A stretch of DNA of 64,000 bases, from assembly GCA_951813545.1 (NCBI GenBank), contig OX638352.1, forward strand, positions 4,294,835-4,358,834, in the 5' to 3' direction. Position numbers and translations under genes: made by a program. Within the stretch, counting starts at the first letter, position 1. Each line of letters begins with the position of its first letter. Source of the DNA: an uncultured Poribacteria bacterium (GTDB lineage: Bacteria; Poribacteria; WGA-4E; WGA-3G). This document shows, piece after piece, positions 1 through 64,000 of this stretch. The notes beneath the pieces are model-generated. The model did no database searches, was not told the origin of the DNA, and saw nothing but the letters and a program-made list of their open reading frames with translations.

Positions 1-333
1 GATGGACGCGTTGAAGTTGCAAAGTTTAACAAGACGGATGGTCAAAAACAGAATATCCACGGCAGATATGTGCTTGAGTTTCAGGCTGAAGCGATAATTC
101 TTGAGGACTGCTGGGCTTACAAAGACTTTATTCCTTCTGGGGGGTTCGCTTCGTTCTTTAATGTTGACGGGGTTTCATTTGCAACTAAATTATCGGGAAG
201 TGACTGGATAGGTCAACCAATTCACAGATCAAAGGGTGATAAGACCCCCATACATGGGTCAGTTACCTTTGAGAAAAAAGAGAGTGGTTGGGTGGCTATA
301 GATTACAAGATTCGTATAGGGGCACAACATTAA
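1..333 (+). CDS. Hypothetical protein, 5' end cut by window
   Basis: The reading frame is open from base 1, so the gene starts before the window; a GTG at 70 lies inside this open frame and is probably not the true start. About 110 residues are visible, ending in RIGAQH with a TAA stop. The visible part alternates short polar and hydrophobic stretches and has no membrane segment or motif I recognise. It looks like the C-terminal end of a mainly beta protein, but this is only an impression. No function is assigned. Confidence 0.6.
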   Translation, partial: DGRVEVAKFNKTDGQKQNIHGRYVLEFQAEAIILEDCWAYKDFIPSGGFASFFNVDGVSFATKLSGSDWIGQPIHRSKGDKTPIHGSVTFEKKESGWVAIDYKIRIGAQH

Positions 334-550
334 GATTTGAGATTAAATTACTAAAGTTTGGACAATTTTTTTCAAAAGTGAGTTGGATATAAGAAATGGG
401 TTCATCACATCTGTTGAATGCGACGAAATTAAGACCCAACACACTACAGAAAACCTCTTTGCTCCAGCCGAGCAACATGTCTATAGCAGCAAGACGAACC
501 AAAGCATAAGCATGCTGTGAACCTACAAAAGAAGGAAGGGAGGTAATTTT

Positions 551-1207
551 ATGCGATATTTACGCGGCATTGTAACTTGGATCGCTCAGTTGGAATCCGG
601 AGGCCAATTTCGGCTGTGGATTTCGGTGGTTGTCAAAATCCTTGGCGTGCTACTTTTGATTGGCACTCTCGTGGGGACTATCGTTACGTGTGTCGGTGCG
701 ATAGCTGCGGGCAGTGAAACTGTGTCCCAGATGCTTGCTGTCATTGGATCCATTCCAACACTTCTCATCAACATCGTTTTGGGTGTCCTGCTCATCATTC
801 TATTTTATAACAGAGCCAATGTCATCAGCACGCTTGGCACCGAATCACATTTGACTTTACTACCGATTACAGTTGTCCTAATCCGACTCTTTGGGGAAGC
901 CAGTTTCCTTTCACTTGTTGGGACAGGCATTCAAGGGGTAGTGTCTTCCATCTTCGGATGGGGGTTTATGAGTTTGGGGTTTATAGATTTATTGGATATT
1001 TTCCCGAGGGATCTGCAGGCCTTCAGTTTTATTTTTGGTGTGATTGTGTGTGTTAGTTCCATTATCTCTGGGATTGTGATATTGGTTTTTACGTATTTTC
1101 TGGCAGAGTTAATCAATTTACTAACGGATATGGCATCGAATTTGAAGAAGATTGAGACTACGGTGTCTACTGAGGAATCCCCTGAGGAAACCTGCGGGAA
1201 TGAATAA
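551..1207 (+). CDS. Multi-pass integral membrane protein, unknown function
   Basis: The start is supported by a GGAGG-like ribosome site just upstream (gggaggtaattttatg). The 218-residue protein has about four hydrophobic segments, at roughly residues 24-50, 62-85, 100-140 and 155-190, and a charged, Glu-rich tail (EESPEETCGNE). The first 20 residues are amphipathic and probably cytoplasmic. I see no catalytic motif. The layout resembles small DUF4282-like membrane proteins, but I cannot confirm a family. Confidence 0.7.
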   Translation: MRYLRGIVTWIAQLESGGQFRLWISVVVKILGVLLLIGTLVGTIVTCVGAIAAGSETVSQMLAVIGSIPTLLINIVLGVLLIILFYNRANVISTLGTESHLTLLPITVVLIRLFGEASFLSLVGTGIQGVVSSIFGWGFMSLGFIDLLDIFPRDLQAFSFIFGVIVCVSSIISGIVILVFTYFLAELINLLTDMASNLKKIETTVSTEESPEETCGNE

Positions 1208-1458
1208 AATATTGAGGATATTGCTGGAGAGGAGGCAAACCAATGTTAGTAGACAAACGACTATTTTTAGTAGTTATCCCCCGTCAAGGCTAGTCCGCCA
1301 GTTATATTGTCAATACGTCGTTAAACCCACCTAAATTTAGAGGCTTGAAGCAGATTGTCGTTTCGCTGAGCGTTTCAGCGAAGTCTGCTGTAACTGAACA
1401 GCGTGCAAGAGATTGGCGAGCCAGTCGCTGGCACGCAAATTCAAAAAGGAGAAATAAA

Positions 1459-1893
1459 GTGAAAATACGTTCAACGTTCCATATGTTAGTTTTTCTGATG
1501 GCAGTGCTGACTTTCAGTATGCCTTTCGTTACGCTCGCGCAGCAGAATATAGGATCGGCTGAAGCCACAACGGATGCTGAAAGAGCGGCAATGGTGGCTA
1601 AAGCCGCGGCCGACGCGGAAAGAGATGCCCAGGCTGACACGGATACAGCTTTTTGGTTCATTGTCGGTTGTTTCGGAAGTGTACTTGGATTTCTGTACGC
1701 TAATTATAATGTTCCGACGGTCCCTGTGGATCGCCTTATCGGAAAATCACCGGATTATGTTACCACTTACTCATCTGTCTACGTCCGAGAATCTAAAGCA
1801 ATTCGACAAAATCGAGTTGTCACGGGTTGTGTGACAAGTGGAATAGTTGGAGGAGCTATATATGGTTGTTTGATAGTGACAGTACTGTATTAA
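1459..1893 (+). CDS. Small exported or membrane protein
   Basis: I chose the GTG at 1459 because aaaaggag lies 8-14 bases upstream; the open frame runs further left to 1345, but that part has no ribosome site and is basic and low in complexity. The 144-residue product starts with a clear signal peptide (hydrophobic residues about 8-24, cleavage near TLAQQ). An Ala/Glu/Asp-rich linker follows, then a hydrophobic segment near residues 62-78 and a glycine-rich hydrophobic C-terminus. No domain is recognised. It may be a small inner-membrane protein with one or two spans. Confidence 0.6.
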   Translation: MKIRSTFHMLVFLMAVLTFSMPFVTLAQQNIGSAEATTDAERAAMVAKAAADAERDAQADTDTAFWFIVGCFGSVLGFLYANYNVPTVPVDRLIGKSPDYVTTYSSVYVRESKAIRQNRVVTGCVTSGIVGGAIYGCLIVTVLY

Positions 1894-1938
1894 CCAACTG
1901 TTCGGAATACGTCCGTTTTTTTCGCCAGTAGATACGGT

Positions 1939-2176
1939 GTAGGTTGGGTTAAACGGATTGTCGCCGAACTGTCTCAAGCACAAGAAAGTGTCGATGGCTT
2001 CTTCAGAGTCTTCTGTCGACATCGAAATACCAAGTGAAGCCCAACATTTGCGCGATTTGGCATCCAGTGAAGTTGGGCTTCACCGGTATCTTGAGGGACA
2101 ATGCGTACGTCTCATGTTTCACGCCGCTTTGGGGTGTCCAAAAGGGATTGGTGTGCCTCCGTTCAACCCAACCTAC
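1939..2176. repeat. 238-bp inverted-repeat element (MITE-like)
   Basis: The ends are 18-base inverted repeats with one mismatch: gtaggttgggttaaacgg at 1939-1956 and ccgttcaacccaacctac at 2159-2176. A second inner pair, gaagcccaac near 2036 and gttgggcttc near 2072, can form a stem. Small frames cross it in both directions, which is expected for a palindromic element and is not taken as coding. Together with the IS3 element it fills the interval between 1893 and 2310. Confidence 0.6.
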
Positions 2177-2309
2177 TGAAAGTTGTCCAAACTTTAAGTT
2201 CGCTGAATCCATAAGGGGATATATGATGAAATGTACTGCCATCGGAAATTAGGGCCACCCTCTAAACCAAGATTGTAGTATAATACAATCTTACTGAAAG
2301 GAGCATCCG

Positions 2310-2600
2310 ATGGCGAAACGAAAGCGAAGAACCTTCACCCCCGAGTTTAAAACGGAAGTTGTTCTTGAGGCACTTACAGGTGAAAGTTCGCAAGCCGAGT
2401 TGTGTAGACGACACAACCTCAGCGAAGATCAGGTCTCAAAATGGAAGCAGCAATTCCTTGAAAATGCTGTCTGTGTATTTACTGCGACGGATAAGCAATC
2501 CGGCAAGGATGCCGAGCGTATCGCTCACCTTGAACGCCTCGTTGGGAGAATGGCCGTGGCAATGGATATCGAAAAAAAAGCATTGATATTGTTGGATTGA
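2310..2600 (+). CDS. IS3-family transposase OrfA (helix-turn-helix)
   Basis: This 96-residue DNA-binding part of the IS3 transposase begins MAKRKRRTFTPEFKTEVVLE and contains the HNLSEDQVSKWKQQF helix-turn-helix typical of the family, followed by a Leu-zipper-like segment. A ribosome site aaaggag precedes the ATG. Its 3' end carries a run of eight A at 2572-2579, and orfB is open in the -1 frame through that run. This is the usual arrangement for making an OrfAB fusion by programmed -1 frameshifting. Confidence 0.9.
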   Translation: MAKRKRRTFTPEFKTEVVLEALTGESSQAELCRRHNLSEDQVSKWKQQFLENAVCVFTATDKQSGKDAERIAHLERLVGRMAVAMDIEKKALILLD

Positions 2601-3439
2601 TGCCGTCTGAACAGCGACACGTCGTTGAGACGTTGCGCAAGGAGTATTCCATGCGACAGATTTGTGAGGTGCTGGATTTCAACCGGAACCTGTTCTATTA
2701 TCATCCGAAAAGCGATCCTTCTGAAGCGAGGCTCCGAGAGGAAATAGAGCAGTTAGCGGTGCGATACCCAAAGTATGGGTATCGGCGTATCACGAAGTTA
2801 CTGGTGCGTATGGGATACCCCGTTGGGTATCGCCGGGTGGCTCGGTTGATGAGAGAAGCGAATCTCTCGGTATCCGTGAAACGGGTCTGTCAAACCACGA
2901 GATCCGTTGAAGCTGAACACAACTGGGGCAATAGAGTTCAGAGTCTTGAGATCCGTCGAGCGGATCAAGTCTGGGTCGCCGATATTACCTACGTCCGACT
3001 CAAGAGACGCTTCATCTATGTCGCTTTGCTGATGGATGTCTTCACCCGAATGATAAGAGGGTGGCAGATCGGTCCACATTTGAATACCTCTCTGACGTTG
3101 AAACCGCTACAAGAGGCACTGTTGGAAAGCCGGTCTCCGGAGATACATCATTCCGATCAAGGCGTGCAGTATCTTTCAACCGCTTATCTCTCGACACTCA
3201 AAGAACAAGGTATTGAGATTTCATTAGCACACAGAGGCCGTCCTTGGGAGAACGGGTATGCCGAAAGGTTGATCCGAACCCTCAAGGAAGAAGAAGTTCA
3301 CCTCAATGACTATCAAAGCATCACCGAGGCCAGAGATCGCATCAGGCATTTCATCACACAGGTGTATCACCAAAAACGCCCGCATTCGGCGTTAGGGTAT
3401 CTGACACCTGTCGAATTTTCACAACAAAACTTGTCTTAA
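2600..3439 (+). CDS. IS3-family transposase OrfB (DDE integrase)
   Basis: This is the catalytic part of the IS3 transposase, with an rve-type integrase core. The acidic triad is visible: Asp in VWVADITYV, Asp in IHHSDQGVQY, and Glu in WENGYAERLIRTLKEEE, the last two about 35 residues apart as expected for D,D(35)E. An HTH_21-like region comes first (YGYRRITKLL). The ATG at 2600 overlaps the orfA stop (TGATG). The frame is also open upstream to the A8 run, so the active protein is probably an OrfAB fusion. No internal stop or frameshift is seen. Confidence 0.92.
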   Translation: MPSEQRHVVETLRKEYSMRQICEVLDFNRNLFYYHPKSDPSEARLREEIEQLAVRYPKYGYRRITKLLVRMGYPVGYRRVARLMREANLSVSVKRVCQTTRSVEAEHNWGNRVQSLEIRRADQVWVADITYVRLKRRFIYVALLMDVFTRMIRGWQIGPHLNTSLTLKPLQEALLESRSPEIHHSDQGVQYLSTAYLSTLKEQGIEISLAHRGRPWENGYAERLIRTLKEEEVHLNDYQSITEARDRIRHFITQVYHQKRPHSALGYLTPVEFSQQNLS

Positions 3440-3763
3440 CTTTACGAAATTTTGGCCCTAATTAGCGTTGGCACTTCACAATCCTCAATTTAGCTTCTTT
3501 ACTGGTCCTACAACCACTACTGAAACACTTTACTCTAATGCTATTATTATAGCAGCAACTTTTAACTACTATTTCTACTAACGTACTTAGGTAGTGTTTA
3601 CATTTTAAAAGTATTGACATTTAGTAATTGATTTAGTAGACAAGGTATCTCGGATTTGTCTTTTTCACAGCAATGCTCATAACCGCTAAGAAAATGTAAA
3701 CACTGCGTAGCCACGACCTTTGAAGACTGAACCTTCAATTCTTAGAAAAAGAGGAAATTTTTC
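3440..3763. other. AT-rich intergenic region with 14-bp inverted repeat
   Basis: After the IS3 right end (3463) there is no gene until 3764. The region holds a perfect inverted pair, agtgtttacatttt at 3593-3606 and aaaatgtaaacact at 3691-3704, enclosing about 85 bases. Inside is a promoter-like ttgaca at 3614-3619 and tagaca at 3637-3642 with 17-bp spacing, which could drive the WD40 gene. It may be a tiny MITE or a regulatory palindrome. Confidence 0.45.
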
Positions 3764-5317
3764 ATGAAAACGAAGATGTTTTCGATTTTTTTCATCTTTC
3801 TTCTGTTTTCAACTGTCTATCTATTGGCAGGTTTCGCTCAAGAATACACCCGATTCAGTTTACCTGAGGCGGCTGATTCAGACCTCAAGGAAGGCAGGAT
3901 TACTGCTATACAATATTCCCGAGACGGTCGGCTGCTGGCAATTGCGAGTTCCATCGGTATTTGGTTATATGATACAGACAGTGGTGAAGAGGTACCTCAA
4001 CTAACAAGGCATATAGGTGGTGTCAGCAGTGTCTCGCTCAGTCCAGATGGAAAAACACTAGCAGGTGGAAGCGGAAGAGAAATCCGCTTGTGGGATGTAA
4101 AAACTGGTAGGCACAAGCGAACGCTCAAAGGGCATACGACTTTTGTCTGGAGTATCTCGTTCAGTCCGGATGGGAAAACACTCGCAAGTGGGAGTAGAGA
4201 CAAAACCATCCGTTTGTGGGATGTAAAGACGGGTATGCACAAGCGAACAATCAGAGGGCATACGGATGAAATCTTAAGTGTCTCGTTCAGTCCGGATGCG
4301 GAGACGCTGGCAAGTGGCGGTTGGGATGCCACGATTCGTTTATGGGATGTGAAGACGGGTGCACTCAAGCGAATAATCAAGGGACATACAGCCACTGTCA
4401 ATAGCGTCTCGTTCAGTCCGGATGGGAAAACACTCGCAAGTACAAGTGGGAAAGAAATTCACTTGTTGGATGCGAAGACGGGTGCCTATAAGCGGAAACT
4501 CAAGGGACATACAGCCACTGTCAATAGCGTTTCATTTAGTACGGATGGGAGGACGCTGGCAAGTGCGGGATGGGACAAAACCATCGGTTTATGGGATGCC
4601 AAAACAGGTGCGATTAAACGGACGCTCGAAGGACACACCAGTAATATCAGTAGCGTCTCGTTCAGTCCGGATGGGAAGACGCTGACAAGTGCAAGCGGGA
4701 GAGAAATCCATTTATGGGATCTCTCAACAATCGTGTATAGTGCCAGAGCAAGGATGTTCAGTACCAGAGCTGACCGTGAAGGTTTTATCTGGGGAATTGG
4801 TGTCGGCACTGGGATGGCGAGTTATACCCAATCTTTTGTCGAATATTGGGGGGACGCGTACGCAGGACCCCGATTGGAGGCACGAGGCACGGAATCGGCT
4901 TTTATAACTAATTTCAGAATGGGACACGGCTTGACAGATCAGGTTCTGTTTTACTATACAAGTCGAATCGCATGGATACCCTTACGCAACCTTTATCGGG
5001 ACACGGTCATCGCCAATGGCACAGCAGGCTTGGGCGTGACGATCTATCCTTACTACAAATCAAATTTTTATCTTTCAGGTTCTGTCGGGTTATCAACCTT
5101 AGCAACTTGGTTTCCGCCGCTTGAATTGGAAAAGGCGCGAGCAACAGGACTCGCAGTTTCAGCAGGAATCGGTTATGAGTTTTTTCCTCACAGTTCTGTT
5201 GACCTGACAGTGAGTTTTGGAAATGCATCCAGAACGGAAATTGATGAAAGGAATTACATCGAACTAACAAATGAGGTTATAACTGTTTTACTGACTCTTA
5301 ACGGGCTTGCTTATTAA
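3764..5317 (+). CDS. Exported WD40 beta-propeller with C-terminal barrel-like domain
   Basis: The 517-residue protein has a signal peptide (about residues 1-25, ending LLAGFAQ) and then seven WD40 blades between about residues 45 and 325. The blades recur as FSPDGKTLASGS...IRLWDVKTG...LKGHT, and seven close a propeller. From about residue 330 the sequence changes: alternating, Gly- and aromatic-rich strands (GIGVGTGMASYTQSF, GLGVTIYPYY, LAVSAGIGYEFF) resemble an outer-membrane beta-barrel or a periplasmic beta domain. WD40 propellers bind proteins, so a surface or periplasmic scaffold role is an inference. Blades 3-7 are so alike in DNA that the gene may have grown by internal duplication. 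The next gene, a lipoprotein, starts 22 bases downstream. Confidence 0.85.
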   Translation: MKTKMFSIFFIFLLFSTVYLLAGFAQEYTRFSLPEAADSDLKEGRITAIQYSRDGRLLAIASSIGIWLYDTDSGEEVPQLTRHIGGVSSVSLSPDGKTLAGGSGREIRLWDVKTGRHKRTLKGHTTFVWSISFSPDGKTLASGSRDKTIRLWDVKTGMHKRTIRGHTDEILSVSFSPDAETLASGGWDATIRLWDVKTGALKRIIKGHTATVNSVSFSPDGKTLASTSGKEIHLLDAKTGAYKRKLKGHTATVNSVSFSTDGRTLASAGWDKTIGLWDAKTGAIKRTLEGHTSNISSVSFSPDGKTLTSASGREIHLWDLSTIVYSARARMFSTRADREGFIWGIGVGTGMASYTQSFVEYWGDAYAGPRLEARGTESAFITNFRMGHGLTDQVLFYYTSRIAWIPLRNLYRDTVIANGTAGLGVTIYPYYKSNFYLSGSVGLSTLATWFPPLELEKARATGLAVSAGIGYEFFPHSSVDLTVSFGNASRTEIDERNYIELTNEVITVLLTLNGLAY

Positions 5318-5339
5318 CCCATTTTGTTGAGGTAAAATC

Positions 5340-6056
5340 ATGAATAAGAAAGAAATATCACTGTTTTTTGTGAGGGCAGTGCCCGTGATAATCCTGTTGG
5401 CAACCGGCTTTGCAAGTTTGAATCTTATCAGTTGCGGCGCAGATGAAACAGAAACGGAGGGCGGAGAAACACAACTGACAGCAGAAGACCGAAAAGACCT
5501 TGCCCGATTTGTCGAATACGTCTTCTTTCCAACATCTCCTTACGTAGATAAATCGTGGATAGAGACAGGTGTGCCAGAGGCGGAATTGGCAAGCAATCCA
5601 ATTGACTTTCCTACAGAAACAGCAGCGATCCAACGGATTTATACCGAAGTTTATAATGCGTGGGAGGCAAGGGATTTTGAAACCGTCGCAGCGCACTTTT
5701 ATCCTTCTACGATCAGATGCGTCTTTATATGCTCCGGGGGTGAGCTCGCCGAAGGTTTTGCGCGTAGGGTATTGAGCAAAGCCTCGATAAGAAACCCCTA
5801 TAACGTGTGCAATGGAGGTTTTTTTAAATTGAGTTCGACCCCTGAGTTGACAGAATTTTATATTCGCCGCGAGAATATCCAATATCCCCGGCCTGAAGCA
5901 AGCGCGAAAACGGCTGATAAAACCTATCTCTATCTGATAAAATGGGGAGATACCTGGTACATGAATGAACTCGTCGTTACGGATAATCATTCATATACGG
6001 ATAAAGGGGATACCAGGAAATACTTCGACGATCCGAAATACAAAGCCCCGGAGTAA
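5340..6056 (+). CDS. Lipoprotein with NTF2/SnoaL-like domain
   Basis: The 238-residue protein has a long N-terminal hydrophobic segment ending in a lipobox-like LISC (Cys about 32), followed by an acidic linker (DETETEGGETQ). From about residue 95, AIQRIYTEVYNAWEARDFET is the usual opening helix of NTF2/SnoaL-like cone folds, and a WGDTWYMNELV strand comes near the end. No catalytic residues are obvious. It is probably co-transcribed with the WD40 protein 22 bases upstream. The ligand is unknown. Confidence 0.72.
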   Translation: MNKKEISLFFVRAVPVIILLATGFASLNLISCGADETETEGGETQLTAEDRKDLARFVEYVFFPTSPYVDKSWIETGVPEAELASNPIDFPTETAAIQRIYTEVYNAWEARDFETVAAHFYPSTIRCVFICSGGELAEGFARRVLSKASIRNPYNVCNGGFFKLSSTPELTEFYIRRENIQYPRPEASAKTADKTYLYLIKWGDTWYMNELVVTDNHSYTDKGDTRKYFDDPKYKAPE

Positions 6057-6254
6057 CCGTGAAATTCAAGGCATGCCGAAAATCTTATAAGTCACAACTT
6101 ATACCATCTCTAAGAGTTTATATTGCATTAGCAACGTCTATGAAATGTGAGAATCCTATAATTTTAGCAATCTCGGTATCCGAGTAGTTATTAAGGATTT
6201 TGGTAACTTTCGCCTGCAGCGTTTGCAAAGGTTTAAAAGAAGGAGGAGAGATCC

Positions 6255-8006
6255 TTGAAAGCAAAATTGGCTATAATTGCCGTTACTCTTATTATTGTTA
6301 CCATTGTCGGCTGCGACGAAGCAGCCATGATTGACGACTTAGTCATCAATGGTTTAACTGAAGAAGCAGGAGAAACAATCCAGTTAGCCGAGCTAAAGCA
6401 GACTGGAGATGGAACAGCCGCCGCATCAACCCATCCCAACCCCAACCGTGAAAAAATTTTAAGTTTTCCCAATCCGGGCGATGAGGGATTTGATGAGTGG
6501 TACGAACTGGTGTTGGCAAACACTGTCAATGTCAATGTTTTAGACATTGCTGGCTGTACTCCGAATCCACTAGTTATTGAAGTGGGGCATGGAGAGGTTA
6601 TAGAGATAAAAAATTCAGATTTCACCATAAGTCACACCTTGGGTTCCCGCGGGAATAGTATTACTATCCCGGCAGGCGGTAGCCGAGGAATTGTGGTATC
6701 TGAGTTTGTCAAAGTTAGAGAAGGTGATGGAACTGCTGGCTATACCTGTGGCTATGCCTGTATTGATACTGGCTATGCTGATCGGGATAAGTTGGCTGGT
6801 ATCTTCCGTATCAACTCTAAGCTAACCGTTAAACCGCATGAGAAACAGAGATTTTTCACGGTTAAGGTAATCGGTTTCGTGTTTCCAGACGGTATCAATA
6901 GCCCCGGCCTAGAAGGGGTAAGGGTAACTACTCTTGAAGGAAAAGAGGTGACCAAAAAAACCGCCATAGACGGCACTGTCTCGTTCAAAAGAGACCTGCC
7001 CCTAACCATCCAGCTTGAAAAAGAGGGTTATACTACCACCGAGGTAACCGTAACCGAAGAAGGTGAAGAAATTCTGCTTCCCAGCGAAGAACCAACGGTA
7101 TTGTCACCGAGACGGTTACCTCGGTGTGGGTATGAAGTGGTTGAATGTGGCGATTTCACAGACCCATTCACGCAAGTGGAGCCTATAGGCTGTGATGGAC
7201 AGAGAATAACTGGCCATAGAGTGTTGGGTGATCTTGATCAGTGGAATCAGAAGACAGTGGCAATTGAATTTTACACGGATCAGCCTACACCAAAGCCATT
7301 GTTCGGGTTCATGCCGAAAGCCGTCGTGAGTGGGAATGTAGACATCGTCGACATGTTCTGCGTGCACTGGCGAGATGAGGTTGACTCCAATTTGAAGTCA
7401 GCTTTAGCAGGTAATAGAGGGGGTCTCTTGGCATTGTATCGGTCAAGTCATATTGACCTTGAACCCGATGAGAGATTGGTTATGGTATACCGGCCCTATA
7501 ATACAGTTCAGGGTCAAGATGGGCAACATAGTGTCAGAGAGATGAATCTTCACGTGGCCCTGGTTGACTATCTTCACCAAGAGTTTAAGGTGAATCTTTT
7601 CAACGTGTATGGTGGAAGTGCCGACGGTGTTGTTGCGATAGCGGTCGCGCAACATCGCCCGGAACTCGTCGCCACCGTTGGTCTATCAGCGCCAAGTTTA
7701 TCTGTTAACACTTGGGACGGTTACAATGAGGTGGGTCCAACGTTTCCGTGGGTTTATGATCCATGGGACTATGTTGAGAACCTGCCCCCAGACCTCCCGA
7801 TTCTCACAGTGTACGATTTAAAAGATAAAGTCGTGCCTAACGAAGGGATACTCCCCTTCTTTGAGAAGGCAGATAAGCTCAACCTGCCTTTGGTGAAACT
7901 CGTTTTAATTGACAGTGATGACCAAATAAATCACCATGGTGACATGGTGCAGCTTTTTGAAATTCTCACAAGGCCGGAAAACCAGGATTTTCATCCGGCC
8001 AGATGA
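6255..8006 (+). CDS. Modular lipoprotein with C-terminal alpha/beta-hydrolase domain
   Basis: The start is TTG at 6255, chosen because aggaggag lies just upstream and the first residues form a lipoprotein signal (VTIVGC, Cys about 20). The 583 residues fall into three parts. Residues about 90-185 resemble a cupredoxin-like domain (VIEVGHGEVIEIKNS, IPAGGSRG, GYTCGYAC). Residues about 195-280 resemble a CarboxypepD_reg-like domain (GLEGVRVTTLEGKE...IQLEKEGYTTTEV). The C-terminal part has a hydrolase fold with a nucleophile-type GGSADG, an Asp in DLKDKVVP and a His in INHHGD. The first two parts are shared with the gene at 8268. The N-terminal fold names are inferences; the substrate is unknown. 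Confidence 0.72.
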   Translation: MKAKLAIIAVTLIIVTIVGCDEAAMIDDLVINGLTEEAGETIQLAELKQTGDGTAAASTHPNPNREKILSFPNPGDEGFDEWYELVLANTVNVNVLDIAGCTPNPLVIEVGHGEVIEIKNSDFTISHTLGSRGNSITIPAGGSRGIVVSEFVKVREGDGTAGYTCGYACIDTGYADRDKLAGIFRINSKLTVKPHEKQRFFTVKVIGFVFPDGINSPGLEGVRVTTLEGKEVTKKTAIDGTVSFKRDLPLTIQLEKEGYTTTEVTVTEEGEEILLPSEEPTVLSPRRLPRCGYEVVECGDFTDPFTQVEPIGCDGQRITGHRVLGDLDQWNQKTVAIEFYTDQPTPKPLFGFMPKAVVSGNVDIVDMFCVHWRDEVDSNLKSALAGNRGGLLALYRSSHIDLEPDERLVMVYRPYNTVQGQDGQHSVREMNLHVALVDYLHQEFKVNLFNVYGGSADGVVAIAVAQHRPELVATVGLSAPSLSVNTWDGYNEVGPTFPWVYDPWDYVENLPPDLPILTVYDLKDKVVPNEGILPFFEKADKLNLPLVKLVLIDSDDQINHHGDMVQLFEILTRPENQDFHPAR

Positions 8007-8013
8007 AGTCCTT

Positions 8014-8040
8014 AACGCCGAGTGAGGGCGTTTCTATTTA
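8014..8040 (+). terminator. Weak hairpin after the hydrolase lipoprotein
   Basis: Aacgcc at 8014-8019 pairs with ggcgtt at 8027-8032, followed by a T-rich but broken tail. It lies 8 bases after the stop codon. The stem is short, so terminator function is uncertain. Confidence 0.35.
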
Positions 8041-8054
8041 TAATATTATTGTTA

Positions 8055-8189
8055 TAGTAAAATCCGAAAATATATTTACAGTTTGCCAGTGAACAAAACC
8101 CACCGCCGCTGGCGAGGTGTTTTTGATAGGGTGTTTCCCTCCTAACCTCGCCACATTACAGCGTGTAAACTTAATTGTGGACTTTACTA
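8055..8189. mobile_element. TA-flanked MITE, diverged copy
   Basis: It starts TAGTAAAATCCGAAAATA and ends TTTACTA, with TA on each side (8053-8054 and 8190-8191). The interior contains ccgctggcgagg and cctcgcc arms. The ends match the two near-identical 114-bp copies at 10068 and 36628, but the interior is longer (135 bp) and differs. It also contains the motif tttgatagggtgtttccc, found again near 49255 and 61797 on the other strand. Confidence 0.7.
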
Positions 8190-8267
8190 TAATATAGTCT
8201 GACCAGAACCTAAACCACTGTGGCTTGGGTAAAAATAAGTTCTTAAAGAAAAAAGGAGGAGAACTCC

Positions 8268-9485
8268 TTGAAAGCAAAATTGGCTATAATTGCGATTCTT
8301 ATGACTGTTGTCGCCAGTGTCGGCTGCGATGAAGCCATAATGGTTGACGACATAATCACCAATGGCCCTGTTGAGGGTATTGTCCAAGTCGAGTTAAAGC
8401 AGATTGAAGGCGAGTCAGCTGACACGCCAACTCACCCAGTCAACCGTGAGGAGATTTTAAATTTCCCTGGTGAAGATGCCACCGATGAAGAAAGGCAAGC
8501 GCACTGGGATTTGGTAGTTGCAGCAGCAGTGAATGTTAATTTCTTAGACATTAGTGGCTGCACGCCTACACCTCTGGTTATTGAAGTGGGGTACGGAGAG
8601 GCTATAGAAATCAGAAATTCAGATACCGTCTTCCCACGCACGCTGTGGCATGGAGGGGCTAGATTCACTATCCCGGCTGGCAGTACCAGCGGAATGGTGG
8701 TAACTGAGTTTGTTGGAACTGGAGAGGGGGACGGAATTGCTGGTTATGGCTGTCATGGCTATCAAGGCGGCATATTCTTCGTTAACTCCAGATTAGGGAA
8801 ACATGTCGCTTTCCGGGTAGTACAGTTTCTGTCTCCAGACGGAGGGAGCGGTCCCGGTATAGAGGGGGTAAGGGTTACTCCGCTAGAAGGTTCTAATGAA
8901 GGAACAAAAGAAACCCTTGCCGATGGTTTTATTTCCTTCAGTGGTGACCTCTCTCTAACCGTGCTACTTCAGAAGGAGGACCATATCACCACCGAAGCAA
9001 CCATATTGGAAGAAGGACAAGTGATTGCCCTTTCCAGCGGGAAGAGAAATATATCTTTTCGGGTGATAGAGCCCCCGACCGAGCCCCTGAATTTTGACCC
9101 AAATCTTCCGAACATAAACCCCGGGATAGAAAGAGTAACCGTTACCTGTCTTGAGGGTTCTCATGAAGGTCCAAAAGAAACCGACAAAGACGGCAGTGTT
9201 TCATTCTTCGGTACGCCACCAATTACGGTGCGGATTGAAAAATCCGGCTACATTACCACCGAAGCGGTAGTGGGCGAAGGAAGCAAAGTTGTTTTCCCTA
9301 ATGAATGGCCGGAAGAGGCGGCTGAGGCCATTCGTCAGCTTGGGTTAACGGAGATGATTGCTTCCGGTAGGCTGATTCTAAGATGGGGTGATGAAGAATA
9401 CTTGGACGCTCTTGGCAAGAGACTGGGTAATAATCATATCGAGGGACTAAACCCCTGCCCAAATATTATCGTTAATAAAGTATGA
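8268..9485 (+). CDS. Modular lipoprotein, paralogue of the 6255 gene; probably frameshifted
   Basis: It has the same TTG start context as the 6255 gene (ggaggag, then ttgaaagcaaaattggc) and a lipobox VASVGC. The 405 residues contain the cupredoxin-like region (VIEVGYGEAIEIRNS, IPAGSTSG, GYGCHGY) and two copies of the CarboxypepD_reg-like unit (about residues 180-260 and 265-345). A distinct helical segment follows (NEWPEEAAEAIRQLGL...WGDEEYLDALG). The frame stops at 9485, but the next frame runs without a stop into a HELMH protein at 9499. A single-base indel between about 9470 and 9485 would join them, so the intact protein probably carried a metalloprotease-like C-terminus. Sequencing error is an alternative. 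Confidence 0.7.
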   Translation: MKAKLAIIAILMTVVASVGCDEAIMVDDIITNGPVEGIVQVELKQIEGESADTPTHPVNREEILNFPGEDATDEERQAHWDLVVAAAVNVNFLDISGCTPTPLVIEVGYGEAIEIRNSDTVFPRTLWHGGARFTIPAGSTSGMVVTEFVGTGEGDGIAGYGCHGYQGGIFFVNSRLGKHVAFRVVQFLSPDGGSGPGIEGVRVTPLEGSNEGTKETLADGFISFSGDLSLTVLLQKEDHITTEATILEEGQVIALSSGKRNISFRVIEPPTEPLNFDPNLPNINPGIERVTVTCLEGSHEGPKETDKDGSVSFFGTPPITVRIEKSGYITTEAVVGEGSKVVFPNEWPEEAAEAIRQLGLTEMIASGRLILRWGDEEYLDALGKRLGNNHIEGLNPCPNIIVNKV

Positions 9486-9498
9486 GGACAGAGACTTC

Positions 9499-9858
9499 AT
9501 GGTGTGGATTCTCATACATGAGCTCATGCATGCCTGGCAAGGTCTAAATTCCACTAACCCTCCCTGCGGTACAATGGGGGGTAGTTGGCTTCGGCCCGAA
9601 GAGGCTAAGGCCTGGATTGACGCTAGGGATAAGGACCTGCTGGAGTTTGGTCCCTTTCCCGGTCTTGACGACAGGGAATGGGCTAAGCCGCTGGAGGAAA
9701 ACCAAGCCGGGTTCTATTCCTACTGGTATATGGGTCCAGAGACAGATGTCCTGAATGAAAAATGGGATAGACCGGCGGAGCTCAAAAAACTCTACCGATT
9801 TGCCCCCAATCGTTGCAAATATATGGAGGACCGCTTTGGTCCACCACCGCCAAGGTAA
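9499..9858 (+). pseudogene. HExxH metalloprotease-like domain, probably the shifted C-terminus of the 8268 gene
   Basis: The segment begins MVWILIHELMHAWQG, a zinc-binding HExxH in a helix. A later Glu-rich helix (RPEEAKAWIDARD) could supply a third ligand. Its frame is open upstream of the ATG (KYEDRDF), past the stop of the preceding gene, and the ATG has no good ribosome site. Both facts support a broken fusion rather than a separate gene. It ends PPPPR shortly before a strong terminator. Peptidase activity is inferred only from the motif. Confidence 0.6.
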
Positions 9859-9871
9859 TACCTTTGGTTTT

Positions 9872-9906
9872 GGGCTTTAACCACTCCGTGGTTAAAGCCC
9901 TTTTTT
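9872..9906 (+). terminator. Strong rho-independent terminator
   Basis: A perfect 13-bp stem, gggctttaaccac at 9872-9884 with gtggttaaagccc at 9888-9900, has a 3-base loop and is followed by six T. It ends the lipoprotein transcription unit. Confidence 0.9.
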
Positions 9907-10298
9907 GTGTCGTTTAACAAAAAACATATACATGGTAAAGTCGGGCATATACCATGTTCGACCTATGATGTTGCTTCTTAATAATGATGTCGGGAGAAAA
10001 GAATATCCCAAACGCATTTTGCCCAAATGTGGCAGCCAAGCCAGGTATTCTTGATCTCCCCATTTTATAGTAAAGTTTAGAATTAATTAGACACTCCAAA
10101 GAGGCGAGGATACAATCCTCGCCAGCGGTGGTGAGGTGTTTTGTGTTTTCCAAAGTGCTCTCTTATTTTCGGGTTTTACTATAAGATAAATTCTCCTGAG
10201 GCAATAACTTCAGCTAGCCCGAGCTGCCGAATGACTTCTTCTGCCTCCTGTGGCCACTCGTTGCGGAAGATAATCTCTATAATGTCTAATAAACGTTC
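9892..10298 (-). pseudogene. ORF split by a MITE; homologous to the helical segment of the 8268 protein
   Basis: On the minus strand, the part right of the MITE reads ...FRNEWPQEAEEVIRQLGLAE and then VIASGEF; the part left of it reads KWGDQEYLAWL. In the 8268 protein the matching stretch is NEWPEEAAEAIRQLGL...GRLILRWGDEEYL. Removing the 114-bp element and one TA joins the two halves in frame as ...GEFILKWGDQEYL... down to a stop at 9892. The frame has no good start (a stop lies at 10299-10301), so this was already a gene fragment or begins at an unusual codon. Confidence 0.65.
10068..10181. mobile_element. 114-bp TA-flanked MITE, copy A
   Basis: It has TAGTAAA...TTTACTA ends with TA duplicated outside (10066-10067 and 10182-10183). 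The interior forms a 9-bp stem, ggcgaggat with atcctcgcc and a 3-base loop. The reverse complement of the copy at 36628-36741 matches it at all but one position. TA target use fits mobilisation by an IS630/Tc1-type transposase, and IS630 elements occur in this window, though their ends differ. The non-coding interval from here to 10680 otherwise holds only the split ORF and AT-rich sequence. Confidence 0.88.
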
Positions 10299-10680
10299 TT
10301 ATGGATATATTCGGTTTTCTGAAAATATCCTTCTATCCCCGATTGATTTTCGGTGGATTTGATATTTTTTGAAGAGAACCGAAACGATTTACAACGAACG
10401 TAATATAATTGAAACGTCAAGAAGATAGGGAATAGCGCATTCTTGAATGGTATGACTATGCGACACCGGATCCATAAGAATTTCGATCGCTTATGGCTGT
10501 TCATGAGTTATGAAAATCGATAAAGATTTTAATGGACTGTTAGAGTGAAAACGCTCCACCACTGCTGGGACTTATTCTTGAAGCGGACAGCGTTTCTATA
10601 CACATAATTTTGATAAGCCTGCGGAAATATTATCCAAATTGTCCAAACTTCAGTTAAAATGAGGAGGATATTTAATCATT

Positions 10681-11241
10681 ATGTTCAGAACTTTTGCGAA
10701 AACCATTGGCGTATTCATCTTACTCATAGGTTTTATGGGGTGTGGAGACGCTGGCAAAGTCGGTCAGGTTCTACCTGAAGAACTCCTTCAAATCAATACA
10801 GCCTTAGACCGATGGCGGCAAGGATATGAGACAGAAGATGTTAACGCTTACATTGACACTTTCTGGGAAGAAGGTTTCCTTTATGTTTCCGATTGGGGAA
10901 CAGACGGCGACAAAACCGACGATCTGGAGTTTGATGACATTCGACAGGAACGGGATGCCGCTATTCGAGTCTTTGAGAAGTTTCAGGATATTGAGATAGA
11001 ACTCTCTGTTCCACCAGAAATTTCCATGAATGAGGATGGCACGCGGGCAGAAGTGCGGAATCACTATAGGATCCAACTTTTTATATCGGATGGTCACTCA
11101 CTTGAGGGTGGCTTTAGTGGCGTATACGCTGAAGGTGACAACCTCTTCATCTTTGAAAAAAGAAACGATGAATGGCGCATCACTGAGTGGCATGACGAAG
11201 CCTTTAATGAGGAAGAGATTCGCCTCGCCAATAACCTATAA
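10681..11241 (+). CDS. Lipoprotein with NTF2/SnoaL-like domain
   Basis: The 186-residue product has a lipoprotein signal with a lipobox (GFMGC, Cys about 21). LQINTALDRWRQGYETEDVN and the late strand DNLFIFEKRNDEWRITEW match the general NTF2-like cone-fold pattern. A ribosome site (gaggagg) lies upstream. It shares its fold type, but little sequence, with the lipoprotein at 5340. The sequence ttgtccaaactt about 40 bases upstream also occurs in two other intergenic places. Function unknown. Confidence 0.72.
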   Translation: MFRTFAKTIGVFILLIGFMGCGDAGKVGQVLPEELLQINTALDRWRQGYETEDVNAYIDTFWEEGFLYVSDWGTDGDKTDDLEFDDIRQERDAAIRVFEKFQDIEIELSVPPEISMNEDGTRAEVRNHYRIQLFISDGHSLEGGFSGVYAEGDNLFIFEKRNDEWRITEWHDEAFNEEEIRLANNL

Positions 11242-11388
11242 ATGCTTTATGTCAGTGCGATTTTCCCTTGCATTTTGGGCAAATACCTGTTAAAATATTC
11301 GGCGGTGTTAAGAATTAATTAAAGGACTTGCCTCCGAGAACCAACAAAAAGGCAAAATCTTCAGAAAAAAGGTTAGCAGTGAATTTCC

Positions 11389-12633
11389 ATGAGCATATTT
11401 TCTTTACGAGAACGATTTTTTGGCGGCGTTTGTGAGTTTCCAAAGTTTTCTATTATAAGTTTTTTCCTATTTTTGCTGGGTGTGTTACTCCTCAGTCTTT
11501 CCACCCCCGTTTCAGCCGTAGATTCCCCTGCCGAAAATCCGACGACCAGTGCAGAAGTTACGCCAAAAACTACAAAGCCCCCAGAATTTTCTACATATAG
11601 ACTGCAAGTTGGTGACAGTTTTATTGTCACCGTGGACGGCTATCCTGAATATAGCAAAGAGCGGATCCCAGTGCCTGTCCAAGAAGATGGTTATGTTTCC
11701 TATCCGCTCATTGGACTCATCAAGGTGACGGGTCTCACGGTTTCTGAACTTGAGGTTCAGATGCAGTCGGCTTTCTCAAAACATCTTCCCACAGCACGCG
11801 TATTTGTAACGCTCATGAAACCGAAACGGACGATTCTCGTGTTCGGCGCGGTTGAACCACGGCCACGCGGAAACCTCCACGTCTTTGAAGTCGGACAGGT
11901 TTATCTCCTTCAGGCACTCGCATCCGCTGGAATCAACTATGAGGCTGCGGATCTTACGGACATCTCTATCTGGCGTGACGGGAAACTCTACAAAAGGATT
12001 GATTACCTTCAACTCATGAGTTTAGGCGGACCGGATACTCCGTTGAAAGATTACGATACTATCTACGTTCCGTCTATCTTTCAACAACGCCCCGTGCGCG
12101 TTATAGGTGCGGTGGTGGCACCTGGTGTGTACCCTATAATGGCACCACAGGTTCCAGCAACTCAAGTGTTGAAAATCGCTGGGGGGTCCAGAGCTGATTT
12201 CGCGGACTTACACAAGTCGGAAATTCTCACGAGCAAAGAACGCATTTTAGTTAATCTGGCTGCAGAGAACGTTAGTGCAATGTTGGGACCAGGTGATACG
12301 TTGTATGTCCCGTTGGCGGAAGCGAAAATAAGTGTTACAGGTGCTGTAGAAAAGCCAGGACAATATGTGATCACCGAGCCAGTACTTCTGGGACAAGCCA
12401 TCGCGATGGCAGGTGGATTCAACGAAGAAAGGGCAAACCCGAAAAAATGCCTACTAACACGAGCAGATGGGACAGAGGAAGAACTGAACTTTGACCAGGT
12501 GCACTCGGAGGTTTATCTAAATCCGAAAGATCAGCTCCGAGTTCGTGAGCGAACGCGCTTAGATTGGCGGGTCATTACCTTCGCAACATCATTTGTGAAT
12601 CTGCTTGTCACCGTTTTGATTAGATACAATTGA
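11389..12633 (+). CDS. Polysaccharide export protein, Wza-like
   Basis: The 414-residue protein belongs to the family that forms or supports the outer-membrane channel for exopolysaccharide. After an N-terminal hydrophobic segment (about residues 22-42) comes a Poly_export domain (YRLQVGDSFIVTVDGYPEY...DGYVSYPLIGLIKVTGLT) and about three SLBB-like units (VFGAVEPRPRGN, VIGAVVAPGVYP, VTGAVEKPGQYVI). It ends in a hydrophobic helix (VITFATSFVNLLVTVLIRY), as in Wza-type proteins. No lipobox Cys is visible. It lies 67 bases upstream of the Wzc-like gene and is probably in one operon with it. Confidence 0.88.
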   Translation: MSIFSLRERFFGGVCEFPKFSIISFFLFLLGVLLLSLSTPVSAVDSPAENPTTSAEVTPKTTKPPEFSTYRLQVGDSFIVTVDGYPEYSKERIPVPVQEDGYVSYPLIGLIKVTGLTVSELEVQMQSAFSKHLPTARVFVTLMKPKRTILVFGAVEPRPRGNLHVFEVGQVYLLQALASAGINYEAADLTDISIWRDGKLYKRIDYLQLMSLGGPDTPLKDYDTIYVPSIFQQRPVRVIGAVVAPGVYPIMAPQVPATQVLKIAGGSRADFADLHKSEILTSKERILVNLAAENVSAMLGPGDTLYVPLAEAKISVTGAVEKPGQYVITEPVLLGQAIAMAGGFNEERANPKKCLLTRADGTEEELNFDQVHSEVYLNPKDQLRVRERTRLDWRVITFATSFVNLLVTVLIRYN

Positions 12634-12700
12634 TTGCGAGATATACGCACGTGGAAAACACACCTACGAGGCAGTAAGAAAAAATATAACGAGGTTAGAA

Positions 12701-15055
12701 ATGCCAGAGACAGCCGATAGGCAGCTTGAGGAAGTTAGAGAAATTCGATTGTCAGACTATTTTTGGATTCTCTTTCGGAATAAGTGGAGTGTCCTTCTCA
12801 TTTTTTTCTTTTCCATTTTCGGGGCATTCCTCATTACCGATCTCACGCCACAGGTTTATCAATCTGAAACAACACTTCGGATCTTAGATGGACAACCCAC
12901 GCCTTCGTTACTCTCACAGTTGCCTATATCAGGATTATTGGGCAGCACGTCGTTAGGGGCTTATGCTGCACAGATACAATCGCGCGACCTTGTAATCACG
13001 CCGGCTGTCCGTCAACTTAGGGAAGAGGGACTGCTGGATCCATTGCCTGTCCATCGTGGGCGCGTTGTCGTGTGGGTTGCAAATTTGTTGAATATTGAAC
13101 TTAATCAAGATGCAACAGAACAGGGCAATCTCACGCTCACAGAGTGGGAAGATTTCTTCGTGAAAACCCTTATTGACGAGCAGTTGAAGGTCGAAGAAAC
13201 ACCGGACGGAAGCGTAATTACTGTGACCGTGCAACAACCAACGCCAGAACGGGCACAGAATTTAGCGAACAGAATCGCGGCGGTATTTCAAGAGGCTGTT
13301 GAGGCGGAAGCCACTGAAAGAATGGAGTGGTGGGAAAAGCCCCTCCCCCAGATGATGCTGAATCAGACAAGGGATGACCTCACAAAGGCTGATGAGGCGT
13401 TCTTTAAATTTCAACAAGAGTACCCAGAGATAACTCTAAATGCAGAGGGTGCAATACAAGCGCAAATCATTTTAGCACTTCAGGTCAAAGAAAACGAATT
13501 GATAGATCTCTTGGCAGGTGCTGAATTGAGACTGGCAACCTATCAAGCAGAATTAGACAAGTCGTCAGAAGAGGTCGTCTCAGAAACGATCGCTCGAAAT
13601 CCTTCGCATTCCAAGTTACAGGATAGTTTAAACCAATATGAAATCGACAAAGCGGAACTACTCGGCAAATACGATGAAACACATCCTGAAGTGACTGCGC
13701 TTGATGGGAAAATTAGGGAAACAGAGGCGCGCCTCGCCAAAGAGGAGAAGGAGATAAAAAGCACGACTTCCTCTTACAATCCGCTTCATCAAGCCCTCAC
13801 AGAGAAAGTAAATGAAACCCAGGCATCTATTACGAGTCTCAAGCAACAACAAGCGAATGTCGCTGCCCAAATTGACGAACACCACGCGAAACTCGGTGGT
13901 TGGTCAGACGAGCAGCTACGGTTCTATCGTCTCAAGCGAGATGTTGAGATTAACAACGCCCAAGTAGTCGCTTTGGAAACGAGAATGCGGGAAGCAGAAA
14001 TTTTTGCCCAAGCACGCTCAGAAAGCATTAAGGTTTTGGATAAAGCACGAGCACCTGAAGAGCCGTTGAAACCTCGCTTGAAACTAAATCTCGCTTTGGG
14101 TGCGATGGTGGGTATGCTACTTGCAGCGACGTTTGCTGTCGCCAAAAATTACTTTAAAGACACATATCTCCGGTTAGAAGAGGCTGTGCGTCAATTAGGT
14201 GCGCTGCCGGAGTCACCGAGTTTCCTCGGTGTGCTTCCCTCTATCAAAAAGCGCAGTGCCTATCGACTGCCACTGATTGTTCACGATGCACCCACATCGA
14301 GGTCAGCCGAAGCATTTCGCGTCCTACAAGCGAAATTGCCGTTTCTGAATCCAGGGGCACCCGTGCAAACAATTCTTGTCACAAGTGCTACTCGCGGGGA
14401 AGGGAAAAGCACAATCTCCTCTAATCTTGCCGTCGCGCTTGCACAAAGAGGAAATCGGGTTTTATTGATAGATGCCGATATGCGCCGTCCCTCACAACAC
14501 AACACCTTCCCGGGAGAGCAACCTTCTCAAGTAGAGGACGCAGCAGCGACATCTGATTCTGAATTCCCCATTGCTCGCGCTGATGTCCGTAAACCCGGTT
14601 TAAGTGAAGCCCTTATCCATTTAAACTCGGAAAACGGGTCTGACATACTCGAAGCAACAGTCAAGCAGACCGACATCCCTAATTTACATCTGGTGCCGAG
14701 TGGGACAGTGCCACCGAATCCGATTGAGCTTCTGAACTCAGAAATGATGACAGAGTGGTTGGAACTCGCGAAATCGGAGTATGATGTGATTGTGATCGAC
14801 TCACCACCTGTGCGTGCCGTCGCCGATCCGATGATCTTGGCAAATATCGTTGATGCCATCGTTTATGTGTTTGACATCACGAAAACCCGACGGTTTGACA
14901 TCCTTACGGGTATACGGCATTTGACAGAGGCTTTCCCTATGAAAGGTATCGGCGTGCTTTGCAATATGATTAATCCAAGACATGCGAAGTCTTATGGATA
15001 CTACAGCCGTCATGGGAGCTACGCTGATCTGGCAGATGAAGGAACCGAAAGTTGA
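12701..15055 (+). CDS. Wzc-like polysaccharide co-polymerase with tyrosine-kinase domain
   Basis: The 784-residue protein has an N-terminal Wzz domain with a first membrane span at about residues 30-50 and long coiled-coil regions to about residue 440. A second span follows at about 452-470 (LALGAMVGMLLAATFAVAK). The C-terminal BY-kinase domain has Walker A (SATRGEGKST), Walker A' (VLLIDADMRRP) and Walker B (VIVIDSPP). A Tyr cluster near the end (YGYYSRHGSY) is the expected autophosphorylation tail. An acidic insertion of about 30 residues follows the A' motif. It would control chain length and export of exopolysaccharide with the Wza-like protein upstream. Confidence 0.92.
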   Translation: MPETADRQLEEVREIRLSDYFWILFRNKWSVLLIFFFSIFGAFLITDLTPQVYQSETTLRILDGQPTPSLLSQLPISGLLGSTSLGAYAAQIQSRDLVITPAVRQLREEGLLDPLPVHRGRVVVWVANLLNIELNQDATEQGNLTLTEWEDFFVKTLIDEQLKVEETPDGSVITVTVQQPTPERAQNLANRIAAVFQEAVEAEATERMEWWEKPLPQMMLNQTRDDLTKADEAFFKFQQEYPEITLNAEGAIQAQIILALQVKENELIDLLAGAELRLATYQAELDKSSEEVVSETIARNPSHSKLQDSLNQYEIDKAELLGKYDETHPEVTALDGKIRETEARLAKEEKEIKSTTSSYNPLHQALTEKVNETQASITSLKQQQANVAAQIDEHHAKLGGWSDEQLRFYRLKRDVEINNAQVVALETRMREAEIFAQARSESIKVLDKARAPEEPLKPRLKLNLALGAMVGMLLAATFAVAKNYFKDTYLRLEEAVRQLGALPESPSFLGVLPSIKKRSAYRLPLIVHDAPTSRSAEAFRVLQAKLPFLNPGAPVQTILVTSATRGEGKSTISSNLAVALAQRGNRVLLIDADMRRPSQHNTFPGEQPSQVEDAAATSDSEFPIARADVRKPGLSEALIHLNSENGSDILEATVKQTDIPNLHLVPSGTVPPNPIELLNSEMMTEWLELAKSEYDVIVIDSPPVRAVADPMILANIVDAIVYVFDITKTRRFDILTGIRHLTEAFPMKGIGVLCNMINPRHAKSYGYYSRHGSYADLADEGTES

Positions 15056-15067
15056 TTAGAAGGTGTT

Positions 15068-15182
15068 GATAGTAAAGCCCGAAAATATGTAGACAGGTGT
15101 TCAGCAAACGGCCCCCGCCCCACCGCTGGCGAGGTTTGCAACCTCGCCTCCTGCTAATGTCTAAATAAGTGTCTGTCTATAG
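15068..15182. repeat. Degenerate copy of the TA-flanked MITE
   Basis: The left end gatagtaaagcccgaaaata and the interior caccgctggcgagg...cctcgcc match the 114-bp element. The right end (tgtctatag) has decayed, and no clean TA pair is seen on both sides. It fills most of the gap between the Wzc-like gene and the permease at 15273. Confidence 0.55.
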
Positions 15183-15272
15183 CCAGAGCATGTAAGCGCA
15201 ACCATCGGGCGCGCTGGATATACGGAAGGACATATCTTTGGCTCTTATGCCCTCACCGAACCGTAAGGAACA

Positions 15273-16115
15273 TTAGAAATTCGTTTTTCCTAAACTCGCG
15301 GGTGGGCGCGATGTGCCTACTAATCCGGCGAGGACGACCATTGTTAAGACATAGGGTAAACTGTTTAAGAGTTGTCCCGGAATGTTCCATCGGTTCGCGA
15401 GTTCTAAAGCGGTGGCAAATCCGAAAAGAAAGCATGCTGCTACACCACTCAACGGACGCCAATTCCCGAAGATAACAGCTGCAAGTGCGAGATAACCCCG
15501 TCCTGCTGTCATCCCCTTTGTGAAGTAATGAACTTCTGATGCTAAAAAACAGCCGCCGATTGCTGCTAAGATACCACTTAAGAGAACTCCAAGGTATTGC
15601 CATTTGACTCGACTCAGGCTGAGTGCTTCGAGTGCCTCGGTCGATTCACCAGCAGCACGTAATCGCAAGCCCCACGGTGTTTTGAATAGGAGAATGTGGC
15701 TCACCACCATCAGGACCGGCAATAAATAGACGACGAAACTGTATGAACCGATAAACGGCACCTGCCAATGTGGAAGACCTTTGACCTGTTCAGAGGTGGG
15801 TAAAAGGTATTCTGTAATCCCTAACGCGAGAATGTTAATGCCGACCCCCGTCACAATCTGTTCCGCCTGAAAAGTTATCGTTGCAACAGCGTGGAGTAGT
15901 GCCAACACTAACCCAAAACTTATCCCTACAAGTAACCCGATCCATACTGACCCCGAAGCTTGTGCGCCGATAACATAACCGAAAGCACCTATGAGCATCA
16001 TACCTTCCAGAGCGAGATTAATTACACCGGCGCGCTCTGAATAAATTCCGCCGAGTGCGGCGAATCCTAACGGTGTTGCCATTCGTAAAGTGCTTGGAAT
16101 CAATTCAAAAATCAT
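15273..16115 (-). CDS. ABC transporter permease, BMP-associated (NupQ/YufQ type)
   Basis: The 280-residue inner-membrane permease has about eight hydrophobic segments and belongs to the BPD_transp_2 group. GFAALGGIYSERAGVINLAL is the typical opening of the second permease of nucleoside/simple-sugar importers that use BMP-type binding proteins. It pairs with the permease just upstream on the same strand. No ATPase or binding protein is adjacent; candidates lie at 59103-61609. The start ATG is preceded by a repeated leader, gaaccgcaaggtaaatt, also found before the gene at 20788. Confidence 0.88.
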   Translation of the reverse strand: MIFELIPSTLRMATPLGFAALGGIYSERAGVINLALEGMMLIGAFGYVIGAQASGSVWIGLLVGISFGLVLALLHAVATITFQAEQIVTGVGINILALGITEYLLPTSEQVKGLPHWQVPFIGSYSFVVYLLPVLMVVSHILLFKTPWGLRLRAAGESTEALEALSLSRVKWQYLGVLLSGILAAIGGCFLASEVHYFTKGMTAGRGYLALAAVIFGNWRPLSGVAACFLFGFATALELANRWNIPGQLLNSLPYVLTMVVLAGLVGTSRPPASLGKTNF

Positions 16116-16116
16116 G

Positions 16117-16142
16117 TTTTTAATTTACCTTGCGGTTCGGTA
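16117..16142 (-). repeat. Repeated leader motif directly before a start codon
   Basis: Read on the minus strand: accgaaccgcaaggtaaatt, then an A-rich stretch, then the ATG of the permease. The same motif sits at the same distance before the ATG at 20788, and a third copy lies at about 49163-49188. Aagg could act as a ribosome site, though the 12-base spacing is long. Confidence 0.5.
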
Positions 16143-16305
16143 AAGCAGGTTTGAATTTTGAGCGACCTTTTCGTAGAGTTGAAGAAACACCCAAGCAAAA
16201 ACCCCGCCACTTCGTTTCGGACTTAGCCTTCTTTTTTAGACAAACAAGTTTCTTAGCTGGACATCACACACCGGCGCGGTTTAGCGCAGCCTCAAGACCC
16301 ATCCG

Positions 16306-17406
16306 CTACCGGGGGAGGAAAGTATTCATTTTTCGTGAAATGCGCTCCATGCTAACTAACCAGATAATTAGCATGCCTTGACCTGCAAGGAACAAACCGC
16401 GCCGAACCTCCAGCAAAATTTCGATATCCAAGGCGACTTTGTTCAGGAGTCCAAACAGAATGGCAGCGGCTAAGATGCCAAAAGGATTGTTTCTACCCAA
16501 AAGTGCGACCGCAATCCCAGTGAATCCCCACCCCGATGAGAAGTTGTCCAAAAACCGGTAACGGTATCCCATTACGTCAGTAACACCGGCTAATCCTGCG
16601 ACAGCACCGCTCAACGCCATTACCCATATCGTCACAGCATAAGGACTTATCCCACCGTAAGATGCAGCATCTCGCGCATTTCCTACCAAGCGGAGTTCAT
16701 ATCCCCAACGGGTATATATTAAGAAGATATAGCAGAGTACAACACACCCACAGGCGAGCAAGAAACTCACATTTAGTGGGTTGCTTTGGGGAAGACCGGG
16801 GAGCAAAGATGCCAATCGTGGGAACTGCGCTGCTTCATAAATTTGCCGTGTATGTGGGATCATCTGGTTAGGTTCTTGGTAGACAGACGTAACGAGGTAG
16901 TTCATGAGGGCAAACGCGATGAAGTTCATCATAATCGTATTGATAACTTCATGCGCGCCGTACCTCGCCTTTAAGAACCCTGGAATTGCCCCCCATGCAG
17001 CACCGGTAACCATCGCCCCACCTACACAGAAAGGAACCAACAGAAAAGTAGGGAGATTCAAGTGTATACCTATCCATGCAGCGGTGAACGCAGCGATGTA
17101 AAGTTGTCCTTCGCAGCCGATGTTAAACAGCCCACTTTTATAGGCGATAGCGACAGCGAGTCCTGTAAATACAAGGGGCGTTGCGTTAAACAGAACGTAG
17201 CCGAAGTCGTCAAAACTTGCAAACCCGCTGACGAGGATAATGCTATAGAACTCCAATGGATTCTGTCCTCGTATATAGAGGACGAGTCCGCAGAGAAGAA
17301 AGAATCCAGAGAGCGCGAGAAATGTGGGTATACAATTAACGAATAGGCGTTTAATTTGAGGGATGCCGTCTCGGAACAGCGAGATGGACACTTTTCGGAT
17401 ATTCAA
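16306..17406 (-). CDS. ABC transporter permease, BMP-associated (NupP/YufP type)
   Basis: This BPD_transp_2 permease carries YKSGLFNIGCEGQLYIAAF and ARYGAHEVINTIMMNFIAF, hallmarks of the first permease of BMP-dependent importers. About nine membrane segments follow a short cytoplasmic N-terminus. The frame is open to 17562, but the extra N-terminus is not family-like and would overlap the divergent aminotransferase. I favour TTG at 17406 (aggaaa upstream); GTG at 17391 is an alternative. The gap of about 190 bases to the next permease is unusually long for this pair. Confidence 0.82.
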   Translation of the reverse strand: MNIRKVSISLFRDGIPQIKRLFVNCIPTFLALSGFFLLCGLVLYIRGQNPLEFYSIILVSGFASFDDFGYVLFNATPLVFTGLAVAIAYKSGLFNIGCEGQLYIAAFTAAWIGIHLNLPTFLLVPFCVGGAMVTGAAWGAIPGFLKARYGAHEVINTIMMNFIAFALMNYLVTSVYQEPNQMIPHTRQIYEAAQFPRLASLLPGLPQSNPLNVSFLLACGCVVLCYIFLIYTRWGYELRLVGNARDAASYGGISPYAVTIWVMALSGAVAGLAGVTDVMGYRYRFLDNFSSGWGFTGIAVALLGRNNPFGILAAAILFGLLNKVALDIEILLEVRRGLFLAGQGMLIIWLVSMERISRKMNTFLPR

Positions 17407-17560
17407 GATGCTCTCGATTTTCCTACTAAAATTTGACAAAGGTTCTCGAAACGTGTTATTATGGATAGTGCTGAATCTACGTGGAACACACCTTGAGTAT
17501 AGCACAGGTGGCGGATTAAAACAATTTACCGGTTGAGAGAAAGACCGCAAGGAGATCGAC

Positions 17561-18970
17561 ATGGAGAGAAACAGTGCGAAGTTGTCTCATGTTAAAAATG
17601 AGGCTACCCGAACAAATCTTCCTGCTCTTTTAGGAGGAACGCCAGTCTTTGAAAAGACACCTGATGTGCCTTTTCCAAAACTGGAGCAGTGGACTCAGGT
17701 GACAAAGGAAGAGGCACAAGTTGTTTATGAGATGACCCTTCGCAACGAACTCTCTGGTATATCTCCCACCGTTCAGGAATTTGAACGAACTTGGCGTGAA
17801 CGCCACCAAACCGAATATGCCTTGAGCCTCACCAACGGGACAGCAGCACTACATAGCGCAATGTTTGGGCTTGGTGTGGGTCCCGGCGATGAGGTTATCT
17901 GCCCGACATATACATGGATGGGTTCAATTACGCCAGCGTTGACGTTGATGGCGAAGCCGGTTTTTTGCGAAGTTGATCCGAAGACATTATTGATCGATGT
18001 GGCTGATGTTCGGCGACGCATTACATCGCGAACCAAAGCGATTGTGGCGGTACATCTATGGGGTAATGTATGTGACATGGATGCGTTGATGGCACTCAGC
18101 GAGGAGACAGGGGTGCCGGTCATAGAAGACTGTTCCCACGCGCATGGAGCGTCTTACAAAGGCATACCGTGTGGAAGCATCGGACAGGTCGGTGCGTGGA
18201 GTTTGCAAGGCAGTAAACCTGTTAGCGGCGGTGAAGGTGGGATGTTGGCTACGAACGACGTAGCCGTTTTTGAACGGGCGTGTCTGCTCGGACAGGTTAA
18301 TCGTCCGCCCGGTATTACAGATGAAACGGCAGCATTGCGCTACGCACATCTTCCACCGATGGGGCTTGGCGTTAAATTTCGAGCGCATCCGCTCGCTATC
18401 GGCATCGCTTCAGTGCAGCTCAAGAAGCTTGATGAACTCAATGCAGGTCGCCGTGCCTATATCCGGGCAATCTCCGATGGATTGCAGGAGATTCCGGGCG
18501 TTTCTCCTATTGAAACATCAGATGGTGCTGAGTCAGCTGGATTCTTTGGATTCCCCATCCACTATCACGCGGAAGAGATGCCCGGACTTCCTGCACCGAT
18601 TTTTGCAGAGGCACTTCGACAAGAGGGTGTTTTGGCAAACAATAATCCTTATCCACTTCTCGTTGGTGATGGCGTGCCTGTGTTTTCAGGCGGTCTACCG
18701 ACGAATAGCAATCCGTATCCACTCCTACATACTTTACCGCTTTTCATGCAGGGACTTGATATGTACATGGAGGGTCGAGGTGTTCTCTGTACTGCTGATA
18801 TGGGTGGAGAGTTTGAAACATACAAAGCAAGCGACTTCCCTGCGTCTGAAAAGGCGTGTTCGCAGCTCATATTTTTACCGCTGTTAACGGAACCAGTGGC
18901 AGGTGCTGTGTCAGGAATTTTGGATGCTATTCGTAAGGTCTCTTTACATAGCCATCTAATAAATAATTAG
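17561..18970 (+). CDS. DegT/DnrJ/EryC1/StrS-family aminotransferase
   Basis: The 469-residue PLP enzyme belongs to the sugar aminotransferase family. Visible are the substrate/PLP region TNGTAALHSAMFGLGVGPGD, ICPTYTWMGS, the Asp-containing VIEDCSHAHGA and the PLP-binding Lys in SLQGSKPVSGGEGGM. The family usually aminates keto-sugars for polysaccharides or antibiotics; a role in envelope sugar metabolism would fit the nearby exopolysaccharide genes, but the substrate is unknown. The gene is divergent from the permease and lies 9 bases upstream of glpD. Confidence 0.9.
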   Translation: MERNSAKLSHVKNEATRTNLPALLGGTPVFEKTPDVPFPKLEQWTQVTKEEAQVVYEMTLRNELSGISPTVQEFERTWRERHQTEYALSLTNGTAALHSAMFGLGVGPGDEVICPTYTWMGSITPALTLMAKPVFCEVDPKTLLIDVADVRRRITSRTKAIVAVHLWGNVCDMDALMALSEETGVPVIEDCSHAHGASYKGIPCGSIGQVGAWSLQGSKPVSGGEGGMLATNDVAVFERACLLGQVNRPPGITDETAALRYAHLPPMGLGVKFRAHPLAIGIASVQLKKLDELNAGRRAYIRAISDGLQEIPGVSPIETSDGAESAGFFGFPIHYHAEEMPGLPAPIFAEALRQEGVLANNNPYPLLVGDGVPVFSGGLPTNSNPYPLLHTLPLFMQGLDMYMEGRGVLCTADMGGEFETYKASDFPASEKACSQLIFLPLLTEPVAGAVSGILDAIRKVSLHSHLINN

Positions 18971-18979
18971 ACGGACAAA

Positions 18980-20641
18980 ATGCCAACAGAATTTTCAGCC
19001 CGAACTCGCGCACAGAATATAGAAACTTTCAAGACTGAACCTTTGGATGTTTTGGTTATCGGTGGCGGTATCGTCGGGGCGGGTTTAATCCGTGACCTTG
19101 CGCGCAACGGGGGCATCAAAGCAGGCTTGATTGAGCAAGGCGATTTCGCGAGTGGCACAAGTAGTGCCACCTCCCAACTTGTCCATGGCGGGTTTCGCTA
19201 CCTACTTAAACGCGATATTGACCTCGTCAAGAATTCCCGCAAGGAACGTGAAATTCTGCGACGCATCGCACCGAATCTTGTCAAACCGATGCCAATAGCA
19301 GTGCTCAGCTACAAAGGCGATCCGTACCCGTTGATGGGGATACAACTCGCTGCACATTACTACAACCGTCTCTTTAAAGCAGATGAAGCGGAGAAAACGG
19401 TCGTCATTCGTGATGGGCAAAAAGTGCAGCGTTTGGTAGGACCTATCACCGCGGATACGCTAAAAGGATGTGTCCTATTATGGGATAGCACTGTTGATGA
19501 CGCAAGGTTGACACTCGCAACACTCCAAGATGCACACCGGCACGGTGCTATCATCGCAAGCTATATCCGTTTCCTCGATTTTGTCAGGCAATCAGATACT
19601 GGTGGTGGAAATCGGGTGTCCGGGATAATTGCTGAAGATGTTATTTCCGGGCAACGTTTCGAGATCACTGCCCGGAAGATTGTGGCAGCTACAGGTCCTT
19701 GGAGCGACAAGGTGTGGTCTAAAGACCCAAGTTATGACGGGGAACCACGCTTGGTAACGAAAAACGCGAAAGGTATTCATCTTGTCCTGCCGCGATGCGG
19801 AAAAGAAGATGACTCCGAAGCGTACGGTTTGATTGTTTGTACACGCTCGGAAAAACAACGCAAACGTAATCCGCGTGTTATTTTTATTTTGCCGGGTGCT
19901 CATAATACTTCTATTGTCGGCACCACTGAAACAACACCGCAGGAAGAACTGGCATCAGTCCGTCCGTCGGTGGATGAGGTCAACTATCTACTTTCGGAAA
20001 CGCAGCGAATTTTCCCAGAAAAAACACTCAACAAAAATACTATCATTGCTGCTTATGCTGGAACCCGACCGCTCATCGCGGCAAATAGACATGAGCGAGG
20101 ATTTACAAGAACGAGTTTTGTTTCAAGGGAACACTTAATCACAGAGAGTCCAAGCGGGATAATGTATCTCTATGGTGGAAAACTCACGACACATCGCCAG
20201 ATGGCAGAAGAGACTGTAAACTGGCTTGCGAAGTTTTTAGACGTTCCTCGCGACTGTAAAACTGCCGAGCATCCGTTGCCTAATGCGATCGGGGAGGCAC
20301 CCGACGCTAACACGGAACGTCTTGTTAAACGATATGGCGAAGGGTATAGGACCATTCAAAAGTTCATTGCCGAGGACGCGACGCTTGGAGAACCGATAAC
20401 ATCATCTCTTCCATTCACAAAAGCGGAACTTCTCTACGCCTGTTGGGGTGAAATGGTGATGACACTTGAAGACCTCCTCTGGCGACGCACCCGTATCGGT
20501 TGGACACCCGGTCAAGGTGTTGATATTGCCCCTCAAATTGCGCAGTTTTTGGGTGAGAAGAACAATTGGAGTGATGTCAGAATCACGGCAGAGGTCGAGA
20601 CATATCGAGAACGTATTGAGTGGCTGAATTTTAATCTGTAA
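18980..20641 (+). CDS. glpD: Glycerol-3-phosphate dehydrogenase (FAD)
   Basis: The 553-residue FAD enzyme oxidises glycerol-3-phosphate to dihydroxyacetone phosphate at the membrane and feeds electrons to the quinone pool. The dinucleotide fold VLVIGGGIVGAGLIRDLAR comes first, then FASGTSSATSQLVHGGFRYL, a signature of GlpD/GlpA. The region AAYAGTRPLIAA and the C-terminal DAO_C-like part (ELLYACWGEMVMTLEDLLWRR) are present. It starts 9 bases after the aminotransferase stop, so the two are likely co-transcribed. Confidence 0.93.
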   Translation: MPTEFSARTRAQNIETFKTEPLDVLVIGGGIVGAGLIRDLARNGGIKAGLIEQGDFASGTSSATSQLVHGGFRYLLKRDIDLVKNSRKEREILRRIAPNLVKPMPIAVLSYKGDPYPLMGIQLAAHYYNRLFKADEAEKTVVIRDGQKVQRLVGPITADTLKGCVLLWDSTVDDARLTLATLQDAHRHGAIIASYIRFLDFVRQSDTGGGNRVSGIIAEDVISGQRFEITARKIVAATGPWSDKVWSKDPSYDGEPRLVTKNAKGIHLVLPRCGKEDDSEAYGLIVCTRSEKQRKRNPRVIFILPGAHNTSIVGTTETTPQEELASVRPSVDEVNYLLSETQRIFPEKTLNKNTIIAAYAGTRPLIAANRHERGFTRTSFVSREHLITESPSGIMYLYGGKLTTHRQMAEETVNWLAKFLDVPRDCKTAEHPLPNAIGEAPDANTERLVKRYGEGYRTIQKFIAEDATLGEPITSSLPFTKAELLYACWGEMVMTLEDLLWRRTRIGWTPGQGVDIAPQIAQFLGEKNNWSDVRITAEVETYRERIEWLNFNL

Positions 20642-20762
20642 ATGGAGTTGTCCGTTGTCAGTTATCGGTTTTCAGTTCCAATCTTTTAGGCGATTATGTT
20701 AGCCCGAAACGAAGTGGAAGGTGGATGGACAGAGAGGGACGTTCTTCGCGAAACCCGCCTGA

Positions 20763-20787
20763 ACGAACCGCAAGGAAAATTAAAAAA
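20763..20787 (+). repeat. Repeated leader motif directly before a start codon
   Basis: Cgaaccgcaaggaaaatt plus an A-rich stretch runs straight into the ATG at 20788. It matches the sequence before the permease start at 16115 with the same spacing to ATG. Confidence 0.55.
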
Positions 20788-21780
20788 ATGGAAGTTTACC
20801 GTTGGGAAGACCGAAAATTCGGGAAGTTTGAACCTTTGCGCTTTGGCGAAGAACGCGACTTCGAGGATCTCCTTGAAAAGGATGCAACGCTGGTCCTTGG
20901 TGAACCCCTCTGCGTTATCAGCAGACAACCGCCCCTTAGCACGTCAAAGCAGAAGATTGACTTGCTCGCGCTCGACCGACAAGGCAATTGTGTGATTATT
21001 GAGCTTAAGCGAGGAAAGCCTTCGAGGACAGCAATTACACAGATTTTAGAGTATGCCGCTGGGGTTTCCCAACTCTCTTTTATCGAATTGGAGCAACTCG
21101 CGTATCGTTGGTGCCAACAACAAGGTAAGGAATTTTCCTCTCTAACTGCACTCCACAGTGAATTTTTTGAATATGAACCTGGCGATATTCGCAAATCGGC
21201 GTTCAATCAACGCCAGCGGTTGGTGCTTGTTTCTGAGGGAGTGGACACGCGCGTCTTAGAGGTCGCCGAATATCTGCGAGCCTTGGGTCTGGATCTTACC
21301 TATATCTCCTATTTTTCCTACCACGCCCCTGATGAAATCTTAGTCGCAACCGAAACCGTTTTAGGTGGAACGCTCGTCAAGGAAGAAGAACGGAGTTATG
21401 GGCACACCGCTCAGCAGTTTATGACGCTCGTGTCGTTCATTGAGACGCTGCAAGAGAATGAAGAACTCTTGCAGGTTGCGCGTGAATTTTTAGCGTATAT
21501 TGAGGCGTGCGGTGCAACACTTCGACCCCGTATAGCGAAACTTAGGCTGACTTTCGGGGGGCACTGGTGGCTTGACACATATCCTTCAAGAAGGGCGACC
21601 CATTTCCGAGTTGATGTCCACGGCGACTTCACGCCCCTCCATGTTGTTGAATGCAGAGCCAACTTGCCAAACGTCACAGTTAAGAATTTTGGGATCTCTT
21701 TTAACATCGCTTCCAAAGCACATCTTGACTATGCGATTGAGATTTTTGAACGCGTCCGGAATTCCATCCTATCTTTATAG
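20788..21780 (+). CDS. NucS-like (DUF91) nuclease-fold protein
   Basis: I chose ATG 20788 because the preceding in-frame sequence is a repeated leader and is not protein-like. The 330 residues contain a PD-(D/E)xK core: KIDLLALDRQGNCVIIELKRGK (D...ExK) followed by AITQILEYAAG, as in the C-terminal nuclease domain of NucS/EndoMS and DUF91 proteins. The later part (residues about 190-330) is an unrecognised domain, with HFRVDVHGDFTPLHVVE near the end. It may act in DNA repair or defence. There is no recognisable partner next door. Confidence 0.75.
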   Translation: MEVYRWEDRKFGKFEPLRFGEERDFEDLLEKDATLVLGEPLCVISRQPPLSTSKQKIDLLALDRQGNCVIIELKRGKPSRTAITQILEYAAGVSQLSFIELEQLAYRWCQQQGKEFSSLTALHSEFFEYEPGDIRKSAFNQRQRLVLVSEGVDTRVLEVAEYLRALGLDLTYISYFSYHAPDEILVATETVLGGTLVKEEERSYGHTAQQFMTLVSFIETLQENEELLQVAREFLAYIEACGATLRPRIAKLRLTFGGHWWLDTYPSRRATHFRVDVHGDFTPLHVVECRANLPNVTVKNFGISFNIASKAHLDYAIEIFERVRNSILSL

Positions 21781-21864
21781 TCCAAACATTGAAGGTCTCC
21801 TGACTTCACCAGAAACCGTTGTGAAACGAAGTGGAACAACGCCCAGAAGCCAATAAATTAAAAT

Positions 21865-22887
21865 ATGCGTTTTGCCCACCCTGAATTTCTCCATTTTTTA
21901 TGGGCAGTGCCGCCTTTGATACTGTTGCTTCTCTTTGGATTACAACAGAAACGGAGAGCACTACTGCGATTCTACAGCAATGTGGATCCCGCGCACCTAC
22001 AGCGACACAAGATTCAAGCGGGATTGTTGCTGCTCGGGTATCTCTTACTGACATTCGCAATCGCGCGTCCACAGTGGGGTGCCAAACCCGAACCGGTTGC
22101 AGAAAGATTAGATGTCATGCTCGCTCTGGATATTTCGACCAGTATGCTTGCAGAAAGTGAAGAATCGATTCGGCGATTGACCCGCGCCAAAGAGGTTATG
22201 TTTTCGCTGTTAGAAGAACTCGAAGGCGACCGGGTTGGATTACTCTACTTTGCTGAAGCAAGTTTTGTGGTATGTCCGCTAACGACCGATACTGCTACCC
22301 TCAGAGAATTCTTAACGGCGATAACTCCTGAAACACTTACCCATAGCGGAACTCGTATCGGCAACGCTATTGAGACTGCAACCGATCGACTCGGCGCAGA
22401 TCAGGACGATACAACAGCAGTAGCATCCGATTTTGGAGGACAGAAGGTCCTAATACTATTTACAGATGGGGAGGACCACGGGGAAGATGTTATTGATGCA
22501 GCAGAAGCGGCAACCCGGGAAGGTGTGCGCATCTATTGCATTGGTGTTGGCAATGCTGTTCAATCCGTGCCTATTCCCCTTCAGGGGGGTATTGATGCAG
22601 AAGCTACACCATACAAACGCGATGCTAATGGACAGTTGGTACTGACAGCATTGAATGAAACTCAACTGCAAGAAATTGCCGAAGCGGGGAAGGGAAAATA
22701 TTACCATGCAAACACGGGAATTGCCCAATTAGTAACAGACTTAGCACAACTCGAAAAGCAGAAATTCAGGGTACGTTCAGGCGGTGAATATCAGGAACGC
22801 TTCCAGTTGTTCGTGGCAGGCGCATTGATTCTGCTTATCTGTGAGTTGCTTCATTTTGCGGTATGGAGGCGCAAATTGCGCTCTTAA
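21865..22887 (+). CDS. BatA/BatB-like von Willebrand factor A membrane protein
   Basis: The 340-residue protein has membrane spans at the N-terminus (about residues 10-25 and 50-68) and at the C-terminus (about 315-333) around a periplasmic VWA domain. The metal-ion site DxSxS is intact (MLALDISTSML), with a later Thr in CPLTTDT and Asp in LFTDGEDHGED. This arrangement is typical of Bat (aerotolerance operon) proteins, which usually lie beside a MoxR ATPase; none is visible here. It is convergent with the LivM-type gene. Confidence 0.88.
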   Translation: MRFAHPEFLHFLWAVPPLILLLLFGLQQKRRALLRFYSNVDPAHLQRHKIQAGLLLLGYLLLTFAIARPQWGAKPEPVAERLDVMLALDISTSMLAESEESIRRLTRAKEVMFSLLEELEGDRVGLLYFAEASFVVCPLTTDTATLREFLTAITPETLTHSGTRIGNAIETATDRLGADQDDTTAVASDFGGQKVLILFTDGEDHGEDVIDAAEAATREGVRIYCIGVGNAVQSVPIPLQGGIDAEATPYKRDANGQLVLTALNETQLQEIAEAGKGKYYHANTGIAQLVTDLAQLEKQKFRVRSGGEYQERFQLFVAGALILLICELLHFAVWRRKLRS

Positions 22888-22905
22888 CTTTTTGATGTAG
22901 TGACA

Positions 22906-23904
22906 TTATGCTTTTTTAAAGATTAAGCCCTCTGGGCGGTAGCGCATCAGCAAAACTAAGATGATGCCGAAAATCAGATAGCGTGCACCACTAAATTGAG
23001 GGAAGTTGGAAAGAATTTCTCGCAGGACTTCACTTAAGGAACCAAGGATGATTGCTCCCAGAATCGATCCTTTAATGCTGCCTTTACCGCCGAGGATTAC
23101 CATACAGAGGATGAGGATGGATTCCCAAAATTCAAAGGTTCGTGCGCTAATACTTGACCAAAATGGTGCTAAAAAAGCCCCACCGAGCCCGCCAATAGCT
23201 GCGCTGACAGCAAAGGCAAGCGACTTGTATCGGCTGACGTTGATTCCCATAGATGCCGCGGCTTGTTCATCTTCTCGGATAGCAACCCACGCTCTTCCCA
23301 CGCGGGAATGCTGCAACCGGTAGGTAACGAATATGACCAAAGCGAGTAAGATGAGAATATGGTAATAGTGATGCCAATTCTGATTGAGCTTTATCCCAAA
23401 AAGCGTAACATGCGGAATATTTTTGACAAATCCGTTGATGTCCCCAATCAACCATATCTCATTTTTCACGATACGGAAAAGCAATTCAGCAAACCCAAAG
23501 GTAACGATTGCGAAGTAATCGCCAGTGAGTCGTAAGGTAGGGGCACCGCGCAACAAACCCCAAAGTGCACCGTTGAGAACCGCTAACGGTAGTACCATCC
23601 AGTAGCTGAATCCGAGGCGTACCATCAGAAGTCCTGCGGTGTATCCCCCCACGAGATAGAACCCAACGTAGCCGAGGTCTAACAGCCCTGTAAATCCACA
23701 AACGATATTTAGACCGACTGCGAGGAGCGTGTAGAGACCGATTTGAACAACAATATAGAGAATATAATCCCCGCTCGGTGTTGGGAGAAAGATATCCCGA
23801 TAGGACAGTAACTGGCTAATGTAATCCACCGCATACATAAGTAGCGGGAAGAAACCTACTATGGCAAAGAAGATTATATTTTTCGGTGTTAGTTTATCTC
23901 GCAT
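22906..23904 (-). CDS. Branched-chain amino-acid type ABC permease, LivM-like
   Basis: The 332-residue permease has about nine hydrophobic segments. GLNIVCGFTGLLDLGYVGFY and AIREDEQAAASMGINVSRYK are characteristic LivM sequences, the second being the EAA-like cytoplasmic loop. It forms the membrane channel with LivH (next gene upstream). The C-terminus (YRPEGLIF) is also typical. No LivG or LivF ATPase follows; the next genes belong to other systems. Confidence 0.92.
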   Translation of the reverse strand: MRDKLTPKNIIFFAIVGFFPLLMYAVDYISQLLSYRDIFLPTPSGDYILYIVVQIGLYTLLAVGLNIVCGFTGLLDLGYVGFYLVGGYTAGLLMVRLGFSYWMVLPLAVLNGALWGLLRGAPTLRLTGDYFAIVTFGFAELLFRIVKNEIWLIGDINGFVKNIPHVTLFGIKLNQNWHHYYHILILLALVIFVTYRLQHSRVGRAWVAIREDEQAAASMGINVSRYKSLAFAVSAAIGGLGGAFLAPFWSSISARTFEFWESILILCMVILGGKGSIKGSILGAIILGSLSEVLREILSNFPQFSGARYLIFGIILVLLMRYRPEGLIFKKA

Positions 23905-23950
23905 GGTTTTCTAAGGGCATAAACGTAATTCTATCCTGAACCTCAATAAC

Positions 23951-24901
23951 TTAGGCACGAGTTGCGGTTGATTTCCCAAATAATCCTGAAGGACGGATTA
24001 TAATGACAGCAATCATGACGATATAGGCAATCGCCACCCGATATCCAGAACCGTAGCCGTAAGGGATATAGCCTGCCCCAAAGACTTCGGCGAATCCTAT
24101 AAGGAGCCCTCCCAGCATAGCACCAGTGATGTTTCCAATACCACCAAGAACAGCCGCCGCAAACGCTGCAACGCCCTTATAGTATCCCATCGTCGGTTCA
24201 ATAATTTCGCGCACGCCGACCATCACTCCCGCAACAGCTCCCAAAGCAGAGCCGATAGCGAACGTTATAACAATGACACGATTGGTATTGATACCCATCA
24301 AATTGGCGGCAACCCGATTTTGGGCACAAGCCCGCATCGCTTTGCCAATCTTTGTTAGGGAGACTAACCGATTTAAGGCAATCATTAGAACGAAGGCAAG
24401 AAGAATAATAAATAAGTCCCGGTAAGGTAGGTAAGCACCACCAGGGAGGGCAATCGCCGTCTCGGTCAAAGAAAATGCTGGTAGGGATTCAGTTGGAGGG
24501 ATGCCCTGCCTTAAAAAAGTCGGTAGCGATTCTGGTGGGAAAGGACGTTGCCTTGCACCCCAGATAATTCGGGCAAGGTTTTGCAGACCGATTGAAACAC
24601 CGATCGCTGTAATTAATGCCGAGAGGCGCGCTGCATTACGAAGTGGACGATAAGCAACCACGTCCATCAACATTCCGATTCCGGCACAGAGGAGCATACT
24701 AATAGGGAGTGCTAACCAAAATGGCAGGTTAAAAACCGTGACCAAGGTGAACGCGAAGTAGGCACCAAGCATGAAAATTTCGCCATGGGCGAAGTTAATC
24801 AACTCAATAATGCCGTAAACCATGGTATAACCGACAGCAATAAGGGCATAAATTCCACCGAGCACAAGGGCATTAATCAGTTGCTGTGAAAATTGCTCCA
24901 T
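23951..24901 (-). CDS. Branched-chain amino-acid type ABC permease, LivH-like
   Basis: The 316-residue permease has LivH signatures: GGIYALIAVGYTMVYGIIEL near the N-terminus, INFAHGEIFMLGAY, and the loop GKAMRACAQNRVAANLMGIN. It sits between the binding-protein gene and LivM on the same strand with short gaps (46 and 70 bases), forming a livJ-livH-livM order. The transported compound could be an amino acid, urea or an amide. Confidence 0.92.
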   Translation of the reverse strand: MEQFSQQLINALVLGGIYALIAVGYTMVYGIIELINFAHGEIFMLGAYFAFTLVTVFNLPFWLALPISMLLCAGIGMLMDVVAYRPLRNAARLSALITAIGVSIGLQNLARIIWGARQRPFPPESLPTFLRQGIPPTESLPAFSLTETAIALPGGAYLPYRDLFIILLAFVLMIALNRLVSLTKIGKAMRACAQNRVAANLMGINTNRVIVITFAIGSALGAVAGVMVGVREIIEPTMGYYKGVAAFAAAVLGGIGNITGAMLGGLLIGFAEVFGAGYIPYGYGSGYRVAIAYIVMIAVIIIRPSGLFGKSTATRA

Positions 24902-24971
24902 AATTCTTATAGTCCTGTTGTTTGTCCTTTAAAAGAATTTGCGAAAATCTCAGTGTTCAAACTTGAGATTC

Positions 24972-26153
24972 TCAATCGAGCACTTGCTGAGGGGCGATCG
25001 TGAATTCACCACCTTTAACGATTTTAACATAGGCGGGTTTATTAACAGTGTCCCCGTTTTTGTCAAAATAGGTTAACCCGGTAATCCCTTTGTATCCCTC
25101 TTCTGGCGTATCTAATGATGCCAAATGGTCGCGGATGGCTTTTCGATTTTCGGCGAGAGTGGCATCCTTATTATAGGTTTTTTCAATTGCTTCCGCAATC
25201 ATGCCCACCGCATCGTAAGTTAGCGCGGCCCATGTATCTGGCAAAACGCCGTAGTCATTTTCAAACGCTGTAGCGACCTGTTGTGCCTTGTCTCCACCTA
25301 ACTCAAACGTAAACGGTGTCGTTAAGTATGTTCCCTCTGCGGCAGCACCTGCGATTATGAGAAAATCTGGAGAATCCACGCCATCAGCTCCGAAAAACTG
25401 AGCGGTGATCCCTGTCTCACGTGCCTGTTTCGCGATGAGTCCCGCTTGACTGTAAAGACCGGAAATGAAGATAAGGTCTGGATTCTTTGCTTTAATACTC
25501 GTGAGTTGCGCTTTAAAATCCGTATTGTCTCGGTCATAGGCTTCAGAGGCAACAATCTCGAGTCCAATTTCTTCTGCAGCGGCACTGAAACCGTCCCGAA
25601 GTCCACGTCCGTAATCGTCATTATCAAATAGAATGGCGACGGTCTGAAACTTCTTCATGTAATCCTTAATATATTTAGCGATGAATTCTCCCTGAAAATC
25701 GTCTCGATACAAATTCCGAAATGTCCAATCGCTCCCTTCACAAACACTGACATTCGTTGAACCCGGGGACAATTCAACGATCCCATTATCTGCGTAAATG
25801 GGTTTACCTGCTAAGGAGCATGCGCTGTTAAAGTGCCCGACAACCGCGAGGATCCGCCGGTCAGTAGCGAAGCGCGTGGCAACAGCTTTTGCTTCCTTTT
25901 CTGTACCGGTATCATCTCCGGGAATGAGCGTCAGTTTCATGCCGTTGATGCCGCCAGCCTCATTGATCTCTTTCGCTTTGAGTTCGGCACCGCGTTTAAT
26001 CATCTCGCCAAATGCTGCTGCGTTACCTGTAAAGGGGCCAGCGACAGCAACTCTTACCTCTCTCTGAGGTTCCTGTTGGTCTTTACTTGCAGGCTGACAT
26101 CCCCAAACAGACACAAGCCCTACTATTAATAATCCGACAAGCCAATTTCTCAT
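24972..26153 (-). CDS. ABC substrate-binding lipoprotein, LivJ/LivK family
   Basis: ATG at 26153 is preferred because gggag lies 12 bases upstream; the frame also has a TTG at 26174. The lipoprotein signal ends in VSVWGC. The mature protein is a Peripla_BP_6-type binding protein, with VAVAGPFTGNAAAFGEMIKR at the start, VVGHFNSACSLAGKPIY and VAILFDNDDYGRGLRDGF. It would capture the ligand for the LivH/LivM-like permeases downstream. This is the first gene of the three-gene cluster. Confidence 0.92.
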   Translation of the reverse strand: MRNWLVGLLIVGLVSVWGCQPASKDQQEPQREVRVAVAGPFTGNAAAFGEMIKRGAELKAKEINEAGGINGMKLTLIPGDDTGTEKEAKAVATRFATDRRILAVVGHFNSACSLAGKPIYADNGIVELSPGSTNVSVCEGSDWTFRNLYRDDFQGEFIAKYIKDYMKKFQTVAILFDNDDYGRGLRDGFSAAAEEIGLEIVASEAYDRDNTDFKAQLTSIKAKNPDLIFISGLYSQAGLIAKQARETGITAQFFGADGVDSPDFLIIAGAAAEGTYLTTPFTFELGGDKAQQVATAFENDYGVLPDTWAALTYDAVGMIAEAIEKTYNKDATLAENRKAIRDHLASLDTPEEGYKGITGLTYFDKNGDTVNKPAYVKIVKGGEFTIAPQQVLD

Positions 26154-26267
26154 TTTGCTATATACTCCCTTCAATTATATAACGCAATAAGTCGTTTTGG
26201 GATTAAACTTAACTTAAACAAAGGAAATTTAATCATTTTCTTCCACCAATTATATGAATTAAATCAA

Positions 26268-26298
26268 GCGAAAACCCTTACAAATAAAGGGTTTTCGC
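26268..26298 (-). terminator. 12-bp hairpin terminator
   Basis: Gcgaaaaccctt at 26268-26279 pairs perfectly with aagggttttcgc at 26287-26298. It lies 26 bases after the stop of the small minus-strand gene at 26324 and is followed on that strand by a short T-rich stretch, which supports that gene being transcribed. Confidence 0.7.
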
Positions 26299-26323
26299 AA
26301 GTCCAAAACGACTCATTTCGTTG

Positions 26324-26593
26324 TTAATTGCTTCCACAATTTTGATACGCATACCCGAGAACATAGCCTCTGCATTTATCCTCGCTGTTCCCCATCCAGA
26401 ATATTGGAACTTCCCATTGATGTTGATAATGTTGTGAATTACCACTACAAAGATATACGCCATACCATATATCATAGTGTTGTGCGTCCGGGGGTAGATC
26501 ACAAGAGTTACACTTCTCGTCTTCGTCTGCTTCTATTTCTAAGATAGGTAGTAATGATACGATACACAGTGAAGCAACTACTGCAAGAGACAA
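26324..26593 (-). CDS. Small Cys-containing exported protein
   Basis: The 89-residue frame begins at a TTG and opens with a hydrophobic signal-like segment (LAVVASLCIVSLLPIL). A short mature part has several Cys (KCNSCDLPPD, LCSG, DKCRGYV, NCGSN), which could pair as disulfides. No ribosome site is obvious, and the frame is open further upstream without an ATG, so the start is uncertain. The terminator hairpin 26 bases downstream favours a real gene. No family recognised. Confidence 0.45.
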   Translation of the reverse strand: MSLAVVASLCIVSLLPILEIEADEDEKCNSCDLPPDAQHYDIWYGVYLCSGNSQHYQHQWEVPIFWMGNSEDKCRGYVLGYAYQNCGSN

Positions 26594-26671
26594 TATGAAT
26601 ATCAGCCTCTTAGTTTTTGAAACGCCTTTCGTCTTAACAATACAAATTAAGCCATTGCGGTTATCGTTATT

Positions 26672-27442
26672 TTACGGCAGGACCTGCCTGAAATCAATTT
26701 TAAATTCAACTTTATTCTGTTTACCGTTCTGGATTATCCAAACTTCAGGTAAAACGATTCTGAGGTCAACCGCACTACTCTCAAGCCGATCAAAAATTAA
26801 GAAACCGCTCCGTTTTGCACCGGAGAACAACTTTCCACCTTCAAAAATGCTGTCTTCTATTGCGATTCGTCCCCACTCTAATGCTTCAGCATCTATGTAG
26901 GACTGATAGTGACCATAGTATGGATAGTAGCCGTAAGTCGTAGGCGTATAAGGGTAAGCTGCTTCCCGAGGACCGCTGTTCGGGCGATCTACGTTGTCGT
27001 AGAGTGAGTCGAAGTAATCTTTGGATAGATTGGCGTATTGCACGCCACTTCCATCAATGAGGATCGCTGCGTCATCAACAACAACACGACGATTATCCCT
27101 GTTGTGGACTGTAACTTCAAATACCGTATAGATGGGTTCAACAGCACCGTTTCTCTCGACGAGAAGATACGGATTCAGCCTCGGTTCCTCAGTGAGTGAG
27201 AATAGTTCTATCTCATCAAGCGGTTTAATGGTAACGGCAACTCCTTCTTTTAGGACAGTTGCTGCTCCTGTTTCCACATCAATATGGGCGTTAAAGCGTC
27301 CTTCGACCGGTTCCATGTAGACATCAACCAAGGGTTGTGGTGCAACAGCACACCCGGCCAACAAAGTTCCCATTAAGAGGAATATACCGATCCTATCAAT
27401 AATCTGATGTCGGAAGTGGATGCGATCTTTTGCATAAATCAC
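26672..27442 (-). CDS. Putative lipoprotein, unknown function
   Basis: GTG at 27442 is preferred: ggaggg lies 8 bases upstream, whereas the longer frame to 27463 would include that site. The N-terminus has a basic stretch, a hydrophobic segment and a lipobox (LLAGC, followed by AVAP). The rest is mainly beta, with a Tyr/Pro-rich stretch (YPYTPTTYGYYPYYGHY) at about residues 165-185. The C-terminal strand DLRIVLPEVW could belong to an Ig-like or DUF4352-like domain, but I cannot assign one. Confidence 0.68.
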   Translation of the reverse strand: MIYAKDRIHFRHQIIDRIGIFLLMGTLLAGCAVAPQPLVDVYMEPVEGRFNAHIDVETGAATVLKEGVAVTIKPLDEIELFSLTEEPRLNPYLLVERNGAVEPIYTVFEVTVHNRDNRRVVVDDAAILIDGSGVQYANLSKDYFDSLYDNVDRPNSGPREAAYPYTPTTYGYYPYYGHYQSYIDAEALEWGRIAIEDSIFEGGKLFSGAKRSGFLIFDRLESSAVDLRIVLPEVWIIQNGKQNKVEFKIDFRQVLP

Positions 27443-27591
27443 TGTCTTACCCTCCTTATACAATTATATTTTACGCAATGTGAATTTTATTGTCAAGGGT
27501 TCTAATTTTCTAAGTCGGGAATCGGGGTTCTTTCCTACAATGCTTATCGGTTGTTAGTAGACAAGAGGGAAATCGGAGTCTCCTACCGGAA

Positions 27592-28209
27592 CTAAAATTC
27601 CCATTCTAACAGTGTTGCACGGTTATGCCAGACGAGCATCCCCATTCCGGTGCCGATTGCCGCTCCAGTCAACACATCTGAGATATAGTGCCGTCCTAAA
27701 TAGATACGCGAGAAGCTGACCAACCCCGCGCCGATATAGAGTGGGATGCGTAGTTTTGGATACCGATACCCTAAAATCGTGGCAACACTGAATACAATCG
27801 AGGCGTGCCCTGAGGGTAAAGACGGATTCCCCAATACTGTATCGAGGGGTCGCTTTCTGCCTATTAGTCTTTTCATACCATACGTTATAACCCCTGCTCC
27901 CGTATATGCAGAAAATAAAAGTTTTCCGGTTTCTCGGTGCGAATCATTTCCGTACGCCATGAGCAGCGCTGATGCTCCGATTACTGCGCGATAATCTCCG
28001 AAATCCGAGATCGTTTCCATGAGTGTCCATGTCGGTTGCTGGCGTGGTGGTGCATCATAGATACGATCAAAAAGTTCCTGATCCCATCGCGATACGAAGT
28101 TTTCGGCATCCGCTTCTAACCCTGTTATGAAAGCACAGAAAACCAATGCGCATATCAACCACGGTTTAAGAGATTTCGCGAATGTGTAATTTGGACATCC
28201 ATACTGCAT
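27592..28209 (-). CDS. PAP2-family membrane phosphatase
   Basis: The 205-residue membrane protein carries all three phosphatase motifs of the PAP2 superfamily: KRLIGRKRP (KxxxxxxRP), PSGH and SRIYLGRHYISD (SRxxxxxHxxxD). The His of the third motif is the family nucleophile. It has an N-terminal hydrophobic segment and about four further spans. Members dephosphorylate lipid phosphates such as undecaprenyl pyrophosphate or phosphatidate, so a role in envelope or polysaccharide lipid-carrier recycling is plausible. The substrate is not determinable here. Confidence 0.88.
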   Translation of the reverse strand: MQYGCPNYTFAKSLKPWLICALVFCAFITGLEADAENFVSRWDQELFDRIYDAPPRQQPTWTLMETISDFGDYRAVIGASALLMAYGNDSHRETGKLLFSAYTGAGVITYGMKRLIGRKRPLDTVLGNPSLPSGHASIVFSVATILGYRYPKLRIPLYIGAGLVSFSRIYLGRHYISDVLTGAAIGTGMGMLVWHNRATLLEWEF

Positions 28210-28381
28210 CAGGCAACTCGACTTTATCTATTACGTTGTATTTTCTATGATTTTATAGTAAAATCTAAATTACGTGAACCTTGTGGACGGAAGAGATTAG
28301 AAACCCGTTAGTGAAGTGAACCGATCAGTCTATATGCTTAAGTTGAACTCGCGTTAAAGTCCCAAAAATGGAGATGAGAAG

Positions 28382-28672
28382 ATGCGAATGCGCCATGCCG
28401 TCGTTGAGTATGACTTGGAAGAGGCAGCAGCGATGTTGGATCTCTCACCGTCAGATCTCAAACAGGCAGTCAGTGCTGGATACCTCCAGTGTTATTATCA
28501 ACTCGGCGAAGGTGATTATCGGTTCCATGAAGCGAGTCTCCGCGTTAATAAAGATTTGCTCTCGGAGGACGATTACCTCGCTGAAATGCTAAAGGCAAAT
28601 TCGCTGTCAGAGGTCACCACGGTGCCTGACGAGGTGGAAGAGGATCCACCGTCCACGCCATCCGATCCATAA
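28382..28672 (+). CDS. Small MerR/excisionase-like helix-turn-helix protein
   Basis: The 96-residue acidic protein begins VVEYDLEEAAAMLDLSPSDL, then KQAVSAGYLQCYYQLGEGDY, the usual pattern of an excisionase/MerR-type DNA-binding helix pair plus wing. A Pro/Glu/Asp-rich tail follows (VPDEVEEDPPSTPSDP). The family call is by pattern only. It stands alone, convergent with the LamG cluster. Confidence 0.6.
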   Translation: MRMRHAVVEYDLEEAAAMLDLSPSDLKQAVSAGYLQCYYQLGEGDYRFHEASLRVNKDLLSEDDYLAEMLKANSLSEVTTVPDEVEEDPPSTPSDP

Positions 28673-28713
28673 CCCGTTTTTGCATTTTCTCCAGGGGGAC
28701 TACGCGAATTTAA

Positions 28714-28738
28714 TAGGCGCGCTTCATCAGCGCGCCTA
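28714..28738. terminator. GC-rich palindrome between convergent genes
   Basis: Taggcgcgct pairs perfectly with agcgcgccta across a 5-base loop. It lies between the stops of the plus-strand gene at 28672 and the minus-strand gene at 28771, so it could end transcription in both directions. It also looks like a REP-type palindrome. Confidence 0.5.
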
Positions 28739-28770
28739 CCAGAAAATGATTTGAACCTACTCCATTTTCG

Positions 28771-29595
28771 TTAGTTCGCCTTAAGCCTGCCCCAAGTCGT
28801 TGCGAGTTTACCTTGCGCTTCCACGGCAGTGAGTGTTGCGCCAAGGCCGTTGTTCATGATATCAGTGACCTCTTCAGCTGTCAAACCGCGTTTCCAGAGG
28901 TTAAAGTCATCCATGAGTCCGGTGAAAGGGCGTTGATTGTCGATGTTAAGGCCGACCCGTGCCCCCTGCCCCCAGTTGTCTGCGATAGGCGTGTCAAGGC
29001 GCGCATTCTCTTCACCGACCTTTTCACCGTTGATATAGAGCACAGCTAATCCGTCTGCACGACTGTAAGTGCCAGCGTAATGTTGCCATTCGTTGGCTTT
29101 GTTTTCACCTGCTCGGACATCAAATATCGTCCTACCGGGGTTAGGTCCCCGATTGAGCCAACGGAAATTTCCGTCCCCACGTGCTTCAGGGTGTACAAGC
29201 CACGTGCCATCGGTTGCGCGGGCGTTGAAAAGCGCCATATCCGATACGGATGCAACGTTAATCCATGCGATAAGACTCATGCCTTCAATGGGAAGGTCTT
29301 CAGGCTTGACATTGGGACCATCTAAATCCAAGAAGCTGCCAGCTGCGAACTGAGCGGCTTTGCCAAACTTCCCGTCATCGGATTGTGTGACATTGCCATT
29401 AATCTCGCCATCGTAGCCACGTCCAGACTTTTCAAGGACGGTATTTCCGTCGAAATCCTCGTAGTCGAAATACAGCACTAAATCCGGATCTAAAATCTGA
29501 GCGGATGCATCCTGAATTCCTGCTATAACCATACAGAGCGTGCCTATCAGAAGTAAGCACATCAGATTAGTGGTTAGTATAAAGTTCCGTTTCAT
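28771..29595 (-). CDS. Secreted LamG-domain protein 1, with KLATTWG tail
   Basis: The 274-residue protein has a signal peptide (about residues 1-33) and then a concanavalin-like LamG jelly roll: LVLYFDYEDFDGNTVLEKSG, EGMSLIAWINV, NEWQHYAGTYSRADGLAVLY, TGLMDDFNLWKRGLTAEEV. After the domain a short link leads to the tail GKLATTWGRLKAN. LamG domains bind carbohydrate or protein ligands, so a role in glycan binding outside the cell is likely, but no enzyme motif is seen. It is the last of three tandem paralogues on the minus strand. Confidence 0.85.
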   Translation of the reverse strand: MKRNFILTTNLMCLLLIGTLCMVIAGIQDASAQILDPDLVLYFDYEDFDGNTVLEKSGRGYDGEINGNVTQSDDGKFGKAAQFAAGSFLDLDGPNVKPEDLPIEGMSLIAWINVASVSDMALFNARATDGTWLVHPEARGDGNFRWLNRGPNPGRTIFDVRAGENKANEWQHYAGTYSRADGLAVLYINGEKVGEENARLDTPIADNWGQGARVGLNIDNQRPFTGLMDDFNLWKRGLTAEEVTDIMNNGLGATLTAVEAQGKLATTWGRLKAN

Positions 29596-29669
29596 CTTTC
29601 AAGGTCCTCCTTTAGATGAATTATTCCTTTACTTTCTTACAACATATAGCCACTTTCACGGGTTTCGCC

Positions 29670-30494
29670 TTACTTTGATGCTTTAAGGTTTCCCCACGTA
29701 GTTGTGAGTTTACCGTGTGCTTCCACAGCAAGAAACGTTTCGACACCGTCGTTCATAATAGCATCAACTTCTTCCGCTGTCAAGCCACGTTTCCAGACGT
29801 TAAGGTCATCCATCAGTCCAGTGAAAGGGCGCTTGTTGTCGATGTTAAAGCCGACCCGTGCCCCCTGCCCCCAGTTGTCTGCGATAGGCGTGTCGAGGCG
29901 CGCCTTTTCTTCACCGACCTTTTTACCGTTGATGTAGAGAATGGCTAATCCATCTGCACGACTGTACGTGCCAGCATAATGCTGCCATTCGTTGGCTACG
30001 TTTTTACCTGCCCGGATATCAAATATCGTCCTATTGGGGTTAGGGCCCCGATTGAGCCAACGGAAATTTCCATCGCCACGTGCTTCAGGGTGTACAAGCC
30101 ACGTGCCATCGGCTGCGCGAGCGTTGAAAATTGCCATATCCGATATGGCTTCAACGTTAATCCACGCGACAATACTCATACCTTCGGTCGGGATGTCATC
30201 AGGATCAACGTTGGGCCCATCTAAGTCAAGGAAGCTGCCGGCTGCGAACTGAGCGGCTTTGCCAAACTTCCCGTCATCGGATTGTGTGACCTTCCCATTA
30301 ATCTCACCATCGTAACCACGTCCGGATTTTTCAGCGACAGTGCCGCCTTTAAAGTCCTCATAATCAAAATACAGGACCAGATCCGGATCTAAAGCCTCAG
30401 CGGACGCGTCCTGAATCTCTGCAATGAGCATACAAAGCGTGCCTACCAGAAGTAAGCACATCAGAGAAGAGGTTAATATAAGGTTGCGTTTCAT
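29670..30494 (-). CDS. Secreted LamG-domain protein 2, with KLTTTWG tail
   Basis: This is a close paralogue of both neighbours and has the same length (274). It has a signal peptide and the LamG core with EGMSIVAWINVEAISDMAIF and TGLMDDLNVWKRGLTAEEV. The tail is GKLTTTWGNLKASK. The three copies are similar over the whole coding sequence with differing intergenic sequences, which suggests tandem duplication followed by some divergence. The ribosome site region (aggatc or aggacc upstream of ATG) is similar in all three. Confidence 0.85.
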   Translation of the reverse strand: MKRNLILTSSLMCLLLVGTLCMLIAEIQDASAEALDPDLVLYFDYEDFKGGTVAEKSGRGYDGEINGKVTQSDDGKFGKAAQFAAGSFLDLDGPNVDPDDIPTEGMSIVAWINVEAISDMAIFNARAADGTWLVHPEARGDGNFRWLNRGPNPNRTIFDIRAGKNVANEWQHYAGTYSRADGLAILYINGKKVGEEKARLDTPIADNWGQGARVGFNIDNKRPFTGLMDDLNVWKRGLTAEEVDAIMNDGVETFLAVEAHGKLTTTWGNLKASK

Positions 30495-30553
30495 CTTTTA
30501 AGATCCTCCTTAGAGATGAACTATTCCTTTTTCATCTTACTTTGATTTTCATC

Positions 30554-31375
30554 TTACTTTGAGGCCTTAAGTCTTCCCCAAGTCGTTGCCAGTTTACCGT
30601 GTGCTTCCACAGCAAGAAACGCTTCAACGCCATCGTTCATAATGGTGTTAACTTCTTCCGCTGTCAAGCCACGTTTCCAGACGTTAAGGTCATCCATCAG
30701 TCCAGCGAACGGACGGTTGTTGTCAATGTTATAGCCGACGCGTGCCCCATTGCCCCAGTCTGGTGCAATAGGCGTGCCGACACGGGCTTTTTCTTCACCC
30801 ACATTTTTTCCGTTGATATAAAGTATGGCTTTCCCATCCGCGCGGCTGAACGTGCCAGCGTAATGCTGCCATTCATTCGCCTCGTTATCTCCAGCCCGAA
30901 TGTCAAAGATAGTCGCGCCGCCAGGACTCCTATTGAGCCAACGATACTTGCCACTACCGCGTGCCTCTGGATGTACAAGCCATGTATTATCCTTCGCACG
31001 CGCATTGAAAATCGCCATATCTGCAACGGCTTCAACGTGGATCCACGCGACAATACTCATACCTTCGGTAGGGATGTCATCAGGCTTAACGTTGGGCCCA
31101 TCTAAATCAAGAAAACTTCCGGTCACGAAGTGGGCGGCTTTGCCAAACTTTCCATCATTGGATTGTGTGACCTTCCCATTAATCTCACCATCGTAACCAC
31201 GTCCAGATTTTTCAACGACGGTACCGCCTTTGAAATCCTCATAATCAAAATACAGGACCAAATCCGGATCTAAAACCTCAGCGGACACGTTTTGAATTTC
31301 CGTTGTAGGCATACAAAGAGCACCTATCAGAAATAAGCACATCAAATTAGAGGTTAATATAAGGTTGCGTTTCAT
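30554..31375 (-). CDS. Secreted LamG-domain protein 3, with KLATTWG tail
   Basis: This is the first gene of the tandem trio (273 residues). It has a signal peptide, then a LamG core (LVLYFDYEDFKGGTVVEKSG, EGMSIVAWIHVEAVADMAIF) and the tail GKLATTWGRLKASK. A one-residue deletion relative to the others falls in the NRSPGGATIF loop. It is divergent from kdsB with a 200-base gap that is AT-rich and probably holds both promoters. Confidence 0.85.
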   Translation of the reverse strand: MKRNLILTSNLMCLFLIGALCMPTTEIQNVSAEVLDPDLVLYFDYEDFKGGTVVEKSGRGYDGEINGKVTQSNDGKFGKAAHFVTGSFLDLDGPNVKPDDIPTEGMSIVAWIHVEAVADMAIFNARAKDNTWLVHPEARGSGKYRWLNRSPGGATIFDIRAGDNEANEWQHYAGTFSRADGKAILYINGKNVGEEKARVGTPIAPDWGNGARVGYNIDNNRPFAGLMDDLNVWKRGLTAEEVNTIMNDGVEAFLAVEAHGKLATTWGRLKASK

Positions 31376-31574
31376 CTTCTGAATCCTCCTTTAGATGAAC
31401 CATACTTTACTTTATTTTTCACACCTAACCACTTGTATTTTAAGTTTATCACTTTTCCATTCATGTATGCAACTGAAAATGGAAAAAATCTTGATTTTAA
31501 GTTCGCTTTGGGTTAAACTGATTTAGAATACGAATAGAAAATACATAGGAAAGTCTATGGTTTTGTGAGGGAAC

Positions 31575-32312
31575 GTGAGGTTGAAAAGTGTAGGAATTAT
31601 CCCAGCTCGCTATGCCTCAAGCCGTTTTGAGGGCAAGCCGTTGGTGAATCTTCTGGGGAAACCGATGGTGCAGCACGTTTATGAAAGCGCGTGCCGTGCA
31701 AAGACACTGGATGAAGTGATTGTTGCTACGGATGACCGGCGGATTTACGATGCTGTAAAGCAATTTGGCGGAAACGTCCAGATGACGGGTGATTGTGCAA
31801 CCGGTACTGAGCGGGTCGCTGTTGTCGCAGAACGGTTGACGTGTGATATTGTTGCCAACATCCAAGGGGACGAACCGCTGCTTGAGCCGGTACAGATAGA
31901 CATGATGCTGCAGCCTTTCATTGACAGACCGGATGTGCAGGTTTGCACGTTAAAACAACGGGTTGAAACTGACAAGGATTATCGGGACGTTAACGTCGTT
32001 AAAGTTGTTACAAATCTTCAGGACGATGCCTTATATTTTTCACGTGCATCTATGCCCGGGAAAATCCCTCAAACCGAACTGCACAGATTCCCTGTGTATC
32101 GGCATGTCGGTCTGTACGCTTACCGTCGCGAGCAGCTCCTCGCTTTCACAAAGTGGGACAGCACACCTTATGAACTTGCGGAGGGGTTAGAACAATTGCG
32201 CTTTTTAGAACACGGTGTTCCTATTCACGTCGTTGAAACAGATATCCCTCTTATTGGGGTTGATGTTCCTGCTGACTTGGAACGGGTTAAACAAATTTTG
32301 GAGGCTTCATAA
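31575..32312 (+). CDS. kdsB: 3-deoxy-manno-octulosonate cytidylyltransferase
   Basis: The 245-residue enzyme activates Kdo with CTP to CMP-Kdo, the donor for the inner core of lipopolysaccharide. The GTG start gives GIIPARYASSRFEGKPLVNL, the nucleotide-binding opening of the family. MVQHVYESA, TGTERVA and NIQGDEPL follow, all standard for KdsB. It lies 10 bases upstream of pyrG, whose product supplies its CTP. Its presence implies a Gram-negative envelope with Kdo. Confidence 0.95.
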   Translation: MRLKSVGIIPARYASSRFEGKPLVNLLGKPMVQHVYESACRAKTLDEVIVATDDRRIYDAVKQFGGNVQMTGDCATGTERVAVVAERLTCDIVANIQGDEPLLEPVQIDMMLQPFIDRPDVQVCTLKQRVETDKDYRDVNVVKVVTNLQDDALYFSRASMPGKIPQTELHRFPVYRHVGLYAYRREQLLAFTKWDSTPYELAEGLEQLRFLEHGVPIHVVETDIPLIGVDVPADLERVKQILEAS

Positions 32313-32322
32313 AGAAATTTTC

Positions 32323-33942
32323 ATGACAAAGTACATTTTCGTAACGGGTGGAGTTATCTCAGGGATTGGTAAAGGTATCACAACTGCGGCACTGGGCAGA
32401 TTGCTCATCAATCGTGGGTTTAAGGTAATTGTTGTCAAAATTGATCCGTATCTCAATGTGGATGCGGGTGTGATGAACCCGTTTCAACATGGTGAGGTTT
32501 TCGTCACTCGTGATGGTGCGGAAACGGATCTCGACCTAGGGAATTACGAAAGGTTTCTTGGCATAGATCTGAACAAGTACTCTAACTTTACGACAGGCTC
32601 CATCTATAGTGAAGTAATTGCGAAGGAACGGCGGGGTGATTATCTCGGTGAAACAGTGCAGCTGATTCCGCATATTACTGATGAGATCAAACGCCGTATC
32701 TATCAGATTGGGGAGGATAACGAAGCCGAAATCGTCATTACTGAGATAGGTGGAACGATCGGTGACTTTGAGATGCCACCGTTTGTCGAAGCCATCCGAC
32801 AAATGGCAGTTGAGGTAGGACGCGAAAATACGATGTTCCTCCATGTATCGCTTATTTACACCTTACCTAACGGTGAGAGCAAAAGTAAACCGACACAACA
32901 TAGCATCCGTAAACTCCAAGAGTTGGGGGTCCAGCCAGATGTGCTGCTTTGCCGCACCAGCCAGACGTTGGATGAAGCCTTCCGTCAGAAAATTGCGCTC
33001 CTTTGTGGTATTGCTGAAGAATGTATTTTTGAAGGACTGGACACAAAGTGCGTTGATGAAATCCCGCTCAATTTTGAACGGCAAGGGATGGGACATCTCG
33101 TTTCAAAAAGACTTGGACTTGAGGCGCGCGCACCGATGGATGCTGAATGGGTCGCGATGGTCGAAAAACTGAAAAACCCAAAGCAGGAAGCCCGAATTGC
33201 GATTGTTGGAAAATACACAACCGGCAGCGATGCCTATATCAGTGTGCAGGAAGCCCTCAAACATGGCGGAATCGCCAACGAAGCGGCTGTCGAAATTGAG
33301 TGGATAGAAGCGGAGTCGCTCACAGAACATCCAGATCTTGATAGTGTTTTTGAAAATGTCGATGGGATACTGGTTCCAGGCGGATTCGGTTATCGCGGAA
33401 TTGAAGGAATGTTGGTTGCTGCACGATACGCCCGTGAAAATAACATTCCGTATTTGGGATTATGTCTTGGAATGCAGTGTCTCGTCATTGAGTTTGCCCG
33501 GCACGTCGCGAAATTAAAAAATGCAAATAGCACAGAAGTAGATGAGAATACACCTTATCCCGTTATAGATTTAATGCATGAACAGCGTGCAGTAGCTGAC
33601 CTCGGCGCAACAATGCGACTCGGACATTATCCCTGCGTCCTCAAAGAAAACACCAAAAGTTATGATGCCTATCAGCAGCCTATTATTTTGGAGCGTCACC
33701 GTCATCGCTACGAATTGAATAACCAATACCGCTCACAATTGGAAGCAGCGGGTCTCTGTTTTAGTGGGATGTCGCCGGATGAAAGCCTTGTCGAAATCGC
33801 TGAGGTAACCGATCATCCGTGGATGGTAGGTTCACAATTTCATCCTGAATTTCAATCGAAACCGCTTGAACCGCACCCACTTTTCCGGGAATTTATCGCA
33901 GCGGCGCTCTCCCATCAGTGCAAAGATGAAGATATAAAATGA
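32323..33942 (+). CDS. pyrG: CTP synthase
   Basis: The ATG at 32323 gives the canonical start MTKYIFVTGGVISGIGKGIT; the frame runs left to 32215 inside kdsB and that part is not used. The 539-residue enzyme converts UTP to CTP with glutamine nitrogen. The synthase domain has the P-loop-like GVISGIGKG and the KIDPYLNVDAGVMNPFQHGE stretch. The C-terminal glutaminase has its Cys in GLCLGMQC and His and Glu in GSQFHPEFQS. It follows kdsB by 10 bases. Confidence 0.97.
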   Translation: MTKYIFVTGGVISGIGKGITTAALGRLLINRGFKVIVVKIDPYLNVDAGVMNPFQHGEVFVTRDGAETDLDLGNYERFLGIDLNKYSNFTTGSIYSEVIAKERRGDYLGETVQLIPHITDEIKRRIYQIGEDNEAEIVITEIGGTIGDFEMPPFVEAIRQMAVEVGRENTMFLHVSLIYTLPNGESKSKPTQHSIRKLQELGVQPDVLLCRTSQTLDEAFRQKIALLCGIAEECIFEGLDTKCVDEIPLNFERQGMGHLVSKRLGLEARAPMDAEWVAMVEKLKNPKQEARIAIVGKYTTGSDAYISVQEALKHGGIANEAAVEIEWIEAESLTEHPDLDSVFENVDGILVPGGFGYRGIEGMLVAARYARENNIPYLGLCLGMQCLVIEFARHVAKLKNANSTEVDENTPYPVIDLMHEQRAVADLGATMRLGHYPCVLKENTKSYDAYQQPIILERHRHRYELNNQYRSQLEAAGLCFSGMSPDESLVEIAEVTDHPWMVGSQFHPEFQSKPLEPHPLFREFIAAALSHQCKDEDIK

Positions 33943-33985
33943 GTAGTTCCTAAATAGTTTTTTTCTATGTTTCTGTATGTTTTTC

Positions 33986-34015
33986 TTCACATTTCGTGTA
34001 GAAAAGTAGTATAAT
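33986..34015 (+). promoter_or_regulatory. Sigma-70-type promoter for tnpB
   Basis: TTCACA at 33986-33991 and TATAAT at 34010-34015 are separated by 18 bases. A start near 34021-34024 would make the transcript begin at the structured leader. Confidence 0.6.
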
Positions 34016-34020
34016 GATAG

Positions 34021-34109
34021 TATCTCGTGGCGAGGACTTGTCAGCCGCACGCAAGTGCGGTCTCCTCGCCGACCGACTCTGACAAGCGGTAAAAACGAGA
34101 TACGAGATA
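34021..34109 (+). ncRNA. Structured leader with nested and crossing stems before tnpB
   Basis: Complementary arms are: tatctcgt (34021-34028) with acgagata (34095-34102, repeated at 34102-34109); ggcgagga (34029-34036) with tcctcgcc (34063-34070); cttgtcag (34037-34044) with ctgacaag (34079-34086); and ccgcac with gtgcgg around a gcaa loop (34045-34060). The cttgtcag pair crosses the ggcgagga pair, so the RNA must form a pseudoknot or switch between two folds. Left ends of IS200/IS605 elements carry hairpins, which is one explanation; a control leader is another. Confidence 0.5.
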
Positions 34110-34116
34110 TACCCAA

Positions 34117-35211
34117 ATGGCATTAGAAGCACACAAGATAGCGTTGCGCGCTACAGCAAAACAGCGGTCATGGTTTGCCCAACAATGCGGTTATGCGCGT
34201 GTTGCTTTCAACTATGGACTCTCTGATTTCAAAGACGGTTTGTCGAAAGACGAATGGCGTTCTGCTCGGACGTTGCGCCAACGGTTCAACGCCGCAAAAC
34301 GTGAGAAGTTTGACTGGTGCGGTGCCTGTGATCAGCGCGCCTCTGCGTATGCGTTTGAGAATCTTGGTGATGCTATCAAACGTTGGAAGCATGGAGTAAA
34401 TAAGTTTCCGAAGTATAAAAAGCGTTCACACCGCCAGTCCTATACGATTGAAGGTGCAAAGGTAAAAATAGAAAACAAACATATCCGTCTCCCGAAAATT
34501 GGGAAAGTTCATATGTTTGAATCATTGAGATTTGAAGGTGAAATACGTCAGGTTACTATATCAAGGAAAGCCCATCGTTGGTTTGTCTCTATTCTGGTCG
34601 AAACAGGAACACCTCATACTCCGCGTGAGACACGCGGACTCCCTGTCGTCGGAATAGACGTAGGTATAAACTCACTTGCTACACTTGATAACGGTAAACA
34701 GTATCCAAACCCAAGACCGCTGAAAAGGTATGAACGCAAGTTAAAGCGTGAGCAACGTAAAATGAGCCGTAAAGTATTTCTATCTAACAACTGGTATAAG
34801 CAAAAACGTATAGTAGAACGTATCCACTATAAAATTGCTTCTATCCGTGAGGACGCACACTATAAAGCGACAACGGAGATAGTTAAGAATGCGAGTGCTA
34901 TCGGTATTGAAACGCTGAAGATTACGAACATGCTCAAGAATCAGAAACTGGCGAAAGCCTTATCGGATTCAGCGATCGGTGGTTTTCTGGCGAAACTCAA
35001 ATCCAAAGCCGAAGGGTTGGGTATACCTGTTGTAGAAGCCCCGCAGTTTTTCGCCTCAAGCAAGACCTGTAGCCGCTGCGGTGATAAGAAAGAAGATTTA
35101 TCACTATCAGAAAGGCAATATCATTGCCAAAGTTGCGGTTTCACAGAAGACCGCGACGTAAATGCTGCTATCAACCTAAGAACCATCGTGTGCGGTTCGC
35201 ATGAGATGTAA
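34117..35211 (+). CDS. tnpB: TnpB, IS200/IS605-family RNA-guided nuclease
   Basis: The 364-residue protein belongs to the OrfB/IS1341 group, ancestor of Cas12 nucleases. It has a RuvC-like nuclease with Asp in VVGIDVGINSLATL, Glu in AIGIETLKI and Asp in TEDRDVNAAINL. Between the last two lies a zinc ribbon (SKTCSRCGDKK...YHCQSCG). All catalytic residues are present, so the protein may be active. No TnpA lies next to it, so it is a TnpB-only element needing TnpA in trans. It sits between pyrG and the LarA-like genes. Confidence 0.92.
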   Translation: MALEAHKIALRATAKQRSWFAQQCGYARVAFNYGLSDFKDGLSKDEWRSARTLRQRFNAAKREKFDWCGACDQRASAYAFENLGDAIKRWKHGVNKFPKYKKRSHRQSYTIEGAKVKIENKHIRLPKIGKVHMFESLRFEGEIRQVTISRKAHRWFVSILVETGTPHTPRETRGLPVVGIDVGINSLATLDNGKQYPNPRPLKRYERKLKREQRKMSRKVFLSNNWYKQKRIVERIHYKIASIREDAHYKATTEIVKNASAIGIETLKITNMLKNQKLAKALSDSAIGGFLAKLKSKAEGLGIPVVEAPQFFASSKTCSRCGDKKEDLSLSERQYHCQSCGFTEDRDVNAAINLRTIVCGSHEM

Positions 35212-35280
35212 AACGCCTGTCGAGTCCGTGTAAGACCTCGTTGGAAGGCAGTGGACGCTGAAGCAGGAACACTAAAACTG
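35140..35280 (+). ncRNA. Possible reRNA (guide RNA scaffold) at the tnpB 3' end
   Basis: TnpB guide RNAs overlap the 3' end of the gene and run to the right end of the element. After the stop, the sequence gtcgagtccgtgtaagacct leads to gtggacgctgaagcaggaac, a G/A-rich ending like other TnpB right ends. The guide would be the bases just outside the element, near 35268 onward. The end is a guess from family knowledge; no second copy is present to define it. Confidence 0.3.
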
Positions 35281-35326
35281 ATGTTTACATTCAGAAACAC
35301 AGTTTTGAAGGAACAGGAAACACGTA

Positions 35327-36577
35327 ATGGAAAATACAGTTACAGTCCGCTCCCGTGCTTGGTACGGGGATGAGGAACTGCCGCTGAACTTTCCAACCGG
35401 TTGGGAAGTTGAGGTATTAGGTCCAAAGGATGCACCTGAACTTTCTGATACCCAAATTGAACAAGCATTTGCTGAACTGATCGGCACCCCCCGTATTTCG
35501 GAACTCGCGAAAGGCAAAAAGAGTGCTACCATCATCGTCGATGATCTGAGTCGTCCGACTCCCGCTGCAAGAATTATTCCATACATTTTACATGAGTTAA
35601 CCTCGGCGGGTGTCCCGAAATCAGAAATTCGGTTTGTTGCTGGTGTCGGTGCCCACCGACCTCTCACCGATGAAGATATTGTGAAAAAGGTTGGCGCAGA
35701 TATTGCTGCTGAGTACGAGGTAACCAATCATAACTTTATGAGTGGGGACCTACGTGCGTTTGGCAACCTTGAGAATGGCACGCCGGTGTATCTCAACCGT
35801 ATTGTCGCGGACGCGGATTTTAAAATCTGTCTCGGCGGTATCTATCCACACAGTTCCGTCGGTTTTAGCGGCGGTGCGAAACTAATTGTCCCTGGTATTG
35901 CCGGATTTACTACGATGTATTATTTCCATACTTTTCCACCCGGGCGCGGACCCGCCATAATCGAGGGACAGAGTAGTGAACCCGATCGCCGCGACACCGC
36001 TGAGCTGGCAGCAGGTGTTCTCGGTCTTGATATGATTCCCAACGTTGTGCTCAATAACCGTCGTGAAATCTGTGGGCTGTTTGTTGGTGATTTTATCAAG
36101 GCACACCGTAAAGGCGCGCATTTCGCTATGGATACCTATGGGACAGTGATACCGGAAACAACTCGAAAAGAGACAGATCTGGTGGTGATTAATTGCTATC
36201 CGCTCGATGCTGATGCGATTCAACTTGATAAAGCATTGGCGGCTTTAAGCTATTTTGAAAACGCTTACACCATAGCACTCTACCCTGCAAGCGATAGCAG
36301 CTGCTACCACGGGTTGTTCGACAGACTCGATTACGCACGCTATCTCCGACAACGAGCCGAACAGACACCACCGGAAGCCCCACCGCAGCAGATCGGACGG
36401 CGTGGACAACTCCATGTTTGGTCTGAGCATTTTTTCGCAGATGACTTCTATAAGGAGTATCCGGCATCGCTTCTTTTCCGCGACTTAGAAGGTCTGATTC
36501 AACTGTTCTCGGAGAAACTTCCAGAGCGCGCAAGAGTTGCCGTTTTACCTGTAGGTGGAATCCAGGTCCTCACGTGA
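35327..36577 (+). CDS. LarA-like lactate racemase family protein 1
   Basis: The 416-residue protein is a member of the LarA/DUF2088 family, which uses a nickel-pincer cofactor to racemise or epimerise 2-hydroxy acids. Residues known from LarA are visible at nearly the same numbers: Asp73 and Arg76 in VDDLSRPTP, His110 in VGAHRPLTDE, His175 and Ser177 in IYPHSSVGF, the pincer-bearing Lys185 in SGGAKLIVPG and Ni-ligand His201 in MYYFH. The cofactor makers LarB, LarC and LarE are not in the window. The substrate is unknown; the TRAP genes downstream suggest an imported organic acid. Confidence 0.85.
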   Translation: MENTVTVRSRAWYGDEELPLNFPTGWEVEVLGPKDAPELSDTQIEQAFAELIGTPRISELAKGKKSATIIVDDLSRPTPAARIIPYILHELTSAGVPKSEIRFVAGVGAHRPLTDEDIVKKVGADIAAEYEVTNHNFMSGDLRAFGNLENGTPVYLNRIVADADFKICLGGIYPHSSVGFSGGAKLIVPGIAGFTTMYYFHTFPPGRGPAIIEGQSSEPDRRDTAELAAGVLGLDMIPNVVLNNRREICGLFVGDFIKAHRKGAHFAMDTYGTVIPETTRKETDLVVINCYPLDADAIQLDKALAALSYFENAYTIALYPASDSSCYHGLFDRLDYARYLRQRAEQTPPEAPPQQIGRRGQLHVWSEHFFADDFYKEYPASLLFRDLEGLIQLFSEKLPERARVAVLPVGGIQVLT

Positions 36578-36627
36578 ATTCTCATTCGTAAGTCGCTATA
36601 CAGATGCCGCCCCGCTGGGGAAGTTTA

Positions 36628-36741
36628 TAGTAAAACCCGAAAATAAGAGGGCACTTTGGAAAACACAAAACACCTCACCACCGCTGGCGAGGATTGTATC
36701 CTCGCCTCTTTGGAGTGTCTAATTAATTCTAAACTTTACTA
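36628..36741. mobile_element. 114-bp TA-flanked MITE, copy B
   Basis: This is the reverse complement of copy A (10068-10181), with one difference (gccctc here, gctctc there on the matched strand). TA lies on each side (36626-36627 and 36742-36743). It lies between the two LarA-like genes and 42 bases before the second start, so it may separate their transcription or carry part of the leader. Confidence 0.88.
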
Positions 36742-36783
36742 TAAATATCCGCGGAATCCGCGTTTCAAAAATGGAGGTTAATT

Positions 36784-38043
36784 GTGAACAACACTGCTAC
36801 AGTTTGCTCCCGTGCTTGGTACGGAGATGAAGAACTCACACTGAATTTCCCAACAGGCTGGGAAGTAGAAATGTTGGGTCCGAAAGACGCGCCCGCACTT
36901 TCTGATACCCAAATTGAACAGGCATTCGCTGAACCGATCGGCACCGCCCGTATTTCGGAACTCGCGAAGGGTAAAAAGAGTGCTGCTATTGTTGTTGATG
37001 ATCTGAGTCGCCCAACACCTGCTGCGAGCGTTATACCGTTCCTCCTACGCGAGTTAGCAGCGGCAGGTGTTCCAAAATCGGAGATCCGGTTTGTTGTCGG
37101 AGGTGGATCGCACCGTCCTCTCACTGATGAAGAGGTGGCAAAAAAGATTGGGGCAGATGTTGCTGCTGAATATGAGGCAACAAGCCACGACTTTATGGGT
37201 GGCGATCTGCGCGCCTTAGGCAACCTTGATAACGGTATGCCTATCTATCTCGACCGTGTCGTTGCGGATGCGGATTTCAAAGTGTGTCTGGGTGGCATTT
37301 ATCCACACGGCTCTGTTGGCTTCGGTGGTGGTGCAAAATTGGTTGTACCGGGTATTGCTGGTTTTGCGACGATGTTCTATTTCCATACCTTCTCACCGGG
37401 TCGTGGGCACGCTGTGATTGAAAGAAAAGGGAGTGAACCTGATCATCGCGATTTCTCTGAGGCGGTCGCTGGGGTTCTCGGACTCGATGTGATTGTCAAC
37501 ACTGTGCTCAATAGCCGTCGTGAAATTTGCGGGTTGTTTGTCGGTGATTTTGTGCAGGCACACCGTAAGGGGGCACACTTCGCATTGGACACTTACGGCA
37601 CAGAGATACCGGAGGCGAGCCGAAAAGAAACCGATCTGGTTGTGCTTAACTGTTACCCGCTTGATAGCGACCCAATTCAAACGGGAAAAGCATTATGGGC
37701 ACTGTCCTATTTTGAGAAAGCGCATAGGTTGGCACTCAACCCCGCAAGCGATGGCATCTGCTACCACGGGTTGTTTGAACAGATTGATTATGCACGCTTC
37801 CTACAGCAGAGATCCGAAAGGACTGAATCTGAACTGCCAGCACCCCAACTCGGAACTCAAGATCAGCTGCATGTGTGGTCGGAACACTTTTTGGTAGACG
37901 ACTTTTACAAGAAGCATCCAGGCGCGCGCCTCTTCCGAGATCTCAATGAATTAATTGCGTTGTTCGCGGAAAAACTTCCAACACGTGTCAAAGTTGCTGT
38001 GCTGCCCGCCGCCGGGATTCAAGTGTTAGCACCGGAGAAGTAG
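36784..38043 (+). CDS. LarA-like lactate racemase family protein 2
   Basis: GTG start at 36784 with ggaggt upstream. The 419 residues are closely similar to the preceding gene, with the same Asp/Arg pair (VDDLSRPTP), His110 (GGSHRPLTDEE), His175 and Ser177 (YPHGSVGF), Lys185 (GGGAKLVVPG) and His201 (MFYFH), so the cofactor site is intact. The stop is directly followed by the ATG of dctQ (tagatg), so this copy is coupled to the TRAP transporter. Two paralogues may handle different 2-hydroxy acids or polyols. Confidence 0.85.
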   Translation: MNNTATVCSRAWYGDEELTLNFPTGWEVEMLGPKDAPALSDTQIEQAFAEPIGTARISELAKGKKSAAIVVDDLSRPTPAASVIPFLLRELAAAGVPKSEIRFVVGGGSHRPLTDEEVAKKIGADVAAEYEATSHDFMGGDLRALGNLDNGMPIYLDRVVADADFKVCLGGIYPHGSVGFGGGAKLVVPGIAGFATMFYFHTFSPGRGHAVIERKGSEPDHRDFSEAVAGVLGLDVIVNTVLNSRREICGLFVGDFVQAHRKGAHFALDTYGTEIPEASRKETDLVVLNCYPLDSDPIQTGKALWALSYFEKAHRLALNPASDGICYHGLFEQIDYARFLQQRSERTESELPAPQLGTQDQLHVWSEHFLVDDFYKKHPGARLFRDLNELIALFAEKLPTRVKVAVLPAAGIQVLAPEK

Positions 38044-38580
38044 ATGCTGAAAGAATCGCCGACCGAAAACTCTTTCCTGCAAAACGTTAATACCTTTCTT
38101 GGTAAAATCGAAATCGGGTTGCTGTGCTTGATTATTGCAATGATGCTGGGACTTGCGATCCTCAAAATTGTCCTGCGTTATGTGTTCAACGTCAGCCTGT
38201 TATGGAGCGATGTGATGCTTCAGCACTTGACACTGTGGCTTTGCTTCTTGGGTGCCGCCGTCGCTACCTGTGAAAGACGACACATCAGTATTGATGTCCT
38301 CAGTCGGATACTCCCCGGAAAGATTACACGATGGACGAATCTCGTTGTCGATTGCGTCGCTTTGATTGTCGTCGGGATTTTAGCCTATTACGGCTTTATC
38401 TTTTTACAAGATGAGAAGTCAAGCGAGGCTGTATTAATTGGAAGTGTCCCTTTATGGTGGGCGAAGGCTATTATCCCGTACGGTTTTGTCCTCATTGGCA
38501 TCCATATAGCACTTCAGATAGGTATTCATTTCGTAGGGGCGAGGTCACCTCGCCCCTACGTCGAAGGAGAATCGGATTGA
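38044..38580 (+). CDS. dctQ: TRAP transporter small permease, DctQ-like
   Basis: The 178-residue protein has four membrane segments. VLRYVFNVSLLWSDVMLQHL, WLCFLGAAVATCERRHISID and VLSRILPGK are standard for the DctQ family. It pairs with DctM to import organic acids using the ion gradient. The last residues (FVGARSPRPYVEGESD) are encoded by a perfect 29-base palindrome, so the C-terminus may have been rewritten by a mobile REP-like repeat. The stop overlaps the dctM start. No DctP binding protein is in the window. Confidence 0.88.
   Translation: MLKESPTENSFLQNVNTFLGKIEIGLLCLIIAMMLGLAILKIVLRYVFNVSLLWSDVMLQHLTLWLCFLGAAVATCERRHISIDVLSRILPGKITRWTNLVVDCVALIVVGILAYYGFIFLQDEKSSEAVLIGSVPLWWAKAIIPYGFVLIGIHIALQIGIHFVGARSPRPYVEGESD
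38532..38560. repeat. 29-base REP-like palindrome inside the dctQ 3' end
   Basis: Cgtaggggcgaggt and acctcgcccctacg pair perfectly around one C. The repeat is translated (VGARSPRPYV) as part of DctQ. GC-rich palindromes of this kind are normally intergenic, so a coding position is unusual. Confidence 0.75.
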
Positions 38581-39866
38581 TGGGATTCATAATCGGTATT
38601 GGATTAGCAGGCTTCGCGCTTCTCGGCGGCGCCCTCTTTGTTTTGCTCGGTGGTGCTTCGATTATCGGATATGCCGCGGCGGGTGAACCGATTTCAACAA
38701 TCCTGATTGATTTTAACCGACTCACTCGGAATTCAACGATTCTGATTATCCCTCTTTTCACATTTGCAGGGTATATTATCGCTGAGGGAAAGGCACCGCA
38801 GCGTTTGGTTGCATTCGCGCGTGCAAGCGTTGGTTGGTTACCCGGTGGTATTGCAGTAGTTGTTCTCGGCACGTGTGCTTTCTTTACCACTTTCACTGGG
38901 GCATCCGGTGTAACGATTATCGCTCTCGGTGGGTTGGTCTACCCGATTCTGCGGCAAACCTATAACGAGAAGTTTTCGCTCGGCTTGATAACGGCTTCTG
39001 GGAGTATCGGACTTCTGTTCCCACCGAGCGTCCCTCTGATCCTGTACGCAATTATCGCCCAAGTTCCTATTGATACGATGTTCCTTGCGGGTATTTTTCC
39101 CGGTCTGCTTATTCTGGGTATTCTGAGTTTTTACTGTTGTGGTAGGAGCCTTATCAAACGCACGGAAACCACACCATTTTATTGGGACGTTTTTCTACAA
39201 ACGTTTTGGGAAGCGAAGTGGGAACTGCTTCTGCCGTTTATTGTGTTAGGCGGTATCCTATCTGGTATCGTTACACTGGACGAAGCGGCTGCGTTAACAG
39301 CGATCTATGCCTGTGTTGTGGAGATGGTCATCCACCGTTCGATTTCGTTGAGAGTGTTGCCGCGCATCGTCAAGGAGAGCACATTACTTGTGGGCGCGAT
39401 CCTTATTATTCTGGGTATCGCTTTAGGGTTGACAAATTATCTTATCACGCTTGATGTGCCTACAATTATCCTTGACTGGATCCAATCAACGACAGAAAGC
39501 CGCGTCATTACGCTTATCGGACTCAACATCTTCCTACTCATTGTTGGGTGTCTGATGGATATTTTTTCAGCGGTAATTATCGTGGTACCGTTGCTGCTGC
39601 CTATCGCTGAACAATTTGGTATTGACAAGGCACATCTCGGCATTATTGTCTTGACGAACCTTGAAATCGGCTATTTGACACCACCGATTGGAATGAACTT
39701 GTTTATCTCAAGCATGAAGTTTGATCGGTCCGTCTTGCTGCTTTACCGCTCTGTGCTATTGTTCATTGCATTATTGCTGGTGGCTCTCGTATTGGTGACG
39801 TATGTGCCAGCGTTAAGTTTGTGGCTACCAGAGGCTCTTGGGAAAACACCACAACCGCTTCTCTGA
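38580..39866 (+). CDS. dctM: TRAP transporter large permease, DctM-like
   Basis: The ATG at 38580 overlaps the dctQ stop (tgatg); the open frame extends left into dctQ but is not used. The 428-residue protein has about twelve membrane segments and typical DctM sequences: LIIPLFTFAGYIIAEGKAPQ, FFTTFTGASGVTIIALGGL, LLFPPSVPLILYAI and LGIIVLTNLEIGYLTPPIGM. It carries the transport path. With DctQ and the LarA-like gene upstream it forms a tight three-gene unit ending at the hairpin at 39972. Confidence 0.92.
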   Translation: MGFIIGIGLAGFALLGGALFVLLGGASIIGYAAAGEPISTILIDFNRLTRNSTILIIPLFTFAGYIIAEGKAPQRLVAFARASVGWLPGGIAVVVLGTCAFFTTFTGASGVTIIALGGLVYPILRQTYNEKFSLGLITASGSIGLLFPPSVPLILYAIIAQVPIDTMFLAGIFPGLLILGILSFYCCGRSLIKRTETTPFYWDVFLQTFWEAKWELLLPFIVLGGILSGIVTLDEAAALTAIYACVVEMVIHRSISLRVLPRIVKESTLLVGAILIILGIALGLTNYLITLDVPTIILDWIQSTTESRVITLIGLNIFLLIVGCLMDIFSAVIIVVPLLLPIAEQFGIDKAHLGIIVLTNLEIGYLTPPIGMNLFISSMKFDRSVLLLYRSVLLFIALLLVALVLVTYVPALSLWLPEALGKTPQPLL

Positions 39867-39971
39867 ATGGTAGATGGTTGCGGCTGTTCGGAGTCAGGGA
39901 TCGGAGTTCCCTCCTACAAGAAACTATCGTAAAATCTACAATTATTTGGGCATTGTGGATAGGCAAGCGCG

Positions 39972-40006
39972 AAATAAGTCTGGCGATAGAATCACCAGAC
40001 TTATTT
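39972..40006. terminator. Bidirectional 12-bp hairpin between convergent genes
   Basis: Aaataagtctgg at 39972-39983 pairs perfectly with ccagacttattt at 39995-40006. It lies between dctM and the minus-strand LamG gene, and each strand gives a T-rich downstream arm. Confidence 0.75.
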
Positions 40007-40058
40007 AACGTTTGTGCTGTGAAAACGGAGGGCACAAAACCAATATTCAAATCTGTTA

Positions 40059-40853
40059 TTATTGCCTTGCTTTCAATTCACCCCACGTGACAGCCAACTT
40101 TCCAACGGCTTTGACATCCAAACTGATATCCATCATTTCACCAATCTCTTTTTCCTCAAGGGCACGTTCCCAAAAAGAGATTTCATCAATGATACCCTCA
40201 GCACCATTGGTCAAAGCGATGTACTGAATCGTTTCCCATCCGAATCTCGGTTTTTCGTGTAACTTCGGGAAACCACCGCCCATCTTCTTACCACTGGTTG
40301 CCGCTTCTTTTCCATCAATGTACAGGAACGGATTTCCACCATCGAAATCCCACGTCGCTGCAACATGAAACCATTTATCCTTCGTTATGACACCTGCGGG
40401 ATCAAATTCAACATCTTGCCAATCTGCATCATCAGCCGCTTCAAAATAGAAGCCGAAGTCTTCAGGGTTGATGTCCGCGTGGTTAGCACCTTTGGAGACA
40501 AAAAAGTAGATAGGTCCAAAACTGGCATCGAAAATCCGGTAATCGTCGCCGTCTTTGCCGTTCCAATCGGGTTTGAACCAAAAAAGCAGACTTCCTGCCT
40601 CAGTGATAACATTAGGAACTTCAAGGAAAGTTTCCTTGCCTCTAAGGGAAATACCAGCGTTATATTTGCCGTCTGCAACCCATTTTGCTGCGCCGCCAAA
40701 CGTCCCATCGTTTCCGTTACCGGTGCCGTCAACTGCTTTGTTACCACTGCCTTCACCAATCCACAAAAGTAGATTTTTGTCGTCAGGGATTCCTGCGAAT
40801 GCAGAAGCGACAACAAATGTACTAATCAGTAGAACCAAGTAAACTTGTTTCAC
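40059..40853 (-). CDS. Secreted LamG-domain protein 4, with KLAVTWG tail
   Basis: GTG at 40853 is preferred because gggagga lies 9 bases upstream; the open frame begins 18 bases earlier. A signal peptide (VYLVLLISTFVVASAFA) leads to a LamG-like domain (NLLLWIGEGSGNKAVDGTG, GSLLFWFKPDWNG, WFHVAATWDFDGGNPFLYID, GIIDEISFWERALEEKEI). It is distant from the trio at 28.8-31.4 kb in sequence, yet ends in the same tail (GKLAVTWGELKARQ). Probable role: binding of glycan or protein outside the cell. Confidence 0.82.
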   Translation of the reverse strand: MKQVYLVLLISTFVVASAFAGIPDDKNLLLWIGEGSGNKAVDGTGNGNDGTFGGAAKWVADGKYNAGISLRGKETFLEVPNVITEAGSLLFWFKPDWNGKDGDDYRIFDASFGPIYFFVSKGANHADINPEDFGFYFEAADDADWQDVEFDPAGVITKDKWFHVAATWDFDGGNPFLYIDGKEAATSGKKMGGGFPKLHEKPRFGWETIQYIALTNGAEGIIDEISFWERALEEKEIGEMMDISLDVKAVGKLAVTWGELKARQ

Positions 40854-40918
40854 TGTCTCTAATCCTCCCAATGTTTGAATTTTGAGAGGATTTTAGCAAA
40901 ATTCGGAAATTAAATCAA

Positions 40919-41246
40919 CTGGGATTTCTCAAAAGCACTCAGAAGCTACTACCTATCAACGTTCTCTCAATACGCGGTTATGAAAATGCTAAAAAATGCT
41001 CATTGATAAATTTTCATTACGTGAAAAATATACCTTATTTTCAATACAAAGCAGAATAAAATCGTCCATTAAATGGTTTTTTTATAGGTATTTCGTATTG
41101 ATATTATTAGGTTTAGAGGAATTAGAAAACTTTCACTCCTGTAAAATATGTGTGCGTTTGTTTTCACGAAGTCAATGATCATAGGGGTTAAAAGTTGCAT
41201 TTGCACTCATTTTTTACATGATCCGAACAATTGTGAGAAATCCCAG
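40919..41246 (-). mobile_element. About 330-bp non-coding mobile element, copy 1
   Basis: It is bounded by 13-base inverted ends, ctgggatttctca and tgagaaatcccag, with a perfect 5-bp target duplication ATCAA at 40914-40918 and 41247-41251. The interior matches, in reverse orientation and at roughly nine of ten positions by eye, the element at 54446-54776. No transposase is encoded; a short frame (MCAFVFTKSM...) is shared by both copies but probably only reflects DNA similarity. The insertion leaves the stop codon of the 41248 gene intact. Confidence 0.88.
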
Positions 41247-41247
41247 A

Positions 41248-41493
41248 TCAACTACTTTTCTGCGCATCCGCGGCTTCTGACTCAGCAGGCACCTCTATTG
41301 AAGTATTTTGCGCCAGCTTTGTGGCTGCTGACGCGGGTGCTCGTTTCCTTGCAGCCGGTTGTGGCTGGCTTAACTTGGGACGCGCCCGAAACTGTGGGAG
41401 CGGTCCCGGTGGTTCGTAGGTCGTATGTATTGGACGTTGACCTATTGAATGTCCAATGACGTGTTCTCTGGTTTCAATGGGTTGCTCTTTCAT
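41248..41493 (-). CDS. Small Pro/Ala-rich basic protein
   Basis: The 81-residue low-complexity protein (EPPGPLPQFRARPKLSQPQP, AARKRAPASAATK) begins at an ATG that overlaps the stop of the upstream gene (atga), so it is likely translated by coupling. Its stop codon TGA lies within the 5-bp target duplication of the adjacent mobile element. No domain is recognised. It may be a disordered partner of the 2TM protein. Confidence 0.5.
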   Translation of the reverse strand: MKEQPIETREHVIGHSIGQRPIHTTYEPPGPLPQFRARPKLSQPQPAARKRAPASAATKLAQNTSIEVPAESEAADAQKSS

Positions 41494-42020
41494 ACGATCA
41501 TATCTCCCATTTGCTGATTCAGTTTTTCCTGAACTTTCTGCCGTTGTCGGCGTGTCAAAAGGAAATCATCCTTTAACATTTGCGAACCGACCAATAACCA
41601 TTCTCGGTACTGTTCAAATGTGACTTTGAATTGCTCTAACGGAAAATCTGGATTGACTTCCATGTCATAGATGAACCGTTCGAGATTAAGGCGTAAACTT
41701 TTGAAATATTGAGCGTTATGACTCAAGTCCGCTATACGGTCCGATATTTTAAGTATGACGTGCGAGAGGGCTAAGAATGCGGCACATCCAGCTATAATTA
41801 GCCATGTTAATTTTCCTGTTGGTGTCCCCCATGATATCCAACCTACCATAACTGAAGCGATGGTAGCAATAGTCACAATGCTTTTGATGGCGGCATCTAC
41901 GGGTCTCCATTTCTGGAGCACCGAGGTCATCAGACTTTCAGAATAAGCGACGCGATAGAAGGTTTCAAGTGCTGTCTGCCAGAGGAGGTCTTTCTGATAG
42001 TCTTCCGCTGTTCTGTCCAT
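41490..42020 (-). CDS. Two-transmembrane protein, SLATT-like topology
   Basis: ATG at 42020 is preferred: aaaggagat lies just upstream, and the longer frame to 42095 begins with a Cys-rich stretch unlike a protein start. The 176 residues have an N-terminal amphipathic helix, two adjacent membrane spans (AIKSIVTIATIASVMVGWIS and LTWLIIAGCAAFLALSHVIL), then a long helical C-terminal part. This resembles 2TM SLATT-type proteins, some of which are defence effectors. No nucleotide cyclase or SLOG partner is adjacent, so function is open. Confidence 0.6.
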   Translation of the reverse strand: MDRTAEDYQKDLLWQTALETFYRVAYSESLMTSVLQKWRPVDAAIKSIVTIATIASVMVGWISWGTPTGKLTWLIIAGCAAFLALSHVILKISDRIADLSHNAQYFKSLRLNLERFIYDMEVNPDFPLEQFKVTFEQYREWLLVGSQMLKDDFLLTRRQRQKVQEKLNQQMGDMIV

Positions 42021-42188
42021 TATTAGGATCTCCTTTCGGGAATGCATTCCATTACAATAGTAGGTACCTTGTGTGCAGTCACATAGATCTGTCACAGAAT
42101 TAAGTAACGAAAGAAATACGGAATAGGTAACAGATTTTTTCTTTTACTGAGTGGAAAACAAAATAGGGATGTAATTACTTTTACCGAA

Positions 42189-43331
42189 TCACACACGGTA
42201 ATGCTTCAGCAGTTCCCAATTCGGAACAAAACCGATACCAGGTCGGTTCGGAACTGCGACGTGTCCATCGGACTCTAAAACCATCAATGGGAGGAACATT
42301 TCGCCGCGTAATGGATCAACGGCGGGTGGGTAATATTCTAACATCAGACCGTTTTTTCGGCTCGCCGCTATGTGGATTTGCAATTCCTGTGCACCGTGTG
42401 GAGCGATTAATTTTTCGGCTTTCAACGCTTCTTCTACGACCTGTAATGCCGGCTCATAGCCCGGAAGGATGGCGACATCAAGATTGAAAACATCGGCACC
42501 TTGATAATCAATGAGTGTTTGGAAATAGTGTGCCCCATATCCGTTTTCTCCAGTCGCGATTTGGATGCCATAATCTTGCGCCATCGCTCGCAATATCTTA
42601 TGCCCCCTATAATCGTGGCTGTGAATTGGTTCTTCAAACCAGAAAATGTCGTTTGCCTGAAGCGCAGGAAGACACTCGCACGCCTTTTCGACCGAAAAGG
42701 CACAATTCGCATCTACCATTAGTGTTATATCGGGACCAACCGCTTCCCGGACCGCCTCAATCCGTTTGATATCTGTTTCAAGTCCGGCATCCGGATCTCC
42801 TATCTTCATCTTGACTGCGGTGGCGTTGAATTCATCAATGTTGCGCGCCATCTCTTCGCGGAGTTCGTCAAACCCTTTGCCTCTGCCGTAGTAGCCACCC
42901 GCGATATAGGTGCGAATGCGTTGTTGTATGCCACCAAGTAAGGCGTGAACCGATTTTCCTTCTATTTTCCCACGGATATCCCAACACGCTTGATTTATCG
43001 CTGCCAAAACCTGTGTATGATACCCACCAGGTCCATAGATTTTGTAGTTCTCGGCTAATCGCGAAACATAGGTGGTGTTTGTTACATCGTGTCCAATTAA
43101 CGCCGGACGAAACAGATCTACAAACGTTGGGAATAGATGAAGAGGACGGGTCGCAGCGGTTCCGCCGTTGAAACCGTATCCGATGACTTCTTCTGACCCG
43201 TTTTTTGCTGTCACCTTTACCAAATGGAGCCTGCCCTTATCGTAGACGTGCATGCCGTTCCAGATAGGCGGTTTGTCCCATTCGTAGAGTTCACTTTCAA
43301 TAGCAGTGATTTTGAAGATGGGCGTAGACAC
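42189..43331 (-). CDS. Mandelate racemase/muconate-lactonising enzyme family protein
   Basis: This 380-residue enolase-superfamily enzyme abstracts the alpha proton of a carboxylate. Visible are the catalytic Lys region VKMKIGDP (KxK), metal-binding Asp in LMVDANCAF, Glu in WFEEPI and the third acidic position in IATGENGY. HGAQELQIHIAASR near the end carries the His of the C-terminal barrel. The usual activity is sugar-acid dehydratase or racemase; the substrate cannot be told from sequence. The start lies 5 bases from the stop of the AlbA gene, so they may share a transcript. Confidence 0.9.
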   Translation of the reverse strand: MSTPIFKITAIESELYEWDKPPIWNGMHVYDKGRLHLVKVTAKNGSEEVIGYGFNGGTAATRPLHLFPTFVDLFRPALIGHDVTNTTYVSRLAENYKIYGPGGYHTQVLAAINQACWDIRGKIEGKSVHALLGGIQQRIRTYIAGGYYGRGKGFDELREEMARNIDEFNATAVKMKIGDPDAGLETDIKRIEAVREAVGPDITLMVDANCAFSVEKACECLPALQANDIFWFEEPIHSHDYRGHKILRAMAQDYGIQIATGENGYGAHYFQTLIDYQGADVFNLDVAILPGYEPALQVVEEALKAEKLIAPHGAQELQIHIAASRKNGLMLEYYPPAVDPLRGEMFLPLMVLESDGHVAVPNRPGIGFVPNWELLKHYRV

Positions 43332-43336
43332 CAGTT

Positions 43337-44578
43337 TTACTGTTCCTCTGTTTCTTGTGGCGGTTTTGCTGCAAAAATTGTCAAGCGCAATTCTTCGTCA
43401 AAGAGTTCGTATACAGGTGTTTTTCCGCTCAATGCTTCACTCTTGTTCAAAATGATGCCAACACCTTCCCTTCGACGTTCTAAAAAGTGTCGTCGAACGA
43501 CCTGTTTACCCATATCATCGTCTAACGTAATTTCCGAAAGTAAGCGAGCGAGCAGTTCATTACGTGTGGCTTGGCTATAGCGTAGGTTGTCCACTGTAAC
43601 CGTATTTGCCAATGCACCAGGTGAATAAAGTTCCAATCGGTCAGAAAACATAAAAAGACGAATTTTTGAGCCTGTTTTTGAATAATCTCTATGCACAACG
43701 GCGTTGACTATCGCCTCGAATACGGCGCGCATACTATATTCAGGGTAGTCTATCCTACCAATATCCTTCCGTGCTGCGACTGCGTTATATCGTTTAACAA
43801 ATTTCATGGCCTGTATAATCTGTTGGTCAAGTGGCCCCTTAAAGTCCTGTGCATCAAGTTGGTGGTTTGCATCCTTTTCCTTACTAAGATAAAAAACGGC
43901 TTGAATGAAACTATTATAGAAGTAATCATCGGGGTTCTCATGACACATCAGCACGCCAGCCACAGAGGCGCGGTTCTGCTCTCCATCTTTGACCAGCAAA
44001 CGCCTTTTAAGCAATAGGTCTTCTATCTCATCCTCAGTGGCTCCATCTGTAATAAATCGCTGGTAGAGGTCTTTGTTTAAGGTGTCTTTATCCGTGTTCG
44101 GTACAAACTGTTCATCGAAAGCGATGATACGTGCCTGTGAGCGGGTTTGAAACAACCGCGCCAACTGCTCAGTGGGCATCTCCCTTTTGCTACTTCCTTG
44201 ACGAATGAAGTAACCGTTAGAAGTTTTGTGAACAAATAGACTTCTCGACACCTCTATTTTTAACAGGTTTTTGTCGTTGATCCGCAATTTTTCCGTAAAA
44301 ATAAGAACAATTGGATCAATGCTATCCTGACATACCTCAACGACTGTTTTTTCCGCCTTATTCAGTTCCTGCCGACCAACCCCCACGATTTCACCTTCAT
44401 CATCAACCCCAATGAGTATCACGCCACCTCTTGAGTTGGCAAAAGCAGCGATTTCGTCAGCAAGGCTGTTTCTGTGTGGTAGTTCTCTTTTAAACTCAAT
44501 CGTTGTGTCTTCACCAAGGTGTATTTTTTTAATGAGTTCCGTTAAGTTATCAAACATCGCTAATCTCACAGTGGTCAT
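43337..44578 (-). CDS. Schlafen AlbA_2-domain protein with C-terminal ATPase-like domain
   Basis: The 413 residues begin with an AlbA_2 domain (TTIEFKRELPHRNSLADEIAAFAN, then SRGGVILIGVDDEG), and later have the HATPase_c_4-like region with AVFEAIVNAVVHRDYSKTGS and RLELYSPG. This two-part layout is common in RecG-like transcription or defence-associated proteins. ATG at 44578 is used; an internal ATG at 44557 (MFDNLTEL) is equally possible. The product may bind nucleic acid; the role is not known. Confidence 0.85.
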   Translation of the reverse strand: MTTVRLAMFDNLTELIKKIHLGEDTTIEFKRELPHRNSLADEIAAFANSRGGVILIGVDDEGEIVGVGRQELNKAEKTVVEVCQDSIDPIVLIFTEKLRINDKNLLKIEVSRSLFVHKTSNGYFIRQGSSKREMPTEQLARLFQTRSQARIIAFDEQFVPNTDKDTLNKDLYQRFITDGATEDEIEDLLLKRRLLVKDGEQNRASVAGVLMCHENPDDYFYNSFIQAVFYLSKEKDANHQLDAQDFKGPLDQQIIQAMKFVKRYNAVAARKDIGRIDYPEYSMRAVFEAIVNAVVHRDYSKTGSKIRLFMFSDRLELYSPGALANTVTVDNLRYSQATRNELLARLLSEITLDDDMGKQVVRRHFLERRREGVGIILNKSEALSGKTPVYELFDEELRLTIFAAKPPQETEEQ

Positions 44579-44887
44579 GGCTCAACTTCGTAAGATCGGA
44601 TAACACCAGTAATGCGGTGATTTTTCGGTTGGAAAAGTTTTGGCTCTATTGGCTTCGGTATGCAACATCATAACACAAAAAGGGAAAATGTGTGAGTCCC
44701 AAAAGTGTTAGGCTTCACCTTCAACTCAACCCGACTTAGGTTTATGAGATTTTCAGTGCCAGTGCGGTTGGAAAACCGCACCTACCAGTCGTAGGACATC
44801 CGTACAAGATTGGGAGTGAAGAGTGACATTTGAATGGAATTCAGTGCACTTAGGAAACCGCATCTACCTTTTTAAGTAGTGGATTTG
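44579..44887. other. Intergenic region with a GC-rich hairpin
   Basis: No gene is seen in 309 bases. Gtgcggtt at 44762-44769 and aaccgcac at 44774-44781 form a perfect 8-bp stem with a ggaa loop, resembling a REP unit. The rest is AT-rich. Confidence 0.5.
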
Positions 44888-45565
44888 TCAATCTAGTTCT
44901 TTAACCCATTCGCTGAGAACCCGTGCCATCTCTACGAAAACGTCTTCCTCTGTTTTACGGCGTTTGAGCACTTTGAACCCATGGTCCGCTGTGTCCAACA
45001 GATGTAAGGTTGCTTTATCACCAAGTTTCTCGCAGACCGGTTCCAATAAGTCAAGCACTGCCAACTTATCGCGGGTCCCAGAGAGGAATAACATCGGAAT
45101 TGTAACATCAGCAAGGTGTTCCGCCCGTTCTGTGCCTTCTCTGCCAGATGGGTGCAATGGAAATGCGAAAAACACAAGCCCTTTGACATGCGCAATCGGT
45201 TCCTTCGCTGCGGACATAGAAGACATACGTCCGCTGTAGGAATGTCCACCGATGAGGATGGATAAATCGTTTGCGGCTTCATAAGCTGCAGCTGCAGCAG
45301 ATCGGACAGTTTGGAGAGCAACTGCCTCCGATTCCCTACCGCCACCGCCCCGTTCCATGTAAGGGAACTGGTAACGGAATGTTGCGATACCTATATCCGC
45401 TAACCGTTCAGCGATGGTCTGGAGCGTTGAACTTCGCATATTTGTACCCGAACCGTGTCCGAGCACAAGCAGCCATTTCGCGCCGTCTGGACGGATCAGG
45501 ATTGAGGAGACCTCGCCTTTTTCTGGCGTTGCGATAAACTTGGATTCAATTGCTTCATAACTCAT
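44888..45565 (-). CDS. Alpha/beta-hydrolase family protein (dienelactone/KAT8-like)
   Basis: The 225-residue serine-hydrolase fold has its oxyanion region in WLLVLGHGSGTNMRS, nucleophile elbow GGHSYSGR (Ser), acid in LSGTRDKL (Asp) and His in TADHGFK. FRYQFPYMERGGGGRE after the first strand is typical of the KANL3/Tex30-like group of small hydrolases. It is probably cytoplasmic, as there is no signal peptide. The substrate is unknown. It is followed by a repeat-flanked four-helix gene. Confidence 0.85.
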   Translation of the reverse strand: MSYEAIESKFIATPEKGEVSSILIRPDGAKWLLVLGHGSGTNMRSSTLQTIAERLADIGIATFRYQFPYMERGGGGRESEAVALQTVRSAAAAAYEAANDLSILIGGHSYSGRMSSMSAAKEPIAHVKGLVFFAFPLHPSGREGTERAEHLADVTIPMLFLSGTRDKLAVLDLLEPVCEKLGDKATLHLLDTADHGFKVLKRRKTEEDVFVEMARVLSEWVKELD

Positions 45566-45633
45566 TTTCTACACCTCAAATTCTTTGTTGTAAAAGGTAT
45601 TATAGGTGAAAGTTGTAAAGTGTGCTAAAGTCT

Positions 45634-45701
45634 GTAAAGTTGTGAAGTTGTTAGGGATTTTGATTGCGCCTAAAACATCTTTCCAACTTTAGCATGCGTG
45701 C
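45634..45701. repeat. Left flanking repeat of the four-helix-bundle gene
   Basis: Gtaaagttgtgaagttgtta...aactttagca has the same order of words as 46120-46190 in the same orientation. The match is imperfect and judged by eye. Confidence 0.4.
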
Positions 45702-45716
45702 GGATTTTTTTAGTTA

Positions 45717-46073
45717 TCAGTCGAGTTTTGCATTTGCTGAAGTGAAAATACCCAGAATCTCACTGCATTCTTCGTAGATCGGTTTTACTACTTCCCACTT
45801 TAGCATTTTTGCATCAACAATGACTTCAAGCCAGTATTGTGTCTCGGAGCATTCCCCTTCACAAATATGCATTTTATTGCGGAAGTCCCGGCGGCTTCTC
45901 GCCCGATTCGCTTCTCGATAATTGGCACCGACAGAAGTTCCAGAACCCGTTAGTTGATCTCTGATTCGTCGCCCTTCTGGTGTATGCGGGAGTTTTTTAG
46001 AAAGAAGAACAATATTTGCAGCGAACTTTTGCGTCCGTTTCTCTAACCGTTTCGCAAATTCTTTGTTGTTCAT
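45717..46073 (-). CDS. Four-helix-bundle protein (23S rRNA intervening-sequence family)
   Basis: The 118-residue protein belongs to the family encoded within rRNA intervening sequences and also found as stand-alone genes. FAKRLEKRTQKFAANIVLLS, then KKLPHTPEGRRIRDQLTGSG, TSVGANYREANRARSRRDF and ETQYWLEVIVDAKM are family-typical. No 23S rRNA is nearby, so this is a free-standing copy. Related proteins act as accessory factors (Avd) in diversity-generating retroelements, but no reverse transcriptase is present. It is bracketed by similar repeats of about 70 bases, which suggests the gene moved as a unit. Confidence 0.85.
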   Translation of the reverse strand: MNNKEFAKRLEKRTQKFAANIVLLSKKLPHTPEGRRIRDQLTGSGTSVGANYREANRARSRRDFRNKMHICEGECSETQYWLEVIVDAKMLKWEVVKPIYEECSEILGIFTSANAKLD

Positions 46074-46119
46074 AAAATAAAGTGTGTAAGATGTTCTACT
46101 AAAATATGCTGAGACTTCT

Positions 46120-46190
46120 AAAAAGTTGTAAAGTTGGTAGGAACTACTTGATTTACATCAAACATTCCTTGCAAACTTTAGCACACTTGC
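46120..46190. repeat. Right flanking repeat of the four-helix-bundle gene
   Basis: Aagttgtaaagttggtagga, then catc, and gcaaactttagcacacttgc matches the left flank at 45634-45701 in order and direction, with substitutions. Confidence 0.4.
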
Positions 46191-46203
46191 AAACTTTTCT
46201 TAC

Positions 46204-46803
46204 TTAATGGATCACGCACTGTTGCACGATGTCTCGGTAGGTTTCTAACTCCGCAATCTTTAATCCTTTTACCTTAGCCAGATCGTCCCACCGCCGTAAA
46301 GTAAGCGCGTCTTGAAAATGCGGAATCTGTTCAAACGCCTGGCGTTCCTCGCCTGACATGATACCCCCCTGAACTTTGAGACTCCTTTTTGATGCCTCGG
46401 ATAGTCCGTCATAGTAAGAGGCATCGGTTTTGCACAGATACCTTTTGGCAGGAACATGCAGTCGGATCGGTGTTGTGACTGCTTCTGGAAAAAAGGGTTT
46501 CAGATACTGCGCGCCAATTTCTTCATGATTCAGATCCATGTCAAGAAAGGCTTTATCAGCATTATGTTCGTCTAAAATGATATGTCCGATGTCGTGGAGT
46601 AATGCCCCCGTAATTAGTGTGTGGCTTGCGTTGTTCTGCTTTGCAAGGGCAGCACATTGGAGCGCGTGTTCTAACTGCGTTACGACCTCGTCGTAAAATG
46701 ACTGTCCACGCTCCTCCATATAACTGAAGAGGGCATCGACCTTTTGTTGGGCAGTCGCATCTGTCATTTCCTGTGCGAGGCTTGGATCAACGTAATTTTC
46801 CAT
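46204..46803 (-). CDS. HD-domain mixed-valent diiron oxygenase, PhnZ/TmpB-like
   Basis: The 199-residue protein has the HD fold of the PhnZ group: VTQLEHALQCAALA, LLHDIGH, LDMDLNHEEIGAQYL, RLHVPAKRYLC and SYYDGLSEASKRSLKVQGG are arranged as in phosphonate-cleaving oxygenases of this family, which split hydroxylated aminomethyl- or aminoethyl-phosphonates to release phosphate. Its start overlaps the end of a 2-oxoglutarate oxygenase by 17 bases, the usual PhnY-PhnZ pairing. The exact phosphonate is not determinable, and other HD-oxygenase substrates are possible. Confidence 0.8.
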   Translation of the reverse strand: MENYVDPSLAQEMTDATAQQKVDALFSYMEERGQSFYDEVVTQLEHALQCAALAKQNNASHTLITGALLHDIGHIILDEHNADKAFLDMDLNHEEIGAQYLKPFFPEAVTTPIRLHVPAKRYLCKTDASYYDGLSEASKRSLKVQGGIMSGEERQAFEQIPHFQDALTLRRWDDLAKVKGLKIAELETYRDIVQQCVIH

Positions 46804-47578
46804 GGTTTACTACTTTTCCTTGAAAATGTGCGATTTTGCTAATTTGTTTGTCTCGGTTTGAGCCGTCTTTGGCATATTTTGAGAAAGCCTGCCGTTTGTC
46901 GGCATAATACTGCTCACGCCAATCGCCTTGCGAACTGGCATTGTAGGTGAGATAGACAATTCGTCTCGGCTGGTCGGAGCGGTTCACTGGACTTTTGTGT
47001 GGGATGTAAGAACCGAAAAGGAGAATGTCCCCAGGATCTGTCGGCACCGAGACCCACTCCATTGCTAAAGCGGTTTCGGGCGCGACGCATCCCTTTTCGT
47101 CCAGCGCGATGAATCCTTCCTGATGTCTGCCCGGCGCGAAATAGAGGCAACCACTTTCCGGTGTCGCTGAATCCACCGAGATTAGACAGGTGATATGGAA
47201 ATCAATAAATTCGTAAGCGGGCGCATCCTGATGCGCAGCGTAACCACCACCACCGGGATACTTGTAATTGATTTTCTCTTTGTAGAGGACTGCCTGTTCT
47301 TCCATCAACTCAGAAACGACATCTAACACTTTGCCACTCGTCACAGTGGTTTTCATACCGATGTGATACGGCACGAAATTTTCCGAACGGGAGAGGCGCG
47401 GTCCGGCTGGCGTGGATTCGTAGTGATGCATCCATTTGTCGGATGTCGGTTCCCATCCCGATATTTCAGAGACCCATGCTTGTAAATCGTCTACCTCTTC
47501 GGCGGAGAAAAAGCCGGGGATTTTCAAGTAGCCGTTGGTTTTCCAATCTCGGTGGCGTTCGGAACTAAGGTAAGACAT
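46787..47578 (-). CDS. Fe(II)/2-oxoglutarate oxygenase, PhnY/TmpA-like (phytanoyl-CoA dioxygenase family)
   Basis: The 263-residue protein has a double-stranded beta-helix oxygenase fold with the iron ligands in GGGGYAAHQDAPAY (HxD) and IPHKSPVNRS (distal His), and the 2-oxoglutarate Arg in DQPRRIVYLTY. YKEKINYKYPGGGG is typical of the PhnY/TmpA group. It would hydroxylate a phosphonate alpha-carbon before the PhnZ-like enzyme cleaves it. A good promoter lies upstream at 47614-47642. It is not closely similar to the two other dioxygenases at 50.4 and 52.4 kb. Confidence 0.82.
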   Translation of the reverse strand: MSYLSSERHRDWKTNGYLKIPGFFSAEEVDDLQAWVSEISGWEPTSDKWMHHYESTPAGPRLSRSENFVPYHIGMKTTVTSGKVLDVVSELMEEQAVLYKEKINYKYPGGGGYAAHQDAPAYEFIDFHITCLISVDSATPESGCLYFAPGRHQEGFIALDEKGCVAPETALAMEWVSVPTDPGDILLFGSYIPHKSPVNRSDQPRRIVYLTYNASSQGDWREQYYADKRQAFSKYAKDGSNRDKQISKIAHFQGKVVNHGKLR

Positions 47579-47613
47579 AACCCTCTTCCTTGCGAATAAT
47601 CCTATTGTATGTC

Positions 47614-47642
47614 AGTATAGCGCAGCGGAAATCTTTTGTCAA
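47614..47642 (-). promoter_or_regulatory. Sigma-70-type promoter for the PhnY/PhnZ-like pair
   Basis: On the minus strand, TTGACA (47642-47637) and TATACT (47619-47614) are separated by 17 bases, 36 bases before the start codon. Confidence 0.7.
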
Positions 47643-48076
47643 ATTTCAGGGCTTCGGTGCGGATCCGATCGAAAAGGAGTGCGCGTATGACACCCTAACG
47701 GATTCAGAGACCGCGCCAATCTGGAACATCAAGGTCGATTGTCTGAATCAGGATTTACAGGATTAAAGGATTTGCAGGATTATAGCACTTTCTTGGTTGA
47801 AAGATGGACGAATTTCTTATATTGAACTTATGATAATAACGCCATACGAATGATGTGTCGCAGAATTATGACATAACTACGAAATTTCTATCCTTATACA
47901 GCAACAATTTTGTAATCAATTTGCGAGATAAGTTTCATATAAAACATAAAACTATGCAACACGGAAGGCGTAAAATTTGTAGACAATATCGCACTGTGTG
48001 AGGTGGTTTTTCCCTGAGGCAGTCATAACAGGTGTCTGCCGTGATTCAACAGATGCAAAGTTGAGGGTATTCATTT
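47643..48076. other. Intergenic region with a short tandem-like repeat
   Basis: No gene is seen. At 47742-47780 the unit aggatttacaggattaaagg is followed by a second aggatttgcaggatt, a two-unit repeat. The remainder is AT-rich and probably contains the promoter of the glycosyltransferase at 48077. Confidence 0.5.
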
Positions 48077-49162
48077 ATGGCAACAATATTTTATAGTCTT
48101 TCTGGCGAAGGACGTGGACATGCAACACGGGTTCGCGCTGCCGTCGAACAGTTGCGGCAACAGCACCGGGTTGTCATCTACGCACCGGGGCATGCATACG
48201 AACTGTTGCTACCGGTTTACGAAGGAACCGAAGTCAACGTCAGACATATTCCCGGACTCGCCTTCCATTACAAACATTGTCGCTTGACGGGCCGCCGACA
48301 ACTTGATACATTTAAAACAGGCATGGAGGGTTTGCACTATATTGCTCAATACACCGAACTCTCGCGACGGTTGCAAGACGACATTGAAACGGAATCGCCA
48401 GATTTAGTGATTACCGATTTTGAACCTGCGTTACCGAGGGTTGCTCGACAGGTAGGCATCCCTTTTATCAGTCTCGATCATCAGCATTTCCTGCTTGTCT
48501 CGGACCTACGTAAACTTCCGGTGGATTTGCAACGGCATGCTTTTTTTATGGCTCAGGTCGTGCGTGGTTATTACCATGGACAGGTCCAAACTGTTGTCTC
48601 CTCGTTTTATTTCCCGCCGCTGAAACCGAACACACAAGACGTTTCACAAATCGGCGTGCTACTGCGGGATGAGATTCTTCAGGCGACACCAGAGCATGGT
48701 GAACACATCGTCGTCTATTTGAGACGGTTTGGGTCTTCTGAAGTTTTTCGCGCGCTTGAAGCCTGTGGATGTGAGGTGCGGATCTATGGTCTCGGTGCCC
48801 AACGCTCTATCGGACGTTTGAAGTTTCGCGAAATCGATATGCACAGATTCGTCGATGATTTGGCAACGAGCCGGGCATTAATTAGCACTGCTGGAAACCA
48901 ACTTATTGGCGAAGCACTTTATCTCGAAAAACCGGTGCTGGCGATGCCGGAATACTGCAACCATGAACAACATATCAATGGACATTTTCTCCGAGATTCT
49001 GGCGCGGGTATGACTGTTGGTATGGAACAGATGACCCCGCTATACACCCGTTATTTTATGAAGCATTGCGAAATGTTTCGTTCGCGTATTGATCGTCAGA
49101 ACATACACGGCAACACAACGGCGTTGAACATTATTAACCAATACTTACCGGGGACTGCCTAA
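48077..49162 (+). CDS. MurG-like glycosyltransferase (family 28/1 type)
   Basis: The 361-residue GT-B enzyme has N-terminal TIFYSLSGEGRGHATRVRAA, the glycine-rich acceptor loop with GxGHxTR, and a C-terminal part with ALISTAGNQLIGEALYLEKP, then VLAMPEYCNHEQHINGHFL, the nucleotide-sugar binding pattern. No signal peptide is present, so it is probably cytoplasmic or membrane-associated. It may build a surface glycan or glycolipid. The radical SAM gene downstream on the same strand is 178 bases away. Confidence 0.85.
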   Translation: MATIFYSLSGEGRGHATRVRAAVEQLRQQHRVVIYAPGHAYELLLPVYEGTEVNVRHIPGLAFHYKHCRLTGRRQLDTFKTGMEGLHYIAQYTELSRRLQDDIETESPDLVITDFEPALPRVARQVGIPFISLDHQHFLLVSDLRKLPVDLQRHAFFMAQVVRGYYHGQVQTVVSSFYFPPLKPNTQDVSQIGVLLRDEILQATPEHGEHIVVYLRRFGSSEVFRALEACGCEVRIYGLGAQRSIGRLKFREIDMHRFVDDLATSRALISTAGNQLIGEALYLEKPVLAMPEYCNHEQHINGHFLRDSGAGMTVGMEQMTPLYTRYFMKHCEMFRSRIDRQNIHGNTTALNIINQYLPGTA

Positions 49163-49340
49163 ATTTTAATTTTTCCCTGCGGTTCGGTCAGGTGAGTTCG
49201 CTGAATAACGTTGATCGTCGTATATCTGAAGAAATTCGCAGAAATCCGCAGAAAGGGAAACACCCTATCAAACACCCCAAGCAAAAACACCCTGTGTTGA
49301 TGTTGCGGGCTACATTTTCCCACAATAAGGAATTTATCCC
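49163..49340. repeat. Intergenic repeat block
   Basis: The first part, ttttaatttttccctgcggt and following bases to 49188, is a reverse copy of the leader motif before the genes at 16115 and 20788. At 49255-49272, gggaaacaccctatcaaa repeats a motif also found near 8122-8139 (other strand) and 61797-61814. No ORF is supported. Confidence 0.5.
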
Positions 49341-50426
49341 ATGAATCGTGTGCTATCATTTCTATCCACTGTTTGGCGAACACATCACCGTCACGTAACG
49401 CAACCACGCTTTTTGACATACACGGTCACCTTTTCATGTAACGCCCGTTGTATCATGTGCGATTCGTGGCGCAAACCTTCCCCGAACGATTTAAGCCTGC
49501 AAGAGATTGCGAACATTTTCGACCAACTCCCACAGATGGATGCGGTGCGACTGACGGGTGGTGAACCGTTTGTGCGGCGTGATATGCTTGAGATCGCACA
49601 TCTCACACAAGAAAAGTTGTGTCCTCTCATGCTCCATGTCACCACAAATGGGTTTCTCACCGATCGGATTGTAAAATTTTGCGAAGAACGGAAACGGGAT
49701 GTCCCTCTGAGTATGCTTATTTCGGTGGATGGAATGAAGGATAAGCACAACGCAGTCCGCGGACACGATAAGGCGTGGGATTTCATCGTCAAAACCCTTG
49801 AAACCCTTGCTCCGCTCCGGAAAGAATTACGGATGAACCTCGCAGTGAATCAGACAATCGTTGACGCTGAGGGGGTTGAACACTATAAACGCCTTCGGGA
49901 TTTCTTGAAACCGATGGGGATTCGGAATAACGTCGTGATGGCGTATGATGTCAGTGCAACCTATAATCTGGAAGAAGAGATTGATGTTGCGCCTACGCAG
50001 ATAGGCGAATTCGCAACATTTGGCGAATTCACGCAAGAACACTTGAAAGAACTCTTCGATGAGATTGAAAAGGATTTACCGAGTTACCGCCTCTTAGACC
50101 GAATTGCGAAGAAGTATTACCTCCTCGGTATCCGAAATCGGTTGCTCGGTGACATCGGTGCACCGAACCCGAAATGCGTGGCATTGAACTCGCATCTCCG
50201 CTTGTTCCCAGACGGGCGTGTTCCGACGTGTCAATTCAACACAAGTACGGTCGGTAATCTGCGCGATGAAAAGTTTGCTGACCTATGGGCAAACGCTAAG
50301 GTTCAGAAACAGCGGGAGTGGGTAAGTAAATGCCCAGGGTGTTGGGCGGAGTGTGAAGTTTTACCGAGTGCGATTTATACCGGTGATCTCCTACAACGAA
50401 CATTTTTTCCGGGTAGTCGTACTTGA
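49341..50426 (+). CDS. Radical SAM/SPASM-domain protein
   Basis: The 361-residue protein carries the radical SAM iron-sulfur motif CNARCIMC (CxxxCxxC) near residue 34, followed by VRLTGGEPFVRRD and LMLHVTTNGFL. The C-terminal SPASM-like region has further Cys (CVALNSHLRLFPDGRVPTCQ, CPGCWAECEVL) that bind auxiliary clusters. SPASM enzymes modify peptides, sugars or cofactors; there is no small precursor peptide next to it, so the target is open. Confidence 0.9.
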   Translation: MNRVLSFLSTVWRTHHRHVTQPRFLTYTVTFSCNARCIMCDSWRKPSPNDLSLQEIANIFDQLPQMDAVRLTGGEPFVRRDMLEIAHLTQEKLCPLMLHVTTNGFLTDRIVKFCEERKRDVPLSMLISVDGMKDKHNAVRGHDKAWDFIVKTLETLAPLRKELRMNLAVNQTIVDAEGVEHYKRLRDFLKPMGIRNNVVMAYDVSATYNLEEEIDVAPTQIGEFATFGEFTQEHLKELFDEIEKDLPSYRLLDRIAKKYYLLGIRNRLLGDIGAPNPKCVALNSHLRLFPDGRVPTCQFNTSTVGNLRDEKFADLWANAKVQKQREWVSKCPGCWAECEVLPSAIYTGDLLQRTFFPGSRT

Positions 50427-50444
50427 ACCTGCCGTTGCCATTTT

Positions 50445-51302
50445 TCAATTGGGGTCCGGGATCGGTAAAACGTCTTGATAGACGGGTTCCATCTTCTCTG
50501 AGTATGTTTCACCCCGAACCCACATGACCGGACGAACATTTTTTCTATCCTTTTTTGGTATACGTTCTGCATTTGCACTGATATAATGGGCAACATTACA
50601 CCGTCGAAAGCGGAGACTGTGGTTATCTGTGCTCTTATGGAGGAGTTGGTTGTTGAACCAAACGACTGCTCCAGGTGGCACTTCAACGGCAATACCATCT
50701 TCGTCCTTGGCATCACGTGCTATTTTAAACTCATTCTGTTGTGAGCCTTCAAGGTCACCATGCTCAAGAATCCCATATTTATGACTACCGGGAATCACGT
50801 ATAGACACCCATTCTCTACATCCGCTGCATCTATAGCCGTCCACGTTCCGACTGTCATTTCAGTTTTATATTGCCAGTTAAAATACCATTTATCTTGATG
50901 CCACGGGAAACCTAACCCAATCTTAGGTGATTTCCAGATATACAGATTGTTGAGACCCAATATATTTGAGCCGAGTAGGTCAACAATTGGATCTGTGAGA
51001 CGCGGGTCACGGACACGTTCAAGGAATTCTGGGCAATAACAACTCACATGATGGATTTTATGCATCGCGTGGATACCGGATGCTTCAACCTTTCCATCTC
51101 TGGCCAAAGCGTTTTGATCAATATTTTCTGTCGGGAACGGTCGTTTTCTCTCGGCAATGTCGTCAGCGATTTGACGTAGCACGTCGTTTTCTTTTTTGGC
51201 GAAAACGTCGTAACGGACGAAGTATCCGTTTTCCTTCCATGCTGATTGTTCATCAGGTGTTAAAGCAAATTCCGGTTCCTTGGGCGTTGTATTCGTGTCC
51301 AT
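50445..51302 (-). CDS. Phytanoyl-CoA dioxygenase family protein 1
   Basis: The 285-residue Fe(II)/2-oxoglutarate oxygenase has iron ligands in FPWHQDKWYF (HxD) and LLHKSTDNHS (distal His), with the 2-oxoglutarate Arg in RFRRCNVAHY. GCLYVIPGSHKYG is the standard core strand. It is closely related to the gene at 52406, and the two flank a pectate lyase. Members hydroxylate diverse lipids, acids or amino acids; the substrate is unknown. Confidence 0.9.
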   Translation of the reverse strand: MDTNTTPKEPEFALTPDEQSAWKENGYFVRYDVFAKKENDVLRQIADDIAERKRPFPTENIDQNALARDGKVEASGIHAMHKIHHVSCYCPEFLERVRDPRLTDPIVDLLGSNILGLNNLYIWKSPKIGLGFPWHQDKWYFNWQYKTEMTVGTWTAIDAADVENGCLYVIPGSHKYGILEHGDLEGSQQNEFKIARDAKDEDGIAVEVPPGAVVWFNNQLLHKSTDNHSLRFRRCNVAHYISANAERIPKKDRKNVRPVMWVRGETYSEKMEPVYQDVLPIPDPN

Positions 51303-51327
51303 TCATTCTCCTATTGATGTGGTTCGG

Positions 51328-52374
51328 TCATTCCTTTGGGAACTTGTGCTTCTCTCTCCACCGTGGGTACTCATCCACGAGGAGCTTGGCGGCCCAGTCT
51401 CCGTAGTAGGCGTATCCAGTGCGGCGTTCCTGTCCGATCTCGGAAAACGAATAGCGAACCACCGAGTCGCGGTCGAGAAAGATTGGACGGTTGCTGCCGA
51501 GTTCGTAGAAACGCGCCCAGAGCGGTCCCGCGTCGGAATCCGCTACGATCCGCTTATCGTCCTGCCCTTCCGCGTTGATGAACTTCTCTTGGCGCATGCC
51601 GTTGATAGCGACGCTCCTGAACCACTCGACGGATCCTTCGACAGCGGCGATGATTTCTGGCGTGGGTTCTTCGACTGACATCAGGAATCGCACGATGCCG
51701 ACACTTTCGGCACCAGAGAGCGACGGTGGCTCATAAGAACGTGCCCACGCAGGCGCAAGCGTTTTCTCGTCATGCTGCGCGCACCAGACCGTGAGTTTGC
51801 CATTCTGCTTGATTTGCGTGCGTAGGATGCAGTCAATGCCCTTGGTTACAGCAGTTTCAACCTTAGCGCGGTCCTCCGTTTTCAGGAACCGATAGTCGGA
51901 AGATTCAAAGACATCTCGGAGAAGTTCGAGAATGCGGACCATAGCATTGTCATTGAACGTGATGTGACGATGGTAACCTTTGCTTAGTGGATAAAACTGT
52001 GGCCACCCGCCATTCGGGTATTGTGCTTCAAGGATATGAGAAACACCTTTGAGAAATGCTTGTTGGTAGTGAGGCTCGTTTGTCGCACGAAACGCACGGG
52101 CAAGAAACCGTAGTTCGCCAGTGGTCGCACTGTTGTCGAACGTTGCGCGCAGATCCTCACTTTTACCATCAAACGGCTCAGACGCTGTGTCTCTATTCTT
52201 GGGCCAACCGCCGTGCGGTGTCTGCCAGGTGAGGACGTTGTCGGCAATACGGCGACCTTCCTCGCTCTGGAACCATTCAACGGATTGCTTCGCGTATTGG
52301 GAAGGAACGGTTGCGTCGGAAGATGACAGAAGCAAAAGAAGTAAGACGTAGACGGTAACAAGTCGTAGTTTCAT
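51328..52374 (-). CDS. Secreted pectate lyase, polysaccharide lyase family 10
   Basis: The 348-residue protein has a signal peptide (LVTVYVLLLLLLSSSDA) and then the family 10 core: LTWQTPHGGWPKNRDT, LRATFDNSATTGELRFLARA, AQYPNGGWPQFYPLS, ITFNDNAMVRILELL, and WCAQHDEKTLAPAWARSYEP, then PSLSGAESVGIV. PL10 enzymes cleave polygalacturonate by beta elimination using calcium. Its presence suggests use of plant or algal pectin-like polysaccharide. It sits between two dioxygenase paralogues on the same strand with short gaps, likely one operon. Confidence 0.92.
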   Translation of the reverse strand: MKLRLVTVYVLLLLLLSSSDATVPSQYAKQSVEWFQSEEGRRIADNVLTWQTPHGGWPKNRDTASEPFDGKSEDLRATFDNSATTGELRFLARAFRATNEPHYQQAFLKGVSHILEAQYPNGGWPQFYPLSKGYHRHITFNDNAMVRILELLRDVFESSDYRFLKTEDRAKVETAVTKGIDCILRTQIKQNGKLTVWCAQHDEKTLAPAWARSYEPPSLSGAESVGIVRFLMSVEEPTPEIIAAVEGSVEWFRSVAINGMRQEKFINAEGQDDKRIVADSDAGPLWARFYELGSNRPIFLDRDSVVRYSFSEIGQERRTGYAYYGDWAAKLLVDEYPRWREKHKFPKE

Positions 52375-52405
52375 GATAGTGTCCTTTTAGTAGTAGTTAA
52401 TCGGA

Positions 52406-53254
52406 TTATAGAATTGAAATAACGTCACGTTGAACTTCATCTGCCATACCGGGATAGGTTTTACCCCGAATCCACATCGGAGGTCGTTTTTTATTGACAG
52501 CCTCAGGACTTGTCCATTCTACTTTGGCACTGATATAATGTGCGATGTTCGCACGTCTGAAACGCTCACTGTGGTTATCAGTGCTTTTATGTAGGACTTG
52601 GCTATTAAACCAGATGACCGCGCCAGCAGGGACTTCTACCGCAACACCATCTTCATCACGAGCACCTTCTGCCTGTTTAAACTCTCCTTGTTGTGAGCCT
52701 TCGAGTTCCTTATGTTCACGAACACCGTCCTTATGGCTACCGGGGATAACGTATAGACACCCGTTCTCTACATCTGCTGCATCAATCGCAGACCATGTTG
52801 CGACTGTCGTTCCGGTTTTGTATTGATGGTTAAAATACCATTTATCTTGATGCCACGGGAACCCTAAACCGATTTTCGGCGGCTTCCAAATATAGAGGTT
52901 ATTGAGACCGAGGATATCTGGACCGAGGATGTCAACAACGGGGTCCGTTAGACGAGGATCGCGCGTACGTGCAAGGAATTCTGGGCAATTACAACTCACA
53001 TATTGGATATTGTGCATTGCGTAGGTGCCTTGTGCTTCGACTTCACCGTCTCTGACTAAAGCGTTTTGAAAGATATGATAGTCTGGGAAGGATCGTTTTC
53101 CGATGGCAATGTCATCAGCGATTTGCGCTAAAAAGTCGTTTTCATCTTTTGTAAAAACGTCATAACGGACAAAGTATCCGTTTTCGTCCCAAGAGGATCG
53201 TTCTTCAGGAGTCAGTCTAAACTTACGTTCCTCGGATGTTGTTTTTGTTTCCAC
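52406..53254 (-). CDS. Phytanoyl-CoA dioxygenase family protein 2
   Basis: The 282 residues are closely similar to the gene at 50445 along the whole length. Iron ligands lie in FPWHQDKWYF and VLHKSTDNHS, and the Arg in RFRRANIAHY. It is the first gene of the dioxygenase-lyase-dioxygenase set. The duplication around the lyase implies that the lyase was inserted between copies or that the whole unit duplicated and lost one lyase. Confidence 0.9.
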   Translation of the reverse strand: METKTTSEERKFRLTPEERSSWDENGYFVRYDVFTKDENDFLAQIADDIAIGKRSFPDYHIFQNALVRDGEVEAQGTYAMHNIQYVSCNCPEFLARTRDPRLTDPVVDILGPDILGLNNLYIWKPPKIGLGFPWHQDKWYFNHQYKTGTTVATWSAIDAADVENGCLYVIPGSHKDGVREHKELEGSQQGEFKQAEGARDEDGVAVEVPAGAVIWFNSQVLHKSTDNHSERFRRANIAHYISAKVEWTSPEAVNKKRPPMWIRGKTYPGMADEVQRDVISIL

Positions 53255-53402
53255 GAATTCTCCTATTAGTAAATTTTATATGGAACTATTGCATTACAAT
53301 GTAGTTCGCTAATGATTTGTAAAAATTGGGTCCTATTGGACTACATGGGTAAGAAAAAATAGGAGGAAATCGACGGGGCAAGTTAAAGATGCGTCCAAGT
53401 AG

Positions 53403-53433
53403 TGTCTGTAGTTACCACAGGCAACTACAGACA
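53403..53433 (-). terminator. Hairpin after the DUF1326-like gene
   Basis: Tgtctgtagtt pairs perfectly with aactacagaca across a 9-base loop, 9 bases beyond the stop of the minus-strand gene at 53442. The tail is weakly T-rich. Confidence 0.55.
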
Positions 53434-53441
53434 TCAATACT

Positions 53442-54095
53442 TTACATCGAAAAGTCACCGACAAAGACGTTGTTCTCTGCGCCGCTTTGCTGCCACGTCA
53501 CCGGGAGGTGGGTGTCTTTATAGCGGTAGACTTCAGATTTACCAACGATGGCGTTCTGAATCGTTGTCAGCGGTTTATACCAGATCTGATGTGGCTGTGT
53601 GCATCCGGCACATGGATAACGGTTCGCTGACAGTGCGAGGACCTCTCCAACCTTCACGTCATATCGGGTGCCTTCTTTCGAGAATTCGATGGAGGCGGTT
53701 TGCGTTGCAACGACTTCGCCTAAAACGTCCGAGCGTTTCGTTGTTAACATGTCCTTGAGGGCAGCACGCTGTTCGGGTGTGGTGCTCAGATCCATATACA
53801 ACACGCTCTTGCGCGTTTCAGTGTCAATTGCCAAGTTGCTTTTGGCACTGATAACAGCGACAACAGTTAGATTCTTCAACGAAACATCGTTCCAACTTCC
53901 GCTCTGAATGTTCCAGACGGCGGTTGCCTCTCTGCCACCTTCCACATACTCAGAACCAAAGTGGCACGCTCCAACATAGACACTCGCGGAACGAGCTTCA
54001 ATATATTCGCCTTGCACGGTCGGTGCTTCAGTGGCAAGCGCGAAACCCGCTATGAGGACCAACGCGAGTGTTGTTAAAACAAGAATACCTTTCAT
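53442..54095 (-). CDS. Exported DUF1326-like protein
   Basis: The 217-residue protein has a signal peptide (about residues 1-21). The mature start VQGEYIEARSASVYVGACHF, then GSEYVEGG, and the later NRYPCAGCTQPHQIW with a CxxC resemble DUF1326 proteins, which are small exported beta proteins of unknown function. A ggaggaagag ribosome site precedes the ATG. No operon partner is evident. The family call is by pattern. Confidence 0.72.
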   Translation of the reverse strand: MKGILVLTTLALVLIAGFALATEAPTVQGEYIEARSASVYVGACHFGSEYVEGGREATAVWNIQSGSWNDVSLKNLTVVAVISAKSNLAIDTETRKSVLYMDLSTTPEQRAALKDMLTTKRSDVLGEVVATQTASIEFSKEGTRYDVKVGEVLALSANRYPCAGCTQPHQIWYKPLTTIQNAIVGKSEVYRYKDTHLPVTWQQSGAENNVFVGDFSM

Positions 54096-54415
54096 GAACT
54101 CTTCCTCCTTGCGCTATACTTTAATCCAAATGTAGCCTGCAAATCAAATTCGCGTTACCGGTCGCGAACTACAGTATTACACCAATTGATGTTATTATAC
54201 TGTAACTCGTATAGAAATGTCAACTTTTTTGCCAAATTTCCCAGAGCCGTTCCGTTTTCAGTTTTCTATGCGTTTTGCGTTAGGCATCAGGATTTGGAGA
54301 TTCCTCTATGGAAAAGCAAGTGCCCACTGCTGCAGTAGTACCTGAAACGAACGTGCTATTTGATACTAAATGCGCGTTCAAGATTGTCCTTCAGTCGGGC
54401 TATGATTGCTGCCTC
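54096..54415. other. Intergenic region left of the IS630 pair
   Basis: No gene is supported in 320 bases. The part next to the IS (54356-54415, minus strand) could encode a short C-terminus (...LKDNLERAFSIK) that may have continued past 57238 before insertion, but the continuation has no clear start. Confidence 0.35.
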
Positions 54416-54445
54416 TAGTAGTTTGTCCAGTCTAAAATTATAGTT

Positions 54446-54776
54446 CTGGGATTTCTCACAATTGCTTGGTTCATGAAAAAAATAAGTGCAAATGAAACTT
54501 TTTACCCCTATTGCCATTGACTTCGTGAACACAAACGCACACATATTTTACAGGAGTGAAAGTTTTCTAATTCCTCTAAACCTAATAACATCAATACGAA
54601 ATACCTATGAAAAAACCATTTAATAGGCGATTTTATTCTATTTTGTATTGAAAACAAGGTGTTTTTTTCACGTAATAGAGGTCTATCAATGATCGTTTTT
54701 TAGCATTTTCAGAACCGCGTATTGAGAGAACGTTGATAGATAGTGGAAACTTCTGAGTGCTTTTGAGAAATCCCAG
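54446..54776 (+). mobile_element. About 330-bp non-coding mobile element, copy 2, inside IS630
   Basis: It has the same 13-base inverted ends as copy 1 (ctgggatttctca / tgagaaatcccag). A perfect 5-bp duplication TAGTT lies at 54441-54445 and 54777-54781. The interior is highly similar to copy 1, in the opposite orientation. The 5-bp duplication distinguishes it from TA-targeting IS630 elements, so another transposase must mobilise it. Confidence 0.9.
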
Positions 54777-54803
54777 TAGTTTTATTTTTTGTTTTTCAAA
54801 CTC

Positions 54804-54832
54804 TTGACATAAAAAAGTGTATCTCTTAGACT
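54804..54832 (+). promoter_or_regulatory. Promoter of IS630 transposase 1
   Basis: TTGACA at 54804-54809 and TAGACT at 54827-54832 have a 17-base spacer. The nested element ends 27 bases upstream, so the promoter core was spared. Confidence 0.7.
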
Positions 54833-54861
54833 GTTAGAAACGACTTAGGAGGTATACTGAC

Positions 54862-55323
54862 TTGAAGAAGAAATACGTCGTAGATCTGAGCGATTCACAA
54901 CGCGAGTTATTGAAAGACTGCGTGGAGAAAGGGCAAACGACAGCCTATAAGATCCGGCATGCTCATATTTTGTTAAAAGCAGATGCCGGGTGGACAGATG
55001 CTCAGATAGCCGAAGCGTTTGGGTGCCACCGGCAGACAGTTTACAATGTGCGTCGACGTTTGATGGAAAAAGGGTTTTCGGAGGCATTAGGTCGGTCTGA
55101 GCGTCAAGAGCCGCCTTGTCAGCGTAAACTCGATGGTGCCGCCGAGGCGCGTTTGATAGCGTTGAGTTGTGGTCAACCGCCCGCAGGTTTCCGAAGATGG
55201 ACGCTGCGGCTTCTGGCGGCTAAACTTGTTGAACTTGAAATAGTTGAGAGTATCTCCCCGGAGACCGTGCGTCAGACGCGAAAAAAAATGTGCTCAAACC
55301 GCATCTACGTCAGCAATGGGTGA
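54862..55323 (+). CDS. IS630 transposase 1, first ORF (helix-turn-helix part)
   Basis: A TTG start after aggaggt gives a 153-residue DNA-binding part with a helix-turn-helix (AGWTDAQIAEAFGCHRQTVYNV). A run of eight A at 55281-55288 precedes the end of its useful sequence; the last residues (MCSNRIYVSNG) are out of the family frame. A -1 slip there gives KKNVLKPHLRQQWVIPSGDN in the second ORF, matching intact IS630 transposases. The full enzyme is thus probably made by frameshifting. Confidence 0.88.
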   Translation: MKKKYVVDLSDSQRELLKDCVEKGQTTAYKIRHAHILLKADAGWTDAQIAEAFGCHRQTVYNVRRRLMEKGFSEALGRSERQEPPCQRKLDGAAEARLIALSCGQPPAGFRRWTLRLLAAKLVELEIVESISPETVRQTRKKMCSNRIYVSNG

Positions 55324-55979
55324 TCCCCTCGGGAGACAATGCAGCGTTTGTTGCGTCTATGGAGCATGTGCTGGATTACTACCAGAGACCTTTAGATGCT
55401 GAGTTTCCAGTGGTGAATATGGATGAGCAACCTGTGCAGCTGAAGGCGGACTTGCGGGAAAGTCAACCGATGCAGCCCGGTCAAGTCGAGCGTGTGGATT
55501 CGGAATATAAACGCAAGGGGGTCGTGTCGCTTTTCCTATTTACTGAGGCACTTTCTGGGTGGCGACGGGTATCAGTGCGAGAACGACGGACGGCTGTGGA
55601 TTGGGCAGAAGAGGTAAAAGTGGTTTTGGAGGACATCTATCCGGATGCACAACGAGTGATCTTGGTGTGTGATAATCTCAATACGCATACATTTGCGTCG
55701 TTGTATAAAGCCTTTCCTGCAGCGCAGGCGCGTCGTTTGTGTTCGCGTTTGGAGTTGGTGTATACACCCAAGCATGGGAGTTGGCTGAACATTGCTGAGA
55801 TCGAACTAAGCGTATTGACGCGGCAGTGTCTGTGTCGTCGGATCCCGGACTTAGAAACGCTACGTTCGGAGACGCAAGCCTGGCAGAAGCAGCGAAATGC
55901 CGAGGCAAAGGGTGTTGACTGGCAGTTTACAACTCAAGACGCACGCACTCGACTCAAACGGCTTTATCCACAATGTTAG
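55290..55979 (+). CDS. IS630 transposase 1, second ORF (DDE part)
   Basis: This is the catalytic part, with Asp in VVNMDEQPVQL, Asp in LVCDNLNTH and Glu in GSWLNIAEIELS. The frame is -1 relative to the first ORF and is open through the A8 run, so the GTG at 55290 is probably not a real start. The stop TAG lies inside the right inverted end. No disabling mutation is seen. Confidence 0.88.
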   Translation: MLKPHLRQQWVIPSGDNAAFVASMEHVLDYYQRPLDAEFPVVNMDEQPVQLKADLRESQPMQPGQVERVDSEYKRKGVVSLFLFTEALSGWRRVSVRERRTAVDWAEEVKVVLEDIYPDAQRVILVCDNLNTHTFASLYKAFPAAQARRLCSRLELVYTPKHGSWLNIAEIELSVLTRQCLCRRIPDLETLRSETQAWQKQRNAEAKGVDWQFTTQDARTRLKRLYPQC

Positions 55980-56030
55980 ACTGGACAGACTACTAGTAGT
56001 TCATCAACATTGAGTTTGAGGTAAAGTGTG

Positions 56031-56060
56031 TTGACTTTTTGAGATGTTCTGTGATATATT
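56031..56060 (+). promoter_or_regulatory. Promoter of IS630 transposase 2
   Basis: TTGACT at 56031-56036 and TATATT at 56055-56060 have an 18-base spacer, 38 bases before the ATG at 56099. Confidence 0.65.
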
Positions 56061-56098
56061 CTTCCTATGATTTGAATCTCATTTCCAAGAGGTCTGCG

Positions 56099-56566
56099 AT
56101 GAAAAAACATAGAGTTGAGCTGACGTGTGAAGAGCGTCAAACGCTACAAACATTAGTCCGCAAGGGACAACACAGTGCGCTGAAACTCATGCGTGCCCAC
56201 ATCTTGCTGAAAGCAGATAGCCATGGACCCGGCTGGACGGATGCGCAAATCGCCGAGGCGTTTGGGTATCATGAGCAAACCGCCTACAATGTTCGCAAAC
56301 GTTTTGCGACGGGCGGGAGACTCTCCGCCTTGGAACGCAAACCCCAAAGTCGCCCCTCTCACGTGCGGAAACTTGAGGGTCAAGGTGAGGCGCGTTTGAT
56401 AGCCTTGGCTTGTAGCGATCCGCCCGAAGGGTTTGCGCGCTGGACATTACAACTCCTTGCTGATGAACTCGTTGAACTTCAGATTGTTGAAAGTATCTCT
56501 ATTGAAACGATCCGACAGACCCTAAAAAAAACGCCTTACGTCCGCATCGGTCGTCCTATTGGGTGA
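56099..56566 (+). CDS. IS630 transposase 2, first ORF
   Basis: ATG at 56099 is favoured over the upstream in-frame codon at 56039, which lies within the promoter. It has the helix-turn-helix GPGWTDAQIAEAFGYHEQTA. Eight A at 56524-56531 lie at the end. The -1 frame reads KKNALRPHRSSYWVIPPDED into the second ORF, which matches the family, so programmed frameshifting is likely. The tail TPYVRIGRPIG is the unshifted product. Confidence 0.88.
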   Translation: MKKHRVELTCEERQTLQTLVRKGQHSALKLMRAHILLKADSHGPGWTDAQIAEAFGYHEQTAYNVRKRFATGGRLSALERKPQSRPSHVRKLEGQGEARLIALACSDPPEGFARWTLQLLADELVELQIVESISIETIRQTLKKTPYVRIGRPIG

Positions 56567-57228
56567 TCCCGCCGGATGAAGACGCAGACTTCGTTGCGGC
56601 GATGGAGGCGGTCTTAGAGGTTTACCAGCGCCCTGAAGACGCGCGGTTTGCCGTTGTCGCTATGGATGAACGTCCCGTGCAGTTGCTCAAAGACATCCGG
56701 TCCCCTGTGCCTCCGAAACCCGGGCGCATCGCACGTATCGATTACGAGTATAAGCGCATTGGCGTGGTTTCTGCTTTCTTATTTACCAACCCCCTTCAAG
56801 GGTGGCGACGGGTCTCGGTGCGTCAACGCCGCACGGCCATAGATTGGGCAGAGGAAGTCAAGTATCTCTTGGAGAAAGTCTATCCGGATGTTGAGCGAGT
56901 GACATTAGTTTGCGATAATCTCAATACACATAAACTTACCTCTCTGTATAAAGCCTTTCCTGCCGAGGAGGCACTTGGGTTGTCTTCACGTTTAGAGTTA
57001 GTTTACACCCCGAAGCATGGGAGTTGGTTGAATATCGCTGAGATTGAGTTGAGTGTATTTTCAAGGCAGGGTCTGAACCGGCGGATCCCTGACTTGGAGA
57101 CGCTTCGGTCAGAAGCAGAAGCTTGGCAGAAGCATCGCAATCCGAACGCAGGTCGCGTCGACTGGCGATTTACGACACAAGACGCACGCATCAAACTCAA
57201 ACGACTATACCCTAACACTCAATGTTGA
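56563..57228 (+). CDS. IS630 transposase 2, second ORF (DDE part)
   Basis: The catalytic part has Asp in VAMDERPVQL, Asp in LVCDNLNTH and Glu in GSWLNIAEIELSVF. The frame is -1 to the first ORF and overlaps it by 4 bases. The terminal NTQC codons reach into the right inverted end. It appears intact. Confidence 0.88.
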   Translation: MIPPDEDADFVAAMEAVLEVYQRPEDARFAVVAMDERPVQLLKDIRSPVPPKPGRIARIDYEYKRIGVVSAFLFTNPLQGWRRVSVRQRRTAIDWAEEVKYLLEKVYPDVERVTLVCDNLNTHKLTSLYKAFPAEEALGLSSRLELVYTPKHGSWLNIAEIELSVFSRQGLNRRIPDLETLRSEAEAWQKHRNPNAGRVDWRFTTQDARIKLKRLYPNTQC

Positions 57229-57596
57229 TGCACTACTAGCTTCTTGTTCAGTCATCTGTCTTTCCTCCAAGGAGTTCTTGCTGCACCCACACACCAATGA
57301 TTCAGGTTGGCAGGGATTCGCGAACATCGGTTTCTGACCAATTTTTCAAATTTGAGTAAATTAACATGAGTTCAACTTAAGACTTTAACGCATAAGATTG
57401 AATCACATTAGTTACTACTAAGCTAAGCAAATTTAAGCTAAGCAAATTTCATGCCAACTCCTCTAAGGAACCGCAAGATTTGTGTTAAAACACAGGCACT
57501 GATCGGGTATAGGTTAGGTTAAGCAGTAAAAAACGAGCCTCTATCAACACAAATACAGGTTTGGTTTTCCCACAAGACGCTCGTGGAGATAACTCT

Positions 57597-57722
57597 ATGG
57601 AAACTCAACATCTCAATCCGATTGACGAGTATGTTATGAAAGGTTGGGATTCATTCACTTTTTGCAAAAAACATCAAGAAGTATCATGGAAATCTGAGGA
57701 TTTTTGCGCTGAATACCTCTGA
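57597..57722 (+). CDS. Possible small ORF, 41 residues
   Basis: An ATG preceded by gtggagataactct opens a 41-residue frame (METQHLNPIDEYVMKGWDSF...). It ends 8 bases before the stop of the minus-strand gene at 57731. No match is recognised; it could be the start of a truncated gene. The rest of the 57239-57596 interval shows no gene and is AT-rich. Confidence 0.3.
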   Translation: METQHLNPIDEYVMKGWDSFTFCKKHQEVSWKSEDFCAEYL

Positions 57723-57730
57723 TATGTCAT

Positions 57731-58165
57731 CTATTTCGTGCGTACAAGAATTAATATGACGATAATGACACAGAGGATCAGGACCCAGAACATAGGGACA
57801 GAGCCTTGGAAAAAGTCCATAATAGTGTTCTTTTTCGTCATCTTAAGTGGCACGAAATGATCTCCGCCATTAACAATCGTAACAGGTTTGCCAAGCCGAT
57901 CACCGTATCCCTCTTTGTAAATGCTGATCAGATACCGCCCTGCGGGGACGCCTGATTTTTCATAATCACCATTCGCATCTGTCTTTGTTGTAAATTCCGT
58001 GCCGTCTTGGGCAACAATTACGACTTCAACGCCCTCAATCGGGTTCTGTCTTTCGGTTGTATCAACAATCTGTCCACGGACGGTGCCTCCGTGTTGTGCG
58101 AAGACAATTCCCACAGATATAATCGTATAGGCAACGAAAATTAATGCTAAACTTAAACGCGTCAT
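57731..58165 (-). CDS. Exported CarboxypepD_reg-like protein with C-terminal membrane anchor
   Basis: ATG at 58165 follows aaggagga and gives a signal peptide (LSLALIFVAYTIISVGIVFA); the longer frame to 58303 lies inside the next gene and is not used. Residues about 28-110 form a carboxypeptidase-regulatory-like beta sandwich (GTVRGQIVDT, GVEVVIVAQDGTEFTTKTDA, GRYLISIYKEGYG). The end is a hydrophobic anchor (MFWVLILCVIIVILILV). The role may be binding or scaffolding in the envelope. Confidence 0.75.
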   Translation of the reverse strand: MTRLSLALIFVAYTIISVGIVFAQHGGTVRGQIVDTTERQNPIEGVEVVIVAQDGTEFTTKTDANGDYEKSGVPAGRYLISIYKEGYGDRLGKPVTIVNGGDHFVPLKMTKKNTIMDFFQGSVPMFWVLILCVIIVILILVRTK

Positions 58166-58202
58166 TGCTCTATTCCTCCTTGGATCGGAAACTGTGGTAG
58201 TG

Positions 58203-59051
58203 CTATTTTCCAGCGTTCGCGAGTAGGCGTTGGAGCGTTCCTCCCAAAATCTCTGCCTTGTCTGTTTCTGGAACAAATGTACAGTGTGTTCGGAACGCCT
58301 CAAGCGCGTGCTGGTACGTCATAAAGTTGCGAACGACCGGATAGTCGGACCCCCAGCAGAGACGACCGGGTCCAAAATGTTCATAGAGGGCACGCACAAT
58401 CCAATGCGTATCCGACTGCGGATAATCCCACGAGGCCTGTGAAACATAGGCGAATCCTGACATCTTGATATGAATATTCGGTAGATCTGCCGAGGCAAGC
58501 ACCTGCTTCAGTTGCGGATACGGGTGTTCTTCACCCGCTCGTGCGCCACCCATGTGATGGCAGAGAAATGGAACTGTGGGGAACTGCCCGGCAAGTTTTC
58601 GGAGTGGTTCGTGCTGGTGGCTTCCCATAGCTATGCTGGCGATGAGTCCCATTTCAACTGTTGTCTGAAAAAAGCGTTGTCCATCTTCAGAAAAAAACCA
58701 ACTCCCATCGTCATCGCCTCTGAGATAGTGCGTGTAGCCTTTGAGGGTGTATGTCTCTGCAGCTGCCTGCAGGCGATCAGCTGCACCCGGCGTGTGGTAT
58801 GTTTCTGTCCATGAACAATCTACATCGGCAAATTGAATCAACCGCTCTGGATAACGTTTGACGCACGCTGCGACGTAATCGTTATTTTCTGGATTTCTGT
58901 CAATGCGCGCACAGATAAGCACTGCTTTGTCAACGTTGTGCAGATCCATTTCGTGGAGGAGTTGTTCGACTTTGCCGCGACTCTCATCATCAGGGACAGG
59001 GGGTTGATAGGGCCAGCGGGACCAGGCATGTGTATGGGAATCAATTATCAT
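58203..59051 (-). CDS. Amidohydrolase family protein (Amidohydro_2)
   Basis: The 282-residue TIM-barrel metal enzyme has the first metal motif MIIDSHTHAW at the N-terminus, then a strand with PFLCHHMGGARAG (His) and the final Asp in LCWGSDYPVVRN. This matches the 2-pyrone-4,6-dicarboxylate lactonase / aminocarboxymuconate decarboxylase group. It is 51 bases downstream of the BMP-type ATPase on the same strand, so it may act on the imported compound or a breakdown product. Confidence 0.87.
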   Translation of the reverse strand: MIIDSHTHAWSRWPYQPPVPDDESRGKVEQLLHEMDLHNVDKAVLICARIDRNPENNDYVAACVKRYPERLIQFADVDCSWTETYHTPGAADRLQAAAETYTLKGYTHYLRGDDDGSWFFSEDGQRFFQTTVEMGLIASIAMGSHQHEPLRKLAGQFPTVPFLCHHMGGARAGEEHPYPQLKQVLASADLPNIHIKMSGFAYVSQASWDYPQSDTHWIVRALYEHFGPGRLCWGSDYPVVRNFMTYQHALEAFRTHCTFVPETDKAEILGGTLQRLLANAGK

Positions 59052-59102
59052 TTTTTTCTCCTGAGAGAGTTTCCTATTTGCTGGCGAGGTTTCTAACTCC
59101 GT

Positions 59103-60629
59103 TTAATTTAACCCCAGCATTAAGGCACCCAATTCTTGTTTGTTCGTTTCTTCGGGTTTTACAGTCCCGACGATTTTTCCGTTGTACATCACCGCGATTC
59201 TATCGCTGAGATGGAGTAGTTCGTCTAATTCGGAGGAGACGAGTAAAACAGCTTTTGCACGATTGCGCGCCCGAATAAGCCGCGTGTGGACGAATTCTGC
59301 TGCGTGAATATCTAACCCTCGCGTCGGGTGTGCGGCAATAATTACTTCGGGATTCGCTTCTAATTCACGGGCAACAACGACCTTCTGCTGATTTCCACCG
59401 GAGAGTGTCCGTATCGGATGTGTGATGTCCCCAACACGAATCTGGTATTTATCGAGTGCATTTAGGGCAGACCGCTGGATTGATTTACGCTGGAGTATCC
59501 CGTGCCGACAGAACCGTCTGTTTCTGTGATGTCCAATGATGAAATTGTCATCAATTCGATCGTTCAAGCTAATTCCATGCCTGTGTCTATCGGCGGGGAC
59601 GTGCGCAATCCGTTCACTGTTTGATGTAAGCGTTCCACTATCAATTTGCCGTAAACCTGTTAGCACTTGAATCAGTTCTGTCTGTCCGTTTCCTTCCACG
59701 CCTGCTATGCCGACAATCTCACCAGGGAAGACTTCAAGGTTAATTTCGTCAAGGTACCGTTTGTCGGACTGCCTATTTGTGATTGCGTTTTTCCATTTAC
59801 GTTTTCTTGTGGTGTTTACACTTCCAGAAAGCGTAACGTTTTCTAGGCGGAGCAACGGCGTTGTATTTTCAGTGTGCTCCCGCGTCACGGAGGTTGGAAT
59901 AACAGGCTCACCAAGAATCATTTCCGCCAATGTTGCCGGATCGGTGTCGGAAATAGGACAGGAGGCGACGGTTTGTCCGCGTCTCATCACCGTGACGGTA
60001 TCGGCTATTGCCATGACTTCATCAAGTTTGTGTGTGATGATAACGAGACTTTTCCCTTCACTTTTGAGGCTACGCATACAGTTAAAAAGCCCTTCTACTT
60101 CTTGTGGTGCAAGTACTGCTGTCGGTTCATCCATAATTAGGATATCCGCGCCATGGTAAAGAACTTTCAGGATCTCGGTGTGTTGCTGTGCCCCAATTGG
60201 TAGAGATTCGACAGGAACGTTCAGTGGGACATCAAAACCGAGCTGCGCCGCGAGTGCCGCAATCCTTTTTTCTCCCTGTTGGTAGTCAAGCAGTGCGCCG
60301 AATTTGCGCGGTTCTTTGGCAAGGATAATGTTTTGAAGAGCCGTAAAAATGGGGATAAGTGTGAAGTGTTGCTGAACCATTCCCAAGCCGAGGCGCATCG
60401 CACGCCGCGGAGAAGGGATGGCTACAGAGTCTCCATTGACGAAAATCTCGCCTGTATCGGGTTGATACAGTCCGTAGAGAATTTTCATCAGTGTAGATTT
60501 GCCTGCCCCATTTTCACCAACAATCGCGTGAATCTCGCCGTGCCGGAGTGTAAAGTCCACATCGGCGTTTGCCTGTACGTGTCCAAACCGCTTGCTGATG
60601 TCGTGCATCTCGATAATTGGAGCTACCAT
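59103..60629 (-). CDS. ABC transporter ATPase with two NBDs, BMP-associated (NupO/YufO type)
   Basis: The 508-residue double ATPase has first Walker A GENGAGKST and Walker B ILIMDEPTAVL. The second half has a family-typical altered Walker A (GVEGNGQTEL, lacking Lys), signature LSGGNQQKVVVARE and AAHPTRGLDIHA. One intact and one modified site is normal for nucleoside/sugar importers of this type. The gene follows the binding-protein gene by 5 bases. The permeases that would complete it are not adjacent; the best candidates are at 15273-17406. Confidence 0.9.
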   Translation of the reverse strand: MVAPIIEMHDISKRFGHVQANADVDFTLRHGEIHAIVGENGAGKSTLMKILYGLYQPDTGEIFVNGDSVAIPSPRRAMRLGLGMVQQHFTLIPIFTALQNIILAKEPRKFGALLDYQQGEKRIAALAAQLGFDVPLNVPVESLPIGAQQHTEILKVLYHGADILIMDEPTAVLAPQEVEGLFNCMRSLKSEGKSLVIITHKLDEVMAIADTVTVMRRGQTVASCPISDTDPATLAEMILGEPVIPTSVTREHTENTTPLLRLENVTLSGSVNTTRKRKWKNAITNRQSDKRYLDEINLEVFPGEIVGIAGVEGNGQTELIQVLTGLRQIDSGTLTSNSERIAHVPADRHRHGISLNDRIDDNFIIGHHRNRRFCRHGILQRKSIQRSALNALDKYQIRVGDITHPIRTLSGGNQQKVVVARELEANPEVIIAAHPTRGLDIHAAEFVHTRLIRARNRAKAVLLVSSELDELLHLSDRIAVMYNGKIVGTVKPEETNKQELGALMLGLN

Positions 60630-60634
60630 TTCTA

Positions 60635-61609
60635 CTACCGTTCGTGCGGAACAACGATGTCGCCCGCGATAATTTTCGCCTTGAATGCTTCAACCTGTTT
60701 CAAAATTTCGTCCGAGAGAAGTTCGCGGTTGATGTCATCAACGATGTACGCAACCCCACCCTCTTTAAGCCCATAATCTTTTAAGCCTCCAGAGAAGTTT
60801 CCTTCCTGGACACTCTTTATCGTTTCATAGACGGATATTTCCACACCTTTGATAACGCTCGTAAGCACTAATCCCGGGGCAAGGTGGTTACCGTTAGAAT
60901 CAACCCAAATGATCAATTTTTTTGTGGCTTTCGCAGCTTCAAGCACGCCCAAACCACTTGCCCCTGCAGCAGCAAGGATAACGTCTATTCCACGGTTGTA
61001 TTGCGTGAGGGCGAGTTCTTTGGCTTTTGCCGGATCGTTGAAGGCTTGCGGTGTGACACCCACATAATCCGCCATGAATTCAATATCAGGGTTCGTTGCC
61101 TTAATGCCAGCACCGAAACCGATTTCAAAAGCCTCGACCAGTGGTACTTTCATCCCGCCGATGAAACCGATCTGCTTTGTTTCTGTTTTCAACGCTGCAA
61201 TGATACCGGCAAGAAATGTTCCTTCATGTGCTCGGTAGGTGAGTGACGCGACATTCGGTTGTTCTATGACTGCGTCAATAAGCGCGAACTTGACATCTGG
61301 AAAATCGCTTGCAACACGCTTCATCGGTTCTTGAAAGAGAAAACCAACGCCGATGATAAGATCGTATTTCAGTTTCGCGAGCCTGCGAAGCGTCAATTCG
61401 GTGTCTGTGCTGAGGCTTGGAGTAACCTCTGTGAGTTTAAACCCCCATTCGTCTTTTGCTTTTTTCGCGCCTGCGTAGGCGGCATCACAAAATGAGAGAT
61501 CACCGCGTCCGGTGACATCGTAGATGAGACCGACTTTCAGTGCCGCCGGAGCCGGCTCTATCACGGCAAAACAGACAACAAAAACCGTAACCAAAATCCT
61601 TATGTGCAA
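60635..61609 (-). CDS. BMP-family substrate-binding protein (Bmp/PnrA-like)
   Basis: The 324-residue exported protein has a signal peptide (about residues 1-22) and a BMP-type core: LKVGLIYDVTGRGDLSF, VSDFPDVK-like region with DFPDVKFALIDAV, VASLTYRAHEGTFLAGIIAA and IGFIGGMKVPLVEAFEIGF. Members bind purine nucleosides or similar ligands. There is no lipobox Cys in the signal, unlike many Bmp lipoproteins. It starts a bmp-ATPase-amidohydrolase order on the minus strand. Confidence 0.9.
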   Translation of the reverse strand: MHIRILVTVFVVCFAVIEPAPAALKVGLIYDVTGRGDLSFCDAAYAGAKKAKDEWGFKLTEVTPSLSTDTELTLRRLAKLKYDLIIGVGFLFQEPMKRVASDFPDVKFALIDAVIEQPNVASLTYRAHEGTFLAGIIAALKTETKQIGFIGGMKVPLVEAFEIGFGAGIKATNPDIEFMADYVGVTPQAFNDPAKAKELALTQYNRGIDVILAAAGASGLGVLEAAKATKKLIIWVDSNGNHLAPGLVLTSVIKGVEISVYETIKSVQEGNFSGGLKDYGLKEGGVAYIVDDINRELLSDEILKQVEAFKAKIIAGDIVVPHER

Positions 61610-61682
61610 AATATTCTCCTTTCTACTCTCATAACTTTTGATAAATAGGGAAGGACGCGACTCAATACTATCTGTGATAGAC

Positions 61683-62033
61683 CCCGCCCTAAAGGGTGAG
61701 GCTTCTGCAAAAGTTTTACAGAAGCATTCGTGCGATCAACGACCACTGCTTTGAGTCAAAGACTTACGGAGCCTACTGCAACAGACGCTACCCTCGGGGA
61801 AACACCCTATCAAAAACACTGCGACACAAAAGTGTCCTTACGAAAAGTTTGATACACGATTTCAAAAGGAATTCAGCATTACCTGTCTTTTCCTACTGTG
61901 TATGTCGAGCTACGATTGAGGATAGTTCGTTTTAGAACTTTACACTATAGAAACGCTATCACAAGCTACGTAACCAAAGCCTCTATAGCAACCACTCTGG
62001 TAGTATTATACCTTATTTATAAGGTTTTTTCAA
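61683..62033 (-). other. Orphan promoter and hairpin-ended non-coding segment
   Basis: On the minus strand, TTGAAA (62033-62028) and TATAAT (62010-62005) have a 17-base spacer. No ORF with a good start follows. About 300 bases on, the strand has a near-palindrome (61701-61725) and a stem around cctttaggg (about 61684-61698). The end gaagcctcaccctttagggc resembles the right end of TnpB-type IS605 elements. It may be a deleted IS605 derivative or a small RNA gene. Plus-strand frames here are not credible. Confidence 0.4.
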
Positions 62034-62143
62034 CGCAAAGCAACACAGAAGGACACGCCTACATCGCCGCGCTAAATCATGGGGTTTTGGCGTGAAGAAC
62101 TGATAATATATCATAGCAGCTTCAAATGCAAGTGTTATTATTT

Positions 62144-62392
62144 TTAGGACTTACGCAATTTTTCCATGAAACGCCACGTATTATACCAAATTCATTTGAT
62201 TCATCATCTTCACATACCGCTCCGCTGGAGCGGAAGATGGCAAACTCCACGTGTACTATAGACATACCGCTCCGCTGGAGCGGAAGAGTGGAAAAAGCAC
62301 TGGAAAAACGAGACGAATTACGTTAATTTGGTATTACACCACTGAGCGAGGTTAAGAAACCTCGCCAGCAAGGGGGCTGCGTAAGTCCTAAT
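62144..62392. repeat. Nested inverted-repeat element with tandem hairpins
   Basis: Outer arms ttaggacttacgca (62144) and tgcgtaagtcctaa (62378) are perfect 14-base inverted repeats. Inside, ataccaaatt (62183) and aatttggtat (62325) form a second pair. Within that a 26-base unit with a ccgctcc/ggagcgg hairpin occurs twice (62212-62237 and 62262-62287). Between the second pair and the right end is an 8-bp stem, gcgaggtt with aacctcgc. It looks like one MITE inserted in another. Confidence 0.65.
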
Positions 62393-62519
62393 TTTTTGAA
62401 GTTCCTGTTGACTTTTTTATTTTTTAAAGGTATTCTATTTACAAAATTCCCACTGTTGTAATAGTGAGGAATGGATTGGCAAATGTCTAAATTAGATTGA
62501 CAAAGAAGGAGGAGAGACT

Positions 62520-63200
62520 ATGAGAACAGTTATCACAGTACCGAAATTAGCGGCATTAAGTCTCATTGTGCTTTTCGGTGTGGCACTTTCACTACCAACG
62601 TACGCAGGTACCCAATTGTGGGATTTTGAGAAAAAGCACGATGACTGGAAAGTTGCCAATGGAAATTGGGAAATCAAAGGTGGAGTCTACCATGTAGACA
62701 GGGGTGGAAGAGCTGAACACTCTCTCGTTGGTGAAGAGAAGTGGGACGACTACACCATTGAAGCAAAAGTCCGATTGGATGAGCACAATTGGGCAGGTAT
62801 CGTTTTTCGAGCGCAGAGCGAAATGGAGTACTACGTCTATTACCTCAACGTTCCCAATAACATAGTAGAACTTTGGCGACACAAAAAAGGTGACTGGACT
62901 GCCCGTGACAATATCGTGAAAACCCCTCCTGTTAAAGGGGACAAGATAGAAAACGGCAAATGGATTGATATGAAGGTCGTCGTTGAAGGCAATGAATTTG
63001 CAGTGTATCTCAACGGTAAACTTCAGGCTGAGAATAAAGATGATGTCTACAAAACCGGTCAAGTCGGTGTGTGGGCATGGGAAACCGAGGCAAGTTTTGA
63101 TGATTTCACCGTTAGCGGCGATAATATCAAGGATACCCTTGCTGTTGACCCACATCGGAAATTAGCAACCACATGGGCGCGTCTCAAACGAGTTTACTAA
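62520..63200 (+). CDS. Secreted jelly-roll protein (DUF1080-like) 1, with KLATTWA tail
   Basis: The 226-residue protein has a signal peptide (ending LSLPTYAG) and then a beta jelly roll like the 3-keto-disaccharide hydrolase/DUF1080 group: TQLWDFEKKHDDWKVANGNW, VDRGGRAEHSL, YTIEAKVRLDEHNWAGIVFR, WAWETEASFDDFTVSG. The end, VDPHRKLATTWARLKRVY, matches the tail of the LamG proteins at 28.8-31.4 and 40.1 kb. Enzyme activity is uncertain; binding of glycan is equally likely. A GGAGGAG site precedes the ATG. Confidence 0.82.
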   Translation: MRTVITVPKLAALSLIVLFGVALSLPTYAGTQLWDFEKKHDDWKVANGNWEIKGGVYHVDRGGRAEHSLVGEEKWDDYTIEAKVRLDEHNWAGIVFRAQSEMEYYVYYLNVPNNIVELWRHKKGDWTARDNIVKTPPVKGDKIENGKWIDMKVVVEGNEFAVYLNGKLQAENKDDVYKTGQVGVWAWETEASFDDFTVSGDNIKDTLAVDPHRKLATTWARLKRVY

Positions 63201-63392
63201 TTTTTTAGAGTTCCACCTCAGGCGTTTTCTGTGTGAAACCGCGTTGAAACTTTTGAGGCAATTTTAATAATTTGTGCCTGTAGGCGCGCTTGGGCGTTTT
63301 CAAAGTGCGTCTACAGATAGATTGTCATAATAGTGAGGAATGTTTTGACGCGTTCCGAAACTATAATTGATGGAAGGCAATAAGGAAAGAAT

Positions 63393-64000
63393 ATGAGAAT
63401 ATCTATCAGATTGCCGAAATTAGCGGCATTGGGTTTAATTGTGCTCTTCGGTTTAGCATTTTCACTACCAACGTACGCAGGTACTCAATTGTGGGATTTT
63501 GAGGAAAAACACGATGACTGGAAAGTTGCCAACGGAGAGTGGGAAATCAAGGGCGGGATCTACCATGTTGACAGGGGTGGACAAGCTGAACACACACTCG
63601 TTGGTGAAGAGGACTGGGATAATTACACCATTGAGGCGAAAGTTCGATTAGACGCCGGCAATTGGGCAGGTATCGTTTTTCGCGCCGAAAGCGAGATGGA
63701 ATACTACGTCTATTATCTCAACGTCCCGAATAACAAAACTGAACTCTGGCGACACAAAAAGGGTGGCTGGGCTGCCCGAGACAACGTCGCGCAAATCCCA
63801 GCTGTCGAAAAGGTCCAGATAAAGAACGAGGAATGGATTGATATGAAGGTAGTCGTTGAGGGTGGTGAATTTGAGATCCATCTCAACGGGAAACTTCAGG
63901 GTGAGCATAAAGATGATACCTACAAAACCGGTAAAATTGGTGTGTGGGCATGGGAAACCGAGGCGAGTTTTGATGACGTTACGGTTACCGGTGACAATAT
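63393..64000 (+). CDS. Secreted jelly-roll protein (DUF1080-like) 2, 3' end cut by window
   Basis: ATG at 63393 follows aaggaaag. The 202 codons seen encode a signal peptide (LSLPTYAG-like cleavage again: FSLPTYAG) and the same jelly roll as the gene at 62520 (TQLWDFEEKHDDWKVANGEW, NWAGIVFRAESEMEYYVYYL). The frame is open to the last base and stops in VTGDN, about 20 residues before the expected tail. It is a recent tandem paralogue of the 62520 gene. Confidence 0.82.
   Translation, partial: MRISIRLPKLAALGLIVLFGLAFSLPTYAGTQLWDFEEKHDDWKVANGEWEIKGGIYHVDRGGQAEHTLVGEEDWDNYTIEAKVRLDAGNWAGIVFRAESEMEYYVYYLNVPNNKTELWRHKKGGWAARDNVAQIPAVEKVQIKNEEWIDMKVVVEGGEFEIHLNGKLQGEHKDDTYKTGKIGVWAWETEASFDDVTVTGDN

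What the first reader, a model, noticed from the sequence alone, without database searches (positions are those of the whole stretch)
28771..63200. Shared C-terminal KLxxTWxxLK tail on secreted proteins with different domains
Five exported proteins end in nearly the same tail: KLATTWGRLKAN (28771), KLTTTWGNLKASK (29670), KLATTWGRLKASK (30554), KLAVTWGELKARQ (40059) and KLATTWARLKRVY (62520). The first three are close paralogues, so their agreement means little. The 40059 LamG protein is distant from them, and the 62520 protein has a different DUF1080-like domain, yet the tail is kept at the very end in each. Conservation at the C-terminus across differing domains resembles a sorting or anchoring tag such as Por secretion domains or PEP-CTERM, but the motif has no hydrophobic stretch or Cys, so it would be a different type. 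I know of no described system with it.
Basis: partly seen in the sequence, partly recalled or inferred. Interest (0 to 1): 0.78.

Follow-up and report, generated by a model that had tools for sequence, protein, structure and literature searches.

The report
Phylum-wide tail tag on exported proteins
In a phylum of bacteria known from marine sponges, proteins of many different kinds that leave the cell interior end in the same short tail, more than a hundred of them in the genome studied, which looks like an address or anchor label of a type not described before.

Summary
The five tails are real and are the local edge of something larger. The genome is poribacterial. The codon pattern for KLxxTWxxLK occurs 60 times in it against 0 for the reversed pattern, always 11-20 residues before a stop. 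A tail profile finds 144 places at E<=0.001 (150 of 276 candidates scored), and 84 of 84 genomes of the phylum match the pattern. The motif is V-[ED]-[PA]-x-x-K-L-[AT]-T-T-W-[GA]-x-L-K plus usually 1-4 free residues. Its bodies fall in 22 sequence clusters: LamG, 3-keto-hydrolase/CBM66-like, CBM9, F5/8, beta-propellers, ankyrin and others. Carriers have signal-like starts (110 of 121, against 80 of 214 other ORFs). The cytosolic paralogues read, and one lipoprotein-like one, lack the tail. Models make it a separate low-confidence helix after a complete fold, not the last strand. No Pfam or NCBIfam model matches it; it lacks the membrane segment of PEP-CTERM-type tags. The same motif, often degenerate, can stand directly before type IX secretion CTDs, and the phylum encodes SprA, PorV and C25 homologues. 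Best reading: a modular envelope sorting or anchoring helix read by an unidentified receptor. No dedicated linked gene was found; the function is untested.

The parts
28771..29595 (-). exported LamG protein, 274 aa, ends ...AVEAQGKLATTWGRLKAN; tail core at 28780-28809
29670..30494 (-). exported paralogue of 28771, 274 aa, ends ...AVEAHGKLTTTWGNLKASK; tail core at 29682-29711
30554..31375 (-). exported paralogue of 28771, 273 aa, ends ...AVEAHGKLATTWGRLKASK; tail core at 30566-30595
40059..40838 (-). exported LamG protein (start uncertain; ORF to 40871), ends ...DVKAVGKLAVTWGELKARQ; tail core at 40071-40100; model: tail is a separate helix, residues 244-258 of 259
62520..63200 (+). exported 3keto-disac_hyd/CBM66-like protein, 226 aa, ends ...AVDPHRKLATTWARLKRVY; tail core at 63159-63188; model: tail is a separate helix, residues 211-225
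63393..64000 (+). tandem paralogue of 62520, cut by the window end; its tail AVDPNRKLATTWARLKRVY lies just outside the window

Best explanation
The tail is a modular C-terminal localisation tag of Poribacteria. SHOWN: about 20 residues at the very C-terminus, one consensus on many different bodies, present in every genome of the phylum searched, on proteins with signal-like starts, and under protein-level selection. INFERRED: after Sec export the tail forms a short amphipathic helix. V-[ED]-P would start the helix; L, W and L would line one face, with Lys at both ends. A dedicated envelope receptor, not yet identified, would dock this helix and so sort the protein to, or hold it at, the cell envelope or surface. 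In logic it works like PEP-CTERM or MYXO-CTERM tags (one C-terminal label, many cargoes), but by a helix without a membrane segment. Because the same motif can stand directly in front of type IX CTDs, where the sortase would cut, the receptor may be part of the outer-membrane attachment machinery.
For: Pattern: 60 matches against 0 control in the own genome, all near a stop. Profile: 150 hits from 150 scored of 276 candidates, 144 at E<=0.001. 84 of 84 phylum genomes. 22 body clusters among 182 proteins of 120 aa or more; LamG, 3keto, CBM9, CBM4_9, F5/8, PD40 and Kelch propellers, ankyrin, DUF3108-like and others. Signal-like start from a Met within 80 residues of the frame: 110 of 121 readable own carriers, 80 of 214 other ORFs of 190-450 aa. 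Of 96 own LamG matches 90 have a tail; the six without are one lipoprotein-like protein, two without signal peptide, two large proteins and one broken frame. Three 3keto paralogues without signal peptide have no tail. Of 20 proteins flagged as lipoproteins 16 have no tail. Models: separate helix after the fold.
Against: No receptor, protease or dedicated linked gene was found. The helix is predicted at pLDDT about 46-50 only. The location of any carrier is unknown. Carriers are dominated by lectin-like jelly rolls (90 of 150 profile hits lie behind a LamG or 3keto match). 77 proteins called exported by a crude rule have neither tail nor CTD, though six of them have a degenerate tail by eye. 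Four carriers were flagged as lipoproteins; three look ordinary by eye, one (L190:9623) is ambiguous. Two large LamG proteins with signal peptide have no tail. In CTD fusions the motif is internal and often degenerate, so a free C-terminus is not strictly needed.
Confidence: 0.6

Rival explanations
1. The tail belongs to the type IX secretion pathway itself: either a minimal second secretion signal, or the mark of the mature C-terminus where a PorU-like C25 sortase cuts and attaches cargo. Tail-only proteins would end, or be trimmed, where CTD proteins are cut.
For: SprA matches in 83 of 84 genomes (own whole protein E 2e-45, 154 bits), PorV in 29 of 29 sampled, 28 over the cut-off, C25 peptidase in 83 of 84; 0 of 14 control genomes ring in each. 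A W-G/A-x-x-K junction directly before the CTD in 53 of 84 genomes, control 0, at nearly fixed spacing. The last Lys is followed by at least one residue in 131 of 131 own tails, mode 3, and the residues after it vary freely, even replaced by a repeated element.
Against: The tail has none of the known CTD motifs and no match to TIGR04183. Of 29 own CTD regions read only 2 carry the motif, one of them degenerate with W changed to F. A tail gene beside sprA was seen in one genus only. Tails end 2-4 residues after Lys far more often than a freely cut extension should (98 of 131).
Confidence: 0.25
2. The tail is a non-specific amphipathic membrane anchor that binds lipid headgroups, with no protein receptor.
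For: L, W and L fall on one helix face with Lys at both ends (helix-wheel reasoning on the logo); few if any carriers are lipoproteins.
Against: In the low-scoring profile hits read, W and the last Lys are kept; lipid binding would accept F, Y, L or R. Against this: by eye one very degenerate tail has R for the last Lys (L198:4346) and one CTD linker has F for W (L339).
Confidence: 0.1
3. The tail drives assembly of the carrier proteins with each other into a matrix or fibre (tail to tail or tail to body).
For: Very many paralogous small lectin-like carriers in this genome; 21 of 59 carriers match NCBIfam's TafC fimbrial model.
Against: The bodies that carry it are too different to share a surface, and the short tails alone match no NCBIfam model. 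No assembly evidence.
Confidence: 0.07
4. The tail is part of the domain fold (last strand or cap), or a functionless 3-prime module carried along.
For: More than half of the profile hits are behind LamG or 3keto domains (90 of 150).
Against: Different folds carry it; both models put it outside the fold, and CBM66, the best structural match of 62520, is complete in 161-165 residues; selection at protein level.
Confidence: 0.04

Closest known systems
PEP-CTERM/exosortase, GlyGly-CTERM/rhombosortase, MYXO-CTERM/myxosortase tags
   Same: One short C-terminal label on many different Sec-exported proteins; MYXO-CTERM is also found throughout a phylum with dozens of carriers per genome (PMC11980579, passages seen).
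   Different: Those are tripartite with a transmembrane helix and a basic end and are read by membrane proteases; this tail has no hydrophobic segment, no Cys or GlyGly, and no known reader.
Type IX secretion CTDs: type A (TIGR04183), type B, and the short CTDs of Prevotella intermedia
   Same: C-terminal label on Sec-exported proteins; the same genome carries type A CTDs, and the tail motif can stand directly before one.
   Different: CTDs are beta domains of about 100 residues or more (short ones 43-55) with Gly/Tyr motifs B, D and E (PMC11969387 and PMC12618676, passages seen); the tail is about 17-20 residues, predicted helical, and lacks these motifs.
Encapsulation peptides of microcompartments and encapsulins (recalled, not looked up)
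   Same: Short terminal, probably amphipathic helix after a loose linker.
   Different: Those label cytosolic cargo; here the carriers have signal-like starts.

Membership tests
PEP-CTERM / GlyGly-CTERM / MYXO-CTERM tags | hydrophobic transmembrane segment before a basic end | tested here: not met
   Logo of the tails has no hydrophobic run; no NCBIfam model matches any of 72 tails even at E 10
PEP-CTERM / GlyGly-CTERM / MYXO-CTERM tags | many different Sec-exported carriers in one genome | tested here: met
   144 profile hits at E<=0.001, 22 body clusters, signal-like starts in 110 of 121
PEP-CTERM / GlyGly-CTERM / MYXO-CTERM tags | partner membrane protease | tested here: inconclusive
   No plausible recurrent neighbour; presence-absence profiling was not possible because all 84 genomes carry the tail
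Type IX secretion CTD (type A, or short CTD) | match to TIGR04183, or motifs B, D and E in at least 43 residues | tested here: not met
   No NCBIfam match to tails; logo lacks Gly-x-Tyr
Type IX secretion system present in the genome | SprA translocon, PorV shuttle, C25 sortase-type protease, CTD cargo | tested here: met
   SprA is divergent, below NCBIfam's 200-bit cut-off in all genomes but one (G006, whose match is of another type)
Type IX secretion system present in the genome | motor and ring proteins (GldL/M/N, PorK) | not tested
Lipoprotein | lipobox Cys after the signal peptide | tested here: not met
   3 of 131 carriers flagged, 4 flagged by a second rule; all but L190:9623 look like ordinary signal peptides by eye
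Encapsulation peptide | cytosolic cargo | tested here: not met
   signal-like starts in 110 of 121 carriers
Encapsulation peptide | amphipathic helix | tested here: inconclusive
   helix predicted, pLDDT about 46-50
Part of the LamG jelly roll | tail forms the last strand or occurs only on this fold | tested here: not met

The most novel reading that the evidence does not exclude
A phylum-wide protein sorting pathway of a new type: a free C-terminal amphipathic helix without membrane segment, lipid or Cys, read by an unknown Poribacteria-specific receptor of the outer envelope. It would sort or anchor well over a hundred lectin-like and other proteins in a genome such as this one, share its address code with the junction where type IX cargo is cut, and so build the cell's coat towards the sponge matrix.
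Probability: 0.35. Interest if true: 0.9.

Novelty: new variant of a known kind. Interest (0 to 1): 0.78.

Why it matters
It would give a one-line rule for much of the exported proteome of an uncultured phylum abundant in sponges, and a handle for finding its sorting machine. It also reopens a question stated in 2014: Kamke et al. (PMC3909097, passages seen) saw Por-type sorting domains in Poribacteria but reported no structural genes of the secretion system. SprA, C25 and PorV homologues are found here in 83 of 84, 83 of 84 and 29 of 29 genomes searched.

Tried and rejected
Jelly-roll strand: rejected by models and by different carriers. Chance motif: rejected by controls. DNA-level repeat: rejected by third codon positions near background. 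Known tag model: no Pfam or NCBIfam match beyond two chance hits of one tail each, and no convincing PDB match. Linkage to sprA: a tail gene directly beside sprA in 3 of 20 neighbourhoods where own-type SprA was found, all three in one genus; some neighbourhoods are cut by contig ends; a 21st (G006) had no own-type SprA. Linked machinery by neighbourhood: recurrent neighbours are FG-GAP/ASPIC (18 of 124 tail loci, 3 of 20 control loci), TPR (18, 1), oxidoreductases (12, 7), ECF-sigma fusion (10, 1) and FGE-sulfatase-type proteins (10, 0); none is a plausible reader and the control set was small. CTD remnant: the extension DYSKTRK resembles a CTD end but continues as nearly the same sequence past the stop, so it is a repeated DNA element. 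L084, titled Pseudomonadota: first taken for misbinning, but a homologous tail protein sits on a 2.8 Mb contig of another genome of its group, so rare exchange is as likely. Ten paper searches listed no description of the tail; exact tail strings gave 0 papers. PMC5087111 (passages) has nothing on it. Own slips: notes once said 147 profile hits at E<1e-3, one search gives 144; one search took only 93 of 124 tail loci because of a naming error and was repeated whole; the signal rule was too lenient and was replaced with a control; 4 of 205 collected tails were repeats and were dropped.
Full report
OBSERVATION. With a 22-position tail profile they score 31.6-37.6 bits; nothing else in the window exceeds 4.7, and reversed peptides reach 4.9. 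LamG is found in 28771 and 40059 and 3keto-disac_hyd in 62520; these matches end at residues 243 of 274, 232 of 259 and 198 of 226, 15-20 residues before the K of the tail.

GENOME AND PHYLUM. The genome is poribacterial: genomes that the tool calls same genus, same family and so on share contig lengths with records titled Poribacteria (G081:C1 with OX639973.1, G046:C1 with OY282386.1, G030:C5 with PYJD01000005.1). In the window's own genome (6.1 Mb) the codon pattern for KLxxTWxxLK has 60 matches; the reversed pattern has 0. I read all 60: 58 by regular expression and two with F for L. In each the first K lies 11-20 residues before the stop codon. A profile search scored 150 of 276 candidates and all 150 passed E 1: 144 at E<=0.001 and six between 0.003 and 0.0125. 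One of the 150 is the internal CTD fusion described below, and three frames hold a stop. Because scoring stopped at 150, the true number may be higher. The profile was run on this genome only. In the phylum 84 of 84 genomes match the pattern, with 1 to 70 matches each against 0-2 for the control. I read the first 80: of 112 motif places in them 111 end within 20 residues of a stop and one (L101) is internal; one of the 111 (L124) is a chance 24-aa frame. In 58 genomes grouped with G084, whose record is titled Pseudomonadota (the tool does not name the group), there are 19 matches against 11 for the control. Only two of the 19 sit at the C-terminus of a long ORF with a signal-like start, in G084 and G112. 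The G112 protein is related to the G084 proteins (E 2e-10) and to a poribacterial protein (E 2e-12). So the tail is characteristic of the phylum, with rare occurrence outside.

ANATOMY. Over 201 distinct tails, aligned on the first K: V at -5 in 193 of 200, E or D at -4 in 149 of 200, P or A at -3 in 184 of 201, G or D at -1 in 134 of 201, L at +1 in 195, L at +8 in 190. K, T4, W and the last K were fixed by the search patterns, and the named loci (108 of the 201) were found with a stricter pattern that also asked for T at +3 and G at +6; V, E/D and P/A were asked for by none. In the 60 own tails T at +3 is kept in 45 and G or A at +6 in 55. In the low-scoring profile hits read, W and the last K stay while T and L may change; by eye one very degenerate tail has R for the last K (L198:4346). 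After the last K there is at least one residue in 131 of 131 own tails; three is commonest (59), then two (26), four (13) and one (11). Codon positions 1+2 agree at 0.80 between the 60 own tails and third positions at 0.35, with 0.30 in the DNA upstream, so the protein sequence is what is kept.

CARRIERS. Tail-free bodies of 182 proteins fall in 22 clusters at E<1e-3; the largest, 119, is LamG with 3keto-type. Clusters are single-linkage and some may be distantly related. Pfam over 59 own carriers: Laminin_G_3 29, 3keto-disac_hyd 9, Glyco_hydro_59_C 5, Pentaxin 4, CBM9 2, F5/8 2, single CBM4_9, PD40 and others. Twenty further scans (19 of 24 picked representatives plus L084) add ankyrin repeats, a Kelch propeller, DUF3108-like and DUF7383, and nine proteins have no match. 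Signal-like starts: 131 own tail ORFs, of which four are cut and six are short frames; of the 121 others 110 have a Met start with a hydrophobic stretch within the first 80 residues of the frame, 120 if V and L are also taken as starts. The same rule gives 80 and 117 of 214 other ORFs of 190-450 aa from the same DNA. Among 96 own LamG matches 81 have a profile tail within 150 bases and nine more have one when read. The six without are a lipoprotein-like protein (L378/L415), two proteins without signal peptide (L400, whose first 11 residues were not read, and L411), two large ones with a signal peptide (L412, L413) and a broken frame (L404). Among 15 3keto matches 11 have a profile tail and one a tail by eye; the other three are read without signal peptide and without tail. 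By another crude rule 16 of 20 flagged lipoproteins have no tail; of the four that do, three look like ordinary signal peptides and one is ambiguous. By that rule 77 proteins called exported have neither tail nor CTD, six of them with a degenerate tail by eye. So the tail is common but not general on exported proteins. The pattern, tail on exported forms and not on the cytosolic or lipoprotein-like paralogues read, is the best sign of a localisation role, but rests on few paralogues.

STRUCTURE. AlphaFold2 for 40059 (38 rows): last strand 214-223, LamG helix 229-238, then helix 244-258 in the tail, with pLDDT 46-50 there. For 62520 (9 rows): last strand 191-201, tail helix 211-225, pLDDT near 48. 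Foldseek: 62520 matches CBM66, complete in 161-165 residues (TM up to 0.88 on the target); 40059 matches a GH43 accessory domain and many generic jelly rolls. So the tail is added to a complete fold. That it is an amphipathic helix is a weak prediction plus helix-wheel reasoning.

LINK TO TYPE IX SECRETION. The own genome has 33 Por-tail (TIGR04183) matches over the cut-off by themselves and three more, in two frames, counted over it with their neighbours. In one 632-aa protein the tail motif stands directly before the CTD: VAVEPTGKLSTTWGKVKAAEVFQNYPNPFNPETW. A pattern for such a junction (W-G or W-A, two residues, the last Lys, then the CTD start) matches in 53 of 84 genomes, control 0. In the 30 loci read it is in frame before the CTD at nearly fixed spacing; most keep VEP and K before W, often as KQ with changed Thr, and a few (L286, L287, L289) are very degenerate; by eye the proteins look like WD40 and FG-GAP/ASPIC types. 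In the own genome 2 of 29 CTD regions read have it, one degenerate with F for W (L340 repeats L266 and is counted once). SprA is matched in 83 of 84 genomes but below the curated cut-off in all but one; the own 2250-aa protein matches at E 2e-45. C25 peptidases: 83 of 84. PorV: 29 of 29 sampled, 28 over the cut-off. In each of these three searches 0 of 14 control genomes ring. Kamke et al. 2014 reported that structural genes were not found (PMC3909097, passages). The motor proteins were not tested. A tail gene lies beside sprA in three of 20 neighbourhoods, all in one genus, so there is no conserved linkage.

MECHANISM. Committed reading: after Sec export the tail helix docks to a receptor of the envelope and fixes the location of the carrier. 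Shown: modularity, phylum-wide use, export signals, selection. Inferred: helix, receptor, location. The type IX link is suggestive (same junction, same genomes) but circumstantial.

COMPARISON. In logic it resembles PEP-CTERM, GlyGly-CTERM and MYXO-CTERM; it fails their defining transmembrane segment (features from PMC11980579, passages). It fails type A and short CTD features (PMC11969387 and PMC12618676, passages). It is therefore not filed in any of these families. Ten searches of a library of open papers listed no description; most subscription papers are not in that library.

LIMITS. Signal peptides and lipoboxes were called by simple rules. Genomes are mostly drafts without names. No experiment exists.

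Noticed in passing
G000:C1:2180972-2187724 (L323:4973-11725): Divergent SprA/Sov translocon, 2250 aa; matches to its family in 83 of 84 Poribacteria genomes.
   Followed up: partly
G000:C1:3573513, 2218427, 3848965 (L407-L409): Three giant C25 (gingipain-clan) proteases in frames of 1729-2137 aa, each ending in a Por-type CTD.
   Followed up: partly
L191, L266, L224: Tail followed by the same DYSKTRK and nearly the same sequence past the stop: a repeated DNA element placed just after the tail's last Lys.
   Followed up: partly
L182, L205, L210, L224, L404: Several tail or LamG genes are in short or interrupted frames, suggesting turnover of this large paralogous family.
   Followed up: no
L084 (G084) and L435 (G112): Tail-bearing protein family outside Poribacteria, related to the end of a poribacterial ankyrin-type protein; by eye L084 is protease-like with GQFGAP in place of GDSGGP.
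   Followed up: partly
G006:C30 (L359): An SprA of Bacteroidota-like score (508 bits) with no blastp match to the usual poribacterial one; possibly contamination.
   Followed up: no
L208:7099-10089: ECF sigma factor fused to a sortilin/BNR-type propeller, recurrent near tail genes (10 of 124 loci against 1 of 20).
   Followed up: no
window 62520-64000 and on to G000:C1:4359719: Three tandem 3keto/CBM66-like tail genes, the second cut by the window end.
   Followed up: yes
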